From Hydrotalea flava (GTDB lineage: Bacteria > Bacteroidota > Bacteroidia > Chitinophagales > Chitinophagaceae), in the NCBI RefSeq assembly GCF_001623405.1, contig NZ_LUHG01000080.1, forward strand, positions 26,640 through 90,639: 64,000 bases of DNA. Reading direction: 5' to 3'. The notes under the pieces are model-generated. The model was not told where the DNA came from. It was given only the letters and a program-made list of their open reading frames with translations, and made no database searches. Each line of letters begins with the position of its first letter. Positions within the stretch are counted from its first letter, which is position 1. The translations under genes were made by a program, and so were the position numbers. This document shows, piece by piece, positions 1 through 64,000 of the stretch.

Positions 1-369
1 ACCGATTTAAATATAACTGCTGCTAATCCCAGCCTGTATGTGCAAAATACTATCATTTCAGGTTGTACAACACCGGTTAAATATGCTCCTTCAACTACAG
101 CCCCAACCGGAGCAACAGATGCCACTATTTTAAGTTGGTACAATACGGCTGCCAATGGCAATGCTATTTTAGACAATAATAGTGCTGTGGCCTTGGGTGA
201 TCCTTTTAATTACAGCAATCCCGATTTTAACCCAACTGCTGCTTCTCCGGCTAAATCTGGTGCTTCATTTGTTAATCCTAAATTAAACGGATGGTTTACT
301 TCTGTAGCCTATATAGGCGCATGTGCTGCCGGCGATACCTGGTGGAAAAACTGGACCAAATTCAATTAG
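1..369 (+). CDS. C-terminal end of a secreted surface protein (partial)
   Basis: The reading frame is open from the first base, so the gene begins outside the window; the GTG at 40 is only an internal codon. The visible 122 residues are rich in N, T, A and S. They end in an aromatic segment (GDTWWKNWTKFN) of the kind seen at the C-termini of long Bacteroidota cell-surface proteins. No catalytic motif is visible. Exported location is inferred from composition only; the function is unknown. Confidence 0.6.
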   Translation, partial: TDLNITAANPSLYVQNTIISGCTTPVKYAPSTTAPTGATDATILSWYNTAANGNAILDNNSAVALGDPFNYSNPDFNPTAASPAKSGASFVNPKLNGWFTSVAYIGACAAGDTWWKNWTKFN

Positions 370-442
370 TGAACAATAAATACTACAACAGCCTTGTTTT
401 ATACAGGGCTGTTTGTGTTTGTAAAATATGGAAACATTGAAC

Positions 443-1000
443 ATGAAACGCATAACCATTTTGTCGTGTATACTATTATTACTAAGCTGTGGCGAAAATG
501 AAATCACCAAAGTAAAACAAGCAGATGTTGTGTTAATGCCGGTGCATTTAATGGATAGCATTCAGCATTTTTTTGGCAATGAAAACTGGCGGGTAGTAAA
601 TGGGAAAGATACATTTTATCATTATTTCAGCCGCCAAAACGATTTGTTGTTGAATGTATATCAATTTAAAATGAATAAAGGCGATTCGGTTCATTCTTCA
701 TTACAAACCATTTACTGCACACCTAAAGGAATTTTTTGGCAGCAAGCAGCCGATACATTTCAATTGCGCAGTGCTACACAGCATACCATGAGTTGGGTGC
801 ATGGAACAAATACACTTAATTTTACATTGTTGCAACCTGCTATGCTGCAGCAGCAGTATCAAAATACTGTATCTATTATGCAACCTACCATTAATCTGAC
901 CGATTTTTTAATACGAAGCCGGTACGATTTTTTACATGGTACACACTATGCGAGTGATACCGCAAAATTTAAACGCGGTGTCAGTAAGCAACTAAAATAG
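443..1000 (+). CDS. Putative lipoprotein of unknown function
   Basis: The start at 443 is preferred over the in-frame ATG at 428 because it places a basic n-region (MKRITIL) directly before a hydrophobic stretch and a lipobox (LLLLSC). The mature part is about 165 residues, with aromatic and beta-strand-like alternation, and I do not recognise a family. It lies 73 bp after the preceding surface-protein gene on the same strand, so the two may be cotranscribed. Predicted location is the periplasmic or outer leaflet face of a membrane, anchored through the cysteine. Confidence 0.6.
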   Translation: MKRITILSCILLLLSCGENEITKVKQADVVLMPVHLMDSIQHFFGNENWRVVNGKDTFYHYFSRQNDLLLNVYQFKMNKGDSVHSSLQTIYCTPKGIFWQQAADTFQLRSATQHTMSWVHGTNTLNFTLLQPAMLQQQYQNTVSIMQPTINLTDFLIRSRYDFLHGTHYASDTAKFKRGVSKQLK

Positions 1001-1079
1001 AAATTTTGCTTTCAAAAAATGAGTAACTATTTGCAATGCCGGTTTCTCTACACTATATTGCCGTTTTGAAAAATTAACT

Positions 1080-1340
1080 ATGGCATTGATAAAAATATGT
1101 TGCTTGTTACTATTCACCATTAGCAGCGTTTATGCGCAACAAAATGGCCTTCGTTTTTCATTGAATGAATCGGATAGCCATTATTTTCAATTTACTTTTT
1201 TAAACCAAACCTGGCTTCGGTATAACCAAAACAATCCGGGAACTTTGGTAGAAGGAGAGGTACGGAAAAATACTTTTGATATAGGACTACGTAGAACCCG
1301 TATTCAGATGTTTGGGGAAATAGCTGAAATTTTTTATTAA
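1080..1340 (+). pseudogene. 5' fragment of an outer-membrane porin gene
   Basis: The first about 80 residues show a signal peptide (ICCLLLFTISSVYAQQ) and then the N-terminal strand pattern of phosphate-selective (OprO/OprP-like) porins, including GLRRTRIQMFGE. A porin of this type normally runs to 350-450 residues. This frame stops shortly after RIQMFGE, and from about position 1320 the DNA instead encodes the opposite-strand gene remnant described next. I infer that the 3' part was lost by a deletion or rearrangement at about 1315-1322. No product of use is expected. Confidence 0.6.
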
Positions 1341-1756
1341 ATCTTTTTGAGTAGATGTATAATATTCAGTTGCTTTCTCTTCATTTTGTGCTATTAAACT
1401 TTTCTTTAGAAATGTATTGCTGAAAGGCTTAAAAATAAACACATCTCCATCTATGTGTAAAAATGGTTCCTTTTGTAATGAATAGGTATATATTTTTGGT
1501 AATGCAAATAAATCATGATGGTGAAGAATAAAATTATCATGGGATGTATAAATTTTTTATAGGGTAGTTGCAATATTTCATTAAAAAACTTTGCTGAACC
1601 AGTGTTGGCATAAAGTGCTATATCATCATAATATTTATGCAATTGTAAACAGCTTAATGTCCAGCTAATTACATTATAAAAGGGTAAATTCCATCCCATC
1701 GCTGTTTTTGTTATATTTTTGAAAGCATCTACATAAAAGGTTTGTATCAATTTCAT
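1340..1756 (-). pseudogene. Frameshifted and truncated glycosyltransferase-like gene (DUF6734-like)
   Basis: The first frame (from 1756) begins MKLIQTFYVDAF and includes GWNLPFYNVISWTLSCLQL, which resembles the Bacteroidota family annotated as DUF6734. The second frame, reached by a shift at a T6/A6 run (1553-1558), continues with FALPKIYTYSLQKEPFLHIDGDVFIFKPF, whose DGD suggests a nucleotide-sugar/metal site. The frame then runs into the porin fragment near 1320, so the 3' end is also missing. It is therefore broken twice. The gene starts 4 bp from the end of the TlpA-like gene upstream of it on the minus strand, so it was probably the last gene of the minus-arm transcript. The family name is given from memory and is tentative. 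Confidence 0.5.
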
Positions 1757-1759
1757 TGA

Positions 1760-2926
1760 TCAATTTTTTATATTTATCCAATTACTTAGTTCTTTTTCCA
1801 GTGCCGTTATTTTATCTTCTTCCGGCTTATTGATTGAATTCCAAATAATTATTCCTTTATCATTAATCAGTAGTAGGCTTGGAATGGGCATGTTGGGGTT
1901 AATGTAACTGGTTTTAATGGCGGTATTGCATACAACATTTTTCCAGTTCTCCAAATTCCATTTTATCACAGCGTTGTACCAAGCAAGCAAATCTTTATCT
2001 ATAGAAATGGTTACAATTTCCAACCCTTTTGCATGGTATTTGTTATACAGTTGTTTTAAATAAGGTATTTCTTCAATGCACGGAATACACCAACTTGCCC
2101 AAAAACTGATGATAATGTATTTACCGATTAAACTATGGAGTTGAAAATTTTCCTGATTTAATCCCTTAGCTGTAAAATCAGGTGCGGGTATATTTACCAT
2201 ACTTTTTTGAAGTGCTTCTGCCACTAATTGGCCTACTCTGCTTTGTTGAATACGATCTGTTAATTGATAAAATAGACTGACGGCTTCAGTAGTAGCAATT
2301 TGTTGATTTATGATTAAACTGTATAACTCTGTTGCACTGATGTAGGAATCATTCATTTTTTCTATCCATTGAATGCTTGCCAGCTTTAATGCATTATGAT
2401 AACTTTCAATGCTATCTAGTAAGTTGTGTAGCTGCTGATTCAGTTGAATTTTTAATGTATTATTTGTTTCTGCATTGTATAATTTCAAGATTGCTTCATA
2501 TTTTTTTACTGACGGATGATTCATGAAAATCGCAGTTTTTTTTTCATTCCATTCATGTAATTCTTTGGCAATATTGCTACCTGTTAATTGGTAATCCTTA
2601 AAATTACTATTATTCAATTCTATTGTTTGCTTTCCCTTATCTATGTAAATATCTACATAATTATTGTTGATATGTGGACCTATTAAGTGACAAAAAGTGG
2701 GTTGATTCACCATCCCGGTAAAGTAAAATTCTCCGTTTTTGAGCAGGCAGGTATCTTGTTTCCATTGATTATGTATGGTTGGATATTGCAATACAATATT
2801 TCCTGTATCTCTACCAATTATTTTGCCATATAAAAAGAAAGTATCTATAAAAAAATTATGCTTTTGTGATTTACAATCTATTAGAAATTCAAACAAGAAC
2901 ACTAGTATTAATACTAATTTGTACAT
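1760..2926 (-). CDS. TlpA-like thiol-disulfide oxidoreductase, DUF4369 N-terminus
   Basis: A 388-residue predicted lipoprotein (hydrophobic start, LIDC lipobox). Residues about 30-130 have the DUF4369 pattern (GKIIGRDTGNIVLQYP, LLKNGEFYFTG), followed by a helical linker. Residues about 245-388 form a thioredoxin/AhpC-TSA domain with the active site WCIPC (FWASWCIPCIEEIPYLKQ) and a cis-Pro region (MPIPSLLLI). The family reduces or shuffles disulfides of exported proteins. It is the third TlpA gene of the minus arm and follows a six-cysteine precursor gene by 91 bp containing a large hairpin. I infer it acts on that peptide or shares its redox relay. Confidence 0.85.
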   Translation of the reverse strand: MYKLVLILVFLFEFLIDCKSQKHNFFIDTFFLYGKIIGRDTGNIVLQYPTIHNQWKQDTCLLKNGEFYFTGMVNQPTFCHLIGPHINNNYVDIYIDKGKQTIELNNSNFKDYQLTGSNIAKELHEWNEKKTAIFMNHPSVKKYEAILKLYNAETNNTLKIQLNQQLHNLLDSIESYHNALKLASIQWIEKMNDSYISATELYSLIINQQIATTEAVSLFYQLTDRIQQSRVGQLVAEALQKSMVNIPAPDFTAKGLNQENFQLHSLIGKYIIISFWASWCIPCIEEIPYLKQLYNKYHAKGLEIVTISIDKDLLAWYNAVIKWNLENWKNVVCNTAIKTSYINPNMPIPSLLLINDKGIIIWNSINKPEEDKITALEKELSNWINIKN

Positions 2927-2943
2927 ATTTAAAATATAAAAAC

Positions 2944-2991
2944 ATTATTCATTATATTATATATTCAATCATATAAAATATAATGAATAAT
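2944..2991 (-). terminator. Hairpin between peptide and TlpA genes (minus arm, pair 3)
   Basis: A 15-bp perfect AT-rich inverted repeat (2944-2958 with 2977-2991) lies in the 91-bp gap between the peptide stop and the TlpA start. It has no long U-tract, so partial termination or mRNA end protection are both possible. Hairpins occupy the same position in most other pairs of the island. Confidence 0.55.
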
Positions 2992-3017
2992 ATTTACGTT
3001 ATAAATTAATATTTATT

Positions 3018-3233
3018 TTACCTTACACAAATCTTGTCTCCTCCTGGTACATTTGGGTTAGATGCATTTCCTGCAGGAGTACAAGTCGTACAAGTATCCG
3101 TACATAAACTTGGGTTATTTCCACAATAAATATTGCAAGAATTCCCAAAACCTGATCCTGCCTTAATTTGTTTCATGGCTGCCTTGCTCAATTGCTGCTG
3201 CAAATCAGTAAGGCTTAATTTTCTTTTTGTCAT
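3018..3233 (-). CDS. Double-glycine-type leader peptide, six-cysteine core (minus arm 3)
   Basis: A 71-residue precursor. The leader (MTKRKLSLTDLQQQLSKAAM then KQIKAGS) ends in an Ala-Gly pair typical of C39-processed leaders and has no cysteine. The core of about 45 residues is rich in Gly, Asn and Thr and carries six cysteines (NSC, IYC, SLC, DTC, TTC, KIC). An even, fixed count suggests three disulfides. It is preceded by the 135-nt structured leader and followed by a TlpA-like gene. It could be a bacteriocin, a signal or a toxin-like knottin; nothing in the sequence decides between these. Confidence 0.8.
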   Translation of the reverse strand: MTKRKLSLTDLQQQLSKAAMKQIKAGSGFGNSCNIYCGNNPSLCTDTCTTCTPAGNASNPNVPGGDKICVR

Positions 3234-3368
3234 TTTTTTACATTTAAAAGTGATTGAATGTTTGCCGGGAGCTTAAAGCCTCACCCGGTGTTGGCTTATC
3301 CGGTCAGCTACTTGTACTTCGTAGCAGGCGTTCCACCGGATGTTTCTTTTAGGGAACGTTACTAAAAG
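3234..3368 (-). promoter_or_regulatory. Structured 5' leader repeat, minus-arm copy M1
   Basis: This is one of three near-identical copies directly upstream of the minus-arm peptide genes. On the minus strand it starts with an inverted repeat (CTTTTAG...CTAAAAG, 3346-3368) around AACGTT. It continues with a closed stem ATCCGGT/ACCGGAT enclosing a GCTAC/GTAGC hairpin, then a CCGGG/CCCGG hairpin with an inner GCTT/AAGC pair, and ends in an A/U-rich stretch before the ATG. The loop between GCTAC and GTAGC differs between copies while the stems persist, which favours a structured RNA. It overlaps the last codons of the TlpA gene upstream of it in transcription. Confidence 0.6.
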
Positions 3369-4380
3369 AAGATTTATGTTCGGTCATTTTTTCTGCTAAA
3401 AAATTATTTAAAGCTTCCGGTGTAATATCTTTCTGAATAATTACATGATGACTATCTAAAAGAAAATTCCTAGGATAGGTATTAATTGATAATTTAAGAG
3501 CTTGAAACCCGTTGGTATCTAATAATTGTTGCCAGGGTAGTTGATACTTGCCTATCATTTTTATCCAGTTTCCTATGTCCTTTGTATTGTCCACTGAAAT
3601 TCCAATCATATTAAAATTAATATTTTTATATTTATGATATATTTGTATGAATTGCGGAAACTGTTCAATACAAGGATTACAATGGCTGAACCAAAAATCA
3701 ATGAGCGTAAATTGGTTTATTTTTTTCTGATTAAAAAGTTGTGTAGGATTTTTCCACATGTCTAATAAGGTTAAATTAGGAAAAATATGGTTCAGACTTA
3801 AAACGGCTGCAGCTTTTAATTTTTCACCTAAACGGATACCTGTATAACTCATTTTCACGGCATCAGATAAATACGAGTATGCAGTATCTAAATTGGGATT
3901 GTAATTGAAAGAAAGCATTCTTGCAAGTTGCCACATAGCCATATAAGATGCAGGATGTTTTTTGATATATACCTGAATGGTTTCACTTGTGTAATGTTGT
4001 TGCTTAAATTGGATCAATTCCTGCATCGTTGCATTATTCATAGCGGGAATTTCACGTATTGAATCAACATTGCATATGATGGTTTGTGTGCCGGCATCAA
4101 TATAGAACAGGTCTGAAACATACTCCTTATTTCCCAGAAATAAAAGGCGGAATGATAATGGGTATGATAAGACACCACTGAATGAAAATTGGCCATTTTT
4201 TACCTTGCCTGTCGTTAAATATTGAATAGGAAGATAATTAGAACTGTCGCCGGTTAATATTAACCGAACGGAACCGGTATCACTATTTATGTAACCATTC
4301 AATATGAAGGGCAGTACAACGTTTTGTGCATGTAAAATGCCAACAGTAATAATTCCTAAACAACAAATTAATTTTTTCAT
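3349..4380 (-). CDS. TlpA-like thiol-disulfide oxidoreductase, DUF4369 N-terminus
   Basis: 343 residues with a cleavable signal peptide (LICCLGIITVGILHAQ). Residues about 25-115 resemble DUF4369 (GYINSDTGSVRLIL, GKVKNGQFSFSG), then a helical region, then a thioredoxin fold with active site CNPC (FWFSHCNPCIEQFPQF). The position before the first cysteine is His rather than the usual Trp. The final residues SSFSNVP are encoded inside the inverted repeat of leader M1, so the C-terminus appears to have been altered when that module was inserted. It follows a six-cysteine peptide gene by 67 bp. Confidence 0.85.
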   Translation of the reverse strand: MKKLICCLGIITVGILHAQNVVLPFILNGYINSDTGSVRLILTGDSSNYLPIQYLTTGKVKNGQFSFSGVLSYPLSFRLLFLGNKEYVSDLFYIDAGTQTIICNVDSIREIPAMNNATMQELIQFKQQHYTSETIQVYIKKHPASYMAMWQLARMLSFNYNPNLDTAYSYLSDAVKMSYTGIRLGEKLKAAAVLSLNHIFPNLTLLDMWKNPTQLFNQKKINQFTLIDFWFSHCNPCIEQFPQFIQIYHKYKNINFNMIGISVDNTKDIGNWIKMIGKYQLPWQQLLDTNGFQALKLSINTYPRNFLLDSHHVIIQKDITPEALNNFLAEKMTEHKSSFSNVP

Positions 4381-4447
4381 ATTGTGCAGTTAAAGCATTC
4401 AGTATGTTTGAATACCTATTCTATGCATTTGAGAAATATGAATGATA

Positions 4448-4636
4448 TCAATAGTTTTTATCACAAACATTACTGCCATTGGTGTCACATTTGCAATAGG
4501 GGGCATTGCAATTACTATTGCAAGTAGCCGGACATTTGTCATTGAATCCGACTGCATTCCCTGCCTTAATTTGTTTCATTTCTGCCCTGCTCAAATGCTG
4601 CTGCAAATCGGCAAGGCTTAATTTTCTTTTTTTCAT
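4448..4636 (-). CDS. Double-glycine-type leader peptide, six-cysteine core (minus arm 2)
   Basis: A 62-residue precursor. The leader is KKRKLSLADLQQHLSRAEM followed by KQIKAGN, with an Ala-Gly processing pair and no cysteine. The core of about 36 residues has six cysteines in a dense pattern (DKC, ATC, SNC, PYCKC, NVC) and ends DKNY. Three ATGs at 10-bp spacing precede the frame, and only the one at 4636 is in frame with the leader. It sits between structured leader M2 and a TlpA-like gene. Confidence 0.8.
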   Translation of the reverse strand: MKKRKLSLADLQQHLSRAEMKQIKAGNAVGFNDKCPATCNSNCNAPYCKCDTNGSNVCDKNY

Positions 4637-4785
4637 TTTTTTTCATTTTTTTTCATTTTTAAAGTGATTGAATATTTGCCGGGAGCTTAAAGCCTCACCC
4701 GGTGTTGGCTTATTCGGTCAGCTACTTGTATTGAGTAGCAGGCGTTCCACCGGATATTTTCTTTTAGGGAACCTTACTAAAAAAA
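4637..4785 (-). promoter_or_regulatory. Structured 5' leader repeat, minus-arm copy M2
   Basis: Second copy of the minus-arm leader RNA. It has the same order of elements as M1: inverted repeat CTTTTAG...CTAAAAA (4761-4783), GCTAC/GTAGC hairpin, and CCGGG/CCCGG hairpin. One base of the outer ATCCGGT stem is mismatched here. The stretch next to the start codon differs from the other copies in carrying two extra ATG-plus-A7 units of 10 bp (4637-4656), which look like a slippage expansion of the start region. Confidence 0.6.
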
Positions 4786-4836
4786 TACTATTGATAAAAT
4801 TTCATTCAACATATATGCATATACATTTTTAATAGT

Positions 4837-5589
4837 TTACAATTTTTTGAGTGCTGTTTTCATTTCATTTAAATTGGAATATACATTGATGATATGGCCG
4901 GTGCTATCTACTATTAACTGCGTAGGAAAACCCATGATTTGTAAGGTATCCATTAAATATTTTTCTTTATTTGGGATGATGGTATATTTAAATGGATGAT
5001 CCGCTAAGAATGCTTTAATGCTATCTGCACGATCAAATGCCATACCTAAAAAAGCAATATCCGGTCTATTCTTGTATGCATCTACCAATGCATTCAATTG
5101 AGGAAATTCAGCCACACAAGTTTTACAATGAATAAACCAACAATTAATGACATATTTTTTTTGTGGTGTTATATGATTATTAATTACTTCATTGCTTATT
5201 GTTTTGAAATTGAAGTTGGGTAGGGGCATACCGCGCATAGAATCGTAATGCCCCTCAGCAATGGCCTTATTGCGAATAACATTTCCAACTTCTGCATTAT
5301 GGGCAATAGCTAATTGATATTGAATGGTACTGTCTTTGCTTTGTAATCTCACCGGAATATATTCCCCAGTTGTTAATTGTTTTAAAAATTCTTTTTTAGT
5401 GATTACACTGTCATGCTCATTATAAGCTATACAATCTGCCGACCAATTCATGTAATCACGATCATAATACAACCAGCTCATGATATTTTTTTCAATATCC
5501 GGGGCATTTACATAAGGCATATTTTTTTCATTAGATGACGTACATCCGAAAAAAAATAAAATTAAAATAAATATTAATAAGTATTTCAT
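4837..5589 (-). CDS. TlpA-like thioredoxin-fold lipoprotein
   Basis: 250 residues, the shortest TlpA-like protein here. The N-terminus is a lipoprotein signal (IFILILFFFGC). There is no DUF4369 domain; the N-terminal 120 residues are unassigned. The thioredoxin part has the active site CKTC (FIHCKTCVAEFPQLNALVD) and a cis-Pro segment (MGFPTQLIVD). It lies 82 bp downstream of a six-cysteine peptide gene, with two strong hairpins in the gap. I infer that it serves in oxidation, isomerisation or reduction of the partner peptide; the unusual CKTC dipeptide implies a redox potential different from that of its paralogues. Confidence 0.85.
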   Translation of the reverse strand: MKYLLIFILILFFFGCTSSNEKNMPYVNAPDIEKNIMSWLYYDRDYMNWSADCIAYNEHDSVITKKEFLKQLTTGEYIPVRLQSKDSTIQYQLAIAHNAEVGNVIRNKAIAEGHYDSMRGMPLPNFNFKTISNEVINNHITPQKKYVINCWFIHCKTCVAEFPQLNALVDAYKNRPDIAFLGMAFDRADSIKAFLADHPFKYTIIPNKEKYLMDTLQIMGFPTQLIVDSTGHIINVYSNLNEMKTALKKL

Positions 5590-5610
5590 AGTCTTAATCT
5601 TTAAATGATA

Positions 5611-5672
5611 GATATGAAGGAATTATTTAATTCCTTCATATCAAAATAATGTAATCATCTAATTACATTATT
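5611..5672 (-). terminator. Two hairpins between peptide and TlpA genes (minus arm, pair 1)
   Basis: Two perfect inverted repeats lie in the intercistronic gap. One is a 13-bp stem (5611-5623 with 5630-5642), the other an 11-bp stem (5645-5655 with 5662-5672) touching the peptide stop codon. They could reduce read-through from the peptide into the TlpA gene or protect the peptide mRNA 3' end. Confidence 0.55.
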
Positions 5673-5881
5673 TAGCATTCAACTGCTGTGGCTCCCGATA
5701 CACAATCCGGACGCGCAGCTGGTTGACAAATACTACAGTTTGTAGTGCCTGACCAGCAACACATATAACCTTGTGTGCCTGATAAACCCTGATTTAATCC
5801 ACCCCCAGCCATAATTTGTTTCATTTCTGTCCTGCTCAATTGCTGCTGCAAATCGGCAAGTCTTAATTTTTTCGTTGTCAT
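5672..5881 (-). CDS. Double-glycine-type leader peptide, six-cysteine core (minus arm 1)
   Basis: A 69-residue precursor. The leader is MTTKKLRLADLQQQLSRTEM then KQIMAGG, with no cysteine before the Ala-Gly-Gly site. The core of about 43 residues contains six cysteines (YMCC, TNC, SIC, PDC, VEC) and ends on the last one. It is the first peptide of the minus arm, downstream of the C39-like/VKOR/DsbA gene, and is preceded by leader M3. Confidence 0.8.
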   Translation of the reverse strand: MTTKKLRLADLQQQLSRTEMKQIMAGGGLNQGLSGTQGYMCCWSGTTNCSICQPAARPDCVSGATAVEC

Positions 5882-6017
5882 TTTTTTACATTTAAAAGTG
5901 ATTGAATGTTTGCCGGGAGCTTTAAGCCTTACCCGGTGTTGGCTTATCCGGTCTGCTACTTGTATTGCGTAGCAGGCGTTCCACCGGATATTTTCTTTTA
6001 GGGAACGTTACCAAAAG
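5882..6017 (-). promoter_or_regulatory. Structured 5' leader repeat, minus-arm copy M3
   Basis: Third copy of the minus-arm leader. The inverted repeat CTTTTGG...CTAAAAG lies at 5995-6017 around AACGTT, followed by the TATCCGGT/ACCGGATA stem, a GCTAC/GTAGC hairpin whose stem is longer than in M1, and the CCGGG/CCCGG hairpin. Base changes relative to M1 fall mainly in loops. It lies 20 bp downstream of the end of the C39-like/VKOR gene. Confidence 0.6.
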
Positions 6018-6037
6018 AAAAGCGTTTATACCAATAG

Positions 6038-7648
6038 TTAAATGATGATATTTTTTAAATCTTCAATCGAATAATCTTCCGGTAATCTGTACCCATTAAT
6101 AAACAGGGTAGGTGTAAATGCAATACCTGCCTCACGTACCCATTTATTCATGGTATTTACTTCTTGCTGCTGGTCTTTTAAAGACGGGTTTACGGAAAAC
6201 TTTTGTGAAAATTGTTCATAATCTTTTTCCACTGATAAGTACCAGGCATCTAATGCATTCCTTGTTTTCAATTCATTACCCTCTGCATAAATTCCCATTA
6301 AATGATTTACAACCATTTCTCCTTTCGAACTACATAAAAAAATAATTTTTACCTGAATATTCTTATTTGAATGGATGAGTTCTTCTAGGATGGGATGCGC
6401 TTCTGAGCAAGGATTACAATAGGGATTGCATACTTTGATAATGTTGATTTTACCTTCGGGGTTACCTATTGATATGCCAATATTTTGCCAGCCATCAGGC
6501 GCGGCAGGTTGTTGTACTAACAATGCATTGAAAATATCCGGATTAAAATGTGTTCTTCTATAAGCATGGAAATACAACGAATATTTTTTGGCATCTAGAA
6601 ATATAGGTTTAAAAAAAAATAAAAAAATTATTGGTAAAATAACTGCAATTGAAACTACCACCAAAAAATTAGTGTTGACAATATTTAAAATGGATATTTT
6701 TGTAAATAGAGCAACATGTGAAACTGACCAAATCAACTCAAGTAATAAAGTTAATTGAACAATTAAACACAAGGGGCACCATTGTTTTATCACTTTCCAT
6801 TGATAATAAATACTGAATATAATATAAGGACTTGCACATGCACTTAATAATGAAATAAATGCAAATTTATTATCTAAACCCAACCCGGGTAGTAATAAAA
6901 TAATACATGTGCTTGCAAAGTAAATAAAGCCTAATTCACTCCATGAAACACCTGCAATTTTTGAGGCTTTACTATGTAAAATAGCATTGCAATTCGTTTT
7001 CTTCCCAATACCACATAAATTTTTTATGAATGGATTATTCTGATCAATTTCATATATCAATAATAGGCTGGTTGCTAAAATGCCCATCAGCTTAACACAT
7101 ACGATGGCGATGTATGGAATATAACTGTTAAATGAAATTTGCTGATTAAGTACTATTAAACCGGAAATGACCATAAAAGCTGCAATAATGGCTACCCATT
7201 GCTTTAGCCTTGTAAATAATTCTTCTTTTTTATATACTTTATATTGTTGATTGTTTTTTTGAGCTGCATTTTCTGCCAACCAAACAATTTTTTGGAATGA
7301 TTCTAAAAACTGTTCTCTCGATATGGTTTTTTTGCTCAACCGGTTATGATAAAAAGTAACATTATTTTTGTTAATGTCTTGCACTAAAATAAAATCTTTA
7401 CCAACATTTTCTACCTGATGAAAGGCAATAAATGGTGTTTCTATGGTTTCAATTTGTGTTGTCTCTATTTTAAAGGCAGCATTTTTCAAGTTAAATTTAG
7501 CAAAAGTATCACTTAGACTTAATAAGCTGGGATAAAATGGATGTTCTAATAGTGATTCTTTAATTTGCGATGCTGTTATTTGTACCCCTTTTAATTTAGC
7601 ATATTTAATAGCTACAGCATCTAAGGATGTGTTAAAACTATATACCAT
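6038..7648 (-). CDS. C39-like domain - VKOR - DsbA/thioredoxin fusion membrane protein
   Basis: 536 residues in three parts. Residues 1-130 follow the C39 peptidase fold pattern (YPSLLSLSDTFAKF, PFIAFHQVEN, FILVQDI) but lack the N-terminal catalytic Cys and the usual GHF histidine, so this part looks like a binding rather than a cutting domain. Residues about 150-345 have several membrane helices and the VKOR cysteines: one pair spread over LCGIGKKTNCN and one CxxC (WCPLC). Residues about 395-536 are DsbA-like with CNPYCNPC and a cis-Pro loop (FTPTLFING). The VKOR family passes electrons from a thioredoxin-like partner to quinone, so this protein should create disulfides outside the membrane. 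It is divergent from the regulator gene and shares its operator region. Confidence 0.85.
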   Translation of the reverse strand: MVYSFNTSLDAVAIKYAKLKGVQITASQIKESLLEHPFYPSLLSLSDTFAKFNLKNAAFKIETTQIETIETPFIAFHQVENVGKDFILVQDINKNNVTFYHNRLSKKTISREQFLESFQKIVWLAENAAQKNNQQYKVYKKEELFTRLKQWVAIIAAFMVISGLIVLNQQISFNSYIPYIAIVCVKLMGILATSLLLIYEIDQNNPFIKNLCGIGKKTNCNAILHSKASKIAGVSWSELGFIYFASTCIILLLPGLGLDNKFAFISLLSACASPYIIFSIYYQWKVIKQWCPLCLIVQLTLLLELIWSVSHVALFTKISILNIVNTNFLVVVSIAVILPIIFLFFFKPIFLDAKKYSLYFHAYRRTHFNPDIFNALLVQQPAAPDGWQNIGISIGNPEGKINIIKVCNPYCNPCSEAHPILEELIHSNKNIQVKIIFLCSSKGEMVVNHLMGIYAEGNELKTRNALDAWYLSVEKDYEQFSQKFSVNPSLKDQQQEVNTMNKWVREAGIAFTPTLFINGYRLPEDYSIEDLKNIII

Positions 7649-7693
7649 ACATACATTTTTTTGTAAACTTAATAATTTTATTAATATGGACTA

Positions 7694-7711
7694 TGTAGGG
7701 GAATCCCTACA
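7694..7711. promoter_or_regulatory. Operator copy 1, TGTAGGGGAATCCCTACA
   Basis: An inverted repeat with arms TGTAGGG and CCCTACA around a 4-bp spacer. It lies between the divergent regulator and C39-like/VKOR genes, centred about 54 bp before the latter's start. A TAAGTTTAC -7-like element (7663-7671 read on the minus strand) would place it near -46 of that promoter. It matches five other copies in the island. Confidence 0.75.
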
Positions 7712-7730
7712 ATTTGCTCAAATTGAATTT

Positions 7731-7748
7731 TGTAGGGAATTCCCTACA
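7731..7748. promoter_or_regulatory. Operator copy 2, TGTAGGGAATTCCCTACA
   Basis: A perfect 18-bp palindrome, the best of the six copies, with its centre 37 bp from copy 1. It is on the regulator side of the divergent intergenic region, so autoregulation of the LuxR-type gene is likely. It is separated from the -7-like box TATATTTA (7792-7799) by a long TA repeat. Confidence 0.75.
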
Positions 7749-7762
7749 CAAAAAAATTTAGC

Positions 7763-7790
7763 TATATATATATATATATATATATATATA
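7763..7790. repeat. (TA)14 microsatellite in the regulator promoter
   Basis: Fourteen uninterrupted TA units lie between operator copy 2 and the -7-like box of the regulator gene. The distance from operator start to the TATATTT box is 61 bp here and 38 bp in all four plus-arm peptide promoters, so the tract adds 23 bp. Slipped-strand changes would alter promoter spacing. Confidence 0.8.
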
Positions 7791-7813
7791 CTATATTTAC
7801 CGAAACCTTTTGA

Positions 7814-8488
7814 ATGAAAGTTTTTATATATCATAATCAGGCTGATGTAGTAGTTTTAGTGAGGCATCATCTCGAAGCTGGTTTTGCATCCTTATCTATT
7901 GTTTTGTTTAACGACTGTATACATTTTTTACAACAACTTCATTTTGCCAAACCATTGCCCCATTTTATTATATTGGGGTTATCCTCCAAAAAAATAGAAT
8001 CATTGGCCTTAATTGAATTTATTTCTACTCATTATGCCGGATTACCCTTATTACTGGTAGTATCTGAAGTAGGTGTAAAACAAGTGAAAGATGCGTTAGC
8101 CCTTGGTGTTAGCGCTGTGGTTTTGGAAAACAATATACCACAAGAATTACCAGAAGCCGTGGCAGCAATATTCAATCATCAACTTTATTTTTCTGCCCAA
8201 TTAGGCATTACTGCTAAAATACACAAAATACTTCGGGAAGAACGTTGGGCGGAACAATTGAATATGAAAAGCCTTCGTTTAACAGCCACCGAGCGTTCAA
8301 TTATTAGTTTGTTGCCCGGCACATTGAGCTATAAAGAAATAGGACTTATTTTAAACAAAGAAGAAAAAACAATAGAAGTTTATATACAACGCATTTGTAA
8401 AAAATTAAATATAGAAGGAGGGCGAATGGGATTATTGATTTATTGTATTAGTAGAAAATTTATTCGAATTGGCGACGCTTCTTTTTAA
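7814..8488 (+). CDS. LuxR/NarL-type regulator with degenerate receiver domain
   Basis: 224 residues. Residues 1-125 have the receiver fold, but the acidic pair is missing (FIYHNQADV), the phosphoacceptor region reads HFIILGLSSKK with Gly in place of Asp, and the conserved Lys region reads AVVLENN. The C-terminal about 65 residues are a LuxR-type HTH (LTATERSIISLLPGTLSYKEI, EKTIEVYIQRICKKLNI). It therefore probably binds DNA without phosphorylation or senses another signal. It lies between the two arms next to two operator copies, and four more copies precede peptide genes, so it is the likely regulator of the plus arm and of the divergent oxidase gene. Confidence 0.8.
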   Translation: MKVFIYHNQADVVVLVRHHLEAGFASLSIVLFNDCIHFLQQLHFAKPLPHFIILGLSSKKIESLALIEFISTHYAGLPLLLVVSEVGVKQVKDALALGVSAVVLENNIPQELPEAVAAIFNHQLYFSAQLGITAKIHKILREERWAEQLNMKSLRLTATERSIISLLPGTLSYKEIGLILNKEEKTIEVYIQRICKKLNIEGGRMGLLIYCISRKFIRIGDASF

Positions 8489-8526
8489 AATTTAATATCC
8501 CTTTTATAACCCGTATTTTTAAAAAT

Positions 8527-8544
8527 TGTAGGGCTTCCCCTATA
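8527..8544. promoter_or_regulatory. Operator copy 3, TGTAGGGCTTCCCCTATA
   Basis: Upstream of the first plus-arm peptide gene; one arm has a single change (TATA for TACA). Its start is 38 bp before the TATATTTTT box at 8565, so its centre would lie near -43 of a start site just after that box, the usual place for an activator touching RNA polymerase. Confidence 0.7.
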
Positions 8545-8564
8545 CTTATTATTCAAAAATTGTT

Positions 8565-8644
8565 TATATTTTTATACTACCTAAGCGCAAGGGTTGCCTG
8601 TATGCATGTTCAGGTATATTTTTTAACTTTTAAATTTTTTAAAA
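8565..8644 (+). promoter_or_regulatory. Promoter box and 80-nt conserved leader, plus-arm copy P1
   Basis: Begins with a TATATTTTT -7-like box and contains a short hairpin GCAA-GGG-TTGC and a second hairpin CCTG...CAGG, followed by a U/A-rich run up to the ATG. The same 80 bases occur, with only a few changes, before three other peptide genes, although the TlpA genes between them have diverged strongly. A structured 5' UTR or a homogenised recombination module are both possible. Confidence 0.65.
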
Positions 8645-8818
8645 ATGAAACCATTAACCAAAGATGAAATGAAATTAATTAAAGGAGGTATTGATCAAGG
8701 TTGTGTTGCAAGCATTTGTGAAGCTAAGTCTACTGAATCAAAAAAGTGTAAATGCAGCCCGGCAGGATATGGCTGTTTGTGTACAACAATAGTTGTAGAA
8801 ATTTTACCTCCACAGTAA
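8645..8818 (+). CDS. Double-glycine leader peptide, six-cysteine core (plus arm 1)
   Basis: A 57-residue precursor. The leader MKPLTKDEMKLIKGG is a standard double-glycine leader. The core of 42 residues has six cysteines (QGC, SIC, KKCKC, YGCLC) and a hydrophobic C-terminal tail (IVVEILPPQ). Start and leader align exactly with the four other plus-arm precursors. It lies under operator copy 3 and leader P1, and a terminator-like hairpin follows before the TlpA gene. Confidence 0.8.
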   Translation: MKPLTKDEMKLIKGGIDQGCVASICEAKSTESKKCKCSPAGYGCLCTTIVVEILPPQ

Positions 8819-8843
8819 ATTTTGAGTGTTGTTTTTTACTATT

Positions 8844-8934
8844 AGAGGCAGTTATTTTAATTGATATGAATTGTTGTGATATAAAAAATAAATTATTGCT
8901 AACCAAAGTGTCTATTTAATACTGCCTCTTTTTT
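8844..8934 (+). terminator. Terminator-like hairpin between peptide and TlpA genes (plus 1)
   Basis: AGAGGCAGT (8844-8852) pairs with ACTGCCTCT (8921-8929), with a long AU-rich loop, and is followed directly by a run of T. This should end part of the transcripts after the peptide gene. Confidence 0.55.
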
Positions 8935-8960
8935 ATATTTTACTCAATAAACTAAATATA

Positions 8961-10388
8961 ATGTATATAATTAAGATTATATTGATTGTATTCATTGCTA
9001 ATTGTACTATATCAGTTCATGCCCATAGCTTGTTTTATAATAACAAATTGCTGAAAATGAGTTCATCGGGTGTAACTTTTGAAATAAATGATAGTGCATT
9101 TTTTATGAATGACGGTACCCCTTTTAAATTAGTATTTAAATACTATGATTCCATTGGAGTTCCACACAACATCTTTTTACATAAAGGACAAAACTTTGTT
9201 CCGCTGCAACGACCAACTCTATTTATTCAGAATAATGATCTTGTTAGAACGCCATATTTGGTTTTCCCAAATACTACAGTGCACATTCAATTAAATTGGG
9301 ATGGCAGTATAACCTTCATGCATGCAGATACCGTGTTAATGTACTCAATGAATTTATTTAAATTGATGTTGGACAGTATTAATACACTTACCATCAAGTA
9401 TGCCATTCCTAAATCAGCAGACTCCATGCATCGGGTTTTTTTAACTAACCAAATCAATGGTGCAATCGATTCTTTAACCAATCTACAATATGTATACCTT
9501 CATCATTTTACACGGCAACATTTTTTAACCGAGGATATTTCTGATTATTTTAAGCGTGTTATTCTATGCTTACAGCTACTTTCTAAAAGCTATCTGGCTA
9601 TTGATACAAAAACCAATGCTATTTGGTTGCATCATTTATCTGACTCTCTTTTCACAAATGCATTTCCATATTCAGATAATTTTTTTCAAAAATACATTAA
9701 TCCCTATTTTATAGAACTATGTAATGTGCTCTTCAATTATCAATGCTCTGGAACTTATTATAGAAAATTAAACGATTCTGCAACAATTTATACATTAGCC
9801 CATCAATTGTCTTTTATTCCATCCAAATATATTCGTAATATTTTAACTCATAACATTATACAAGATGGTTTATTCAGAGATACTACCATTATTGGAAGTA
9901 ATGTTATTTTGCCCAATTTAAAAAAGGTTGATACTTCAAATTTCTTAACCTCTTTTATAAATGACAGCTTACTATCAGTTGATCTGGAAACAAAGATTTC
10001 GTTACCCAAATTATTGGATCAGTTTCATCATAAAGTAATTTTAGTAGATATTTGGGCTAGTTGGTGTGGCCCATGTAGGGCTGATATGCCTTACTTAAAT
10101 AAATTGGCTGATACACTTAAATCAAATGATTTTGTATTGCTTCATTTAACAATTGATCGCGATGTATTAGCATGGCTAAAAGCAAGTGAATTAGAGCAAT
10201 TGAATCGTGCATTCAATTATTGTTTTATCGAATTTGATGAAAGTGCATTCAATCAAAAATTTTCAGTTTATTCCATTCCAAGATATTTGTTTATAGGTAA
10301 AAATGGGGAAGTAATTCATTCCAATGCGCCATCCCCTTCCGGTAGTTTTCATCAGTTGGTACAATTAATTAGTACGCATTTGAAATAA
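8961..10388 (+). CDS. TlpA-like thiol-disulfide oxidoreductase
   Basis: 475 residues with a signal peptide (IILIVFIANCTISVHAHS). The N-terminal about 330 residues are unassigned, mixed strand then helical, as in the other large plus-arm members. The C-terminal about 140 residues form the thioredoxin domain with the canonical TlpA active site WCGPC (DIWASWCGPCRADMPYLNKL) and a cis-Pro loop (YSIPRYLFIG). Partner of the plus-arm 1 peptide, 142 bp upstream. Predicted to act in the periplasm or on the cell surface. Confidence 0.85.
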   Translation: MYIIKIILIVFIANCTISVHAHSLFYNNKLLKMSSSGVTFEINDSAFFMNDGTPFKLVFKYYDSIGVPHNIFLHKGQNFVPLQRPTLFIQNNDLVRTPYLVFPNTTVHIQLNWDGSITFMHADTVLMYSMNLFKLMLDSINTLTIKYAIPKSADSMHRVFLTNQINGAIDSLTNLQYVYLHHFTRQHFLTEDISDYFKRVILCLQLLSKSYLAIDTKTNAIWLHHLSDSLFTNAFPYSDNFFQKYINPYFIELCNVLFNYQCSGTYYRKLNDSATIYTLAHQLSFIPSKYIRNILTHNIIQDGLFRDTTIIGSNVILPNLKKVDTSNFLTSFINDSLLSVDLETKISLPKLLDQFHHKVILVDIWASWCGPCRADMPYLNKLADTLKSNDFVLLHLTIDRDVLAWLKASELEQLNRAFNYCFIEFDESAFNQKFSVYSIPRYLFIGKNGEVIHSNAPSPSGSFHQLVQLISTHLK

Positions 10389-10425
10389 GTTTCATGAAAA
10401 TGAAATAGAAACAGTATATATTACA

Positions 10426-10476
10426 TGCCGGCATTTAAACATGCCTTATATTGTTTCACTACCAGAGGAAAATTAA
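10426..10476 (+). pseudogene. Fossil 3' end of a lost TlpA-like gene
   Basis: In frame, this stretch reads CRHLNMPYIVSLPEEN and a stop, nearly identical to the last residues of the TlpA protein ending at 12204 (CRHFNIPYIVSLPRED). The similarity continues through the following bases into operator copy 4. The current upstream gene already stopped at 10388, so this is a remnant of an earlier gene replaced by recombination. Confidence 0.7.
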
Positions 10477-10492
10477 TTGTGTATCATAAAAT

Positions 10493-10510
10493 TGTAGTGC
10501 TTCCCCTACA
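10493..10510. promoter_or_regulatory. Operator copy 4, TGTAGTGCTTCCCCTACA
   Basis: An inverted repeat with one change in the left arm (GTAGTG for GTAGGG). It lies 38 bp before the TATATTTTT box of leader P2, the same spacing as in the other plus-arm copies. Confidence 0.7.
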
Positions 10511-10530
10511 CCTATTATTCAAAAATTGTT

Positions 10531-10610
10531 TATATTTTTATACTACCTAAGCGCAAGGGTTGCCTGTATACATGTTCAGGTATATTTTTTAACTTTTAAC
10601 TTTTTTAAAA
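10531..10610 (+). promoter_or_regulatory. Promoter box and 80-nt conserved leader, plus-arm copy P2
   Basis: Same length and element order as P1. The second hairpin loop reads TATACAT instead of TATGCAT, a change that leaves the stem intact. Confidence 0.65.
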
Positions 10611-10805
10611 ATGAAACCATTAACCAAAGAAGAAATGAAACAAATTAAAGGAGGTATTACGCATTGTGGCACCTGTTCTGCTAACAGTGCTACCTGCCAA
10701 AGTTTCCCTTCCGGATGGGTTTGTACGAATTTGTATGGCTATGGTGGGTTAGCCATGCAGTGTGCTAATTTATTCACTATGGAGTTGCAATATGTTTCCT
10801 GTTAA
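10611..10805 (+). CDS. Double-glycine leader peptide, six-cysteine core (plus arm 2)
   Basis: A 64-residue precursor with leader MKPLTKEEMKQIKGG. The core of 49 residues has six cysteines (THC, GTC, ATC, WVC, MQC, VSC) and is richer in aromatic and hydrophobic residues than its neighbours, with a Gly-Tyr segment (LYGYGGLAM). The last residue is cysteine. It is under operator copy 4 and leader P2. Confidence 0.8.
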   Translation: MKPLTKEEMKQIKGGITHCGTCSANSATCQSFPSGWVCTNLYGYGGLAMQCANLFTMELQYVSC

Positions 10806-10819
10806 TTTTTCAAATTGCT

Positions 10820-10853
10820 ATTGGCTAATCTTTTATCAACAACATTAGCCAAT
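10820..10853 (+). terminator. Hairpin between peptide and TlpA genes (plus 2)
   Basis: A 10-bp perfect stem, ATTGGCTAAT with ATTAGCCAAT, that reaches the ATG at 10852. That location argues for the downstream start at 10879 and for a structure that limits TlpA expression. Confidence 0.5.
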
Positions 10854-10878
10854 GGCTTTATCTGTTTATTACAATTAC

Positions 10879-12204
10879 ATGTGTCTATTAAAAAAAATAT
10901 ATTTCATTGTAATCTTATTATTCTATCACTGTGTATTATTGTCACAAACTTTTCAGATACCATTTTATTTAAATAAATCTGATAGTAACTTTTTTTATGT
11001 TACTGAATTAAATTCACCCACTTACATAAATACATCTGATAGCTTGTTGCATTTAAAAAATGGTATGGTTATTCAGCGTTATGCTGTTTTCCATAAATCT
11101 ATTCAATCACAAAAGGAGCGCCATGACCAAAACGAGGTTTCTATTTTAGTTGGTATTGCACAGCAACAATTAGTAGTAGTGGCTGACCAAAATTTTAATC
11201 ATTCTTTTAGGGATGATTCTGTGTATATTATACCGTTAAAAAGTGCCAATCAATCAACATCTGCATATATTCAACAACTTCCCGTCATACACCTTCGTAA
11301 TTTAGCTTATACCGACACTCATCATACCGTTCATTTATTTGATGCAGCATTTCGTTGTGCGCCTGTAACTGCTTCCGGAAAGCCATTTACCGATAGTGTT
11401 CAATTACAGCAAATCGACTATTTTAAATGTACTATTATTTCTTATGCTTACTATGAATCTGTACCTTTTAGCTATAAAGGGGCCATTTATCAGTTTCGTA
11501 TTTTTCCTTACGCTTTAACGGCTGCTATTTATCCTAAGCAAATACGAAACATACATGCGTATGCTGCTATTTTATTTTATGCCATAGAAAATGAACAATT
11601 ACAATTAATGGCTTATAATACCTTAGATTATGTTTTACAAAATGGACAAGGTACAGCTTTTGGAAAAGATAGTATACATATTCAGTCTATTGATTTTGAT
11701 CATCAAATTTTGCATTTTACCATTGATACTCCTTTAACTGCACATGTAACAATTCCTTATGCAGTTTTAGTAGGCAGCTATCTGTATCAACTTGCATTAC
11801 ATAAAAAAACATCCATCAACTTTCAAGAAAAGCCCTATACCATTCTTGAATTCAGTGGTACCTGGTGCAAGCCTTGTATGGCTTTACAACCCTTTATTAA
11901 ACAGCTAGTACAACAACTCCCTCCACAGCTTCAGTTGATTACTATTCTAAATGAATATAGTATAGAAAATGCAGAAGCATTTTATTGGCAGCACAAGCCA
12001 ACCTGGCCGGTTTATTATGAACCTTTGTATGATGCGGATAATCACACTTTGCATCATTATTTAAACATAGGGATATATCCTACTTTTATGGTTATTGATG
12101 CATCCGGAAATGTATTATTTCATGAAAATGGGATTGGTGCATTAGATAATTTATGTCGACATTTTAACATACCTTATATTGTTTCACTGCCTAGGGAAGA
12201 TTAA
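10879..12204 (+). CDS. TlpA-like thiol-disulfide oxidoreductase
   Basis: About 441 residues from the start at 10879, chosen because it gives a compact signal peptide (LLKKIYFIVILLFYHCVLLS) and avoids the hairpin covering the ATG at 10852. The large N-terminal part is beta-rich and unassigned. The thioredoxin domain starts near residue 310 with active site WCKPC (FSGTWCKPCMALQPFIKQL) and has a cis-Pro loop (GIYPTFMVID). Its 3' end is duplicated as the fossil at 10426-10476, which marks this gene end as a recombination point between pairs. Confidence 0.85.
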   Translation: MCLLKKIYFIVILLFYHCVLLSQTFQIPFYLNKSDSNFFYVTELNSPTYINTSDSLLHLKNGMVIQRYAVFHKSIQSQKERHDQNEVSILVGIAQQQLVVVADQNFNHSFRDDSVYIIPLKSANQSTSAYIQQLPVIHLRNLAYTDTHHTVHLFDAAFRCAPVTASGKPFTDSVQLQQIDYFKCTIISYAYYESVPFSYKGAIYQFRIFPYALTAAIYPKQIRNIHAYAAILFYAIENEQLQLMAYNTLDYVLQNGQGTAFGKDSIHIQSIDFDHQILHFTIDTPLTAHVTIPYAVLVGSYLYQLALHKKTSINFQEKPYTILEFSGTWCKPCMALQPFIKQLVQQLPPQLQLITILNEYSIENAEAFYWQHKPTWPVYYEPLYDADNHTLHHYLNIGIYPTFMVIDASGNVLFHENGIGALDNLCRHFNIPYIVSLPRED

Positions 12205-12220
12205 TTGTGTATCATAAAAT

Positions 12221-12238
12221 TGTAGGGCTTCCCCTACA
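12221..12238. promoter_or_regulatory. Operator copy 5, TGTAGGGCTTCCCCTACA
   Basis: Intact arms TGTAGGG and CCCTACA with a 4-bp spacer. It begins 17 bp after the preceding TlpA stop codon and 38 bp before the -7-like box of leader P3. Confidence 0.75.
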
Positions 12239-12258
12239 CTTATTATTCAAAAATTGTT

Positions 12259-12338
12259 TATATTTTTACACTACCTAAGCGCAAGGGTTGCCTGTATACA
12301 TGTTCAGGTATATTTTTTAACTTTTAAATTTTTTAAAA
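12259..12338 (+). promoter_or_regulatory. Promoter box and 80-nt conserved leader, plus-arm copy P3
   Basis: Same element order as P1 and P2 (TATATTTTT box, GCAA/TTGC hairpin, CCTG/CAGG hairpin, AU-rich run to the ATG). Differences from P1 are single bases outside stems. Confidence 0.65.
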
Positions 12339-12527
12339 ATGAAACCATTAACCAAAGAAGAAATGAAATTAATTGTTGGTGGTAGTGCCAGTACACCATG
12401 TACAAACAATGGAGATTGCACTACACATATTACTATTAAATGTAATGGAAAATCACAAGAAAGTGGATCCGGAAGATGTTATGATTCCGGAAATGGCATG
12501 GTATGTCACTACAGTGTTGCTTGTTAA
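12339..12527 (+). CDS. Double-glycine leader peptide, six-cysteine core (plus arm 3)
   Basis: A 62-residue precursor with leader MKPLTKEEMKLIVGG, the only plus-arm member with Val before Gly-Gly. The core of 47 residues is hydrophilic (Ser, Thr, Asn, Gly) with six cysteines (TPC, GDC, IKC, GRC, MVC, VAC) and ends on cysteine. It is under operator copy 5 and leader P3. Confidence 0.8.
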   Translation: MKPLTKEEMKLIVGGSASTPCTNNGDCTTHITIKCNGKSQESGSGRCYDSGNGMVCHYSVAC

Positions 12528-12556
12528 ATATTTTATCTAATATTCATAACAAAGAA

Positions 12557-12600
12557 AACAATGAGGTCATTATTATAATGATCTCGTTGTTTCAGTTTTT
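12557..12600 (+). terminator. Terminator-like hairpin between peptide and TlpA genes (plus 3)
   Basis: A long near-perfect stem (12557-12573 with 12575-12591, two G-T pairs) followed by a T-rich tail (TTCAGTTTTT). The downstream TlpA start is 12 bp beyond the tail. Confidence 0.6.
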
Positions 12601-12612
12601 ACAAATTCAGTT

Positions 12613-14016
12613 ATGGCTAATACGATTTTACCATTTTGTCTATTAAGTGTTTTAGGTATAATGGGATGTAAAACCAGAAGTAAACTGCCGGTTATTCAGG
12701 TGCAGGTAAATGCATCTTTTCAACAACCTGTTCAAATGTCTGTTTGCGATTTCTTTTCTAACGGTTGTGCTTTAGATTATATTGATACTGCCGGTGTTAA
12801 GAAGGTGTTTCATGTCATTCCGGGTCAGCTATTTTCTATTAATAAAGATACCAATTGGTTTTTATTTGATACCGATACCATTACCATTTATAACAGAAAC
12901 GGATATACTTACATCAATACTCAAAATAACGAAAACAAAAAATATAATGAATTTTTAAATAGGTGTTTTGAAATGAAGGCTTCATTTAATAATAGCTATA
13001 CTATTTATTTTTTGCAACATCAAGATAGTATCATTGCTAATGAAAATTTCATTGCTCAACATTTATCTAAAAATGACAGTTTTTATAGAAAAAATGTCAA
13101 TCAATTAATCAATAACTATGATTTTAATCAAAAAATTAAAGATGATTTGCTGCACTATATATTAGAAACCCAAAAATTAATAGATGAATACTATTATTTA
13201 ACAGAATCTATGCCAATATTGGATAGTTTAGGATTACTAAATAATAGATTGAATGATTATATCAATCAAATTAATCGTCAAAAAATTTCCATTTTTTCCC
13301 AAGGTGATATTGCTTTATTAATTTCAAACATTGCTAAACAGCTTACCAAAACATCAATTATTAAATTAAAAACTGATTATTCAATACGTATTTATTTCGA
13401 TGACATCCAGCATTATTTCAATAAACAATCTATTTGTTATGATTATCTTGTTGCCTCTTTATATGTTCATGCGCAACGTAAAAAAATCAAACTAAATGGA
13501 ACTTTATATAGAACATTAAAAAGAGAAGCAGTCAAATCAATCTTTTTTAAATATATTGATAAGAGTACTCTTGCCGAAACAGATAAATTAAAGGACTCCC
13601 CAAAAAATAAAAATTTATATGATATCCAATTTCATTCGCAAGATTTTTCAGAGATAGTATCACAATATTCTGATAAGCCCTTATTGATTTATTTTTGGGC
13701 TACCTGGTGTTTACCTTGTTTAAAAAGTTTGCCTGAAATTGTTGATTTAAAAAAGAAGTATCCTGATTTAAATATTCTATTTGTATCCATTGATAAATCA
13801 CAAGATAATTGGCAATCTTTTTTGTTTGAGCGGAATATGTTTGCCTCAAATCAATTTAGAAGAAATTTCGCTAATCAAGATACCATTTTTAAAAAAATTC
13901 TAACCATCCCAAAATATGGATTATTATTAAATGAGGGTTTTGATTTAAATTTATTAGATGAAATTAATGATTCTACTATGCATCGATATTTAACGAAAAT
14001 TAAATCCAAATTTTAG
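12613..14016 (+). CDS. TlpA-like thiol-disulfide oxidoreductase lipoprotein
   Basis: 467 residues with a lipoprotein signal (FCLLSVLGIMGC). A beta-rich N-terminal about 100 residues is followed by a long helical region rich in Asn, Lys and Ile, then a thioredoxin domain with active site WCLPC (YFWATWCLPCLKSLPEIVDL). The cis-Pro region reads TIPKYGLLL. Codon use is strongly AT-biased, like the rest of this arm. Partner of plus-arm peptide 3. Confidence 0.85.
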   Translation: MANTILPFCLLSVLGIMGCKTRSKLPVIQVQVNASFQQPVQMSVCDFFSNGCALDYIDTAGVKKVFHVIPGQLFSINKDTNWFLFDTDTITIYNRNGYTYINTQNNENKKYNEFLNRCFEMKASFNNSYTIYFLQHQDSIIANENFIAQHLSKNDSFYRKNVNQLINNYDFNQKIKDDLLHYILETQKLIDEYYYLTESMPILDSLGLLNNRLNDYINQINRQKISIFSQGDIALLISNIAKQLTKTSIIKLKTDYSIRIYFDDIQHYFNKQSICYDYLVASLYVHAQRKKIKLNGTLYRTLKREAVKSIFFKYIDKSTLAETDKLKDSPKNKNLYDIQFHSQDFSEIVSQYSDKPLLIYFWATWCLPCLKSLPEIVDLKKKYPDLNILFVSIDKSQDNWQSFLFERNMFASNQFRRNFANQDTIFKKILTIPKYGLLLNEGFDLNLLDEINDSTMHRYLTKIKSKF

Positions 14017-14153
14017 TATAGTTATTTTTCATTTTTTTTCTTCACCTCCATTTTTGTCTTTCAAATTTACTGCAGAGGAAAACTGAACTACTGAGTTATT
14101 TACTTTTTTTGTACGAACAAATAGTCATTTTTTGAATATTTTTTACTTCAAAT

Positions 14154-14171
14154 TGTAGGGCTTCCCCTACA
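14154..14171. promoter_or_regulatory. Operator copy 6, TGTAGGGCTTCCCCTACA
   Basis: Identical to operator copy 5 and at the same 38-bp spacing from its promoter box. It lies in a 137-bp gap after the preceding TlpA gene, the rest of which is AT-rich and without visible genes. Confidence 0.75.
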
Positions 14172-14191
14172 CTTACTATTCAAAAATTGTT

Positions 14192-14271
14192 TATATTTTT
14201 ATACTACCTAAGCGCAAGGGTTGCCTGTATGCATGTTCAGGTATATTTTTTAACTTTTAAATTTTTTAAAA
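14192..14271 (+). promoter_or_regulatory. Promoter box and 80-nt conserved leader, plus-arm copy P4
   Basis: Fourth copy, identical in order and length to P1-P3. It is the last one; the fifth plus-arm peptide gene has neither this leader nor an operator. Confidence 0.65.
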
Positions 14272-14436
14272 ATGAAACCATTAACCAAAGAAGAAATGAA
14301 ATTAATTAAAGGAGGTACTGATCCTTCTGTTTGTATTACATGTTGGTATGGCCCATTATGTGGACCAACAAAACAATGTGAAAGAGGAAAATCGGATAAA
14401 GAACTGATTTGTAATGGGCGTAGTATAGGCTGTTAA
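14272..14436 (+). CDS. Double-glycine leader peptide, six-cysteine core (plus arm 4)
   Basis: A 54-residue precursor with leader MKPLTKEEMKLIKGG. The core of 39 residues is the shortest in the island and has six cysteines (SVC, ITC, PLC, KQC, LIC, IGC), a WYGP segment and a C-terminal cysteine. It lies under operator copy 6 and leader P4. Confidence 0.8.
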   Translation: MKPLTKEEMKLIKGGTDPSVCITCWYGPLCGPTKQCERGKSDKELICNGRSIGC

Positions 14437-14501
14437 AACTGCTACAGCAGCAGAACAAATCATCTTTGTTGATATTCTTAATAGCAGAATAGTATTCTCT
14501 T

Positions 14502-14542
14502 AAGGAAGAACAAAGCTATGCAAATACTTATTGTTCTTCCTT
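14502..14542 (+). terminator. Hairpin between peptide and TlpA genes (plus 4)
   Basis: A 12-bp perfect stem, AAGGAAGAACAA with TTGTTCTTCCTT, in the 149-bp gap between the peptide and TlpA genes; a T-rich but short tail follows. Confidence 0.55.
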
Positions 14543-14585
14543 TCCAAAAAGTTTAATGCATACTACCATTCAATAAATTTAATCA

Positions 14586-15914
14586 ATGAAATTCTTTCAC
14601 ATTCTGATAGTTTTATTCCTGTTTACTTCTTGTGGTATAAAAATTTCAGTAGTTAAAAATGAAGCAGATTTTTATAAAAGCCATAATTTACTTATCATGG
14701 GAAATGACGGTCAGTTAAATAAACACGATTCTTTATATGCTAAATACAAAGGTTGTGAATCATTTACTGTTTGTAAATTTTATTTCAATCGGCCACAAAG
14801 TTATTACAATGAATGGCAATCTGGAAAGATTAGTACAATTGCCTACGATTCTATCAAAGAAAAATTACTTCAAGATGAACTTTTGTGCATTTGTCAAGAT
14901 ACCAACACGACTATTACACTTAAAATATTTTTAGGAAAGCTTTCCAATGACCAGTATTTCATTGTACCCGATAGTAATAATGATGGCAGTTTTTTCAATG
15001 ATTCTGCAATTGTATTAACAAATATGAGTGTTCAACCGAATGAAAAATATCATAGAATTACATTCATTAATGTATCTGGTTGTTATAACAACCAGCTTTT
15101 GCATTTTAAATTTGAAGCATCGGTAAAGGTTAGCCCTACATCGCAAATCCAATATAGTACAATTGAGCTATCCGATACAAAAAGTTACATCGGTAACAGT
15201 AAAATTAATGGGAATAATTATTCATTTCAGTTAATTGAATTTGTTCCTATTAGGTTTAGTCAATTGGTGTTTCAAAAATTTTTATATAGCATAAGACTTG
15301 TGAATGTCAGTCAAAACATGGTTAGTAATGTATGTTTATTTTCAGATACTATATGTTTAAATAAAAAAAACTATGTTTTCAAACAAAAAAAACCTGAGGT
15401 TGGATATGTTAAGTTAAAGCGAGTTAATTCTGCTACATCAATAGATATGAAATGGAAAAGAACTAATCCAACAAAAAATATATTGAATAGCCAGCAAATA
15501 GATTTGCTTAAAAGCATTACCGGATTGTCTTTGAATCATAAAATTATTTTTACCAATTTTTGGTTTGCCAACTGCCCACCATGCATTGCTGAGTTTCCAG
15601 CGTTAAATAATTTGTATGATAGTTTAAAGCAATATCCTGATATTGTTTTTTTATCTTTTGCCATGGAGAATCAAGACACGATTAATAGTTTTAAAAAACG
15701 TTATCAAATTCGTTTTCCGGTTTATTCAATTACTTCTGAGCAAAATGATTTTTTACAAGGCGCTCCCATTTTTCCTGCAAATATAATATGGACAGAAAAA
15801 TGGGAACAGGCATATATTCAACGTGGTGGTTCTAAAGATAATTTGGCTGCAAAAGAATTTTTTAAAAGTACAATATTACCAATTTTAATTCAAATAAGAC
15901 AAAAAGTAAAATGA
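14586..15914 (+). CDS. TlpA-like thioredoxin-fold lipoprotein
   Basis: 442 residues with a lipoprotein signal (ILIVLFLFTSC). The N-terminal 300 residues are beta-rich and unassigned, with acidic DSNNDGSFFNDS-type loops. The C-terminal thioredoxin-like domain has the active site NCPPC (TNFWFANCPPCIAEFPALNN), where Asn replaces Trp before the first cysteine, and a proline-containing loop (GAPIFPANIIW). Partner of plus-arm peptide 4. Confidence 0.8.
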   Translation: MKFFHILIVLFLFTSCGIKISVVKNEADFYKSHNLLIMGNDGQLNKHDSLYAKYKGCESFTVCKFYFNRPQSYYNEWQSGKISTIAYDSIKEKLLQDELLCICQDTNTTITLKIFLGKLSNDQYFIVPDSNNDGSFFNDSAIVLTNMSVQPNEKYHRITFINVSGCYNNQLLHFKFEASVKVSPTSQIQYSTIELSDTKSYIGNSKINGNNYSFQLIEFVPIRFSQLVFQKFLYSIRLVNVSQNMVSNVCLFSDTICLNKKNYVFKQKKPEVGYVKLKRVNSATSIDMKWKRTNPTKNILNSQQIDLLKSITGLSLNHKIIFTNFWFANCPPCIAEFPALNNLYDSLKQYPDIVFLSFAMENQDTINSFKKRYQIRFPVYSITSEQNDFLQGAPIFPANIIWTEKWEQAYIQRGGSKDNLAAKEFFKSTILPILIQIRQKVK

Positions 15915-16027
15915 AATATATAAAAATAATTATGCAATATAAGCTAATAATTTTTTAAATTTAATAAATGATAATGTTGGTTTGAATATCAGTAAAGTTA
16001 TATTTTTCAACCGTTTCGTTTTAAAAA

Positions 16028-16246
16028 ATGAAACCATTAACCAAAGAAGAAATGAAACAAATTAAAGGTGGTGTTACGGGTGTTCCAAGCCAAACTTTAG
16101 AAGGACAGTGTACTTCAACGTGTTGGGATGCGCCTGTGGAAGGAAATGAAATTGGATCTGTTTCTGTTTCAAGTTGCTCTACAGATTATGGTGCTTGCAA
16201 AAGCCAATATCCATCAGCTGTAAAAGCTACTTGCGTTTGTAGCTAA
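16028..16246 (+). CDS. Double-glycine leader peptide, six-cysteine core (plus arm 5)
   Basis: A 72-residue precursor with leader MKPLTKEEMKQIKGG. The core of 57 residues is the longest in the island and has six cysteines (GQC, STC, SSC, GAC, ATC, VC). Unlike the other four plus-arm precursors it has no TGTAGGG operator and no 80-nt leader. Upstream are 113 bp of AT-rich DNA after the preceding TlpA gene, so it may depend on read-through or another promoter. Confidence 0.8.
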   Translation: MKPLTKEEMKQIKGGVTGVPSQTLEGQCTSTCWDAPVEGNEIGSVSVSSCSTDYGACKSQYPSAVKATCVCS

Positions 16247-16254
16247 GAATGAAC

Positions 16255-16283
16255 AAGGTTGCCTATTTTTTATAGGCAACCTT
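16255..16283 (+). terminator. Terminator-like hairpin between peptide and TlpA genes (plus 5)
   Basis: A 12-bp perfect stem, AAGGTTGCCTAT with ATAGGCAACCTT around a T5 loop, 8 bp after the peptide stop. There is no U-run behind it. Confidence 0.55.
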
Positions 16284-16310
16284 ACCTATTGATTAAATCA
16301 TTTATTTAAT

Positions 16311-17815
16311 ATGAATACTATTTACTTTATGACAACAAAATTGTATCATGGTTTAGTGCCATTGCTGTTCTCTCTTTTTTTTCCTTTCATATGTTATTCC
16401 GCTGATACACAAATACCCAATAAAGGGGTATATAATGTTTATATACAAACAGTCTCATCATTTTTCAATTCTGAAATCAAGGCTATAAATATAACTTATG
16501 ATATTTTTTACCCTTTTGTGGCATTAAAAAAGCAAACTATTAATCTTGTAAATCATTTTGCCAAGCAAACATATCGGTTAACAATACCAACTACCATCTT
16601 CCAAGTAGCCTATAATAAACCTATTTGTGTGAACAATAATGATACTATTTTCTTAACACTGAATAAAAATAATAAAGTGGTTTATAGTGAAAAAATCCAA
16701 CACGCTATTTTTATTTTAAATATTTGAATAGGTATAATGATAGTCTTCCCATAAAATCCATTTTAACATCTTTACGTGATACTACGCTTAATTTTATGCA
16801 ATATAAAATTATTTTATATCAAAAATTTCAGGCTGACTCTCTTTTTATTGTTTCGTTTTTTAACAAACGAGGGGGTGATAATGAAAAAATTTTTATTGCT
16901 AATGCTAAATGTGTATATATTGATTTATTGTACAAATATTTTGTGCATCGTTCTTTATCTTTAACCGATGATGAAAAAAATTTTTTTAAAACATTTATTC
17001 CTTTTTTAAATAGCATTGAAGCCTTAAAAGCAACCACTACTTATTACAGAATGGCATTAGATGCAGTGGTTAAAGCCAATGCTAATATTGGCGTAAATAT
17101 GAGTTTTACTGTAAAACAGTTTAAAGATATTTTTTTGACGGCGAATCAATTGTTTTCTACATCTATGTTAAAGGTATTTACTTTAACCCAATTTACTACA
17201 ATTACAAATTGGTACAATACTACCTATTTGCCATTAGCTACTACCATTAAAGATAGTTTATTGTATGGCACTTATAGTATAGATACAACAGATCAGCAGG
17301 CCCTGCTGATGCGTTACAACAATTTTAAAAATGCATATACTAATATGTTGCCTTATAAAAATACGTTATTCATTAATTATTCCGGCCAAAAAATATCGCT
17401 TTCGCAATTACTCAACACCAATAAACCAATTGTTATTAATTTCTGGGCAACTTGGTGTGGACCCTGTATTGCTGAGATGCCTATGTTGGATAGTTTGCAA
17501 CATATATTAAAAGATAAAATTACATTGTATACCATATCAATTGATAAGAACAAGCAAGCATGGCACAATTTTCTTCAACAGCGGCCATCTATGCAAACTT
17601 ATTCTTATTGTGTAGATACGATGGAGAATAATGCTTTTTTGCAACAATACCAAATAGCTAAAGTACCCCGCTTTATGGTGCTACTTTCTAACGGTGATAT
17701 TCTTGCTTCTAATTTTCAAAACACTGCCAATGATCCTAATTTTGTCAATAGTTTGGATGAATTGTTAATACGTATGAAAGTGTATCATGCTAATTTAAAT
17801 GCTAATGATGATTGA
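16311..17815 (+). pseudogene. TlpA-like oxidoreductase gene split by a frameshift
   Basis: Two frames together give one TlpA-like protein of about 500 residues. The first (16311-16727) has a signal peptide (LLFSLFFPFICYSA) and the usual beta-rich start. The second is open from 16691 to 17815 and carries a helical region and a thioredoxin domain with WCGPC (NFWATWCGPCIAEMPMLDSL) and a cis-Pro loop (KVPRFMVLL). The frames overlap around an A6 run at 16690-16695, where one inserted or deleted A would join SEK to NPTRYFYFKYLNRYND. Comparison with the paralogue at 12613 (KKYNEFLNR) supports the joined reading. It could be a sequencing error, a true mutation or a slippage switch. Confidence 0.65.
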
Positions 17816-19035
17816 CTATAAAAAATGGACCTTTCTTACTAACTTTCTATTATTTACCTTTCCTTTCCTATTTGCGCAACAGGAAACTTGTAAACCATTT
17901 ACCATACAGGGTACTGCACAATGGCCCAATGGCACTACCATTTATTTGCAATATGTTGTAACGCCTACACAATTGGTAACAGACAGTTGTAAAGTGATTA
18001 ACCACCGTTTTTATTTTAAAGGCTGCATTACAGAACCCGTTATGGCAACTTGTTCTATTGGGCCGCTAATGAATGCGGTAGTTAGTAATGAATATTGTGA
18101 TATTTTTTTATCGCCTGCTTCTATGCAATTAACCATTCCACGAAACAATATCTACAACCATTCTCACTTATCCGGTTCCGTAGAAGATAGTATTTTTTCT
18201 GCAGATAGAGCAATTCATACCACATTTCTGGAATGGCGAAAGCCATTACAAGACAGTATGCTATTGTATCAGAAGACTATTCAAAAAGCTGTGCAGGAAA
18301 ACAATGCTACACTGGTTACTAAATATGAATCATTGGTACGGCAGTTGCAGGAAAAATTATATGTATCTCTTCAACAAGAAAAAAACGCTGATTCATTGTT
18401 AATTTTACAACATCCATTTTCTTATTTTACATTAAGTTGGTTAGCGTCTGCCAATAATGATATGATGCCTCTTTCCACTGTTGAACAAATGTATGCAGCC
18501 TTTCCGGATGCTTTAAAAAAGAGTAAGAATGGTAGGGTTATTGCACAAATGCTTGATAATGAAAAAAAATTTGCAGTAGGTAATTCAGTTCCCGATTTTA
18601 TAGTAAATGATACTAAAGGTAATACCTATTCATTTGGCTGCATACCGGCAGCAGCAATATGTTTTATTGAAGTTTGGGGTATCTTATTGCCTGCCCTGCA
18701 GGAAATTAGAACCCTATCTAAAAAATATAGATTCACTATACCGCGATCATTTAACAATTATTGGTATTTCTACTGAACATAGTGCGGCTGACTGGCATCG
18801 TTGGGTAGAACATGCCCATTTGCCATGGATTCAGATATTGGATCAAACTGTTATTCCAATCGCTGTAGATAAATACCAGAAAATTCAGGATACCTATCAA
18901 ATAGTAAGCATACCTTCTATGCTGCTAATAGATAAAGAATGACGTATTGTAGCGAAATATGGCGGCTACTATACTTCACCCACTGCTTATATTCCTGCAT
19001 TAAAACAGCAGCTACAGGCTGTTTTTGGGTATTAA
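17799..19035 (+). pseudogene. Decayed TlpA-like oxidoreductase gene (frameshift plus nonsense codon)
   Basis: Its start overlaps the previous frame by 17 bp. The first frame has a signal peptide (FLLFTFPFLFAQ), a DUF4369 domain (FTIQGTAQWPNGTTIYLQY) and a helical linker. Near 18640-18660, at a CAG-rich stretch, the frame shifts by one; the thioredoxin domain continues in the next frame with YCLPC (LLKFGVSYCLPCRKLEPYL). A TGA at 18940-18942 interrupts it within LLIDKE, after which RIVAKYGGYYTSPTAYIPAL continues in the same frame to a stop at 19033-19035. It is the only TlpA-like gene in the island without its own peptide. Two separate lesions make a real pseudogene likely. Confidence 0.75.
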
Positions 19036-19085
19036 ATATTTTTATCACTACATTTTAAGTTTTACAATCCATATTCCCCTATAAA

Positions 19086-19113
19086 AAACCCCATACCAAA
19101 CGGTATGGGGTTT
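19086..19113 (-). terminator. Rho-independent terminator, convergent genes
   Basis: A 12-bp stem, AAACCCCATACC with GGTATGGGGTTT and a 4-base loop, lies between convergent genes. On the minus strand it is followed by a run of T, so it mainly serves the M28 peptidase gene, but it may also stop plus-strand transcripts leaving the island. Confidence 0.8.
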
Positions 19114-19135
19114 ATGTAATGTTGAAAAGGATGAA

Positions 19136-20692
19136 TTATCTGGCATTAGGCATATTCAATGGTTTGTCGCGTAGTAACATATTATCGCGGTTGGCCATTT
19201 CCCAGGCAGTATAAAATATCATTTGGGCTCTTTTGCTCATTAGCTCAAAATTAATTTTATCAACAGTATCAGTAGGCTTGTGGTAATCGGCTAACAACAT
19301 ACCATCATAAAAGAATAATATAGGAACGCCTTTTTTAGCAAAATTATAATGGTCGCTGCGGTAGTAAATACGGTTGGGATCTTGTGGGTCATCATACTTG
19401 TAATCCAGATTCAAGCCCACATATTTTTGATTGGCTGCTTCATTAATAATGGGCAATTCGCTGCTTAATTTATCGTGGCCAATTACATATACATAATTTA
19501 AGGAATCGGCAGTTTTGCGTTCGGTATCTAAACGGCCAATCATATCTGTATTCAAATCAACAGATGTTTTATCTAATGGGAAGATAGGATGTTCTGAATA
19601 GTATTCACTACCCCATAACCCTTTTTCTTCTCCGCTTACCGTCATAAATACAATGTTGCAGCGGGGTTTATAACCTTTTTTGGCAGCAGCACTAAACGCC
19701 TCGGCCATTTGTAAAACCGCGGTAGTGCCTGAACCATCATCATCGGCGCCATAATAAATTTTACCATCATGCTTGCCTAAGTGGTCGTAGTGTGCAGTTA
19801 AAAACACATACTCGTCTTTTTTATCGGTGCCGGGTAAAATGGCAATTACATTGCTGCTTTGCAGTTCATTGGTTTTTTTGCGCATGGTAATTAGCACATC
19901 GGCATAATAGGTGCCCGCATTCATATCTGCCAACTGGCTCCAGCTTTGCGGGGTAGTTCTGCCCAATAACGCAGAGGCCATTGCTGTAGAGATGGAGGCT
20001 GTAATAAAAGGTTTACCTTCTGTAGGTTTTAGATACATGTTGCCTGTTTTTGAAACTGGCTTTTCTCTGGGATAATCATTCGAAACCAATAAAATGCCGG
20101 CTGCACCTAAACGGCGGGCGGCCATTATTTTGGCATACATTCCAAACGGACTAAAACGATTGTTGGGGGCATTGATTTTTTCCATTAAATCTTTGGGGCC
20201 GCCTTCTAATACAATTACTAATTTATCCGCTACATCTAACCCCTTGTATTGGTTAATGTTGGTTTTTTCATCTACAATACCATATCCGGCAAAAACAGTG
20301 TTTTGATAATTAAACTGCCCATCTTGCAATGCATTGATAGAAAAGTTATAATCCTTATCCCACGAATAGTTTACACCATTAATACGAAACTGCGCATCGG
20401 TTAATTCATCTTGATATACGGGATAGTATTGCTGATAGCTGTTGCCATTGCCGGGCTTTAATCCAAATTTTTTAAATTCAGATTCAATGTAAGCAGCCGC
20501 TTTCTTTTGCCCGGGGGTTGCGGTTTCACGGCCCTCCATCTCATCGCTGGCCAAAATGGTTAATTTTTCTTTTAAAGCAGAGGGATTGATGAGTTGTGCA
20601 AATTTTTGTGCAGCATCCTCACCGGTTTGTGCCTGTAACTGCCAGGTGACAAACAGCGCAACAAAGAGTAACATTTTTTTCATCATGTGCAT
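19136..20692 (-). CDS. M28 family metallopeptidase
   Basis: 518 residues with a signal peptide (MLLFVALFVTWQLQAQ). A protease-associated (PA) insert lies around residues 130-270. The catalytic zinc domain follows: HYDHLG, then the metal-bridging Asp in YGADDDGSGT, the Glu pair in SGEEKGLWGSEYY and a distal His in LADYHKPTDT. The family removes N-terminal residues from peptides, using two zinc ions. Predicted periplasmic or secreted. It is the first gene beyond the peptide island and reads toward it; a role in peptide turnover is possible but not shown. Confidence 0.9.
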   Translation of the reverse strand: MHMMKKMLLFVALFVTWQLQAQTGEDAAQKFAQLINPSALKEKLTILASDEMEGRETATPGQKKAAAYIESEFKKFGLKPGNGNSYQQYYPVYQDELTDAQFRINGVNYSWDKDYNFSINALQDGQFNYQNTVFAGYGIVDEKTNINQYKGLDVADKLVIVLEGGPKDLMEKINAPNNRFSPFGMYAKIMAARRLGAAGILLVSNDYPREKPVSKTGNMYLKPTEGKPFITASISTAMASALLGRTTPQSWSQLADMNAGTYYADVLITMRKKTNELQSSNVIAILPGTDKKDEYVFLTAHYDHLGKHDGKIYYGADDDGSGTTAVLQMAEAFSAAAKKGYKPRCNIVFMTVSGEEKGLWGSEYYSEHPIFPLDKTSVDLNTDMIGRLDTERKTADSLNYVYVIGHDKLSSELPIINEAANQKYVGLNLDYKYDDPQDPNRIYYRSDHYNFAKKGVPILFFYDGMLLADYHKPTDTVDKINFELMSKRAQMIFYTAWEMANRDNMLLRDKPLNMPNAR

Positions 20693-20839
20693 TGGTTTAA
20701 GTTAAACAATCATTCATTGTAAACATGGTAAAATAGTGCTATATTATAGCATATTTACCATTTTAAAAAATAGGTATCGAAAATACGAAGCAGTGGTAAG
20801 TATTGAGAAAAGAATTACACTAGTGGTAATGTGCACCCA

Positions 20840-21697
20840 TTAACCCCATTCTTCTTTTTCCTTCTTCTGCTCATCTTTATACACTTTGGCTGCCACCAGA
20901 ATACTCAATTCATAGAGCGACATTAAGGGTACAAACACAATCATCATACTCATCCAGTCGGGACTAGGAGTAATGAATGCAGCAATGGTGAGCAAAATAA
21001 CAATGGCATAACGCCTGCTGCGGCGCATAAACATGGGGGTTAACAAACCAATACGGGTTAATACAAAGGTTACTACCGGCAACTCAAATGCCAGGCCGCA
21101 GCCCAGAATAATATTGGTTAAGTTCTCTAAATAATCGGTAAGGGTAGGCCGGGTTTCTAACATAGAAAGCGTGCCTAATTTAAAATTTGCTAAGAAGTTA
21201 AAAGTGTAGGGCCCTAATAAAAAGAAACCAAATGCTGCACCCAGAAAGAAAAAGAAAGAAACCCAGAAAATGGCGAAACGAGTATTCTTGAGTTCTTTTG
21301 GCGTAAGCGCCGGTTTAATAAAACGCCATAATTCCCAAAATACATAAGGAGCCGATACAATGGCGCCCATAGTAAAAGCTAATGTAATACTGCCCAGAAA
21401 CTGACCGCCGAAGCTGGTGGTTTGCATGTTTACCTGAACGGGCGGAAGGGTTAATCCATCGCCCATACCCAGCCAGTGACTGATTTTGTATAAAGCACGA
21501 TACGTAATAAAATTGGGATTGATGGGTCCGGTAATGATATTATCAAATACCCAGTTACGGTAAATAAAAATTACGATACTGGTTACAAATATTACCAAAA
21601 CACTGCGGATGATGTGCATCCTTAAAGCATCCAGATGATCAATAAAGGTCATCTCGGCGGTTTCGGCGGTTCCATTTTTTTTACGAAAATTTGCCAT
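20840..21697 (-). CDS. tatC: Twin-arginine translocase subunit TatC
   Basis: 285 residues, the usual size for Bacteroidota TatC. The conserved start MTFIDHLDALRMHIIRS matches the TatC N-terminal signature (xFxxHLxELRxRL), and six hydrophobic segments follow, with FIKPALTPKE in the first cytosolic loop region and ITPSPDWMSMMIVFVPL near the end. TatC binds the twin-arginine signal of folded proteins and starts their export. No tatA gene is adjacent. The start at 21697 gives a short charged N-terminal extension (ANFRKKNGTAE). Confidence 0.93.
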   Translation of the reverse strand: MANFRKKNGTAETAEMTFIDHLDALRMHIIRSVLVIFVTSIVIFIYRNWVFDNIITGPINPNFITYRALYKISHWLGMGDGLTLPPVQVNMQTTSFGGQFLGSITLAFTMGAIVSAPYVFWELWRFIKPALTPKELKNTRFAIFWVSFFFFLGAAFGFFLLGPYTFNFLANFKLGTLSMLETRPTLTDYLENLTNIILGCGLAFELPVVTFVLTRIGLLTPMFMRRSRRYAIVILLTIAAFITPSPDWMSMMIVFVPLMSLYELSILVAAKVYKDEQKKEKEEWG

Positions 21698-21780
21698 TGA
21701 TCACGCAACATTCAATTAGGGCACAAAGTTAATGGGATGCAGTTAGCAAAAAACGAAAAATATGTATTTAACAAAATAAA

Positions 21781-21804
21781 CCCTGTAACCTGCTAGCAAC
21801 AGGG
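21781..21804 (-). terminator. Terminator after the CNNM/CorC-type gene
   Basis: A stem, CCCTGT with ACAGGG, encloses a 12-base loop and is followed on the minus strand by TTTATTTTG. It lies 8 bp after the stop of the CBS-domain protein gene. Confidence 0.55.
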
Positions 21805-21811
21805 GTATTGC

Positions 21812-23083
21812 TTATTCTAATATTTTTAATTTTACCATATCAATGCGGGTTTCACTCACATTCAATATATCAAACTGGTAAGGACCGATGATGATTTTTT
21901 CTTTGGGCTTGGGAATGGTGGTATGCTGGTTAATAATAAATCCACTCAGTGTTTCTGATTCTTCATCATTAAATTCCAAATGGTATTTTTCGTTCAGATA
22001 GTCCAATTCCAGCCGGCCGCTGAACAAAAATTCTTTTTCGGCTATTTGTTTTTCCACCAAATCTTCGGTATCGTATTCATCTTTAATTTCCCCAAAAATC
22101 TCTTCTAATAAATCTTCCAGGGTAACAATACCTGCCGTGCCGCCAAATTCATCTACCACCCAGGCAATGGTTTTCCTTTCTTTGGTGAATTTGTTGATTA
22201 AATCGGTGGCGCTCATGGTTTCCGGAACCGCCGGTATGGGCAATAAAATATCTTTAATGGCAGCGGGTTTTTTAAACAAGTCTAACTGATGAATATAGCC
22301 CAAAATATTGTCGATGGTATCTTCATATACAATCAGCCTGCTGAGTTTGGTTTGTATGTAGCGTTCGCGTACTTCCTCTAAGGTTGCGGTGATTTCAACC
22401 GCTTCAATTTCAGTTCTGGGTACTAAGCACTGGCGTATTTTTACCATCGGTAAACTCAATGCATTTTCAAACAACTCATTGTTTACCTCGGCATTTTCTT
22501 CATCCGTATCTTTATTTTGCTGATACAAATGCTCTAAATCTACCTTGCTGAATACCTCACTTTTATCTTTCACCGGCACATTAAAAATATACTTCAAAAT
22601 CCATTGAGCAATACCCACAAAAAATACGGCCAATGGTTGAAAAATATTGTGGAAGAATTTTGCCAAAGGTGCAAAAACAATCAATAAACTGTCGTTCCTG
22701 GCACGAAAAATGGCTTTAGGTATAAATTCACCAAAAATTAATACAATGAGGGTAGAGAGTAGCGTATTGAAAACCAATTTCAGGTAACTATTTTCAATGT
22801 CGAAAAAGCGTTTAAAGAAATTCCAGATACTGGAGTTGAGCAATTCATCAAACAGCAAACCATAGGCCACCAAAAAAACATTCACGCCAATTAAACAGGT
22901 GCCAATAAATTGGGTAGGCTTTTCTAAAAATTTGCCTACAATCATACCGCCGTTGCGGCCTTGCTTTTTCTTTAATTCAATACTTAACCGATTGGCGCTT
23001 AAAAAAGCGATTTCATAACCGGCAAAAAAACCGATGAACAGTAGCGTAACAATCAGCCAAATAAAGGTGTACAATTGATCCAT
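21812..23083 (-). CDS. CNNM/CorC-family membrane protein with CBS pair
   Basis: 423 residues. Residues 1-190 contain a DUF21/CNNM transmembrane block (GFFAGYEIAFLSANRLSIEL, then GFLIGVNVFL-like helices). Residues about 205-330 carry two CBS motifs (MVKIRQCLVPRTEIEAVE and AWVVDEFGGTAGIVTLEDLL). The last 90 residues are the CorC_HlyC transporter-associated domain. The family is linked to magnesium or cobalt homeostasis; the older hemolysin name is not a proven activity. It is upstream of tatC on the same strand but separated by a probable terminator. Confidence 0.9.
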   Translation of the reverse strand: MDQLYTFIWLIVTLLFIGFFAGYEIAFLSANRLSIELKKKQGRNGGMIVGKFLEKPTQFIGTCLIGVNVFLVAYGLLFDELLNSSIWNFFKRFFDIENSYLKLVFNTLLSTLIVLIFGEFIPKAIFRARNDSLLIVFAPLAKFFHNIFQPLAVFFVGIAQWILKYIFNVPVKDKSEVFSKVDLEHLYQQNKDTDEENAEVNNELFENALSLPMVKIRQCLVPRTEIEAVEITATLEEVRERYIQTKLSRLIVYEDTIDNILGYIHQLDLFKKPAAIKDILLPIPAVPETMSATDLINKFTKERKTIAWVVDEFGGTAGIVTLEDLLEEIFGEIKDEYDTEDLVEKQIAEKEFLFSGRLELDYLNEKYHLEFNDEESETLSGFIINQHTTIPKPKEKIIIGPYQFDILNVSETRIDMVKLKILE

Positions 23084-23193
23084 ACCCTACGAAAGTAATA
23101 AATCTTAATGATATGTACTGCATACCATTAACCACCGCCTTTGGTAATAGCTTGTAAGCATGGTTTTATGTAATTTTTAGGGATGCATGCGCA

Positions 23194-23907
23194 CTAATGT
23201 TGCACACCCAACAGTTCTACCGTAAACACCAAAGTAGCCCCGGGCCCAATTTTTTCGCCTGCTCCTTTGTTGCCATAAGCCAAATCGGAGGGAAGATAAA
23301 TTTTCCATTTGCTGCCTATGGTCATTAATTGCAGGGCTTCTTGCCAGCCTTTTATCACACCGTTCAATGGAAATGTTACCGGCTCGCCTCTATCAACCGA
23401 ACTATCAAATACGGTTCCGTCAATGAGGGTACCGTGGTAATGGCAGGTTACTTTATCAGCCAAGGTAGGTTTTATGGTATCGGTACCGGCTTTCAGTACT
23501 TCATATTCCAAGCCATCGGGTAGGGTAACTACACCAGGACGTTTGCCATTGGCTTCCAGAAATTTTTTGCCGGCTGCTATATTGGCCTGAGTTTTTAGCT
23601 CCTGCATTTTGGCTGCATAAGCAGTAATAATATTCATTACCTGCGCATCGGTTAGCTGAACTTTTTTCTTTTCAGTAATTTCTTTTAAGCCTTTCAAAAA
23701 TAATTCGGTATTGATGTTGGATAAGTTTTGTGCTGCTAACGATTGCCCCACACTAATACCCAATGCATAACTGGCCGAGTCTTTTTCGGTTTTCAGTACA
23801 AGGGTATTGGGATGTGCCGTGCTGTGTGCCGGCATGGTTTTTTTGGTTTGTGCCTGTACGAGGGTGCCACACAATAAAATAGCAATAGGAAGGAATAATT
23901 TAGTCAT
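23194..23907 (-). CDS. FKBP-type peptidyl-prolyl isomerase
   Basis: 237 residues with a signal peptide (LFLPIAILLCGTLVQAQ). Residues about 40-125 form the FkpA-type N-terminal dimerisation region (SYALGISVGQSLAAQN). Residues about 135-235 form the FKBP domain with the usual motifs (VTCHYHGTLIDGTVFDSS, GVIKGWQEALQLM, PSDLAYG, TLVFTVELL). It should catalyse proline isomerisation and act as a chaperone in the periplasm. It lies alone, with gaps of 110 and 173 bp to its neighbours. Confidence 0.93.
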   Translation of the reverse strand: MTKLFLPIAILLCGTLVQAQTKKTMPAHSTAHPNTLVLKTEKDSASYALGISVGQSLAAQNLSNINTELFLKGLKEITEKKKVQLTDAQVMNIITAYAAKMQELKTQANIAAGKKFLEANGKRPGVVTLPDGLEYEVLKAGTDTIKPTLADKVTCHYHGTLIDGTVFDSSVDRGEPVTFPLNGVIKGWQEALQLMTIGSKWKIYLPSDLAYGNKGAGEKIGPGATLVFTVELLGVQH

Positions 23908-24080
23908 ATATTGAGCTTAATAGAATGCGATGATTGCATATAATACGTATAACTTTCGTCGGTTGTTTTGTTCACCACAATTTTTATTTCTTTGGCAATG
24001 ATAAGCAACAAATTTGAATGGAAATACAGACTGCTGGTTTTTTATACTGCCGGAACTATGTTTTTAACAGATTGATACTT

Positions 24081-25424
24081 TTACCCTTTGGCATCGGCCA
24101 GCAATTGAGCAATAGCCTGTGCTGCTTTTTCAAAACCAAATCCGGCTATTACGGTATCCATTTGGTGTTGTATTTGCGGGTTACACAAATTACCTATACT
24201 GCCTTCATGGGTATGGTGCAATTGGGTGCTGTAGGTAAATTGCCCGGCTTCAATTTGCCGGCCAATTTGTTGATAGGCTTCGCGAAAAGGTACGCCCTGT
24301 AATACTAATTTGTTTACTTCTTCCACACTAAACATATAGCGGTATTTTTCATCGATAATAATATTATCCTTAATGTGTATATTTTCTAGCATCAGCGTGG
24401 CCATTTGCAGGCATTGACGTAGTATGCCGAAGGCAGGAAAAAGATGTTCTTTCAACAACTGTAAATCGCGGTGATAGCCCGATGGCAAATTAGTGGTTTG
24501 CACAGTAATTTCATTGGGTAAGGCTTTGATGCGATTGCAGTGCGAACGTATCAACTCAAATACATCGGGATTTTTTTTATGCGGCATAATGCTGCTGCCG
24601 GTAGTTAATTCGGCAGGGAAGGATACAAAATCGAAATTCTGGTTCAAGTACAGGCATATATCCATACTTAAACGCGCTAAAGTATCGGCTACATTGGCCA
24701 ATGCCTGTGCCGTAATGCGCTCTGCCTTACCCCTACCCATTTGTGCATATACCACATTGTAATTCAAATCATCAAAACCTAAAAGGGTGGTGGTGAATGT
24801 GCGGTTAATGGGAAAAGAAGAACCATAGCCGGCGGCACTACCTAATGGATTTTTGTTGACTATTTTGTAGGCCGATTGTAGGGTAATACAATCATCCACC
24901 AAACTTTCGGAATAAGCGCCAAACCATAAACCAAAAGAAGAAGGCATGGCCAATTGCAAATGCGTATAACCGGGTAATAAATGATTTTTGTAACGCTCAC
25001 TTTGTTGTTGCAGTAAGTTAAAAAATTGATGAACAGCAGTAACGGTGGTAGTTATTTCCTTGCGTAAAAACAATTTAATATCTACCAATACCTGGTCGTT
25101 TCTACTGCGGGCACTGTGTATTTTTTTTCCTGTTTCGCCCAAAGTTTGAGTGAGTAGAAGTTCTATTTGCGAATGAATGTCTTCTACATCATCGGCCAAC
25201 TGAAAATTACCGGCTTCAATGGCAGTATAAATATGTAACAGTTCCTTTTTCAATAATTTGGCTTCATCCTCTTTCAATAATCCAACGGATGCCAGCATAG
25301 TAATATGCGCCATAGAACCCAAAACATCAAAAGGTGCCAGGTACATATCCATAGCACGATCGTTGCCTACTGTAAACTGTTCTACTGCCTGCAATGCACC
25401 GCTGTTTTTTTGCCAGAGTTTCAT
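24081..25424 (-). CDS. argH: Argininosuccinate lyase
   Basis: 447 residues, the normal family length. It contains the fumarase/aspartase superfamily signature GSSIMPHKKNPD, and HSARSRNDQV near residue 100 is the typical argininosuccinate-binding segment. It splits argininosuccinate to arginine and fumarate in the cytosol, the last step of the pathway. It is the last gene of the eight-gene arginine operon, 61 bp after the M20 deacylase gene. Confidence 0.95.
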   Translation of the reverse strand: MKLWQKNSGALQAVEQFTVGNDRAMDMYLAPFDVLGSMAHITMLASVGLLKEDEAKLLKKELLHIYTAIEAGNFQLADDVEDIHSQIELLLTQTLGETGKKIHSARSRNDQVLVDIKLFLRKEITTTVTAVHQFFNLLQQQSERYKNHLLPGYTHLQLAMPSSFGLWFGAYSESLVDDCITLQSAYKIVNKNPLGSAAGYGSSFPINRTFTTTLLGFDDLNYNVVYAQMGRGKAERITAQALANVADTLARLSMDICLYLNQNFDFVSFPAELTTGSSIMPHKKNPDVFELIRSHCNRIKALPNEITVQTTNLPSGYHRDLQLLKEHLFPAFGILRQCLQMATLMLENIHIKDNIIIDEKYRYMFSVEEVNKLVLQGVPFREAYQQIGRQIEAGQFTYSTQLHHTHEGSIGNLCNPQIQHQMDTVIAGFGFEKAAQAIAQLLADAKG

Positions 25425-25485
25425 GTTGTTGTATATACGTGGTTAACAATTATATGATTCTATTTGCCTTTACCTTTTACTCATG

Positions 25486-26583
25486 TTAGGAAACAGGCAA
25501 CAATACTTTATTCAATAATTCAATGTACAATGCAATACCGTTAGTAATTTCTTCCACAAAAATAAATTCATCTGCACTATGGCTTCTGGCGCTATCGCCC
25601 GGCCCCATTTTCAATGTTGGGAAGGGCATTAGCGCTTTATCGCTGGTAGTGGGTGAGCCGTAACAGGTTCTGCCTAAGCTCAGCCCAGCCTGAATCAGCG
25701 GATGTTCTACCGAAATTGAAGTTGAACGTAAACGGCAACTTCTGGGCTGAAACTGACTTTGTATGTTTTGTTGAATTACTGCCAATATTTCTTCAAAAGT
25801 ATACAATTCATTTACCCTTATATCTACTACAAACTGGCATTGTGCCGGCACTACATTGTGTTGTTTATTGTCGGTCTGAATAACGGTAACACTCATTTTA
25901 ACCGGCCCTAATAAATCGCTCACTTTTTCAAATCGGTATTGGGTAAACCATTCAATATCTTTCAGGGCTTTTAGTATGGCATTATCGCCCTCTTCTCTGG
26001 CTGCATGTCCGGGTTTACCTTGTGCTGTGCAATCAATCACCAATAAGCCTTTTTCAGCCAGGGCCATATTCATTAATGTTGGTTCGCCAACAATACCGCA
26101 ATCTATTTTAGGTAAACGAGGCAATAATATTTCAACGCCATTGCTGCCTGAAATTTCTTCTTCTGCCGTTGCGGCCATAATGAGGTTATAAGACAGATTT
26201 TCCTGCTGGTAAAAATGTAAAAAAACAGCTATTAAAGAAACTAAGCATCCGCCGGCATCATTACTGCCTAAGCCGTATAATTTGCCATCTTTTTCAATAG
26301 GTTCAAATGGAGGCAGGGTATAGGCTTTATTGGGTTTTACCGTATCGTGGTGCGAGTTTAACAGGATAGTGGGTTTATCGGGATTAAAATATTTATTTTT
26401 TGCCCAAATATTATTCAAGAACTGATGGGTGGCTACTCCTTTGCTTTCTAAAAATGTTTGAATAATTTCAGCCGTTTCTTCCTCTTCTTTGCTGAAGGAA
26501 GGGGTGGCAATTAATTTTTTTAAAAGCCGGGTTGCATCTTTTGCTAAATATGCTACCGTTGTAACCGATTCGTTTGATTGCAT
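25486..26583 (-). CDS. argE: M20 family deacylase of arginine biosynthesis (ArgE-like)
   Basis: 365 residues with M20 metal-site motifs: NSHHDTV (His and first Asp region), GLGSNDAGG (bridging Asp), ATAEEEISGSNG (catalytic Glu pair) and SRSHSADEF-like HSADEF near the end. In operons with an acylornithine transcarbamylase the substrate is normally N-acylcitrulline, so I infer N-acetyl- or N-succinylcitrulline hydrolysis to citrulline rather than classical acetylornithine hydrolysis. It starts 11 bp after argB. Confidence 0.85.
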   Translation of the reverse strand: MQSNESVTTVAYLAKDATRLLKKLIATPSFSKEEEETAEIIQTFLESKGVATHQFLNNIWAKNKYFNPDKPTILLNSHHDTVKPNKAYTLPPFEPIEKDGKLYGLGSNDAGGCLVSLIAVFLHFYQQENLSYNLIMAATAEEEISGSNGVEILLPRLPKIDCGIVGEPTLMNMALAEKGLLVIDCTAQGKPGHAAREEGDNAILKALKDIEWFTQYRFEKVSDLLGPVKMSVTVIQTDNKQHNVVPAQCQFVVDIRVNELYTFEEILAVIQQNIQSQFQPRSCRLRSTSISVEHPLIQAGLSLGRTCYGSPTTSDKALMPFPTLKMGPGDSARSHSADEFIFVEEITNGIALYIELLNKVLLPVS

Positions 26584-26594
26584 AAAGAATTTTT

Positions 26595-27383
26595 TTATGT
26601 TCCCAAAGTAAGGGTGGTACCGGAAGTACCCTGCAATAGTTTGGATAATACGTTTGCTTTGCCAATTATAACACGCTGTACCCCCTTTTGCAATGCGGTA
26701 AACGCATTCTCTAATTTGGGCAGCATGCCATCTGCAATAATTCCCTGTGCTTTCAGTTGTGCATATATTTGGGGTGTGATCAATGGAACCACCGATGTAT
26801 CATCATCTACATTCATTAATACGCCTGCTTTTTCAAAAAGATAAATTAACGATACTGCATAGTGTGGTGCCAGCGCTGTTGCTATTTCCTGCGCAATGGT
26901 ATCGGCATTGGTATTCAGTAAATGTCCATTGCCGTTATGGGTAATAGGCGCTACTACTACACTGCTATTGTTGTTGAGCAATTGTTGTAATAATGCGGTG
27001 TTAATACCATCTACATCGCCCACAAAACCATAATCAATAGTTGGGTGTATGCGTTGGTGGGCTTGTATTAAATTGCCATCGGCGCCGGTTAAACCTATTG
27101 CATTACATTGAAAAGATTGCAATTGGGCTACTATATTTTTATTAATGTAGCCGGCATACACCATGGTAACAATTTTAAGCGTTTCTGCATCCGTAATTCT
27201 GCGTCCGCCCACCATTTGTTGTGGTATTTGTAATTGTGCTGCCATGCGGGTAGCCAGTTTACCGCCGCCATGAATCAATATTTTTTTTCCTGCTATTTCG
27301 GCAAAGGCCTGCAGGAAAGCAGCGAGTTGCTGTTCGTCATCAATAATATTGCCGCCTACTTTTAAAATAAATACCTGTTCCAT
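26595..27383 (-). CDS. argB: Acetylglutamate kinase
   Basis: 262 residues from the ATG at 27383. That ATG shares its A with the stop of the preceding gene (TAATG), which indicates coupled translation and rules out the longer upstream frame. Motifs of the amino-acid kinase family are visible: FILKVGGNIID, LIHGGGKLAT, and NADTIAQEIATAL. It phosphorylates N-acylglutamate, the second step of the pathway. Confidence 0.93.
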   Translation of the reverse strand: MEQVFILKVGGNIIDDEQQLAAFLQAFAEIAGKKILIHGGGKLATRMAAQLQIPQQMVGGRRITDAETLKIVTMVYAGYINKNIVAQLQSFQCNAIGLTGADGNLIQAHQRIHPTIDYGFVGDVDGINTALLQQLLNNNSSVVVAPITHNGNGHLLNTNADTIAQEIATALAPHYAVSLIYLFEKAGVLMNVDDDTSVVPLITPQIYAQLKAQGIIADGMLPKLENAFTALQKGVQRVIIGKANVLSKLLQGTSGTTLTLGT

Positions 27384-28387
27384 TAGCCTTGTTTCAGGGT
27401 TTGTAAAATATTGGCCAATACTGCCTGCGCGGCCCATACGCGGTTACCTGCTTCTGTCGTTACCAGGCTGTTGGGGCCATCTAATATTTCATCACTCAAT
27501 TCTACATTTCTTCTAACCGGCAGGCAATGCATTACTTTGGCATTATTGGTAAGTGCCAGCCTTTCATTGGTCAACATCCAGGCCGGGTCGTTTTCATATA
27601 CTTTGCCATAGTCGTGGTAGGTGCTCCAGTTTTTTACATACACATAATCGGCATCTTGTAATGCTTCTGTTTGGTTATGCGTAATGGTGGCACCGTTGGT
27701 AAATTGGGTATCTAAGGCATAATCTTCCGGATGCGTAATTACAAAATCGGCCTCACCCCATGCATTAACCCATTGTGCAAAGCTATTGGCTACACATTGC
27801 GGTAAGGGTTTTACATGCGGTGCCCAGGTAAGTACTACTTTTGGTTTTTTTTGTGCGGTACCGACTTTACGCAGTAAATCTTCCTGTATGGTAATAATAT
27901 CGGTGAGCGATTGTAAGGGGTGTAGGGTAGCGCTTTCTAAACTAATAACCGGTACACCGGCATAGCGAATAAACTGGTTGATGTATAATTCGCTGTAATC
28001 ATCTTCCCGGTTTTTTAATGAGGGAAAGGTGCGTATGGCCAACACATCAAAATAGCTGCCCAAAATGGGTGCAGCATCTTTAATATGTTCAACCGTATTG
28101 CCACTCATAATGGCACCTTCTTCAAACTCTAATGCCCATCCTTCTTTGTCTACATTAAACACAATACTTTCCATACCCAAATTAGCGGCGGCTACCTGTG
28201 TGCTTAAACGGGTACGTAAGCTGGGGTTAAGAAACAACATACCTATACGTAAGTTCTTGCCTAAATGTTGATCTTTTAACGGATGGGCTTTATAAGCCAA
28301 TGCCGCTCCTACCATGTTGTTGATGGCAGTGCCGGTGTGTTGCATCTCCGGCGTTAATACATCATATACATTGATAAACTGTTTCAT
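27383..28387 (-). CDS. argF': N-acylornithine carbamoyltransferase (ArgF')
   Basis: 334 residues. The carbamoyl-phosphate site SLRTRLS and a conserved HCLPVRRNVE segment are present. TLHPLQSLTDIITI replaces the HPCQ motif of ordinary ornithine transcarbamylase, as in the acylornithine branch described from Xanthomonas (acetyl) and Bacteroides (succinyl). I cannot decide the acyl group from sequence alone. It transfers a carbamoyl group to N-acylornithine. It overlaps argB by one base and follows argD by 31 bp. Confidence 0.85.
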   Translation of the reverse strand: MKQFINVYDVLTPEMQHTGTAINNMVGAALAYKAHPLKDQHLGKNLRIGMLFLNPSLRTRLSTQVAAANLGMESIVFNVDKEGWALEFEEGAIMSGNTVEHIKDAAPILGSYFDVLAIRTFPSLKNREDDYSELYINQFIRYAGVPVISLESATLHPLQSLTDIITIQEDLLRKVGTAQKKPKVVLTWAPHVKPLPQCVANSFAQWVNAWGEADFVITHPEDYALDTQFTNGATITHNQTEALQDADYVYVKNWSTYHDYGKVYENDPAWMLTNERLALTNNAKVMHCLPVRRNVELSDEILDGPNSLVTTEAGNRVWAAQAVLANILQTLKQG

Positions 28388-28418
28388 GTAATGTAGTTGA
28401 AAGGGTATGATGGGTAAT

Positions 28419-29591
28419 TTATTGTTCGGTTTTTTCCAATAAGCCTTGCTCTTCTTTTACTGCATCAATGGCTTCCCGTAAGGTTTCTAAAAATTCGTCG
28501 GCTTGTTTGCGGGTTAAAGCCAATGAGGGCAATAAGCGAATGGTATTAGGTTTGGCTTCACCGGTAAAAATGTTGAATTGGAATATCAGTTTCTTACGCA
28601 ATTCTTTTAAATAATCCGGCACATCAAATCCAATCATCAATCCACGGCCACGTACATTTTCCAATTCAGGAAATTCTTTTAATTTATTCATGATATACAT
28701 GCCGCGTTGTTTGGCCATTTCAATCAGGTTCTCCTGTTCCATTACTTCCAAAACACCTAAGGCTGCTGCACAGGCTAAAGGATTACCGCCAAAGGTAGTA
28801 CCCAGCATGCCATATTTGGCAGGTATATGCGGAGCTATTAAAATACCGGCAACGGGAAATCCGTTACCCATGCCTTTGGCCATGGTATAAATATCGGCGG
28901 CTACATTAGCATAATCATGTGCAAAAAAGCGGCCGCTGCGGCCATAGCCACATTGTACACTATCGGCAATAAAAACGGCATTGTGGGCAGTACATTGTGT
29001 GCGAATAGTTTGTAAAAATGCTTCTGAAGCCATATTGATACCGCCCACACCCTGAATGCCTTCTACAATTACTGCAGCTATGTTTTTCCCATTTTCTGCA
29101 AAATAGTTTTCCAATGCGCTTACATCATTAAAGGGAAGAAATACCACATTGTCGGTTTCATTCACCGGTGCTACAATAGCCGGATTGTCGGTTACTGCTA
29201 CAGCAAGGGAGGTACGTCCGTGAAACGATTTTGAAAAGGCTACCATCTTTTTCCGGCCAGTATAAAAAGAGGCTAATTTCAAAGCATTTTCATTGGCTTC
29301 AGCGCCACTATTACACAGAAATAATTGGTAGTCGGGTTTGCCGCTGATTTTACCCAGTTTATCGGCCAGCTCTTGTTGTATGGGTAAATGTACGGAGTTG
29401 GAGTAAAAAGCAATTTTTTCTAATTGTTGTTCTATTCTTTTTACCCAATGCGGGTGGGTATGTCCAATGCTGATAACGGCATGGCCGCCATACATGTCTA
29501 AATATTGTACACCCTGGTCGTCCCAAACATAAGCGCCTGCTGCCCGTGTTATGGCAATATCATACAATGGGTACACTTCAAAAAGTTTCAT
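28419..29591 (-). CDS. argD: N-acylornithine aminotransferase
   Basis: 390 residues, a class III PLP-dependent aminotransferase. Visible landmarks are GGHAVISIGHTHP near the start, LCNSGAEANENALKLA (cofactor phosphate site), and IYTMAKGMGNGFPVA containing the Schiff-base lysine. It converts N-acylglutamate semialdehyde to N-acylornithine with glutamate as donor. It lies 129 bp after argC, a gap that is AT-rich and has no other gene. Confidence 0.92.
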   Translation of the reverse strand: MKLFEVYPLYDIAITRAAGAYVWDDQGVQYLDMYGGHAVISIGHTHPHWVKRIEQQLEKIAFYSNSVHLPIQQELADKLGKISGKPDYQLFLCNSGAEANENALKLASFYTGRKKMVAFSKSFHGRTSLAVAVTDNPAIVAPVNETDNVVFLPFNDVSALENYFAENGKNIAAVIVEGIQGVGGINMASEAFLQTIRTQCTAHNAVFIADSVQCGYGRSGRFFAHDYANVAADIYTMAKGMGNGFPVAGILIAPHIPAKYGMLGTTFGGNPLACAAALGVLEVMEQENLIEMAKQRGMYIMNKLKEFPELENVRGRGLMIGFDVPDYLKELRKKLIFQFNIFTGEAKPNTIRLLPSLALTRKQADEFLETLREAIDAVKEEQGLLEKTEQ

Positions 29592-29720
29592 GGGATTACT
29601 TGTTTAATTTTTTTTATGCAATTGTTTTATGCTGTTACAGCCTTTTGGCTGTGTTGTTGTTTTTTTTGTGATGTACTATACTATACCGTTATGCTATGCG
29701 TTCCTGTTGCTTTTATCTAT

Positions 29721-30704
29721 TTAAAATGCCGTTGCTTTCAATTGTAAACCGGCTGTTTCCGGAAATCCGAACATCAGATTCATATTTTGTACGGCTTGTC
29801 CCGATGCGCCTTTCAATAAATTATCTAATGCACTGTGTACCACTAATTTATTGCCCTGTTTTTCTAAATGGATGAGGCATTTATTGGTGTTCACTACCTG
29901 TTTTAAATCGATCATGGTATCTGATACATGGGTAAAGACTGCTTCGCAATAATATAGTTGATACATTTCTTTTAATTCGTTTAAAGGAAAGGCGCAATCT
30001 ATCATTGAGCTTACGTAAATACCCCTTGTAAAATCGCCCCGCCAGGGTATAAAATGAACGGCAATCCCATCATTGCCCTGCAATTGTTCTAAAGTTTGTC
30101 CTATTTCATGAATGTGCTGGTGCTGTAGGGTTTTGTAGGCGGAAATATTATTGGAGCGCCAACTGAAATGTGTAGTAGCCGAGGGACTTTGTCCCGCACC
30201 GGTAGAGCCGGTAATACCGGTTGTGAACACATCGCCCAAAATACCCGCATTGGCCAAGGGCAGTAAACCCAACTCAATGGTACTGGCAAAACAACCCGGA
30301 TTGGCAATATTACGGGCCGATTGGATGGCTTTTTTATTCATTTCGGGTAAACCGTACACAAAGTGACGTTCGCCCATTGACGCATGTTGTTGTAACCGAA
30401 AATCCTGCGATAAATCGATGATGCGAATGGAAGCATCAATGGTGTGTTCTTCCAAAAATTTTCTGGCAGCGCCATGGCCTACGCATAAAAAATATACATC
30501 GGCATCCTGCTTTAATGCATTGGTAAATTGAAGGTTGGTATCGCTTTCCAGATCGGTATGTACAGCACTAATTTTTTGATGGGCGTGGCTGTTACTGTGC
30601 ACAAAATGAATGGTTGCGAAAGGGTGGTGCAACAGCAATCTAATTAATTCGCCACCGGTATACCCTGCACCGCCAATAATGCCCACTTTTATTTTATTCT
30701 GCAT
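29721..30704 (-). CDS. argC: N-acetyl-gamma-glutamyl-phosphate reductase
   Basis: 327 residues. The N-terminal NADP site reads GIIGGAGYTGGELIRLLL and the catalytic cysteine is in ANPGCFAST. The conserved GTSG-like segment is replaced by the SFR-type HFSWRSNNISAY. It reduces N-acylglutamyl phosphate to the semialdehyde. Its start overlaps the end of argG by 11 bp, implying coupled translation. Confidence 0.93.
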   Translation of the reverse strand: MQNKIKVGIIGGAGYTGGELIRLLLHHPFATIHFVHSNSHAHQKISAVHTDLESDTNLQFTNALKQDADVYFLCVGHGAARKFLEEHTIDASIRIIDLSQDFRLQQHASMGERHFVYGLPEMNKKAIQSARNIANPGCFASTIELGLLPLANAGILGDVFTTGITGSTGAGQSPSATTHFSWRSNNISAYKTLQHQHIHEIGQTLEQLQGNDGIAVHFIPWRGDFTRGIYVSSMIDCAFPLNELKEMYQLYYCEAVFTHVSDTMIDLKQVVNTNKCLIHLEKQGNKLVVHSALDNLLKGASGQAVQNMNLMFGFPETAGLQLKATAF

Positions 30705-31899
30705 GGTGCTGTTCCTTTACTTTATGATAGATAGATATCTGGTTGCCAAAAATTTTGCTGAAGCCTCTTACATCTTCGCCAGTAAAACCGGTATTCATCT
30801 CACCGTATTTTCCAAATTTACTGTTCATTAAATCAAATGGCGATTCAATACCGATAACCTGAAAGCGATAAGGCATTAATTGTACAAACACTTTTCCGGT
30901 AACCTGTTGCTGGCTATTGGTTAAAAAAGCTTCTATATCTCGCATCACGGGGTCTAATATCTGGCCCTCGTGTAACCAGTTGCCATAAAAAGCTGACAAT
31001 TGATCTTTCCAGTTTAACTGCCATTTGGTGAGTACATGTTTTTCTAAAGCGTGGTGTGCTTTTAAAATAATCATGGGTGCGGCTGCTTCAAAACCAACGC
31101 GGCCTTTAATGCCAATAATGGTATCACCCACATGAATATCGCGGCCAATGCCAAAAGGCGCAGCTATACTGTGTAAATGTTTAATGGCATCGGTGGGGTG
31201 CGCAAATGGGGTATCGTTTACTGAAAATAATTCTCCTTGTACAAAACCCAACTCTACTTCTTCCTCCTGTGTTTTGGTTACCTGTGTGGGCCATGCCGAT
31301 TCAGGCAACATGCCTTTGCTGCTCAGGGTTTCTTTACCGCCTACACTGGTACCCCATAATCCTTTGTTAATGGAATACATGCTTTTCTCGAAATTCATAT
31401 TTACCTGTTTTTGTTTCAGGTAATCAATTTCGGCTTCACGGCTCAGTTGTAAATCGCGGATGGGGGTAATAATTTCTACACCGGGTATTATGATGTGAAA
31501 AATCATGTCAAAACGTACCTGGTCATTTCCGGCGCCGGTGCTGCCATGGGCAACGGCATCGGCTTGCAGTTGTTGGGCATGTTCGGCAATATGCAGTGCC
31601 TGGCTAAGCCTTTCGGCACTTACACTTAACGGATAGGTATTGTTTTTCAATACATTACCAAATATTAGGTATTTAATAATTTTTTCGTAATACGATTGCA
31701 CGGCATTTACCGTGGTATGTGTTTTAACACCCAGGCTATAGGCATGTGCTTCAATGCGTTTTAATTCAGCCTCGGTAAAACCACCGGTATCTACTATAAT
31801 GCTGTGTACTTCATAACCTTTGTCTTCGCTCAGGTATTTTACACAGAAGGTGGTGTCTAAGCCACCGCTAAATCCTAATACAACTTTTTTGGTTTTCAT
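30694..31899 (-). CDS. argG: Argininosuccinate synthase
   Basis: 401 residues, a standard length. The PP-loop ATP site reads GFSGGLDTTF at the N-terminus; further motifs are HGSTGAGNDQVRFD and WGTSVGGKET. It joins citrulline and aspartate using ATP. Placing it before argC as the second gene of the operon is common in Bacteroidota and differs from the argG-argH order of many other bacteria. Confidence 0.95.
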   Translation of the reverse strand: MKTKKVVLGFSGGLDTTFCVKYLSEDKGYEVHSIIVDTGGFTEAELKRIEAHAYSLGVKTHTTVNAVQSYYEKIIKYLIFGNVLKNNTYPLSVSAERLSQALHIAEHAQQLQADAVAHGSTGAGNDQVRFDMIFHIIIPGVEIITPIRDLQLSREAEIDYLKQKQVNMNFEKSMYSINKGLWGTSVGGKETLSSKGMLPESAWPTQVTKTQEEEVELGFVQGELFSVNDTPFAHPTDAIKHLHSIAAPFGIGRDIHVGDTIIGIKGRVGFEAAAPMIILKAHHALEKHVLTKWQLNWKDQLSAFYGNWLHEGQILDPVMRDIEAFLTNSQQQVTGKVFVQLMPYRFQVIGIESPFDLMNSKFGKYGEMNTGFTGEDVRGFSKIFGNQISIYHKVKEQHHAE

Positions 31900-31927
31900 G
31901 CTTTTAATATTTTAATGCATCGGTTGT

Positions 31928-32638
31928 TTAAAATGGTAAGAAGGCGTGAAACAGGCTTTTATTTTTGGTAGGGTTGCCATTGGTTTCTTTGCGCTTAAAA
32001 ATTTTTCCAAAGCTCAATTGTTTTAAACGCAGCAGGCGTTCATACACTTTGCGTTTCTTTTCAAAATTAGCAGTGGTTTCTTTGGGTTCGTGCTTATCTT
32101 TCGGATCAAACAGCATAGCGGTACACATGCAGTTTTTTCTTTCCTTGCTCATTAAAATATCATAGTTCACGCAGCTTTTACAACCGGCCCAAAATTCCTC
32201 ATCATCAGTTAATTCGCTATAGGTAACGGGTTCATAACCCAACTCGCTGTTAATTTTCATCACAGCCAGTCCGGTAGTTAATCCAAATATTTTGGCTTCC
32301 GGATATTTTTCGCGGGATAGTTGGAAGATGCGCTGTTTAATTTTTTTGGCTACGCCCGTTTTTCTGAATTCGGGTGCTACAATTAAACCACTGTTGGCCA
32401 CAAATTTACCATGGCTCCATTCTTCAATATAGCAAAAACCAACCCATTGTCCGGTGGTGGTAACGGCAATTACGGCTTTGCCTTCCAGCATTTTAGCGGC
32501 CACATACTCGGGTGAGCGTTTGGCAATGCCGGTTCCACGGGCTTTCGCCGACGATTCCATCTCATCTGTAATGCGCAATGCATAGTGCGTATCTAAATGA
32601 TGCGCAACACGTACAATAATTTCTTGTTGATTATCCAC
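31928..32638 (-). CDS. GNAT N-acetyltransferase, probable N-acetylglutamate synthase
   Basis: 236 residues with a GNAT core at residues about 10-140 (acetyl-CoA loop around LIVAPEFRKTGVAKKIKQRIF). A C-terminal extension has several cysteines (GCKSCVNYD, KNCMCTAML) and a basic tail. It is the first gene of the arginine operon, 28 bp before argG, and no argJ or long ArgA is present in the cluster. I infer it supplies the acyl group to glutamate, the committed step. The cysteine-rich tail may bind metal or sense redox state; this is not shown. Confidence 0.75.
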   Translation of the reverse strand: MDNQQEIIVRVAHHLDTHYALRITDEMESSAKARGTGIAKRSPEYVAAKMLEGKAVIAVTTTGQWVGFCYIEEWSHGKFVANSGLIVAPEFRKTGVAKKIKQRIFQLSREKYPEAKIFGLTTGLAVMKINSELGYEPVTYSELTDDEEFWAGCKSCVNYDILMSKERKNCMCTAMLFDPKDKHEPKETTANFEKKRKVYERLLRLKQLSFGKIFKRKETNGNPTKNKSLFHAFLPF

Positions 32639-33059
32639 TTCTGGTTCAATATTTTAAATACAATGTTTGAAAATAGAAAGCAGGCCTTTACAAGGCCATT
32701 CCAATCAGGAAAGAGTCGGGTGTGTGAATATTAGATACGAGGTCGTCGCAGTAAATAGAGGAAGTTGCTGTTACCCAATGCAGAGGCTTGGTCCAATTGA
32801 TTGGAGCAGTTTACGAAAAGATGAGTATGGGTTGCCTTCTGTTTCAATGTTGTTCAATATAAATGTTGTCAACGGTAATTTCAGGCCGTAAAAGTAATAT
32901 AGTTTCTAAATAAAAAACGTTTTTCTTTAAAAAATTATCGTTAATTCAAAAAATGACTGCTGCATGAAAAAAAATGCCGCCACATTTTTGTGGCGGCAGG
33001 ACTAACATGCGCTATGGTAGGGTATTGTAGCGTGGGTGTTTATGATTACATAAAACTAA
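32639..33059. other. Intergenic region upstream of the arginine operon
   Basis: About 420 bp without a credible gene between two minus-strand genes. It must contain the promoter of the arginine operon and, at its far end, the terminator of the OMP gene listed next. I see no clear ArgR-type palindrome. A short plus-strand frame at 32667-32891 lacks family features. Confidence 0.5.
32966..32998 (-). terminator. Rho-independent terminator of the OMP gene
   Basis: A 10-bp GC-rich stem, TGCCGCCACA with TGTGGCGGCA and a T4 loop, is followed on the minus strand by a run of nine T. It lies 62 bp after the stop of the large OMP gene. Confidence 0.85.
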
Positions 33060-35885
33060 CTATGGTTCGTTTCTAAAGTTCCGTATGCCACCGCCAAAGC
33101 CACCGGGCCCCATGCCTCTGAACATACCCTGGAACATACCGGGCATTCTTTGCTGTTGACCGGCAAAATTGCGCAGGTTATAGGTAAAAGCTAACATTAC
33201 ATATCGTGTTAATACATTGCTGCGTACATCCTGAATGGTATTGGCCGTAATATTTCGGGTAACATTGGTGTTTTGATTCAGCAAATCAAAAATCGATAAC
33301 CTGAACTCGCCAGCTTTGTTTTTGAATACCTGTTTGGCTACGCTGGGCGACCACAAGGGCACACTGGTATTATAACCTGCGGCACGGTTGCCATTGTAGG
33401 TATAATCAAAATTGGATGCAACAATCCAACCCGATTTACTGTACCAGGTAATTTCTGCTGATAAGGTTTCGGTATAAAAATTGGCATTCTGATTGGGCTG
33501 TAAAGTATAACGTGCAATATTATAAGTAGTGGTTGAACTAAAGTTCATATCAAATATCTTCTTCAGGTTGGTGGTCCATTTAATGGTTTGCCCCAATGTG
33601 GTATTGTACGTAAAGTTACTCACGTTGTTCACCAGCGTCTGGCTTTGGTTATAATTAATGTTGGTGGCAAAATTTAAATTGGATTTGGGTTTGCTGAGCG
33701 GGAAACCATAGTTAAGGTAACCCGAAAAATTATAGGTACCGCCTAAGTTGGCATAGGTGGTGGTTTTACCGCCATTGGCATTTTGAATGATTGAGCTTTG
33801 AATATCGTTTGTAACGGCCGATGCATTGACGGTGGCAAAGATGACCCGCTGGGTAGCCGGGTCGAAGGAAGTGTACAATGCCCGGATGCTGTGTGTAAAC
33901 TGTGGTTTTAAATCGGGGTTGCCTATTTGAAAATTGATGGAATCGGAAGTGGTTTTTAAGGGTTGTAGCTGGTTAACTGAAGGTTGCCCGGTGCGCCCCA
34001 TGTAAAAAACACGTAAGTTTTTGGTGCGTGAAAAACTGTACATGAAATTAGCTGTTGGCGTAAGGTTCACAAAATGCGTATTCACTAAAATGTTTTTGGT
34101 GGTGTTTAAACTTTTTTGATCTAACCACTGAATACCCGAACCCAGGCTAAAACGCATCTTTTCTTTTTGCATACGATAGTTCAACGTAAAGCGATTGGAT
34201 TGTGCCGTGAATTGATACGAGTTGCTGAACAGGCTGTCGAATTGTAAATAGTCGTGCGCATTGGCATCGTAGTTATAGGTTTTGTTCACGCTATTGTTGC
34301 TGGTATAGCTATAATTATAATTTAGTTCAACTATCTGATTTTTGCCAATGGGCTCGGTGTACGAAAGGGTGGGGCTAATACTAAAATTATTGCTGGAATC
34401 TATATACCGTTGGTTAATGGTATCTGTTTTAACAAAGGGTACATAAAAATTATTCACAGCATACGTAAAACCAACGCCGTTATTGGCTCCTGCGCTCACA
34501 TTTACGTTGGCCGAAAAGGTGCGTGATTTTTTAGCAAATTTATGCCGGAACATGAGGTTGGCATTGTTGATATTAAAGCCGGTATTGGTACTGGAACCGG
34601 TGCTTACCGATTGATTAATTTGTTTACCGGCTAAGCCACCGGTAGTAAGGGTGGAAGTGGAAAAATTAGGTGTACTTTTTTGAAACACCACATTGGGCCT
34701 GAATATAATGGAATTATTGGTGTCTAATGTACTTTCAATATTCATATTAATTTGGTGGTCCTGATTGCGGGAAATACTGTACTGGTTTTGATTGTTGAAA
34801 GTAGAAGAATCGCCGGGTAACAGGTTTTGGGTAAGGCTTTGCTGATCGTTGGTAGTATGCAGGTTATTGTAAAAATAACTGGCCGTAACATCGGTGCTTT
34901 TGCCCCAGGTATCTTTATAATTGCCACCGCCAGCCCAGGTAGTGGTAATGCCGGTAGCATTAACACCTGCCGTTCCGCCACGTGGTGGTCCGCCGCCTCT
35001 TCTGCCACCGGTGTTGCCGCCTAAAATATCCTGTGGCGTAAAATTCTGTTTATTGATGTCATTGGCCTGCCCTAACAATGAAATTTGCTGGTCGCCATCA
35101 AAGCGGTGCAGGTTAAAGCTTTCATCATAGTTTTCATCTGAACCCACTCCGGCAACTGCTTTACCGAAATAACCTTTCCGTGTATTTTTTTTGGTAGTAA
35201 TATTAATGGTCTTTACCCGGTTGCCATCATCAAAGCCAGTAAACTTACTTTGGTCACTTAAATCATCAAACACCTGAATTTTATCAATCACATCCGGAGG
35301 CAGGTTTTTGGTGGCCATCTTCGGGTCATCGCCAAAAAAACGTTTACCGTCAACCAGTACCCGTTGTACGGTTTCGCCATGTGCTTTAATGGCACCGGTA
35401 TTGTCTACATCCACACCGGGTAATTTTTTTAATAAATCTTCTGCTGTAGCATTGGGTTTTACATTAAAACTGCCCGCATTAAATTCAACAGTATCTTTTT
35501 TAACGGCAATGGGTGCCTGTTTCACGGTAACATTACCTAAGTCTTTCGCCTGAATGGCCATATAAATGGTATCTAAGTTTACCATGTTTTTAGTGTTACT
35601 CAGTGTAATAGTTTTAAAAAAAGGAGCATAACCCTGAAAGCTGATTTGCAGCAGAATGCTATTGAGGGGAACATTTCTTAAAATAAATACACCACCGGCT
35701 CCGGAAAGTGTAGATGCTTCAACAGAAGAATCTTTTACATTCAATGCCAGTACCGAAGCATCCCGCAATACCTGATGCCCTACCGAATCTTTGAGAATAC
35801 CCCGAATGGTGCCGGTGCTTTGTGCAACGGCTACGGATTGCTGTAACAGAAATGAAATAACAATATAAAGTATAGTTTTCTTCAT
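33060..35885 (-). CDS. TonB-receptor-like outer-membrane protein with carboxypeptidase-like N-domain
   Basis: 941 residues with a signal peptide (ILYIVISFLLQQSVAVAQ). Residues about 22-110 form a carboxypeptidase-regulatory-like beta-sandwich (GTIRGILKDSVGHQVLRDAS). Residues about 120-230 are plug-like (AEDLLKKLPGVDVDNTGAI, VLVDGKRFFGDDP). The remaining about 700 residues form a beta-barrel of the OMP_b-brl_3 type. The last 30 residues are Gly/Met/Phe-rich. The substrate is unknown; this subgroup often lacks the SusD partner, and none is present here. It is monocistronic with its own terminator. Confidence 0.88.
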   Translation of the reverse strand: MKKTILYIVISFLLQQSVAVAQSTGTIRGILKDSVGHQVLRDASVLALNVKDSSVEASTLSGAGGVFILRNVPLNSILLQISFQGYAPFFKTITLSNTKNMVNLDTIYMAIQAKDLGNVTVKQAPIAVKKDTVEFNAGSFNVKPNATAEDLLKKLPGVDVDNTGAIKAHGETVQRVLVDGKRFFGDDPKMATKNLPPDVIDKIQVFDDLSDQSKFTGFDDGNRVKTINITTKKNTRKGYFGKAVAGVGSDENYDESFNLHRFDGDQQISLLGQANDINKQNFTPQDILGGNTGGRRGGGPPRGGTAGVNATGITTTWAGGGNYKDTWGKSTDVTASYFYNNLHTTNDQQSLTQNLLPGDSSTFNNQNQYSISRNQDHQINMNIESTLDTNNSIIFRPNVVFQKSTPNFSTSTLTTGGLAGKQINQSVSTGSSTNTGFNINNANLMFRHKFAKKSRTFSANVNVSAGANNGVGFTYAVNNFYVPFVKTDTINQRYIDSSNNFSISPTLSYTEPIGKNQIVELNYNYSYTSNNSVNKTYNYDANAHDYLQFDSLFSNSYQFTAQSNRFTLNYRMQKEKMRFSLGSGIQWLDQKSLNTTKNILVNTHFVNLTPTANFMYSFSRTKNLRVFYMGRTGQPSVNQLQPLKTTSDSINFQIGNPDLKPQFTHSIRALYTSFDPATQRVIFATVNASAVTNDIQSSIIQNANGGKTTTYANLGGTYNFSGYLNYGFPLSKPKSNLNFATNINYNQSQTLVNNVSNFTYNTTLGQTIKWTTNLKKIFDMNFSSTTTYNIARYTLQPNQNANFYTETLSAEITWYSKSGWIVASNFDYTYNGNRAAGYNTSVPLWSPSVAKQVFKNKAGEFRLSIFDLLNQNTNVTRNITANTIQDVRSNVLTRYVMLAFTYNLRNFAGQQQRMPGMFQGMFRGMGPGGFGGGIRNFRNEP

Positions 35886-36158
35886 ACAATGGTGCTCAGG
35901 TTAATGCTTGCAAATTAAAAGGCAGTTTTGGGTTTCAGGCCATTAAATCGGTAGAGTTGCACAAAAAAGGGGCAAATCTATTGTACGGGAGCAGTTTAAA
36001 TATTGTTGAAACATTATTGATGGCTGTAAAGCCGCATTACCTCTGCCATTGGCTTTTTCTTTTTTTTAACAAATGGCTTTCTGCTGCTACAGTTTTGCTT
36101 CATAATTCGGTGGCAGATTTGCGGTATCAAATTCATTTATCATTAAAAAATTACCTGT

Positions 36159-36587
36159 ATGAAAAAGTTAATGGGATTATTAGCCAGCGTTATATTGATG
36201 GCCGGAACAGTAACCGCACAAAAATTAAAGGAGGCACAGGTGCCTGCTGCCGTGAAAGCTGCATTTGCCAAACATTTTCCCGGTGTTACTGCCAAATGGG
36301 AAAAAGAGGATGCCAATTATGAAGCCGGTTTTCACCAGAATGGCAAAGAAATGAGTGCTTTGTTCGATGCCAATGGCAAGTTATCTGAAACAGAGGCAGC
36401 CATTCCAATAGCTGCGTTACCTGCTGCCGTACGCCAGTACATTCAAAAAAATCATCCGGGTAAAAAAATTAAAGAAGCATCACATATTACATTAGCCGAT
36501 GGTACCGTACATTATGAAGCCGAAGTAAATGGAGAGGACTTGATTTTTGATGCAGCGGGCAATTTTATCAAGGCTGTAAAAGCGTAA
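36159..36587 (+). CDS. PepSY-like periplasmic protein
   Basis: 142 residues with a signal peptide (GLLASVILMAGTVTAQ) and two PepSY-like half-domains (VPAAVKAAFAKHFPGVTAKW and LPAAVRQYIQKNHPGKKIKE, each followed by a beta segment with YEA). It is closely related to the protein at 41848-42276. The family is common in Bacteroidota and often lies next to regulators; its biochemical role is unknown. A strong terminator follows. Confidence 0.85.
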   Translation: MKKLMGLLASVILMAGTVTAQKLKEAQVPAAVKAAFAKHFPGVTAKWEKEDANYEAGFHQNGKEMSALFDANGKLSETEAAIPIAALPAAVRQYIQKNHPGKKIKEASHITLADGTVHYEAEVNGEDLIFDAAGNFIKAVKA

Positions 36588-36610
36588 GTTCATTATCTGT
36601 AAAAGCAATA

Positions 36611-36643
36611 AAAGTTATTCCCGCCAGGAATAACTTTTTTTTT
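36611..36643 (+). terminator. Rho-independent terminator
   Basis: An 11-bp perfect stem, AAAGTTATTCC with GGAATAACTTT, runs into a T9 tract. It separates the PepSY-like gene from the sigma-factor gene. Confidence 0.85.
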
Positions 36644-36673
36644 CAACCAACCTTTTTGAGAATAATAGCATCT

Positions 36674-37258
36674 ATGCAAGAAAACCATGTTGGCGTTTTG
36701 ACAAAAGTATATCAGGATGAAGATGAAAAGGAACTGATACATGACTGTATTTCAGGAAAACCTGATGCACAGAAGCAGTTTTATTTGAAATATGCACCTA
36801 AAATGATGATTGTTTGTTTACGGTATAGCACTACGAAACCAGATGCAGAGGATTTACTTCAGGAAGGCTTTTTAAAAGTATTTAAAAATTTAGCGCAATT
36901 TAATGGTGCAGGTTCACTGGAAGGATGGGTTAGAAGAATATTTGTGAATACCGCACTTGCAAAATTCAGGGATAAAAATAAATTAATGCCCATTGTTACG
37001 ATGGAAAATATAGAGCAAAGTTCGGATGAGTATTTACAAATGGCAGAGCGTATAGATGGCAAAGTTTTATTAAAATTGGTACAATCACTACCGGCTGCTT
37101 ACAAAATAGTATTCAATTTATATGTTTTTGAGGGATACAAACATAAAGAAATTGCAGAAATGTTGCATATCAGTGAAGGTACTTCTAAGTCTAATTTGCA
37201 TGATGCCAGAAAAATATTACAGCATTTAATTCAAATTCATACCAAAATAGCCAATTAA
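36674..37258 (+). CDS. ECF-type RNA polymerase sigma factor
   Basis: About 194 residues from ATG 36674, preferred over the TTG at 36656. Region 2 is visible (KFYLKYAPKMMIVCLRYS, DAEDLLQEGFLKVFKN) and region 4 has the HTH (LPAAYKIVFNLYVFEGYKHKEIAEMLHISEGTSKSNLHDARKIL in successive parts). It directs RNA polymerase to a small set of promoters. The gene for a single-pass membrane protein starts 2 bp after its stop; this is the usual place for an anti-sigma partner. Confidence 0.92.
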   Translation: MQENHVGVLTKVYQDEDEKELIHDCISGKPDAQKQFYLKYAPKMMIVCLRYSTTKPDAEDLLQEGFLKVFKNLAQFNGAGSLEGWVRRIFVNTALAKFRDKNKLMPIVTMENIEQSSDEYLQMAERIDGKVLLKLVQSLPAAYKIVFNLYVFEGYKHKEIAEMLHISEGTSKSNLHDARKILQHLIQIHTKIAN

Positions 37259-37259
37259 C

Positions 37260-38696
37260 ATGGGTAACCCTTTAGAAGATATAGACGATATTTTTAAACA
37301 GCATATTGATAATATGCGTGAAATGCCCGATACCGACATTTGGGAAAATATTGCACTCCATTTAAATAACGAAGCAAATAAAAAATATAAACGAAAATTT
37401 ATTTATTGGAGAGGTGCTGCTGCCATTATTGCTATATGTTTATTATTTGTAACACTGCTTTTATTAACCATACGCCCTTCTATTCATCAGGGGAAAAATG
37501 ATGATGTACAGCGCGCATTAACCGGCTCATCTTCCGGAAAGCAAATGCCATCTGATAAAAATGCGTCGCTATCTGAATTAAACCATTCAAAAAAATCCGA
37601 GACAGCTATTATGGCGCCATCTGTAAACCCTTATTCGGCTCAGCCTGAAAGCAAAATCCTCAATAAAAATAAAATCCATTCTTATGCAAATCAACAAAAA
37701 AATCCTCCGGCTCAAAAATCTGCTATTATTCCCTTTCCGGCTCATTTATTACGTTCTGTTGGTATTTACAGAACTATAAATAACACACCATTACCTGCTG
37801 AAGATAGTTTTTACACCCAAAATTATCAAACCGCATATTCTGTTGCACCTGTATTGTTTGCAAATGCTCATGAATTAAATTATGAAAAAAATAAATACAT
37901 GTTCAATGCAACTACTATTGCACCTTCCATACCGTTTTCCTCCATGCTCATTTCAAAATCTTCAAAATTAACACGGCAATATTTTTCAATTGCATTGGTG
38001 GCTGCTCCCTATTTTATGAATTATTTACACAATACATCGGGTGGTGTTAGCCAACCGGGACAGGGCAATCAGCAAGGCAATCAGGGAGAGAATAATGAAC
38101 TATCTTATTCAATTGGTGTTTTGGCGCAATACCGGGTAAAGCATTGGCAGTTTTCAACAGGTTTGCTGTACGCACAGTCATTCGTAACCATTCAGCCAAA
38201 AACCATTTATGCTTCACAAAACAGCAATGGTTTGGTGCAGTATAAATATACTACTTCAACCGGCTATGCATATGTATCACCTTCTTTTAGTGTGCAACCT
38301 CAAATTGGCGACAGTCTTTATACCACTACGGCAAAACATACTTTGCAATATATCAGCGTACCACTTAGATTGGGCTATCAATTGAATAAAAATAAATGGT
38401 CGATAACACCCACTGTTGGTATAGCACTGAATGTATTAAAGAATGCCTCCATAGAAACAAGCATTGAAAATGGCAGCCAGTCTGAACAGGAAGTAATTAC
38501 TTCCTTACAGGGTTTGCAGAAAATGTATTTCAGTGTTTTTGCAGGTACCTCCTTTCAATACGCTTTTCGAACCGGTACTTCTTTATTTATGACTCCTAAT
38601 TTTCAGATGGGTATGCAATCTATTACCAATAGTAAACTGCCTTCAACCATACCGTATCAGTTGGGTATTGAAGCAGGGATAAATATTTCTTTCTAA
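37260..38696 (+). CDS. Single-pass membrane protein with C-terminal barrel-like domain, anti-sigma-like
   Basis: 478 residues. The N-terminal 55 residues are cytosolic (MREMPDTDIWENIALHLNN) and a membrane segment follows (AAAIIAICLLFVTLLLLTI). After about 120 polar, Ser/Asn/Lys-rich residues, the C-terminal about 220 residues resemble a porin-family barrel (SIALVAAPYFMNYLH, LSYSIGVLAQYRVKHWQFSTG, LQYISVPLRLGYQL). The gene is 2 bp after the ECF sigma gene, so I infer it restrains that sigma factor through its N-terminus. An inner-membrane helix linked to a barrel-like domain is topologically odd. Confidence 0.75.
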   Translation: MGNPLEDIDDIFKQHIDNMREMPDTDIWENIALHLNNEANKKYKRKFIYWRGAAAIIAICLLFVTLLLLTIRPSIHQGKNDDVQRALTGSSSGKQMPSDKNASLSELNHSKKSETAIMAPSVNPYSAQPESKILNKNKIHSYANQQKNPPAQKSAIIPFPAHLLRSVGIYRTINNTPLPAEDSFYTQNYQTAYSVAPVLFANAHELNYEKNKYMFNATTIAPSIPFSSMLISKSSKLTRQYFSIALVAAPYFMNYLHNTSGGVSQPGQGNQQGNQGENNELSYSIGVLAQYRVKHWQFSTGLLYAQSFVTIQPKTIYASQNSNGLVQYKYTTSTGYAYVSPSFSVQPQIGDSLYTTTAKHTLQYISVPLRLGYQLNKNKWSITPTVGIALNVLKNASIETSIENGSQSEQEVITSLQGLQKMYFSVFAGTSFQYAFRTGTSLFMTPNFQMGMQSITNSKLPSTIPYQLGIEAGINISF

Positions 38697-38755
38697 AAAT
38701 TAAAAAGTAACCCAACCATTTTCATTTGATCCGCATCTTACCTGAAAACACTTTT

Positions 38756-39151
38756 ATGAGGTTTACCATTTACAAAATATTAATACACGCCTTTGTTGTG
38801 GGTACATTTTTTTTAGTTGCCTGTAAAAAAGAAGGACATGAAAAAAATGAAATAAAAAATTTGTGCAGGGTAGTTCCGGCCGATTCGATACCTATAATAG
38901 TGAGAGATTCATTTACCACAAAATATGCAAAGGTTATTCCAGTAAAATGGTATGTAAAAGATAGTATGGGCTATTGTGCATACTTTATAATCAACGGTAT
39001 GCAACAACTGGCATTGTTTTCTACTAACGGTGCATGGCTGAATACAGAAACAAAAGTGGAACAAACCGGCCAATACGAAGATTCAACCGGGCAATCGGGT
39101 AAATTATTTAAAGAGGGTTGTTCTTGTGAAACAGATACAGAGCATGATTAA
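38756..39151 (+). CDS. Small PepSY-like lipoprotein
   Basis: 131 residues from ATG 38756, giving a lipoprotein signal (IHAFVVGTFFLVAC). The mature part has one PepSY-like unit (IPIIVRDSFTTKYAKVIPVKWYVKDSMGYCAYF), comparable with the half-domains of the neighbouring PepSY-like proteins. It ends in a Cys-rich acidic tail (GCSCETDTEHD). It is 59 bp after the anti-sigma-like gene and probably cotranscribed. Confidence 0.65.
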   Translation: MRFTIYKILIHAFVVGTFFLVACKKEGHEKNEIKNLCRVVPADSIPIIVRDSFTTKYAKVIPVKWYVKDSMGYCAYFIINGMQQLALFSTNGAWLNTETKVEQTGQYEDSTGQSGKLFKEGCSCETDTEHD

Positions 39152-39238
39152 ATTAATTCATCAACCCCAAACATAAAATATATTTTCCTGGCATAGTATA
39201 GTACAGTTTCGATGCATCACATAGCCGGAAATATATCC

Positions 39239-39262
39239 AAAGCCCTTTTTCTAAAGGGCTTT
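39239..39262 (+). terminator. Probable terminator before the DUF5686 gene
   Basis: A 10-bp perfect stem, AAAGCCCTTT with AAAGGGCTTT, is followed by a T-rich tract. It lies inside the longest possible reading of the next gene, which supports that gene's start at 39281. Confidence 0.65.
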
Positions 39263-39280
39263 CCTTTACTTTTTTTAAAT

Positions 39281-41803
39281 ATGCTAAAATACCGTACCAT
39301 ATTATACGCAACTTTCTTGTGGATATGCCTTTTTTTTAACCATAGTGCAGTTGTAGCTCAGGGCTTTATTGTTGAAGGAATGGTTACGGATAGCTTAACT
39401 CAGCAACCCATTCGTAATGCAACCATTCGATGGTTGCATCAAAAAAGAGGGGCAGTTACCGATTCATTGGGTTTGTTTCATTTGTATCATGCACCTGTTC
39501 CTGATACTTTACGCATTAGCTGCATGGGTTATGCACCTGTTTTATATCCCGTGCCAGTTCATTTATATGCAAAAATTAGGGTAGCATTAATGGAAACCAA
39601 CAATATATTACAGGATGTAATTGTTTATCCAAAAGGATATGATCCTGCCATCAGCCTGTTTAAAAAAATCATGAAACATAAACCTGCCAATAACCCTGCT
39701 TTTTTTCGTACCCTGCAGTATGATGTGTACCATGCCATTGAAATTGATGTGAATCATTTATCAAATAAAATGATACAAAGCAAATTGCTGAGGCCTTTTA
39801 AACAATTGTTTTTTGATAGTGCAGTACAGGGTACTGCAACAGTGAATGTACCCGTTTTTATACACGAACAAATAGGGGCTTATCAATTTAATCTGACTAC
39901 TCATCAGCAAAACTATCAACTGTATCAACAAAAAACATCTGGCATTAAAAATGAAAGTATTATTCAAAATATGGACGATTTTAAAATGCCCATCAATATT
40001 TATGACAATTACATCACACTTTTAAAAGCTCAATTCATCAGTCCACTATCTGCCAATGGACTCAATCATTATCATTATACCATTACCGATACAAGTGTGA
40101 AAGAATCACAAACATTGTATAAACTTAATTTTGCACCATTAAGTGCAGGTGGTAATACATTTAAAGGGTATGTTTGGGTAGATGCTAAGCGGTATGCCAT
40201 TGCTGAAATGAGTATGGTAACTGCAAAAGGCTCCAATTTGAACTGGGTAGATGAAATACGTTTACAGCAGCAATTTAGTTTAATGCGTGATTCAGTGTAT
40301 GCTTTAACTGCAAGTAATACTAGTATTTCATTTAAATTGCTATCTAATAAACAACCCGGTTTTACAGCCATTCAAACAGAAGCTTATAAAAATGTTCGGG
40401 TGAATGAGCCCATTGTACCCTTGGTTCGGGAACCTTCTACACATCCTGAAGTTGGTTTACGCAACAAACAGCACAATATGCTGCCTACCGATAATGACCT
40501 GTTTGCTTTTGATGGTTCCAAAAAATATTTATATCAAAAAGTAGATGCTCTGAAACAAATTCCGGAATTTAAAACCTATAGTAATGTGTTAAAAACACTG
40601 GCAACCGGATATTACCCAATGGGTAAAATAGATATTGGAAATCTGTATAAATCATTTACATCCAACTATATAGAAGGCAAGCGGTTTAACCTGGGTTTAC
40701 GTACCAATACCTTGTTTAGCAAATCACTGCAGTTAGGCGGATATATAGGAATGGGTATGAAAGACAAAAAACCCCGATATGCATTCCATGCACTGTTTGT
40801 ATTCAATCATTATGCATGGGAAACCCTCAGGTTTTCCTGGCAAAAAGATTTTTCTCCTTTAAAAGATAATGCAGATGAACTTAACGAGAATAGCCTTTTC
40901 GGATCATTGTTGTTGCGAATACCCCGTTCAGCCATCTATTTAGTAGACAATCATTCTTTCCAGATTCAATACCAAAAATTTTATGCAAGTGGGCTCTCTT
41001 TTCATATTCAGACTGCTACCCAACAGTTGAGTCCGCTGTTTAATTCCTATTTCTCTTATCAGAATTACAAACCCATTCTTGTGAATGATCCCAATCCGCA
41101 GATGGATGGATACCGGGATAACCATGTATCCTTCGGTGTACGTTACGCATTTAAAGAAAAATATGTGATTACTTCTTTTCAACGCAGCAGCATCAGCAGT
41201 AAATTTCCGATTGTTGCATTTACCTTCACCAATGGAATTGCCAGTAATATTTATGCCCTGCAATCAGATTTAGCCTATCAAAAATATCATTTTTCAATTT
41301 CCCAACACTTGATGATACATGGTGTTGGAGATTTGAAATATGCTTTCAATGCTGGAATTACGAATGGTGTGTTGCCCCTTGTTTTGTTAGATGTAGCAAA
41401 AGGTAATGATACGTATTATTACAACCAATATGCCTTTAATAATATGTACCGGTATGAGTTTGCCAGCGACAGGTATCTTAGCTTTTTTGCGGAACAGCAA
41501 TTGGGTGGTTTTCCATTTAATCATTTACCACTGATTTACCGTTTAAAATGGCGAAGTGTGTTTTCAGTAAGGGCATTGGAAGGCAGTATGACAGAAGCCA
41601 ATAAAATTGCAAATGCTTATTATGACCAGACTATCAATTACCATTTTAAAGTGCCAGATGGAGTGCCTTACACAGAAGTGGGTTATGGTATAGATAATAT
41701 ATTTCATGTGTTTAGATTAGATGCCATTTGGCGTTTAACTTACCTGCATCAGCCCAATACTCCGTCTTTTGGGTTAAGGGCAAGCCTGCATTTTACTTTT
41801 TAA
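39281..41803 (+). CDS. DUF5686 / carboxypeptidase-regulatory-like outer-membrane protein
   Basis: About 840 residues from ATG 39281, chosen because a terminator-like hairpin lies upstream and because a signal peptide follows at once (ILYATFLWICLFFNHSAVVAQ). Residues about 25-110 form the carboxypeptidase-like beta-sandwich (FIVEGMVTDSLTQQPIRNAT). The DUF5686 region begins with VIVYPKGYDPAISLFKKIM, and a long barrel-like C-terminus ends FGLRASLHFTF, with the terminal Phe expected of an outer-membrane barrel. The role is unknown; it may be part of the ECF sigma regulon. Confidence 0.88.
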   Translation: MLKYRTILYATFLWICLFFNHSAVVAQGFIVEGMVTDSLTQQPIRNATIRWLHQKRGAVTDSLGLFHLYHAPVPDTLRISCMGYAPVLYPVPVHLYAKIRVALMETNNILQDVIVYPKGYDPAISLFKKIMKHKPANNPAFFRTLQYDVYHAIEIDVNHLSNKMIQSKLLRPFKQLFFDSAVQGTATVNVPVFIHEQIGAYQFNLTTHQQNYQLYQQKTSGIKNESIIQNMDDFKMPINIYDNYITLLKAQFISPLSANGLNHYHYTITDTSVKESQTLYKLNFAPLSAGGNTFKGYVWVDAKRYAIAEMSMVTAKGSNLNWVDEIRLQQQFSLMRDSVYALTASNTSISFKLLSNKQPGFTAIQTEAYKNVRVNEPIVPLVREPSTHPEVGLRNKQHNMLPTDNDLFAFDGSKKYLYQKVDALKQIPEFKTYSNVLKTLATGYYPMGKIDIGNLYKSFTSNYIEGKRFNLGLRTNTLFSKSLQLGGYIGMGMKDKKPRYAFHALFVFNHYAWETLRFSWQKDFSPLKDNADELNENSLFGSLLLRIPRSAIYLVDNHSFQIQYQKFYASGLSFHIQTATQQLSPLFNSYFSYQNYKPILVNDPNPQMDGYRDNHVSFGVRYAFKEKYVITSFQRSSISSKFPIVAFTFTNGIASNIYALQSDLAYQKYHFSISQHLMIHGVGDLKYAFNAGITNGVLPLVLLDVAKGNDTYYYNQYAFNNMYRYEFASDRYLSFFAEQQLGGFPFNHLPLIYRLKWRSVFSVRALEGSMTEANKIANAYYDQTINYHFKVPDGVPYTEVGYGIDNIFHVFRLDAIWRLTYLHQPNTPSFGLRASLHFTF

Positions 41804-41847
41804 AACCTCCATATTGAATTTTTATGTGTTACAACAAAATAAATGTC

Positions 41848-42276
41848 ATGAAAAAAATAACACTGTTTTTTGTATGCTTAGTTTTATATAACGGAAAGCT
41901 ATTTGCGCAGCAATTGTATAAAATGGATGTTCCTAAATTGGTAAAAACAGCTTTTTTAAAACATTATCCAGGTGTTATTCCATTTTGGGAAAAAGAGCAT
42001 GCTAATTATGAAGCAGCTTTTCAGCAAAATGGAAAAGCAACCGTTATATGCTTTGATGCCAATGGAAATATATTGCAAACAGAGGTGGTTATAGCAATAG
42101 CTGAATTACCGCCTGCAATAATGCTATATCTTGAAAATAAATTTACCAATTATAAAATAAAAGCTGCCTCACGCATCACCAAGGCCGATGGTACCGTGCA
42201 TTACGAAGCCGAAGTTAATGGTCAGGATTTAATTTTTGATACTGCCGGAAATTTTATTAAAGCAGTGAAAGCATAA
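41848..42276 (+). CDS. PepSY-like periplasmic protein, paralogue
   Basis: 142 residues from ATG 41848, preferred over 41824 because the signal peptide (ITLFFVCLVLYNGKLFAQ) then starts directly. The arrangement is the same as in the protein at 36159, and the last 25 residues are almost identical (DGTVHYEAEVNGQDLIFD). Two copies flank the sigma-factor block, so a duplication is likely. Confidence 0.85.
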   Translation: MKKITLFFVCLVLYNGKLFAQQLYKMDVPKLVKTAFLKHYPGVIPFWEKEHANYEAAFQQNGKATVICFDANGNILQTEVVIAIAELPPAIMLYLENKFTNYKIKAASRITKADGTVHYEAEVNGQDLIFDTAGNFIKAVKA

Positions 42277-42304
42277 ACAGATGATCTGTCTGAAATTCCA
42301 ATAT

Positions 42305-42338
42305 AAAGGATGGTGCCATGAATTGGGTGCCATCCTTT
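42305..42338. terminator. Bidirectional terminator
   Basis: A stem, AAAGGATGG with CCATCCTTT around a 16-base loop, lies between convergent genes. T-rich sequence follows on the plus strand and A/T sequence on the minus strand. Confidence 0.7.
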
Positions 42339-42341
42339 TGT

Positions 42342-42806
42342 TTAAGTACGCATATCGGCATGCACTTTCCAAAAAAGCCATGGCCTTTTTACAATAGTGG
42401 GTTGCTGCAAAGCATTGGTAGCATTGCCCTGTACCATATCAATCGGTTTCGTATATACAACTGCATGTTGTTGCTGTACCGGTTTTTGTACAGGAAAATT
42501 AGCAGCCATTAAACGTTGCACAGCCACGGCCAGCGGCACGCCTTTTTTAAGCAGTTGTATGAGTTGTCCGGTAATGCGTTGTTGCAACCCCTTTTGTTTG
42601 GGCAGTTGCCGGTAAATAGCACTGGCCATGGGCGAAGCCAGTTTTAGCCATTCGCTGTATTGCCTAAGCTTTTCAAAAGCCGGATCGGTATTAAAGCGTT
42701 GTTGATTGATACTTGTTTTGGTACGCACCAATTGCCGGCCATTTACCACATAAAAGGTTAGTCCGTTAAACGTACCCGAAATAAACTGATAAGGGATGGT
42801 AGCCAT
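42342..42806 (-). CDS. Conserved hypothetical protein
   Basis: 154 residues from ATG 42806; the longer frame to 43037 has a cysteine-rich, low-quality start and crosses a palindrome, so it was not used. The first half (PYQFISGTFNGLTFYVVNGR, QLVRTKTSINQQRFNTDPAF) and the Arg/Lys-rich helical second half (SAIYRQLPKQKGLQQRITGQ) resemble a short Bacteroidota protein seen beside other genes. I know no function. It is convergent with the PepSY-like gene. Confidence 0.55.
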   Translation of the reverse strand: MATIPYQFISGTFNGLTFYVVNGRQLVRTKTSINQQRFNTDPAFEKLRQYSEWLKLASPMASAIYRQLPKQKGLQQRITGQLIQLLKKGVPLAVAVQRLMAANFPVQKPVQQQHAVVYTKPIDMVQGNATNALQQPTIVKRPWLFWKVHADMRT

Positions 42807-42953
42807 ACGATATGGTATTTTTTGTATACAATATACTACCCTACAGCCCCCGTTTCCAAATTTTTCTGCCATTTTTTTGCTATTTATTTTGGTAAGGGTA
42901 TTGCTATTTGCAGTACCTGTTTTACAGCAGTATTTACCCATATAAGTAGCCAT

Positions 42954-42977
42954 CAACAGCGTTGCGCAACGCTGTTG
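42954..42977. repeat. Perfect 24-bp palindrome
   Basis: A perfect inverted repeat with half-site CAACAGCGTTGC, followed at once by two direct copies of TCGAAGCAGGG. It lies 148 bp upstream of the start of the hypothetical gene. It could be a REP-like element or a binding site, or it may mark the left edge of the cassette region. Confidence 0.6.
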
Positions 42978-43059
42978 ACTCGAAGCAGGGTCGAAGCAGG
43001 GCGGAAGGAGGTAAGGAGGGTGGTAAGCTGTGGGCACAACTACTTACATATTTTGATGG

Positions 43060-43350
43060 AAAAATTTGGTTTTTAAATTAAAAATAATGTGTACATTTCG
43101 TTGAATAAATATTAAAAAATAAAAGCCCCGCAGCCATGTGCGAAAGGGTAGCGAAGCTGCATACTGCAGTGCGTGGATAAATGAATAGGGGGTGGGTACC
43201 GGAACCAATAGCTAAGTTGGCTTTACGAAGCAGGAAAAAAAATATATGTATGTCGCAAAAATGGCTTAACGCAGTGTAAATCAGCAAAAAAATATGTTTA
43301 TAAATGAATGGGAAAGGAGGGTGAAATTTGTATATTTGAGAGTTAGCGGT
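43060..43350 (+). repeat. Long cassette-boundary repeat A, copy 1
   Basis: About 290 bp clearly homologous to 56210-56500 and, in its second half, to 44808-44945. Common landmarks are TTTTTAAATTAAAAAT, GCATACTGCAGTGCGTGGAT, GGGTACCGGAACCAATA, and an end reading TATATTTGAGAGTTAGCGG. The last contains a good Bacteroidota -7 box (TATATTTG), so this copy probably brings the promoter of the DUF3800 gene. Matching minus-strand frames in copies 1 and 3 are a consequence of the homology, not evidence for a gene. Confidence 0.7.
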
Positions 43351-43376
43351 AATGTTACTTGACACAAACATTCTAA

Positions 43377-44522
43377 TTGAATAAAGCAAATATTTATATA
43401 GACGAATTTGGCAATACACATCTCGATCTCTCGAAGAAAGGGACGTTCTCACATTTTGTTTATTCTTCTGTAATAATAAATGAGGGGGACACCCAAAAAG
43501 CAAGAGATGTAAGGACTAAATTATGCAGAAATTTTAAGTTAGGACCAGACATGAAATCCTCAAATATTAAAGACGCACATTTTACCAAGCGACTTAATAT
43601 TTTGGCGGAATTAGTTGCAGACTTAGATTTTAATATCGACGTTTTAGTTGTTGACAAAGCAAAAATAGATAGCGAAGGACTGAAATTTAAAAGAGTATTT
43701 TACAAATACTTTCAAAGCTTATTTATAAATAAGTATAATAGAAAGTATGAAGCCTATTCAATATGGGCTGACAAAGTTGGCGAAGAGTTTATGCACGAAT
43801 TAAATGCATATGTAAATAAGAGCGTCCAAAAAGACTTATTTCATCCTGACCGAAGTTTTCAACTTGCCGATGATAAAAAAGATGAAAAGCTAATCCAACT
43901 TGCTGACTTTATCTGTGGGTGCGTTGGTAAAATATTTTGCACGAGCCATTCTCATGAAAAGGCAAGAGAAATATATAACATAATTCATTCACGAATTTCA
44001 GTCGATTATTTTCCATTTGATTATTCACATAAAATTGGTAGTTCCAAAGTCGGTGCAGCAATTGATGGCCAAATACAGCAAATGAATTTTAGCGTGATCC
44101 AAAAGTATTTTGACAATCCAAAATCTAATATCAATAAGGAGAAGGCGAGGCTTTTGGACTATTTAAGATTACAAAGTGAAATCAACCCAACCAGACTTGT
44201 TCCAACAAAAGAGATACTAGTTTATTTAACAAACTTTTTTCCGCACTATTCTAGTGAGAAAATACGGATACTTATTCGAGACCTGCGATACGAAGGTTTA
44301 TTCATAGTGAGCCATTCAGGAAAGCCAGGTTACAAATTGGCAAACTGTTATCAAGACATTTCAGAACACTTTACACATTTCATGAAATATGTAATCCCAA
44401 TGCTTCAAAAAGTCCAAATTTTAAATTCATCTATATCGAATATTTCCTTTAATAAAATTAACCCTATAGAAAAAGACCCAAATATGATAAAATTGAAGGA
44501 ACTTCTTTCAGGACTAAAATAA
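43377..44522 (+). CDS. DUF3800 domain protein
   Basis: 381 residues from a TTG start. An in-frame stop lies directly upstream, and the first internal ATG would remove the N-terminal motif IYIDEFGN, which is the first DUF3800 signature. Further signatures are VVDKAKI near residue 100 and QLADFICG near residue 180, consistent with an RNase H-like fold with acidic active-site residues. The last 150 residues form a helical winged-helix-like tail. DUF3800 proteins are frequent in defence islands and mobile elements. The gene stands alone between repeat A copy 1 and palindrome B1. Confidence 0.8.
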   Translation: MNKANIYIDEFGNTHLDLSKKGTFSHFVYSSVIINEGDTQKARDVRTKLCRNFKLGPDMKSSNIKDAHFTKRLNILAELVADLDFNIDVLVVDKAKIDSEGLKFKRVFYKYFQSLFINKYNRKYEAYSIWADKVGEEFMHELNAYVNKSVQKDLFHPDRSFQLADDKKDEKLIQLADFICGCVGKIFCTSHSHEKAREIYNIIHSRISVDYFPFDYSHKIGSSKVGAAIDGQIQQMNFSVIQKYFDNPKSNINKEKARLLDYLRLQSEINPTRLVPTKEILVYLTNFFPHYSSEKIRILIRDLRYEGLFIVSHSGKPGYKLANCYQDISEHFTHFMKYVIPMLQKVQILNSSISNISFNKINPIEKDPNMIKLKELLSGLK

Positions 44523-44536
44523 ACACTACCACCAAT

Positions 44537-44663
44537 AACTAGGCGTTCGTGTTGCCCGAAGGGCAAGACATGAACGCCTCTGTTGTACGAAACCGGGCAA
44601 TTAGATTATCTATGGATTTGTCGGGGTGTTGTTATGGAGTACAAAGCAAGCGGCGAGCTTGTT
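44537..44663 (+). repeat. Palindrome-containing repeat B, copy 1
   Basis: Begins 15 bp after the DUF3800 stop. The first 48 bases (44537-44584) fold as AAC, GGCGTTC, TTGCCC-GAA-GGGCAA, GAACGCC, GTT; the following about 80 bases are homologous to those at 58038-58112. The outer AAC and GTT and the two nested stems resemble an integron attC site in shape, but the consensus core is not exact. Confidence 0.65.
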
Positions 44664-44807
44664 AAAGATTACGGACAGGCATTATGCTATTGCCCCCCTC
44701 TCAGCGTAAAATATCAACATCAAAACAATAAAACCACACTCGGCGTATGGCTGTGCCCACCCCCCCGGTTTTTGCCCACCTATGCCAACAACAATGGTAT
44801 TATGTAG

Positions 44808-44945
44808 TTGGCTTTACAAAACAGAAAAAAAATATATGTACTTTGCAAAAAGGGCATAACGCAGTGTAAACAAGTAAAAAATATTTTTATAATGGAATGG
44901 AACAGGATGGAAAAAATTCGTATATTAGCGAGTTGTAGGTAATGC
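44808..44945 (+). repeat. Cassette-boundary repeat A, copy 2 (partial)
   Basis: Homologous to the second half of copies 1 and 3 (TTGGCTTTACAAAACAG, AATATATGTACTTTG, ATAACGCAGTGTAAA). It ends CGTATATTAGCGAGTTGTAGG, with a weaker -7 box. It precedes the retropepsin-TPR gene by about 60 bp. Confidence 0.65.
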
Positions 44946-45005
44946 CATCTGACAGTTCACTAACTTTAACGGTTTAAAAAAACAAATAAATTATTAACAC
45001 CTTTT

Positions 45006-46898
45006 ATGCGGAATATTATCTTCTCACTGCTCTTACTCATGGGTTTCTCAAACATTGGGCAATCACAAACCGTAATAAAAATGAAAAGGGAGGGAGGTGT
45101 ATCTATGATTCCGTGTAAGGTAAACGGACTAAATCTGAACTTCATTTTTGATACAGGTGCATCTGATGTTTCAATTTCACTTACGGAAGCATCTTTTATG
45201 TTAAAGAATGGATATTTAGACACTGCAGATATTATTGGGACTTCAAACTATTTAGATGCTAATGGTGACATAAATGAAGGTGTTGCAATTAATCTTAAAG
45301 AAATTGAGATTGCAGGTTTAAAAATGTTTAATGTTAAAGCCTCCATAATTAAAAACATTAAAGCTCCGCTTCTGTTTGGACAATCTGCTATCAGCAAATT
45401 AGGATTAATACAAATTGATTTAAAATCGAATACCATTACTATTTTTAACGGGAAAGGAACTTATGATTATTCTAAATATGCCCAATCCAAAAACAATGCA
45501 CCTGATTCATCAGCAACAAGTAATATTAATAAATCTGAAAATGATTTTTTAGATGAAATAAAACTAAAAGTATCAGCAAACGATTACGAAGGTATCATTT
45601 CAGATTGCTATAGTATTTTAGAAATGAATCCAAATAGTGAGTATGCCTATTATTACAGAGCATATGCAAAGAATGAGTTAAAAGATTATCAGGGAGCTAT
45701 TGAAGATTATAATAAAGCAATTTCTTTAAACCCAACAGATGCTAATGCATACAACAATAGAGGAAATGCAAAAGCCGATTTACAGGATTATAATGGAGCT
45801 ATTGAAGATTATAATAAAGCAATTTCAATAAACCCAACATATGCTAATGCATATTACAATAGAGGACTTGCAAAATCCCTATTACACTATAACTATGGAG
45901 CTATTGAAGATTTTAATAAATCAATTTCATTAAACCCAACAAATTCTGGTGCATATTACAATAGAGGGCTTGCAAAAACCAAATTACAGGATTATCAAGG
46001 AGCTATTGAAGATTATAATAAAGCAATTTCTTTAAACCCAACATTTGCAGAAGCATATTACAATAGAGGGCTTGCAAAATCCCTATTACACGATAACTAT
46101 GGAGCTATTGAAGATTTTAATAAAGCCATTTCATTAAACCCAACAGATGCTAAAGCATATATTGTTAGAGGAGATGCAAAAGCCATATTACAGGATTATC
46201 AGGGAGCTATTGAAGATTTTAATAAAACAATTTCATTAAGCCCAACAGATGCTAAAGCATATAGTGGTAGAGGAAATGCAAAAATCAAATTACAGGATTA
46301 TCAAGGAGCTATTGAAGATTTTAATAAAGCAATTTCAATAAACCCAACAGATGCTAATGCATATGTTGGTAGAGGATTTGCAAAAGCCATATTACAGGAT
46401 TATCAGGGAGCTATTGAAGATTTTAATAAAACAATTTCAATAAACCCAACAGATGCTAAAGCATATAGTGGTAGAGGACTTGCAAAATCCGATTTACAAG
46501 ATTACAATGGAGCTATTGAAGATTTTAATAAAGCAATTTCAATAAACACAACAGATGCAGAAGCATATCTTAATAGAGGGCTTGCAAAAGCCAAATTACA
46601 AGATAGCTATGGAGCTATTGAAGATTTTAATAAAGCAATTTCAATAAACCCAACAGATGCAGAAGCATATCTTAATAGAGGGCTTGCAAAAGCCAAATTA
46701 CAAGATAGCTATGGAGCTATTGAAGATTTTAATAAAGCAATTTCAATAAACCCAACAGATGCTGATGCATATTTTTTTAGAGGAATTGTGAAAATTATTA
46801 TTTTGGGAACAAAAGAAAGTGGTTGTATGGATTTAAACAAAGCAAGGGAATTGGGTTCGACAAATGCAGACAATGCCATAAAAACCTATTGTAAATAG
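45006..46898 (+). CDS. Retropepsin-like aspartic protease with TPR array
   Basis: 630 residues with a signal peptide (IFSLLLLMGFSNIGQSQ). Residues about 25-155 form a retropepsin-like domain with the catalytic motif FIFDTGASDV and the flap-end ILLFGQ-type segment (APLLFGQSAISKLGL). After a linker come eleven full 34-residue TPR units and one partial, very alike (pattern AYYNRGLAK, LQDYQGAIEDFNKAIS, NPTDA). Successive 102-bp DNA units are also alike, and two (around 46550-46750) are nearly identical, so expansion is recent. It is predicted exported. The pairing suggests a protease with a protein-binding scaffold; the target is unknown. Confidence 0.85.
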   Translation: MRNIIFSLLLLMGFSNIGQSQTVIKMKREGGVSMIPCKVNGLNLNFIFDTGASDVSISLTEASFMLKNGYLDTADIIGTSNYLDANGDINEGVAINLKEIEIAGLKMFNVKASIIKNIKAPLLFGQSAISKLGLIQIDLKSNTITIFNGKGTYDYSKYAQSKNNAPDSSATSNINKSENDFLDEIKLKVSANDYEGIISDCYSILEMNPNSEYAYYYRAYAKNELKDYQGAIEDYNKAISLNPTDANAYNNRGNAKADLQDYNGAIEDYNKAISINPTYANAYYNRGLAKSLLHYNYGAIEDFNKSISLNPTNSGAYYNRGLAKTKLQDYQGAIEDYNKAISLNPTFAEAYYNRGLAKSLLHDNYGAIEDFNKAISLNPTDAKAYIVRGDAKAILQDYQGAIEDFNKTISLSPTDAKAYSGRGNAKIKLQDYQGAIEDFNKAISINPTDANAYVGRGFAKAILQDYQGAIEDFNKTISINPTDAKAYSGRGLAKSDLQDYNGAIEDFNKAISINTTDAEAYLNRGLAKAKLQDSYGAIEDFNKAISINPTDAEAYLNRGLAKAKLQDSYGAIEDFNKAISINPTDADAYFFRGIVKIIILGTKESGCMDLNKARELGSTNADNAIKTYCK

Positions 46899-47387
46899 AC
46901 AAAAAGTTTTGGAAGCGTTTGATATGGTGTTGGCACAACATCGGTAACCGTTGCACAACTTCTTTTGCCATGCAAAACCTAAGCACCTAACCCCAAAAAT
47001 GACCTCAGTAGAAGCCTTTTGAGCTTACAGTGTATAATAGCCATGAAGTTGTGGAAAGAAAATGGAAGAGCTATTACATTAAACCAGTAATATCAATAGT
47101 TGAAATTACCTATTCATTGCACCAATAAAAAAAATATTTCTTTAGCAATGTAGGCTACAAAATATTTTTTTCATCTACAACATTACCTTTGAAAAACCAA
47201 CAAAAGGTAAAATGCAATATCAAATTTGTAAACCCTAATACGGACAATAAAAAATGTGTAAACCTGATGTAAAACAAACAGCAAAAAAATGTAAACCTTT
47301 TGCAGGACGAGGCACTTTGGAGGACTGGAACATTTAAGCGAAGGACTAAAAGAGGCAGAAAAACAGATAAAAAAGCAAAAAGAGATA
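46899..47387. other. Intergenic region before the defence operon
   Basis: About 490 bp with no complete gene. The last 60 bp are open in frame with the helicase start (GGLEHLSEGLKEAEKQ) but contain no start codon after the preceding stop, so they look like a remnant. The promoter of the helicase-methylase operon should be here. Confidence 0.45.
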
Positions 47388-50300
47388 ATGTCATCTAAAT
47401 TTTTTACAAATAAAAGTGAACGAAGTATGTTCGATAAATTCAAAGGAATTATCGAACACATGAAAGACTTATATGCCTTTCATGCGGTTGTAGGTTACTT
47501 CCGTTCTTCGGGTTACTTCGCTTTACAACCATACCTGAAAGACTTAAAAGAAATCAAAATATTAGTCGGCATTAATGTTGACCAAATGTTTGCCGAATCG
47601 CAACGCAAAGGGCTTTTGTATTTCGGTGACGAAGAAAAAACGAAAGAAGAATTTTTGAAATGGTTTATTCAGGACATCAAAGAAGCCAAATATTCAGAAG
47701 AAGTTGAAAAAGGTGTTTTGCAATTCGTGAACGACTTGATTGACGGACGAATTGAAGTAAGAGCACACAATTCAAAAGCTATTCATGCCAAGTTTTATTT
47801 GTTTTTACCAGAACATCACAGCGAGCATTCAGACGGTTGGGTTATGATGGGTTCATCAAACCTTACAGAAGCAGGACTTGGTATTAAGAAATCACCAAAC
47901 TATGAATTGAACATTGCACTCAAAGACTATGACGATGTGCAGTTTACCAAAAAAGAATTTGTTGAATTATGGGAACATTCAACGCCAATCCTGCCAGCAG
48001 ATATTCAGCAGTTCAAACAAAAAACCCATATCGGTCAAACGTTCACGCCTTATGAACTTTACATTAAATTCTTGATTGAATACTTCGGAAAGAATATCGA
48101 TTACGACCCAGACACGGTTGGTGATTTACCAAAAACATACAAAAAACTTTCTTATCAGATTGATGCCGTAAACCAAGGCTTTCAAATGCTGATGGAACAC
48201 AACGGCTTTTTCCTATCTGACGTGGTTGGTTTAGGAAAAACAGTTATTGCAGCCATGATAGCAAAACGTTTTTTGATTGCCAATGGCTCATTGAATACAA
48301 AAATATTGGTTGTGTTTCCTCCTGCATTGGAAAAAAACTGGAAAAACACATTCAGACTTTTTGGAATTGATAGACACACCAAATTCATCACCAACGGACG
48401 ATTGGACAAAATTGTAAACGGTGATGATTTGAACTACTGGGCAAAAGAGGATTACGATTTGGTTTTAGTTGACGAAGCACACCGTTACAGAAACCATACT
48501 TCACAATCCTTCGGATTACTTCAACGAATTTGCAAGGCTTCAAGAAATGGCGAAGGCTTGGTACCGGGAAAGAAGAAAAAAGTCATTCTTATTTCTGCTA
48601 CTCCATTAAATAACAGACCGCAAGATTTATATTATCAGTTGCTTTTGTTTCAAGATGCAAGACGAAGCACTTTACCGGTAACCAATTTGCAAAGCTTCTT
48701 TGGACCAATCATTCGTGAGTTCAGAGAAATTATGCAACAAGATGAACCGAACATTCAACGTATCAGAGAACTGTATTCAATCATTCGTGAAAAAGTCATT
48801 TCTCAAATAACGGTTCGCAGAACAAGAAGAGATTTAAAGAACTATCCGAAATACATTGAAGATTTAAAAGCACAAGGAATTGTGTTCCCCGAAATAGCTG
48901 CACCCAAACCAAAAATTTATGAGTTTGATGCCAAGTTGAGCAAGCTATTTTATCATACCGTTTTCTACTTGACCGATGATGATAAAATACAGTATTATCG
49001 CTATCAGGCAATCAAATATTTAAAACCTGAATTAAGAGAGAACTATTACGAACAAGCCATTTTAGTTTCTCAATCGTTGGCAGGTATCATGAAAACTTTA
49101 ATGGTGAAAAGATTAGAAAGCAGTTTCACTGCTTTTAAATCATCATTAAAAAATCTGACCACTGCCACAGGCAGAATGATTGATATGTTTGACAAAGGAA
49201 AAGTTTTAATTGCTCCCGACTTGCGTGTGAACGACATGATGGAGAAAGGTTTCAGTATTGAAGATTTGGAAGAGATGATTCTTAAAATGAGCGTCGAGAA
49301 TCCAAGAAACAATGTTTTCAGTCCTGATGATTTTGATAGTGGATTTATTGAAGGGCTAAGAAAAGACCATTTGCTTTTGCAGGAATTAGTAAAAGAATGG
49401 AGCAAAGTAGAGCAAGACCCAAAACTGGATGCTTTTTTAAATACCCTCAAAGATGAACTGCTGAATCAAGATATCAACCCAACAGGTAAGTTGGTTGTGT
49501 TTACCGAAAGCACCGATACCGCAAATTACCTGGCTGAAAAAGTTGAAGCATTCCTAAATACAAAAGTTTTGAATGTTTCAAGTGACAATAGAAGCAAGAT
49601 TTTTGAAACCATTCAGGAAAATTTTGATGCTAACTACATTGGTGAGAGAAAGAACGATTACAATATCATTATCACAACCGATGTTTTGGCAGAAGGTATA
49701 AACCTGCATCGTTCTAACGTAATTGTAAACTATGACACGCCTTGGAATGCGACCCGACTCATGCAACGAATTGGACGGGTAAACCGCATTGGAAGTGTGG
49801 CAGGAGTTATTTACAACTACAACTTCTACCCTTCTCAACAAGGTGATGAAGAAATAAAACTATACAGTAATGCTTTAATAAAACTCCAAGGATTTCACAC
49901 GGCTTTTGGTGAGGACGCACAGATATACACACACGAAGAAATGTTGGAACAGTTTGAATTGTTTGATGAAGGATTACCTGATGATGAAGACAAGCGATTG
50001 CATTATTTGCGTTTCATCCGTGAGTTTAAAGACAACCATCCAAAAGAATTTAAACGCATCAAAGCATTTCCGCTAAAAGCAAGAACCGCAAGAAGCAACC
50101 AATATGCTCAAAAGGAAGATATGCACGCTTCAACAGTGGTGTTTCTGAAATCGCCTTACAAGATGGAATTTTATAAAGTAAATGGCAATAATAAAGTAAG
50201 CTCTTTAACCTTTTTAGAAGCAGCACAAATTTTTGAAGCACCAACTACCGAGCCGCCTTTTGAATTGCCTGAGAATCATTATGAACACGTTCAGGCTGCT

Positions 50301-50699
50301 TTGAAATCATTTAACGAAGACTTTTTAGGTGGAACAACTGAAAAGGTTACAACTACCGACAAAGCCGATGCAAATACCAAACAGGCTTTGAAATTCTTAC
50401 GCGACTTCAAAGCCATAACACACCAAGCCGTTGTAAAAAAAGCCTGCCAAACCTTGCAACCCATAGTTGAAAGCGGAACTTACACCCCATTGGCAAATGA
50501 GTTGAAAAAGCTTAGTCAGCAATTTTTCAGCAAACGAGAAATTACTACTTCGCAAGTGGATAATTTACTGATTGCCTTGGCTAAAAAATATGATGCTTTT
50601 ACCAGTGACGATGAAGAAAACAAACTGGAAGAAATTGACACCAATCCCGAAAGTATCGGCACACCTGAAATTGTGCTATCAGAAACTTTTATTGACTAA
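47388..50699 (+). CDS. PLD-like nuclease / SNF2-type helicase, defence
   Basis: 1103 residues. Residues about 30-175 form a phospholipase-D-like domain (HAKFYLF, then GSSNLTEAG). Residues about 245-460 form the SNF2/DEAD ATPase with VVGLGKT (Walker A), LVLVDEAHRYRN (Walker B) and LISATPLNN. Residues about 690-830 form the helicase C domain (KLVVFTESTDTANYLAEKVE, TTDVLAEGINL, QRIGRVNRIG). The C-terminal 250 residues are unassigned. It heads an operon with a methylase and the remains of an ATPase, the composition of the Hma (helicase-methylase-ATPase) type of antiviral system named in published defence surveys. It is intact. Confidence 0.88.
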   Translation: MSSKFFTNKSERSMFDKFKGIIEHMKDLYAFHAVVGYFRSSGYFALQPYLKDLKEIKILVGINVDQMFAESQRKGLLYFGDEEKTKEEFLKWFIQDIKEAKYSEEVEKGVLQFVNDLIDGRIEVRAHNSKAIHAKFYLFLPEHHSEHSDGWVMMGSSNLTEAGLGIKKSPNYELNIALKDYDDVQFTKKEFVELWEHSTPILPADIQQFKQKTHIGQTFTPYELYIKFLIEYFGKNIDYDPDTVGDLPKTYKKLSYQIDAVNQGFQMLMEHNGFFLSDVVGLGKTVIAAMIAKRFLIANGSLNTKILVVFPPALEKNWKNTFRLFGIDRHTKFITNGRLDKIVNGDDLNYWAKEDYDLVLVDEAHRYRNHTSQSFGLLQRICKASRNGEGLVPGKKKKVILISATPLNNRPQDLYYQLLLFQDARRSTLPVTNLQSFFGPIIREFREIMQQDEPNIQRIRELYSIIREKVISQITVRRTRRDLKNYPKYIEDLKAQGIVFPEIAAPKPKIYEFDAKLSKLFYHTVFYLTDDDKIQYYRYQAIKYLKPELRENYYEQAILVSQSLAGIMKTLMVKRLESSFTAFKSSLKNLTTATGRMIDMFDKGKVLIAPDLRVNDMMEKGFSIEDLEEMILKMSVENPRNNVFSPDDFDSGFIEGLRKDHLLLQELVKEWSKVEQDPKLDAFLNTLKDELLNQDINPTGKLVVFTESTDTANYLAEKVEAFLNTKVLNVSSDNRSKIFETIQENFDANYIGERKNDYNIIITTDVLAEGINLHRSNVIVNYDTPWNATRLMQRIGRVNRIGSVAGVIYNYNFYPSQQGDEEIKLYSNALIKLQGFHTAFGEDAQIYTHEEMLEQFELFDEGLPDDEDKRLHYLRFIREFKDNHPKEFKRIKAFPLKARTARSNQYAQKEDMHASTVVFLKSPYKMEFYKVNGNNKVSSLTFLEAAQIFEAPTTEPPFELPENHYEHVQAALKSFNEDFLGGTTEKVTTTDKADANTKQALKFLRDFKAITHQAVVKKACQTLQPIVESGTYTPLANELKKLSQQFFSKREITTSQVDNLLIALAKKYDAFTSDDEENKLEEIDTNPESIGTPEIVLSETFID

Positions 50700-50701
50700 A
50701 T

Positions 50702-51754
50702 ATGAGCAAACTAAGAAATACGCATACCGAATTCAAGCAAGTTGTTTTACTGATTGAAGAAGCCAGAAACAGGGCTTTTCATAAAGTAAACGAGGAATTG
50801 GTATTGCTGTATTTCAAAGTGGGCAATATAGTTTCAGAGAAGGTTTCAGCGGGTGCATGGGGCGAAAATACGGTTGAAGAACTGGCTTCATTTATTCAGG
50901 ATAATTGCTCCGGACTTAAAGGCTTTAACCGTAGAGGACTTTATAGAATGAAACAGTTTTATGAAACCTATTCCTCACCCGAATTTGTGTCAACACTGGC
51001 GACACATTTAAAAAAGCCTGAAAATGAAGTAAAAAATATTGTGACAACACTGTTGACACAATTACAATGGTCTGCACATCTGCACATTTTAAGCAAAACC
51101 AAAACTCCCGATGAAAAACTGTTTTACCTGCATTTAGCCATACAGGACAAACTATCAGTAAGAGAACTGGAACGACAACTTAACGCGGCAGTGTATGAAA
51201 GAACCACTTTTTCTAATCAAACTTTGCAGAAATCACTGCCTCAATTGCCACAAAACTTTTTCAAAGACCCATACATATTTGAATTTTTAGAACTGCCCGA
51301 TGGGCATTCTGAAAAAGACCTTGAAAAAGCATTAATTATTAACCTGCAAAAATTTATTCTGGAAATAGGTAAAGGATTCACCTACATGGGCAATCAGTAT
51401 CGCTTGCAGGTAGGCAATAAGGATTATTATACCGACTTGCTGTTTTATCATCGGGATTTGCAATGTTTGGTATTGTTTGAACTGAAAATACAAGAATTTG
51501 AACCCGAGTTTTTGGGTAAACTCAATTTCTATTTGGAGGCATTAGACCGTGATGTAAAACGACCTTTTGAAAACCCAAGTATTGGCATTTTACTTTGCAA
51601 GGGCAAAGATACAGAAGTGGTAGAATATGCCATGGCACGCAATACTTCCCCTGCTATTATAGCCGATTACGAAACCAAACTGATTCCGAAAACTGTGTTG
51701 GCAAACAAACTTCATCAATTGGTGGAGCAACTTACTAGGGAAACTGAATTATGA
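50702..51754 (+). CDS. YhcG-like DUF1016 PDDEXK nuclease
   Basis: 350 residues. The N-terminal DUF1016 part is helical (AGAWGENTVEELASFIQD, GFNRRGLYRMKQFYETY). The C-terminal PDDEXK nuclease domain shows YYTDLLFYHRDLQCLVLFEL and KIQEF, with the Asp and the Glu-x-Lys of the active site. It starts 2 bp after the helicase stop. Members often accompany restriction-modification genes. The final codons ACT-GAA-TTA-TGA form the first unit of the 14-bp repeat that follows. Confidence 0.88.
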   Translation: MSKLRNTHTEFKQVVLLIEEARNRAFHKVNEELVLLYFKVGNIVSEKVSAGAWGENTVEELASFIQDNCSGLKGFNRRGLYRMKQFYETYSSPEFVSTLATHLKKPENEVKNIVTTLLTQLQWSAHLHILSKTKTPDEKLFYLHLAIQDKLSVRELERQLNAAVYERTTFSNQTLQKSLPQLPQNFFKDPYIFEFLELPDGHSEKDLEKALIINLQKFILEIGKGFTYMGNQYRLQVGNKDYYTDLLFYHRDLQCLVLFELKIQEFEPEFLGKLNFYLEALDRDVKRPFENPSIGILLCKGKDTEVVEYAMARNTSPAIIADYETKLIPKTVLANKLHQLVEQLTRETEL

Positions 51755-51918
51755 GTGATGAATTATGAGTGATGAATTATGAGTGATGAATTATGAGTGA
51801 TGAATTGTGAGTGATGAATTGTGAGTGATGAATTATGAGTGATGAATTATGAGTGATGAATTGTGAATGATGAATTGTAAATGATAAATTATGAGTGATA
51901 AATTTTGAATGATAAATT
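51751..51918 (+). repeat. Twelve 14-bp tandem units copying a stop/start junction
   Basis: Unit ATGAGTGATGAATT with variants GTGAGTGATGAATT, GTGAATGATGAATT and TTGAATGATAAATT, repeated exactly twelve times without indels. The first unit holds the nuclease stop (TGA at 51752-51754) and the next ATG (51919) starts the following gene. Each of the clearest units reads as a short ORF, Met-Ser-Asp-Glu-Leu-stop, whose stop overlaps the next start (ATGA). Confidence 0.9.
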
Positions 51919-52287
51919 ATGAGTGATAAGAAGCATGTATTAAAAGATAAATCGTTTGCATTTGCTTTACGGTGTATAAGCCTATATAAGCATTTAAATG
52001 AAAATAAGAAAGAGTTTGTGATAAGTAAACAATTGCTGCGTTCAGGTACTTCGGTAGGAGCAAATATACGGGAAGCACAGAATGCGGAAAGTAAGGCGGA
52101 CTTTATTCATAAATTGGCTATAGCTCAGAAAGAATGTGACGAAACCATTTACTGGCTTGAGCTTTTGTATGAATCAGAATTCATAATCAATAGCGAATTT
52201 GAAGCATTAAACAACGAAGCAAATCAAATTTTAAAAATGCTCCGAAGTTCTATTCTAACTACCAAACAAAAATCTCATTACTCATAA
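51919..52287 (+). CDS. Four-helix-bundle protein (S23/IVS-like)
   Basis: 122 residues with the family pattern: FAFALRCISLYKHL, KQLLRSGTSVGANIREAQNA, FIHKLAIAQKECDETIYWLELL. The family occurs in rRNA intervening sequences of some bacteria and very often inside Bacteroidota restriction-modification loci; its role is unknown. The start codon is the first ATG after the 14-bp repeat. After the stop, TCATTACTCATAAC and CATCATTCATAACT look like degenerate, inverted versions of the upstream repeat, as if the gene had been inserted with its flanks. Confidence 0.85.
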   Translation: MSDKKHVLKDKSFAFALRCISLYKHLNENKKEFVISKQLLRSGTSVGANIREAQNAESKADFIHKLAIAQKECDETIYWLELLYESEFIINSEFEALNNEANQILKMLRSSILTTKQKSHYS

Positions 52288-52309
52288 CACATCATTCATA
52301 ACTAACAAC

Positions 52310-55300
52310 GTGGATAAGAAGAAATTACAAAGCATATTATCTAAGCCCTTTGTGCTTGCTGACTGGCGGAACTTATTGACAGAGGTTTTTGGCGTAAAAA
52401 ACTTTCTGCAAAACCCTGCTGCAATTCCCTTGGCAAGTAATAAAAAAGCACAATCGGCTTTTGAGTTGGGGAGCTTCAATACGGCAGATGACAGAATTAT
52501 CGGTTTGTATTTGGTAAAGGTAAAACCCGAAGTTTGGCTCGAAAGAAACAAAGTCGGATTAAGAGAATTGCTTCGTTCCGTTTACAAATACGATGTGGAT
52601 GGAGCTTTAATCGTTTTTGAGCAAGCAGACAAATGGAGATTAAGTTTTGTTAGTGAAATCAGAACATTTGATGAAGAAGGTAACATTACCAAGAAAGTAA
52701 CTGAACCCAAACGATACACTTATTTATTGGGTAAAGGAGAAAAAACAAAAACACCGGTTGACCGGCTTTTCAGTATTGCGGGAAAGAAACTGTATCTGGA
52801 AGAAATCCGAAATGCCTTTAGTGTTGAAGCACTCAATGAAGAATTTTATAAAATTGTTGCAAGACACTTTTATCAGTTGGTTGGTGCAACAGAAGGCAAA
52901 GGAGCCAAAGCCATTACTTACGATAGAGTTTTGAATTTGCCTATTGGCAAACCTTCTGATAATGCTTCAAAGAAAATTTACCAAGAATTTGCAGTAAGGC
53001 TTATTGGTAGAACTGTGTTTTGTTGGTTTTTGAAAGTAAAGAAATCCGATGAAGGTATATCACTTTTACCCGAGCATCTTTTGAGCAGTGAAGCGGTGAA
53101 GAAAAACCCCAATTATTACCATTCCGTTTTAGAGAAACTGTTTTTTCAAACCTTGAACACGCCAATGCCTGAAAGGTGGAAAGATTTGCCTGATGGTTGC
53201 GAACAGATTCCTTTCTTAAATGGTGGTTTGTTTGAGCCACAAACAGAGGACTATTATAAACCCAACAAAACAACAGGACTTTCAGAACACATCAACACGC
53301 TTAACATTCCTGACGAATGGTTCAAAGAGTTTTTTGAAAATTTGGAACAATACAATTTTACCATAGACGAAAACAGCGTAGTTGATATTGAAGTAAGTGT
53401 TGACCCGGAAATGTTGGGTAGAATTTTTGAAAATCTATTGGCGGAAATTGACCCTGACAGTGGCGAAACTGCCCGAAAAGCAACCGGTAGTTTTTATACG
53501 CCAAGGGAAATTGTGGACTACATGGCCACCGAAAGTTTGGTGCTTTATCTGCATAACCAAACCCAAATTGACAAAGATCTATTAAAACCCATTTTCAAAA
53601 TTGATAGCGAGGTTTCATTTTCAAAGACTGATTCAGAAAAAATACTGGAAGCACTTGACCGATTAAAGATACTCGACCCTGCTTGTGGTTCGGGTGCTTT
53701 TCCTATGGGTGTGCTCCAGAAAATAGTAATGGCTTTGGAGAAGCTTGACCGTAATGCCGAATGGTGGAAAGCCAGACAGATAAGCCGTATTGAAAATGCT
53801 TTGCTTAGAAAACAAGTAAAAGAGAAACTGGAACTGACCACCGTTGAATATGCCAGAAAAATTGGTGTAATACAAAACACACTTTACGGTGTGGACATTC
53901 AGCCCATTGCAGCCGAAATATCCAAACTGCGTTGCTTCCTCACTTTGGTGGTTGATGAAAACATTGATGAAACAAAGCCCAACAGAGGAGTGGAACCATT
54001 ACCTAATTTGGAGTTCAAATTTGTAACTGCTGATGCGCTATTAAAATTACCTGATGAAAAAGATTTTGGCGGTCTGTTTAATTCATTTGATGATTTAGAA
54101 CAGCTGAAGCAAATTCGTTTAGACTACTTGCAAAGCTACGGTGAGCACAAAAATGAATTAAAGGCAGAATTTAAACGCATCCAAGACAAGATTTCGAAGC
54201 AACAAATTAAATCGGGTGTTGCGGATGTGAAAAGTAGAGCATTTTTAATCAGTTCATGGAATCCATTTAATCACGAGAAAGTAGATTGGTTTGATCCTTC
54301 TTGGATGTATGGTGTAAATGACTTTGACATTGTTATTGGAAATCCGCCTTATAAGATATTGACGAAGAACAACACGGAGGAAACTATTCTCAAAAATTAT
54401 TTAAACAATTACAAAACAATTAAGACTGCGAATTCCAAAAACATCTATATACCATTTATAGAACGTGGTGTTGATTCTCTTTTGAATTCAAATGGCCAAT
54501 TATGCTTTATCGTTCCTGAAGGATTATTTACTACAAGAAGTTACATCGATTGTGTTGAATTAATGAAACGAAAAGGTTCTGTTCCAATGATTACTACATT
54601 CACAGAATTCGTTTTTGAAAATGCCGTAACAGGAAATTTAGTATTTGCTTTTTCCAAGTCATCTAATGATGAAACAAAAAGATTTCATTTTGACAAACAC
54701 TACAACATTTCAAACTTAGTTAAGACAGAAAATAAAATTATAACAAGAATCCAAATTGCAAAAACAACCCCCCTTAGTGAGGTTGCAACCCTTTTTAAAG
54801 GAATGGTTGTGGCTGATAGAGATTCTGTTGTTGGTGAGGATAAAAGTTTTGGAGAGAATAAATTTTTACTTGGGAAGAGTATTGAAAAGTGGAGTGTTAT
54901 AAAAGAATTCTATACGAATTATGATTCACTCAACATTGTCGGTGGAACCAAGAAGAAAACTAAACATGATACCATTCCCAGAATTTTAGTTCGTAGAACT
55001 GGAGATAAACTTTGCAGTGCCTTTATAACAGAACCTGCACTTACCGAAAGCACTTTGTATTCATGTTGGTCTAATTCAGACAGCTTTGATAATTATTTCT
55101 TGTTGGGTTTACTGAATTCGAAATTACTTACTTATTTCATTAGACAATCAATGATTACAAATAAGCAAGCATTTCCACAAATACTGATGACAGATTTGGA
55201 GCTATTGCCAATTATAGTTTCGGAAAAGAAAAGCCAAGAAGCTTTGTCAATTGTTGTTAAATACATACTTCATTTAAAAAAACTTGGTGAAAAAGTAACT

Positions 55301-55594
55301 ATCAACGAATTTGTTCCCAATAGCCATATCGTTCAATTATTGGAGGAAGTCATAGATGCATTGGTTTATGAACTTTATTTTGAAGAAGATTTCAAAAAGG
55401 CAGGCATTGAGTTTATGAAATATGCTCAAAGAGATTTTAAAAGCATAGAAGGGGAAGGCGAAAAGGAAGCGATAGAGATTATTAAAAAAGCCTATCAAAC
55501 CTTGCGGGAAAAAGACAACGAAATCCGAAATAATCTTAAATTAATGGAAATCAAACTGGCTGATTTAATCATGCCCATTAAAACTGCCAAGTAA
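52310..55594 (+). CDS. Eco57I/type IIG-like DNA N6-adenine methylase
   Basis: 1094 residues from a GTG start 22 bp after the preceding gene. SAM-binding motif I reads LDPACGSGAFPMGVLQK (near residue 450) and the catalytic motif IV reads VIGNPPY (near residue 680). The C-terminal 300 residues look like a target-recognition region. The first 350 residues are mixed and lack an evident PD-ExK site. In Hma-type systems the methylase protects host DNA. The stop codon overlaps the start of the next gene by one base (TAATG), showing tight coupling to the ATPase. Confidence 0.88.
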   Translation: MDKKKLQSILSKPFVLADWRNLLTEVFGVKNFLQNPAAIPLASNKKAQSAFELGSFNTADDRIIGLYLVKVKPEVWLERNKVGLRELLRSVYKYDVDGALIVFEQADKWRLSFVSEIRTFDEEGNITKKVTEPKRYTYLLGKGEKTKTPVDRLFSIAGKKLYLEEIRNAFSVEALNEEFYKIVARHFYQLVGATEGKGAKAITYDRVLNLPIGKPSDNASKKIYQEFAVRLIGRTVFCWFLKVKKSDEGISLLPEHLLSSEAVKKNPNYYHSVLEKLFFQTLNTPMPERWKDLPDGCEQIPFLNGGLFEPQTEDYYKPNKTTGLSEHINTLNIPDEWFKEFFENLEQYNFTIDENSVVDIEVSVDPEMLGRIFENLLAEIDPDSGETARKATGSFYTPREIVDYMATESLVLYLHNQTQIDKDLLKPIFKIDSEVSFSKTDSEKILEALDRLKILDPACGSGAFPMGVLQKIVMALEKLDRNAEWWKARQISRIENALLRKQVKEKLELTTVEYARKIGVIQNTLYGVDIQPIAAEISKLRCFLTLVVDENIDETKPNRGVEPLPNLEFKFVTADALLKLPDEKDFGGLFNSFDDLEQLKQIRLDYLQSYGEHKNELKAEFKRIQDKISKQQIKSGVADVKSRAFLISSWNPFNHEKVDWFDPSWMYGVNDFDIVIGNPPYKILTKNNTEETILKNYLNNYKTIKTANSKNIYIPFIERGVDSLLNSNGQLCFIVPEGLFTTRSYIDCVELMKRKGSVPMITTFTEFVFENAVTGNLVFAFSKSSNDETKRFHFDKHYNISNLVKTENKIITRIQIAKTTPLSEVATLFKGMVVADRDSVVGEDKSFGENKFLLGKSIEKWSVIKEFYTNYDSLNIVGGTKKKTKHDTIPRILVRRTGDKLCSAFITEPALTESTLYSCWSNSDSFDNYFLLGLLNSKLLTYFIRQSMITNKQAFPQILMTDLELLPIIVSEKKSQEALSIVVKYILHLKKLGEKVTINEFVPNSHIVQLLEEVIDALVYELYFEEDFKKAGIEFMKYAQRDFKSIEGEGEKEAIEIIKKAYQTLREKDNEIRNNLKLMEIKLADLIMPIKTAK

Positions 55595-55733
55595 TGAATA
55601 AGATTAAACAGATAAAATTGAAGCACTTCAAGTTTTTCTACGGCGAAGTTACCATAGACCTTGAAAGACAGAATGCTTTGATTGTCGGAGAAAACGGCAG
55701 TGGTAAAAGTAGTTTGTTCCTAAAGCGTGGTTG
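55594..55733 (+). pseudogene. 5' stump of an AAA/SMC-like ATPase gene
   Basis: Only about 43 residues are genuine: IKLKHFKFFYGEVTIDLERQ and the Walker A motif GENGSGKSS. After SLF the frame leaves the family pattern and soon enters the end of an IS3-family remnant, stopping at 55815. All later ATPase motifs (Q-loop, signature, Walker B) are absent. The gene would have been the third part of the helicase-methylase-ATPase operon. Unless an intact ATPase lies elsewhere, the system is expected to be impaired. Confidence 0.8.
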
Positions 55734-56201
55734 TGTAGGCACCCCATTTTTAGTACAGTTCAAGAGTAGCATAATTTTTCATGTCAATTGTGTTAGTGCA
55801 ATCTATTGGGCGTAGTGAGGCGAGGCCCAATAGATGGTTGATTTTTTTCTCTATACATTTTTGGCGATATCCCACCCAGCGCATCATGCGGCCGTGTAGT
55901 ATTGTAATCGTCAACCCATACCTGGGTTACTTCTCTTACTGCATCAATTGTATCCAACCAATAAGCATCTAAAATACAGGTCCGGGATGTTGTATTAAAC
56001 CGTTCTACATAGGTATTCTGGGTGGGTTTACCGGGTTGTATGTATTTAAATTCGATATTATGGGCATTACTAACTCCGTGTTCACGGTTGTTTTTTTATG
56101 CTGATTGGCCTTGATTATACTCTTTTAAAATACTGGCAATCGGGTGGGGACTGAATCTACTCTTTTTCATCATTAAACGCACTATTTTGGGGGAGCTTAC
56201 A
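55734..56201 (-). mobile_element. IS3-family element with internal deletion
   Basis: About 468 bp instead of the usual 1.2-1.4 kb. On the minus strand an OrfA start is visible (KKSRFSPHPIASILKEYNQG), then the frame is lost and the OrfB integrase C-terminus follows (QPGKPTQNTYVERFN, VDDYNTTRPHDALGGISP). Ends are imperfect inverted repeats: TGTAGGCACCCC at 55734 and, on the other strand, TGTAAGCTCCCC ending at 56201. A possible 3-bp target duplication (TTG) flanks both ends. It cannot move on its own. Confidence 0.75.
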
Positions 56202-56209
56202 TTGATAAA

Positions 56210-56500
56210 AAAATTTGGTTTTTAAATTAAAAATGTGTATATTTAGTTGAATAAATATTAAAAAACAAAAAGCCTCGTAGCAATGTGCGAGAGGGTAGCA
56301 AAGCTGCATACTGCAGTGCGTGGATAAATGAAAAGGAGTGGGTACCGGAACCAATAACCAAAGTTGGCTTTACGAAACAGAAAATAAATATATGTACTTC
56401 GGAAAAATGGCTTAACGCACTGTAAATCAGCAAAAAAATATGTTTATAAATGAATGGGACAGGGGGTAAAGATTCGGGTATTAGTGAGTTGGCGGTCATT
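56210..56500 (+). repeat. Long cassette-boundary repeat A, copy 3
   Basis: Full-length homologue of 43060-43350, starting just after the IS remnant and ending GGGTATTAGTGAGTTGGCGG about 75 bp before the HigB-like gene. Its -7-like box is weaker than in copy 1. Confidence 0.7.
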
Positions 56501-56576
56501 CTAAAACGACGCTGCTCCACGAAAAAAATTTCCTGAAACACTTGCCTTATGTTGTCTAAATAGTTAACTTTGTCAA

Positions 56577-56918
56577 GTGAAAAATATTAGACAGGTTATC
56601 GCATACAAAAGGTACTTTTTGGACTTTTATGAAATCCAAACAGATAAAGTCCAACGAAAAATTGAATGGACTTTGAATCTTTTGCGGACAATAGACCGAG
56701 TTCCTAAAAAATATTTTGACCATATGACAGGAACAGACGGACTTTTCGAAGTTCGTGTGGAATTGGACAGTAACATTTTTAGAATTTTCGCTTTTTTCGA
56801 TAAAGGGAATTTGATTGTTTTAGGAAATGGCTTTCAAAAGAAAACTCAAAAAACACCAAAGACCGAAATTGAAAAAGCATTAAAAATAAAAGCAGAATAT
56901 GAAAAAGAAAGAAAATAA
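56577..56918 (+). CDS. HigB/RelE-like toxin (Gp49 family)
   Basis: 113 residues from a GTG start; no ATG is placed suitably. The pattern is that of the Gp49/HigB branch of RelE-like RNases: RKIEWTLNLLRTIDRVP, KYFDHMTGTDGLFEVRVEL, FRIFAFFDKGNLIVLGNGFQKKTQKTP. Such toxins cut mRNA on the ribosome. The following antitoxin gene overlaps it by 20 bp, the toxin-first order typical of HigBA. Confidence 0.88.
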   Translation: MKNIRQVIAYKRYFLDFYEIQTDKVQRKIEWTLNLLRTIDRVPKKYFDHMTGTDGLFEVRVELDSNIFRIFAFFDKGNLIVLGNGFQKKTQKTPKTEIEKALKIKAEYEKERK

Positions 56919-57204
56919 TATTACCACTCTTGACGAAATTCTCGACAATAAATATGGTAAACGAGGAGCGAAAAAAAGAGAAGAATGGGAACAAGAATTT
57001 GAGGCTTTCCAACTTGGAGTTTTACTTGAAGAAGCAAGACTTAAACTTGGCTTGACACAAGAACAACTTGCCGAAAAAGTTGGTACGAACAAGTCTTATA
57101 TTTCACGGATTGAAAATAATGCAAGTGACATCCGACTTTCAACTTTAATGAAAATTATTCAAACAGGTTTGGGAGGACACTTGAAACTGACTTTGCAACT
57201 CTGA
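56899..57204 (+). CDS. HigA-like XRE antitoxin
   Basis: 101 residues: a charged N-terminal helix (KKREEWEQEFEAFQLGVLL) and a helix-turn-helix of the XRE type (LGLTQEQLAEKVGTNKSYISRIENN). It should neutralise the upstream toxin and repress the operon. Its start lies within the toxin gene. Confidence 0.9.
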   Translation: MKKKENNITTLDEILDNKYGKRGAKKREEWEQEFEAFQLGVLLEEARLKLGLTQEQLAEKVGTNKSYISRIENNASDIRLSTLMKIIQTGLGGHLKLTLQL

Positions 57205-57223
57205 AAAGAAAAAGAACGAACCG

Positions 57224-57351
57224 CCAACAAGGTATTGCCAAAAGCGGGGCTGAACGGCTTCGTTTGGACATTTGTGCAAGGTTCAACATTCGTTCTACGA
57301 TTGAACTTTAGTGCTAAAAATCCCCGCCTTCGGCAATACCCAAACCGTTGG
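57224..57351 (+). repeat. Interrupted palindrome after the HigBA pair (attC-like shape)
   Basis: Begins 20 bp after the HigA stop. Nested arms are CCAAC/GTTGG, GGTATTGCC/GGCAATACC and GCGGGG/CCCCGC, with short unpaired spacers and a 72-bp centre. Two paired boxes separated by spacers and ending in AAC/GTT are the layout of an integron attC site, but the core consensus is not exact. Confidence 0.6.
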
Positions 57352-57443
57352 TTGCAAGCGTGCATTTTATAATATTTCAACTTTTTTAAAATAAAGTACG
57401 GTATTTTGTACATAATTATGTACATTTGTAAAAATTGATAATT

Positions 57444-57692
57444 ATGCAAGCTGTATCAATATCCCAGTTAAGGAGTAATATGAAAAAATATCTGGACGAT
57501 GTCTCAAAATCGTCAGATGTAATTGTTGTTTCCAGAGCTGCCGAGGAAGAAGCTGTTGTCATTCTCTCTATGAAGGAATACAATTCTCTTAATGAAACAG
57601 GACACCTTCTTTCAACTGCTACAAACAGACAGCGTCTGCATGAGTCCATCGACCAATTAAAACGAGGGAAAACTCGAAAATTTAAATTGTAA
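57444..57692 (+). CDS. YefM/Phd-type antitoxin
   Basis: 82 residues from ATG 57444, preferred over the TTG at 57435. The Phd/YefM fold is recognised from [37 protein letters not shown] and the toxin-binding tail ([17 protein letters not shown]). It lies 10 bp before the YoeB-like toxin gene. A TACATTTG box at 57420-57427 is a plausible -7 element. Confidence 0.88.
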
Positions 57693-57702
57693 AATCCTAT
57701 GT

Positions 57703-57975
57703 ATGAATTTCGAGTTTACGGAACATGCATGGGAAGACTTTCAATATTGGATCGACACTGATAGCAGCATTGTGGAAAAAATTAAAGACCTCCTAAACGA
57801 AATAAAAAAAACGCCTTTTAAAGGAACTGGAAAACCTGAACCTTTGCGATACGATTTGAAAGGTTATTGGTCAAGACGAATTACAGGCGAACATAGGCTT
57901 GTATATAAAGTTGAAGGCAAAAAAGGCGTAGATCAAAAATGTTACGTTATTCAATGCAGGTTTCATTATGATTAA
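57703..57975 (+). CDS. YoeB-like toxin
   Basis: 90 residues with the Txe/YoeB pattern: FTEHAWEDFQYWIDTD, INDLL-like KDLLNEIKKTPFKGTGKPEP, LKGYWSRRITGEHRLVYKV, and a C-terminal CRFHYD with the catalytic His and Tyr. The toxin cleaves mRNA in the ribosomal A site. The antitoxin is directly upstream; palindrome B copy 2 follows 14 bp after the stop. Confidence 0.92.
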   Translation: MNFEFTEHAWEDFQYWIDTDSSIVEKIKDLLNEIKKTPFKGTGKPEPLRYDLKGYWSRRITGEHRLVYKVEGKKGVDQKCYVIQCRFHYD

Positions 57976-57989
57976 AGCCTGCGCCCAAT

Positions 57990-58112
57990 AACTTGGCGTT
58001 CGTGTTGCCCGAAGGGCAAGATATGAACGCCTCTGTTGTACGGAACCGGGCAATTAGATTATCTATGGATTTGGGGTGTTGTTATGGAGCACAAAGCAAG
58101 CGGAGAGCTTAC
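57990..58112 (+). repeat. Palindrome-containing repeat B, copy 2
   Basis: Nearly identical to 44537-44663, including the nested GGCGTTC/GAACGCC and TTGCCC/GGGCAA stems and the AAC/GTT ends (57990-58037). It follows the YoeB stop at almost the same distance as copy 1 follows the DUF3800 stop. It marks the right edge of the island. Confidence 0.65.
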
Positions 58113-58534
58113 ACACACTTCCTCCACTGGTTAGTTTATCAACAATTTAATGTGAATTGTAAAAGAAAAAAAAACAAAAAAAGGTAGTAATAATAAATAT
58201 TTTAATGATAAATTCATAAGGCAATACTAAAGTACGAAGAACGCCGATCTTTAGCATAAATAATCAACATTTGTATTTTTTATCATCGGTTCCGGACTGT
58301 ATACTAAAAAAAGTAGCAAAAAAGAAAATTTATAATAGTATATTTATTTGTAATTAATTGATAAAAACAAAGCTGAAGTACGGAGTTCTAATGTCGCCAT
58401 ATCGCCAATGTGAAACCGTTGTAGACAATACAATCACTCTAAAAATTTGAAGTCTTCCAATAATATGGCACATTTCATAATTCCTTAAACCAAGGTTTAT
58501 GAAATGTTGCATAACTTTATTTTTAAAACATACC
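58113..58534. other. Gene-free AT-rich stretch
   Basis: About 420 bp without a credible gene, repeat or strong hairpin. It separates the defence island from the following secreted-protein gene and should contain that gene's promoter. Confidence 0.4.
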
Positions 58535-60970
58535 ATGATGTGCTATCGTATTTTAATGTTTGTTGCTATGTTGTATGGCTCGTCCTTGTATTCACAACAG
58601 GTTAGTTTGCCCGGTAATAAAACTACGCTACCCAATGGATGGAGTTTAACCCCCGCCGGTAAACAATTATCATTGGGTGACTTGCCTTTGAATATGGCTG
58701 TGAGTACTTCCAAAAAATATTTGGCAGTAACCAATAATGGACAAAGCACACAATCCATTGAATTATTTGATGTTCAACAGCAATTAAGATTAGATAGTGT
58801 AACCATTCCCAAAAGTTGGTATGGCCTTGCATTTGGTAAAAATGATCAGTATCTATACGTATCCGGCGGAAATGATAATCGTATTTTGGTTTACAAAATC
58901 AATAATAGTAAACTGCATTTACATGACTCTATTATTTTAGATAAAAAATGGCCGGTAAAAGTTTCACCGGCAGGTATAGCTGTTGATCATCAACAGCATC
59001 GATTGTATGTTGTTACCAAAGAAAACAATAGCCTCTATATCATTGATTTACAAAAAAATACCATTCTTTCAAAACTTCCATTAGGTGCTGAAGCTTATAC
59101 CTGTTTATTTTCTCCTAAAAAGAACGAATTGTATATCAGTGTATGGGGTGGAGAAAAAATTCTCTGTTACAATACTTTGAAACAAAAAATTACAGATAGT
59201 ATTCATGTAGGCAGTCATCCCAATGAAATGGTTTTATCGCACAGCGGAAAATATCTTTTTGTAGCCAATGCTGATGATAATACCGTATCCGTTATTAATA
59301 CAAACTTACATCAAGTAATTGAAACATTCAACACTGCATTGTATCCGAATGCACCAACGGGGTCAACTACCAACGGTGTTGCTTTGTCGGAAGATGGTCA
59401 TACTTTATATGTTGCAAATGCAGATAACAATTGTCTTGCAGTGTTTGATGTTGCTATTCCCGGAAAAAGTTTTTCTAAAGGTTTTATTCCTGTTGGGTGG
59501 TATCCTACCAATGTAAAAGTAATTGGCAAAAATATTTTTGTTACGAACGGGAAAGGTTTACAATCTTTTGCGAATCCTTTAGGTCCTAATCCTGCTTCTA
59601 AAAGTGAAAGTGTATGGTATCATAAAGCCGATAATAGCGTAAAAGGATCTGTTGAATATATTGCAGGAATGTTTAAAGGTAGCCTGAGTATTATTCCTGA
59701 ACCTAATAAAGCATTATTGGCACTGTATTCACAACAGGTATATGAAAACACACCTTATACCAAGTATAAAGAATTACATGCGGATGGTGAAGTTGGTAAT
59801 CCAGTCCCATTCAGGGTTGGTGATAGTTCTCCCATTCAGTATGTGTTTTATATTATTAAAGAAAATCGAACTTATGATCAGGTGCTGGGTGATATTCCCG
59901 AAGGCAATGGCGATACCTCATTGGTTTTGTTTGGTGAAAAAATTACACCCAACCAGCACGCATTGGCCAGACAATTTGTTTTATTAGACAATTTTTATTG
60001 TGATGCAGAAGTAAGTGCCGATGGACATAACTGGAGTTTAGGTGCTTATGCCAACGATTATCTGGAAAAAACATGGCCAACATACTATGGTGGTAGAGGC
60101 GGTTCCTATGATGCGGAAGGTAAAAGACCTATTGCCAATAATAAAAATGGTTTTATTTGGGATTGGTGTAAAAAACAAGGCATTAGTTATAGAACTTATG
60201 GCGAATTTGCAGATGACTATCAACCCAATATTCCCGTTTTAAAAGATCATTTTTGCCCTAATTTCACCGGTTGGGATATGAATGTGAAAGATACCTCTCG
60301 GGTAAGCCAATGGAAAAAAGATTTTGATTCTTTGGTGGCCATTCATCGATTACCACAATTCAATAGTTTAAGATTGATTACCGATCATACCGAAGGAATG
60401 AAATTAGGCAGGCCTTCGCCATTTGCACATGTGGCTGATAACGATTTAGCAGTGGGTTTATTGATTGAGCATTTATCGCATAGCCCTGTTTGGAACCAAT
60501 CAGTTGTATTTATTGTTGAAGATGATGCACAAAACGGACCCGATCATGTAGATGCGCATCGGGCACCGGTTTATGTCATCAGTCCGTTTATAAAAAGAGG
60601 GTTTGTTGATCATACCATGTATTCAACCAGTTCTGTTTTAAGAACCATTGAATTAATATTAGGTTTACCACCTATGTCGCAGTATGATGCTGCTGCCACA
60701 CCATTGTGGCGCTCGTTTTCCAATCAGACTAATTTTACGCCTTATCAGCACATTCCTTCCAATGTAGATTTGAATGAACTCAATCTTCAAAAAAACAGAT
60801 TATCCGCTCTTAGTAAACATTTTGATTTTACCAAAGAAGACAGGGTGCCGGAAAATATATTCAATGAAGTGTTGTGGAAGGGAATAAAAGGTTTGGATGC
60901 TACTGTCCCAAAACCAATGCGTGCTGCATTTGTCTTGATACCAGATTCCGGGAAAAAAGATGCTGATTAA
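58535..60970 (+). CDS. YVTN beta-propeller / phosphoesterase-family secreted protein
   Basis: 811 residues from ATG 58535, which is directly followed by a signal peptide (YRILMFVAMLYGSSLYSQQ). Residues about 30-340 form a seven-bladed YVTN-type propeller (YLYVSGGNDNRILVYKI, KYLFVANADDNTVSVINT, TLYVANADNNCLAVFDV). Residues about 440-740 form an alkaline-phosphatase-superfamily phosphoesterase domain (IKENRTYDQVLGDIPEGNGD, FIVEDDAQNGPDHVDAHRAP with metal-site Asp and His). It should be periplasmic or on the surface and hydrolyse a phosphoester; the substrate is unknown. Confidence 0.88.
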   Translation: MMCYRILMFVAMLYGSSLYSQQVSLPGNKTTLPNGWSLTPAGKQLSLGDLPLNMAVSTSKKYLAVTNNGQSTQSIELFDVQQQLRLDSVTIPKSWYGLAFGKNDQYLYVSGGNDNRILVYKINNSKLHLHDSIILDKKWPVKVSPAGIAVDHQQHRLYVVTKENNSLYIIDLQKNTILSKLPLGAEAYTCLFSPKKNELYISVWGGEKILCYNTLKQKITDSIHVGSHPNEMVLSHSGKYLFVANADDNTVSVINTNLHQVIETFNTALYPNAPTGSTTNGVALSEDGHTLYVANADNNCLAVFDVAIPGKSFSKGFIPVGWYPTNVKVIGKNIFVTNGKGLQSFANPLGPNPASKSESVWYHKADNSVKGSVEYIAGMFKGSLSIIPEPNKALLALYSQQVYENTPYTKYKELHADGEVGNPVPFRVGDSSPIQYVFYIIKENRTYDQVLGDIPEGNGDTSLVLFGEKITPNQHALARQFVLLDNFYCDAEVSADGHNWSLGAYANDYLEKTWPTYYGGRGGSYDAEGKRPIANNKNGFIWDWCKKQGISYRTYGEFADDYQPNIPVLKDHFCPNFTGWDMNVKDTSRVSQWKKDFDSLVAIHRLPQFNSLRLITDHTEGMKLGRPSPFAHVADNDLAVGLLIEHLSHSPVWNQSVVFIVEDDAQNGPDHVDAHRAPVYVISPFIKRGFVDHTMYSTSSVLRTIELILGLPPMSQYDAAATPLWRSFSNQTNFTPYQHIPSNVDLNELNLQKNRLSALSKHFDFTKEDRVPENIFNEVLWKGIKGLDATVPKPMRAAFVLIPDSGKKDAD

Positions 60971-60971
60971 A

Positions 60972-61847
60972 TCAGGCAATTTCCTCACCTCTTGCTGCTA
61001 CCCATAACCGAAACCAATCTTCATCGGTGAGTTGAATGGAGGCGGCATTTTTTGCCTGAATTAATCTTTCCATTTTAGTAGTACCTACTACCGGTAAAAT
61101 ACCTGAGGGATGTTTGTGCAACCAGGCAATTAAAATTTCATTCGCTCCTGTATTGAATCTTGTTGCAATGGTGGTTGCCACCTGAATAATACTTCTATAT
61201 CGGGGATGATTGTCATCATTAATTAATCCACCCCCTAAAGGCGACCAGGCCATTGGTGTAATATTGTGTTCAATACACGCATCTAAAGTGCCATCCACAA
61301 AAGGATGAAGATGTAAAATAGATGCTTCAATTTGGTTGTATTCAATTTTCAAATATTTTGAAAGCATTTTTAATTGATGGGGTAGAAAATTTGAAACGCC
61401 AAATGACAATATTTTCCCCTGTTGTTGTAATGTGTGTACTGCTTCTGCAATTTCCAAAGGATGCATTAAAGGATCGGGTCGGTGAATGAGCAACACATCA
61501 ATGTAATCTGTTCCAAAATGAAGGAGTGATTGCTCTGCAGATTGTATAATATGCCTGGCAGTTGTATTATAGGTTTTAATGGCATCAATGCCACTCTGCG
61601 GATTAGGCAAAACAATGCCACATTTTGTTATAATTTGAATCTTGGTTCTTATTGAAGATTGCGATTGTAACACCTTGCCAAATGCAGCCTCAGTTGTATA
61701 ATCTCCATATATATCTGCATGATCAAAACTGGTAATACCTGCTTCAATACAGGCTTCAATAACATTACTATAATCGGTAAATGAAAAATCAGCGCCCCAT
61801 TTCCCCCAGCGCATACAACCGGCTATTGGTGCTTTTATTGTAGGCAT
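60972..61847 (-). CDS. Aldo/keto reductase
   Basis: 291 residues from ATG 61847; the longer frame starting at 61901 would overlap the upstream gene. The catalytic tetrad is visible as Asp and Tyr in FDHADIYGDY, Lys in IITKCGI and His in LLIHRPDP. The NADPH-binding C-terminal part reads ILPVVGTTKMERLIQA. It is close to the YdhF-like oxidoreductases of Bacteroidota; the substrate is unknown. It lies 24 bp after the agmatine deiminase gene. Confidence 0.9.
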   Translation of the reverse strand: MPTIKAPIAGCMRWGKWGADFSFTDYSNVIEACIEAGITSFDHADIYGDYTTEAAFGKVLQSQSSIRTKIQIITKCGIVLPNPQSGIDAIKTYNTTARHIIQSAEQSLLHFGTDYIDVLLIHRPDPLMHPLEIAEAVHTLQQQGKILSFGVSNFLPHQLKMLSKYLKIEYNQIEASILHLHPFVDGTLDACIEHNITPMAWSPLGGGLINDDNHPRYRSIIQVATTIATRFNTGANEILIAWLHKHPSGILPVVGTTKMERLIQAKNAASIQLTDEDWFRLWVAARGEEIA

Positions 61848-61870
61848 AGCTATTGTTATTATGTATAAAA

Positions 61871-62914
61871 TTAAATAGCAGGTTCTTGTTGACTTAAACA
61901 ATGCCAGCTACCCAGGCCCCATATAACATCTGTTGAATCGATTCCGATAACAGCCCGATCAGGAAATAACTGTGATAAAATATCCAATGCTTTTTCATCA
62001 TTTTTATTTCGATATGTAGGCACAATAACCGCTTTGTTTGCAATATAAAAATTGGCATAGGAAGCAGGCAATCTTTGCGATTCATAAATAACAGGTAATG
62101 GCATGGGTAATTCAACAATATTTAGTTGTTTGCCATTCAATAATTGCATTTGTTGCAATTGTTTAAGGTTATGTTGCAGCAATGCATAATTTTCATCATT
62201 TTTATTTTCTTCCACAACAGTAACAACGGTATCCGTATTTATAAATCGAACAGTATCATCAATATGCCCGTCGGTATCATCTCCAACAATTCCTTCATCA
62301 ACCCATAAAATTTGCTCCACCCCATAATATTCATGCAAATATTTTTCTATGTCAGTTTTTGATAATTGTGGGTTTCTATTTTTATTGAGTAAGCAGGCAG
62401 TTGAGGTAATTAGCGTACCTGCATCATTAAAATCTACTGAACCGCCTTCCATAACAATACCCGGATAAAAAACTGGTAATCCTAATTTTTCCGCAATGCG
62501 AGTTGGAATAATATCATCCAAATCATAGGGTGGGTATTTGTTGCCCCAGGCATTATAATTCCAGTCAACAATGGCTTTTTTTTGTTCAGTATGGTGTAAC
62601 AGAAATGCGGGGCCGTGATCGCGGCACCAGGCATCGTTGGTAGGATGATGAAAAAAGTCGATCATCGAAAGATCAACTGAAGCCTGTTGTAAAATTTCTG
62701 CGGCAAATTGTTCCATCTTTCCATCAGCCACATTAATACACACTCTTTCTCCTGCCGATACTGCTTTTATAAATTGTGCATAGGGCGAATAGATAGTATT
62801 AATTTTTCCGGGCCAACTGGCTTCTTTATGTGGCCAACTGAGCCATGTAGCCCTGTGTGGGTGCCATTCGGCGGGGAAAAAATAGCCTTGTTGTTGCGGG
62901 GTTGTCTGTTCCAT
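61871..62914 (-). CDS. aguA: Agmatine deiminase
   Basis: 347 residues, the usual length. The guanidino-modifying fold is recognised from the substrate segment NDAWCRDHGPAFL, the GGSVDFND loop, GDDTDGHIDDTVRF with the catalytic His/Asp, and the nucleophile cysteine in GSWHCLSQQEPA. It converts agmatine to N-carbamoylputrescine and ammonia in the cytosol. Its start overlaps the stop of the amidase gene by one base (TAATG), so the two are translationally coupled. Confidence 0.95.
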   Translation of the reverse strand: MEQTTPQQQGYFFPAEWHPHRATWLSWPHKEASWPGKINTIYSPYAQFIKAVSAGERVCINVADGKMEQFAAEILQQASVDLSMIDFFHHPTNDAWCRDHGPAFLLHHTEQKKAIVDWNYNAWGNKYPPYDLDDIIPTRIAEKLGLPVFYPGIVMEGGSVDFNDAGTLITSTACLLNKNRNPQLSKTDIEKYLHEYYGVEQILWVDEGIVGDDTDGHIDDTVRFINTDTVVTVVEENKNDENYALLQHNLKQLQQMQLLNGKQLNIVELPMPLPVIYESQRLPASYANFYIANKAVIVPTYRNKNDEKALDILSQLFPDRAVIGIDSTDVIWGLGSWHCLSQQEPAI

Positions 62915-63789
62915 TATAGTTCGTCTATAAATCTTTTTGTAATGGGTTGATAAGAATCAATTCGTCTATCTCTCATAAAAGGCCAGTGTATTCGATAGCT
63001 ATCTGTTTTTTCAAGATGAATGGGCACTACCATTACTTCTTCATGATCATGCGATGCCTGATGAAGTATGGTGCCGAATGGGTTACAAACAAATGAACCA
63101 CCCCAAAATTTCATTAATCCATTTTGTTCTGTACCTACTCTGTTCACACTTACTACATGCACTCCATTGGCAATAGCATGGCTTCTTTGCATGGTTTGCC
63201 AGGCATTAAATTGCTCAATATTTGTAGCTTCATCTTGTGCCGAAGCCCAACCAATAGCAGTAGGATAGAAGAGTATTTCTGCCCCCATTAAACTGGTAAT
63301 ACGGGCTGCTTCCGGATACCATTGATCCCAGCAAATCAGTACCCCAATGGTAGCATATTTTGTTTTGAAGGTTTTATAACCCAAATCGCCTGGCGTGAAA
63401 TAAAATTTTTCATAATAAGCGGGGTCGTCTGGTATATGCATTTTACGGTACTTACCTAAATAAGTGCCATCAGCATCAATAATAGCAGTAGTATTATGAT
63501 ATATTCCCTGTGTTCTTTTTTCAAATAAGGAGGCTATAATTACCACATTCAATTTTTTTGCTACAGTTGATAATGCATCGGTGGATGGCCCCGGAATATT
63601 TTCTGCCAAAAGAAAGTTATCATAATCTTCTACATCACAGAAATATAGTGAAGTGAATAATTCCTGTAAACAAACTATTTGAGCGCCTTTGGCAGCTGCA
63701 ACTTGTATTTGTTCAATAGCTTTTAATAAATTGGATTGTTTTTCTTTGGTGCAGCTCATTTGTGCCAGTCCTACATTTACAATTGACAT
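62914..63789 (-). CDS. aguB: N-carbamoylputrescine amidase
   Basis: 291 residues from ATG 63789 (MSIVNVGLAQMSC), chosen over the longer frame because the nitrilase fold starts here. The catalytic triad is present: Glu in CLQELF, Lys in GKYRKMHIPDDP, Cys in GVLICWDQWYPEAARI. It releases putrescine from N-carbamoylputrescine. Together with the coupled aguA it completes agmatine-to-putrescine conversion; no arginine decarboxylase gene is in the window. Confidence 0.95.
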   Translation of the reverse strand: MSIVNVGLAQMSCTKEKQSNLLKAIEQIQVAAAKGAQIVCLQELFTSLYFCDVEDYDNFLLAENIPGPSTDALSTVAKKLNVVIIASLFEKRTQGIYHNTTAIIDADGTYLGKYRKMHIPDDPAYYEKFYFTPGDLGYKTFKTKYATIGVLICWDQWYPEAARITSLMGAEILFYPTAIGWASAQDEATNIEQFNAWQTMQRSHAIANGVHVVSVNRVGTEQNGLMKFWGGSFVCNPFGTILHQASHDHEEVMVVPIHLEKTDSYRIHWPFMRDRRIDSYQPITKRFIDEL

Positions 63790-63880
63790 GCTCAAAATTT
63801 TTTCAATGCAAAAATAACGGTTGAAACGCGTAAATACGAAGGAATGCTGATATTTTAACCATAAGGTTATGCTACATAAA

Positions 63881-63912
63881 AATCCCATTCCGTTCAAATT
63901 TGGAATGGGATT
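63881..63912 (-). terminator. Rho-independent terminator
   Basis: An 11-bp stem, AATCCCATTCC with GGAATGGGATT around a 10-base loop, is followed on the minus strand by TTTTTATG. It ends the transcript of the partial gene at the window edge. Confidence 0.8.
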
Positions 63913-63944
63913 GAATTGTTTTGAGGTAAGAAGAACTGTGGGTA

Positions 63945-64000
63945 TTAATATCTGTTATATCCACCACCGTTACCACCGCGATCGCGATTGTAGCCACCGC
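63945..64000 (-). CDS. C-terminal end of a glycine/arginine-rich protein, probably an RNA-binding protein
   Basis: The last 17 residues (GGYNRDRGGNGGGYNRY and stop) are open to the window end. Gly-Tyr-Arg tails like this close RRM-type RNA-binding proteins in Bacteroidota, so that identity is likely but unproven. The following terminator fits a gene ending here. Confidence 0.55.
   Translation of the reverse strand, partial: GGYNRDRGGNGGGYNRY

What the first reader, a model, noticed from the sequence alone, without database searches (positions are those of the whole stretch)
1760..19035. Island of eight peptide-TlpA modules around a C39-like/VKOR/DsbA oxidase and its regulator
The order leader element, double-glycine-type precursor, then TlpA-like oxidoreductase repeats eight times on two divergent arms, with a disulfide-forming membrane fusion protein and a LuxR-type regulator in the centre. 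Double-glycine leaders and TlpA proteins are known individually. A dedicated one-to-one pairing, with shared regulation, points to a production line for disulfide-rich secreted peptides. No lanthipeptide, radical-SAM or other modification enzyme and no ABC exporter lies in the window, so disulfides may be the only modification.
Basis: partly seen in the sequence, partly recalled or inferred. Interest (0 to 1): 0.93.

Follow-up and report, generated by a model that had tools for sequence, protein, structure and literature searches.

The report
Leader-docked, inside-facing disulfide maker for peptides
A bacterium of the genus Hydrotalea carries eight small peptide genes, each coding for exactly six cysteines and each followed by a TlpA-type thiol-enzyme gene (one of them broken), around one membrane protein that is predicted to grip the peptides' leaders and likely stitches their disulfide bonds inside the cell before export, which would be a new way to make disulfide-rich peptides.

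Summary
The island is real: eight double-glycine precursors (54-72 aa), each with exactly six Cys, precede eight TlpA-type genes around a C39-like/VKOR/DsbA protein and a LuxR-type regulator. Corrections: the shared upstream element stands before seven of eight precursors, and TlpA 8 is split. Relatives show a conserved system: of 80 named loci 80 have the fusion, 66 a cysteine-rich GG peptide, 57 TlpA, 55 an ABC exporter with intact C39 motif; 103 of 111 detected cores have an even Cys number. No C39 exporter was found in the window's own genome, so export there is unexplained. Two findings go further. (1) The fusion's C39-like domain has lost the protease residues, and its charge pattern is opposite to most unfused VKORs (109 of 109 fused; controls 18 of 25 negative, 5 zero, 2 positive), which predicts that both VKOR cysteine pairs and the DsbA domain face the cytoplasm: an inverted, leader-docked oxidase acting before export. 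(2) TlpA travels with the peptide core, not the leader (Mantel r 0.94 versus 0.03, 18 modules). Best reading: disulfides made inside, then corrected outside by a core-specific TlpA; immunity remains a rival for TlpA. Nearest known: bacteroidetocins. Nothing was tested at the bench.

The parts
6038..7648 (-). C39-like/VKOR/DsbA-type fusion (536 aa): residues 4-140 C39 fold without the catalytic residues, six TM helices containing a VKOR core (C212, C220, C291, C294), residues 379-536 ScsC/DsbA-like with CNPC
   Evidence: Pfam; invariant Cys in 27 aligned; AlphaFold2 pLDDT 87.7; fold matches; charge topology
7814..8488 (+). LuxR-type (GerE) regulator, divergent from the fusion; no Response_reg domain listed by Pfam
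   Evidence: Pfam, NCBIfam
7694..7748 (.). two operator-like palindromes TGTAGGGNNTCCCNTACA between the fusion and the regulator
3018..3233 (-). precursor 1, six Cys
1760..2926 (-). TlpA 1 (DUF4369 + AhpC-TSA), CIPC, lipobox-like N-terminus
4448..4636 (-). precursor 2, six Cys; core conserved in Hydrotalea sandarakina
3349..4380 (-). TlpA 2, CNPC
5672..5881 (-). precursor 3, six Cys; core conserved in H. sandarakina
4837..5589 (-). TlpA 3 (250 aa), CKTC, lipobox-like
3234..3367 (-). upstream element of the - arm type (operator-like palindrome plus conserved, possibly structured 5' UTR); copies also at 4637-4785 and 5882-6019
8645..8818 (+). precursor 4, six Cys
8961..10388 (+). TlpA 4, CGPC
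8527..8544 (+). operator-like site of the + arm; further sites at 10493-10510, 12221-12238, 14154-14171
10611..10805 (+). precursor 5, six Cys
10852..12204 (+). TlpA 5, CKPC
12339..12527 (+). precursor 6, six Cys
12613..14016 (+). TlpA 6, CLPC, lipobox-like
14272..14436 (+). precursor 7, six Cys
14586..15914 (+). TlpA 7, CPPC, lipobox-like
16028..16246 (+). precursor 8, six Cys; lacks the shared upstream element
16311..17815 (+). TlpA 8 in two frames (16311-16727 with signal-like N-terminus; 16724-17815 with CGPC)
17799..18942 (+). ninth TlpA remnant (DUF4369 piece and Trx piece in different frames), no precursor

Best explanation
Eight double-glycine precursors with six cysteines each are encoded around one C39-like/VKOR/DsbA membrane protein that is predicted to face the cytoplasm, where its C39-like domain, which lacks the protease residues, would dock the leaders and its VKOR-DsbA part likely makes the disulfides of each core before export, after which each core's own TlpA would correct those disulfides outside. 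Shown by sequence: the gene set, the invariant cysteines, loss of the C39 catalytic residues, the reversed charge pattern, co-travel of core and TlpA, and the operator shared by vk/lux and peptide modules. Inferred: leader docking, quinone-coupled oxidation in the cytoplasm, export by a C39-ABC/HlyD pair (seen near the fusion in relatives, not found in this genome), and TlpA acting as a DsbD-fed isomerase/proofreader rather than as immunity. The products are most likely bacteriocin-like; no activity was tested.
Against: The orientation rests on the positive-inside rule; no fusion or labelling data exist. One unfused control (L093) is as strongly positive as the fused proteins and another (L101) weakly so. 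Some fused members keep a Cys near the lost active site (29 of 109 have one in the first 20 aligned columns). A reducing cytoplasm argues against stable disulfides there. No C39 exporter was found in this genome and its only HlyD-like hit belongs to a carbonic-anhydrase-linked operon, so the line is incomplete here; 116 contigs leave gaps. 50 of 111 detected peptides have no TlpA within 600 bp, some because contigs end, so TlpA may not be obligatory. Neighbouring genes co-travel by descent; of the six close core pairs four show a changed leader, and these stem from three modules. Five of 60 exporter-bearing loci showed no C39 motif by my pattern.
Confidence: 0.47

Rival explanations
1. The fusion is an ordinary periplasmic VKOR-DsbA oxidase that acts on peptides after export; the C39-like domain is a remnant or a periplasmic substrate-holding domain.
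For: Well-studied bacterial VKORs face the periplasm (established knowledge); the TlpAs carry signal-like N-termini and would meet the peptide there; one unfused control shares the fused charge pattern (L093).
Against: Charge pattern reversed in 109 of 109 fused proteins relative to 18 of 25 controls; it would need a 130-residue N-terminal domain without a signal peptide to cross the membrane; loops then facing the cytoplasm carry 0.1-0.3 K/R each on average.
Confidence: 0.22
2. Each TlpA is the immunity protein of the bacteriocin core beside it, disarming it by reducing its disulfides; the array is a multi-bacteriocin locus like blp.
For: Bacteriocin-immunity gene order, core-specific co-travel, TlpA copies without a detected peptide in the islands, DsbD-type proteins to feed reductases.
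Against: In the bacteroidetocin locus the thiol oxidoreductase is needed for full toxin activity and does not protect (PMC6671954, section 7 read); many detected peptides lack a TlpA neighbour.
Confidence: 0.3
3. The peptides are not disulfide-bonded toxins but thiol or metal-binding peptides (for example for copper), with the thiol enzymes keeping them reduced.
For: ScsC-type proteins are the best fold match of the DsbA-like domain and belong to copper tolerance (established knowledge).
Against: VKOR is an oxidising enzyme; by eye no fixed metal motif among the cores; even Cys number in 103 of 111, which fits pairs but does not prove them.
Confidence: 0.08
4. In this strain the island is a silent remnant that lost its exporter at the left edge.
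For: No C39 exporter found in the genome; a truncated DUF6734 gene at 1451-1756 and a short porin-like ORF at 1080-1340 look like a scar; TlpA 8 and 9 are split.
Against: Eight precursors and seven TlpAs open; conserved cores under selection; a second island with two more open modules on contig C79, which ends near the island.
Confidence: 0.3

Closest known systems
Bacteroidetocin loci of Bacteroidales (Coyne et al. 2019, PMC6671954; section 7 and passages read)
   Same: GG-leader Cys-containing peptide with a thiol oxidoreductase, a membrane protein and an ABC exporter with double-glycine peptidase domain; deleting the thiol enzyme gene attenuates toxin activity
   Different: Four Cys and a 5-TM protein of unknown function there; six or eight Cys in most cores, a C39-like/VKOR/DsbA fusion and arrays of core-specific TlpAs here. 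Homology of the 5-TM protein was not tested
Pediocin PedC, thermophilin BlpG, sublancin BdbA (passages of PMC4919988)
   Same: Dedicated thiol-disulfide oxidoreductase for a bacteriocin
   Different: No quinone-linked oxidase fused to a leader-binding-type domain (recalled), Gram-positive hosts
C39-like domain of HlyB (passages of PMC6363468)
   Same: Catalytically dead C39 fold kept for substrate recruitment
   Different: There fused to an ABC exporter; here fused to a disulfide-making enzyme
Cytoplasm-facing (inverted) VKOR/DsbB of hyperthermophilic archaea and engineered E. coli (recalled; paper not held)
   Same: Disulfide generator with its active site predicted on the cytoplasmic side
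   Different: No leader-docking domain and no dedicated peptide substrates (recalled)
blp-type multi-bacteriocin loci (recalled)
   Same: Several GG peptides under one regulator, cassette shuffling behind shared upstream elements
   Different: Downstream partners here are TlpA-type thiol proteins

Membership tests
GG-leader (C39-substrate) class II bacteriocin-like peptides | Leader with hydrophobic -12, -7, -4 and GG or AG end | tested here: met
   8 of 8 precursors; NCBIfam bacteriocin_sig reaches its cut-off in 3 of 8
GG-leader (C39-substrate) class II bacteriocin-like peptides | C39-ABC exporter encoded in the genome | tested here: not met
   Own genome (held assembly, 116 contigs): only the fusion's C39-like domain. 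In relatives an ABC exporter with intact C39 motif lies in 55 of 80 named loci
GG-leader (C39-substrate) class II bacteriocin-like peptides | Antibacterial activity | not testable with these tools
   needs bench work
Bacteroidetocins | Four-Cys mature peptide | tested here: not met
   six Cys in 8 of 8
Bacteroidetocins | 5-TM protein plus thiol oxidoreductase plus C39-ABC in one unit | not tested
   their sequences were not fetched; only the text was read
VKOR family | Four-helix VKOR core with two Cys pairs | tested here: met
VKOR family | Active site on the periplasmic/luminal side | tested here: inconclusive
   charge rule predicts the opposite side in 109 of 109; no experiment
Peptidase C39 | C39 fold | tested here: met
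Peptidase C39 | Catalytic Cys and His | tested here: not met
   window protein has neither; His in 2 of 109 at the column, 4 within two columns
TIGR04149 rSAM-modified RiPP | Score over the curated cut-off (25 bits) | tested here: not met
   listed for 6 of 8 precursors, best 19.7 bits
TlpA/ResA thiol oxidoreductases | Trx-fold domain with CxxC and exported N-terminus | tested here: met
   7 of 8 TlpA ORFs with CxxC and signal-like start in one frame (signal read by eye), the eighth split; below the cut-offs of the NCBIfam models listed (seven of eight TlpAs given)

The most novel reading that the evidence does not exclude
Leader-guided disulfide formation before export: a quinone-linked VKOR-DsbA oxidase turned inside-out, with a dead C39 protease domain as its leader clamp, serves interchangeable cysteine-rich cores in the cytoplasm, and every core brings its own TlpA that proofreads only that core. 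This would make the disulfide a true leader-directed RiPP modification and be a natural inverted VKOR in mesophilic bacteria.
Probability: 0.42. Interest if true: 0.88.

Novelty: new variant of a known kind. Interest (0 to 1): 0.74.

Why it matters
Disulfides are generally taken to be made outside the cytoplasm. A widespread Bacteroidota protein (607 relatives at E 1e-20 among the 7,995 candidates scored; 273 related loci in species genomes) that couples a leader-binding-type fold to a predicted cytoplasm-facing disulfide generator would be a natural tool for making disulfide-rich peptides inside cells, would open many uncharacterised six- and eight-cysteine peptides to discovery, and gives a testable one-core-one-enzyme system for how a thiol enzyme recognises a single disulfide pattern. 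In the held paper library, searches combining vitamin K epoxide reductase or VKOR with C39, bacteriocin, RiPP or Bacteroidetes listed no paper that holds the VKOR term (3 of 3, 15 of 153 and 10 of 10 papers were listed), and TlpA with bacteriocin, Bacteroidota and related terms gave none. Subscription papers and preprints are mostly not held.

Tried and rejected
Rfam: nothing reached a gathering score for window 1-20000; three sub-threshold snoRNA-like hits taken as chance. A riboswitch reading of the - arm UTR was not pursued: RNAalifold gives two hairpins with one compensatory pair in seven sequences from two species, and the covariation term is unfavourable. The own-genome type I secretion genes on C77 were rejected as the missing exporter: by reading they sit between carbonic anhydrases and a TolC-type gene, and the C39 search does not list them. 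A single alternative immunity gene: peptides without a TlpA neighbour are followed by mixed genes; of six relatives' proteins given to Pfam two are DUF6734, one MG2/TonB-plug, one DsbH-type thioredoxin, one Porph_ging, one without a match. Papers seen only in passages and without the fusion: PMC10352776, PMC8939145, PMC4555120. Limits of counts: the peptide finder is a pattern that demands at least two Cys; hits in L163, L187 and L192 with 2-3 Cys look false but were kept. The label 'ABC' does not demand a C39 motif; one search does. In one search two control rows were misframed and dropped before (29 rows: 2 dropped, 2 C39-fused set apart, 25 counted; the window's own row L097 was left out); four of the 25 have long, probably mis-started N-termini, none matches the C39-like profile; the control loop boundaries depend on the alignment. 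The 109 fused proteins are 104 distinct ones. In the core/TlpA test a frame-broken first peptide (L037:9124), the remnant before L073:7464 and a peptide-less TlpA (L037:1789) were left out, and TlpA 8 entered as its 363-residue piece. The first version cut some + arm leaders wrongly; one search replaces it.
Full report
What is there. The first 19 kb of the window hold two divergent arms around a central pair of genes. On the minus strand are the fusion gene vk (6038-7648) and three modules; on the plus strand the regulator gene (7814-8488) and five modules. Each module is a 54-72 aa precursor followed by a TlpA-type gene. All eight precursors have exactly six Cys, while their cores share little. 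Two leader families occur: MKPLTKEEMKQIKGG-like on the plus arm and a longer one ending in ...LSRAEMKQIKAG or similar on the minus arm. Two corrections are needed. The shared upstream element stands before seven of the eight precursors, and precursor 8 has neither type. TlpA 8 and a ninth, peptide-less TlpA are each spread over two frames.

Regulation. The palindrome TGTAGGGNNTCCCNTACA gives ten matches (both strands, up to two mismatches) in the window against 0.04 expected. In the whole 3.4 Mb genome, with one mismatch allowed, it is found at eight places: two between vk and the regulator, four before precursors 4-7, and two on contig C79; the control pattern gives none. The C79 sites led to a second island with two more precursor-TlpA modules, both with six Cys, near the end of a 17,280-base contig. 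The minus-arm element is found in the genome only in its three places. The regulator has a GerE domain and no Response_reg match is listed.

Relatives. The fusion is matched in 32 of 195 genomes drawn from the family and 24 of 101 genera, some matches being partial. The same-genus contig G061:C13 agrees with Hydrotalea sandarakina DSM 23241 in length and match coordinates, so the window comes from a Hydrotalea. Of 273 relatives found in species genomes the best 80 were kept and read: 80 hold the fusion, 66 a cysteine-rich GG peptide, 57 a TlpA, 60 an ABC exporter (55 with an intact C39 motif), 50 a HlyD. Of the 51 loci not cut by contig ends the numbers are 51, 43, 40, 44 (39) and 37. Of 111 peptides found by pattern, 68 have 6 Cys and 23 have 8; 103 are even and 8 odd; reversed-sequence decoys give 7 hits, six with 2 Cys and one with 6. 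A TlpA follows within 600 bp in 61 of 111. So the finding is one large instance of a conserved system.

The missing exporter. In many relatives a C39-ABC exporter lies near the fusion, also in H. sandarakina. In the window's own genome the only C39 match is the fusion itself, a full exporter query finds only ABC proteins without a C39 match, and the only HlyD-like hit sits in a carbonic-anhydrase operon. The left edge of the island carries a cut DUF6734 gene, a family that follows precursors in two other loci. Either the exporter was lost, or it lies in one of the gaps between 116 contigs.

Orientation. With six TM helices, the N-domain, both VKOR cysteine pairs and the DsbA-like domain are on one side. 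That side carries on average 15.3 K/R in its loops and flanks (minimum 11), the other 0.7 (maximum 3), in 109 of 109 proteins, 104 of them distinct. Control VKORs of the same phylum without a C39-like domain mostly show the reverse: of 25 usable ones 18 are negative, 5 zero and 2 positive (L093 strongly, L101 weakly) on the index on which the fused set is positive in 109 of 109 (Mann-Whitney p 1.6e-13); two further C39-like-fused VKORs from other families, fetched with the controls, are also positive. Relatedness inflates that p-value, but the direction is uniform in the fused set. By the positive-inside rule the active sites face the cytoplasm. This also fits the absence of a signal peptide before a 130-residue N-domain and the place where leaders are found. 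It is a prediction, not a measurement.

Leader docking. All eight leaders carry Leu -12, Met -7 and Ile -4, the positions that the structure paper of a double-glycine protease found to sit in the C39 groove (PMC6363468, passages); the same paper describes catalytically dead C39-like domains as substrate-recruiting. In a genome in which no C39 protease was found, the fusion's C39-like domain is the only recognised partner for that motif. Docking itself is inferred.

TlpA pairing. Over 18 modules (8 in the window, 2 on C79, 8 in H. sandarakina), six of 153 pairs have closely similar cores; their TlpAs are the six most similar pairs (0.52-0.82; the other 147 at most 0.21). Core and TlpA similarity correlate (Mantel r 0.94, p 5e-5); leader and TlpA do not (r 0.03, p 0.34). 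Four of the six pairs, stemming from three modules, have different leaders, so core plus TlpA move as a cassette under exchanged leaders and upstream regions. CxxC is kept in the eight TlpAs of the window, in the eighth on its second piece. DsbB was not found, the fusion is the only VKOR found, DsbD-type proteins are present: the island would hold the only recognised de novo disulfide generator, and TlpAs could be kept reduced as isomerases or reductases.

Mechanism and rivals. I take the fusion as a leader-docked oxidase on the cytoplasmic side and TlpA as core-specific proofreader outside. The main rival for TlpA is immunity. In bacteroidetocins, the closest known case, deleting the thiol oxidoreductase attenuates the toxin and the enzyme does not protect (PMC6671954, section 7), which favours maturation by analogy only. 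The main rival for the fusion is ordinary periplasmic work, which the charge data oppose.

Novelty. GG peptides with a dedicated thiol enzyme are known (bacteroidetocins; pediocin, thermophilin, sublancin: PMC4919988 passages). Where a source names relatives of the fusion, among the 120 listed, it calls them vitamin K epoxide reductase family, thioredoxin domain-containing or uncharacterized membrane protein, and no listed paper of the held library describes the fusion with these peptides (15 of 153 papers were listed). I file it as a new variant of a known kind, with a bolder reading that stays open.

Noticed in passing
L119:12929-17119 (own genome, contig C79): Second island with two open six-Cys precursor-TlpA modules under the same operator and a decayed TlpA near the contig end
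   Followed up: yes
window 1451-1756 (-) and 1080-1340 (+): Cut DUF6734 gene (70 of 286 profile positions) and a short porin-like ORF (by reading) at the island's left edge: likely a deletion scar; DUF6734 follows precursors in L130 and L146
   Followed up: partly
window 3234-3349, 4637-4764, 5882-5998 (-): Conserved 5' UTR of the minus-arm precursors with two predicted hairpins, one compensatory pair (G-C to A-U) between Hydrotalea species
   Followed up: partly
window, about 7760-7790: TA dinucleotide run between vk and the regulator, also present in H. sandarakina: possible phase-variable promoter spacing
   Followed up: no
L122:12213-14672, L165:15276-17144: Large proteins of one similarity group (the first with MG2 and TonB-plug matches) directly downstream of cysteine-rich precursors without a TlpA at that place
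   Followed up: partly
L093 (phylum control): An unfused VKOR with the same reversed charge pattern as the fused ones: either misaligned or a second inverted VKOR
   Followed up: no
window 47388-55594: PLD-like helicase, DUF1016-like protein and a large Eco57I-like methylase in a row: looks like a defence or restriction locus (by reading the ORFs only)
   Followed up: no
window 24081-31899 (-): Arginine biosynthesis genes in one run near the island (by reading the ORFs only)
   Followed up: no
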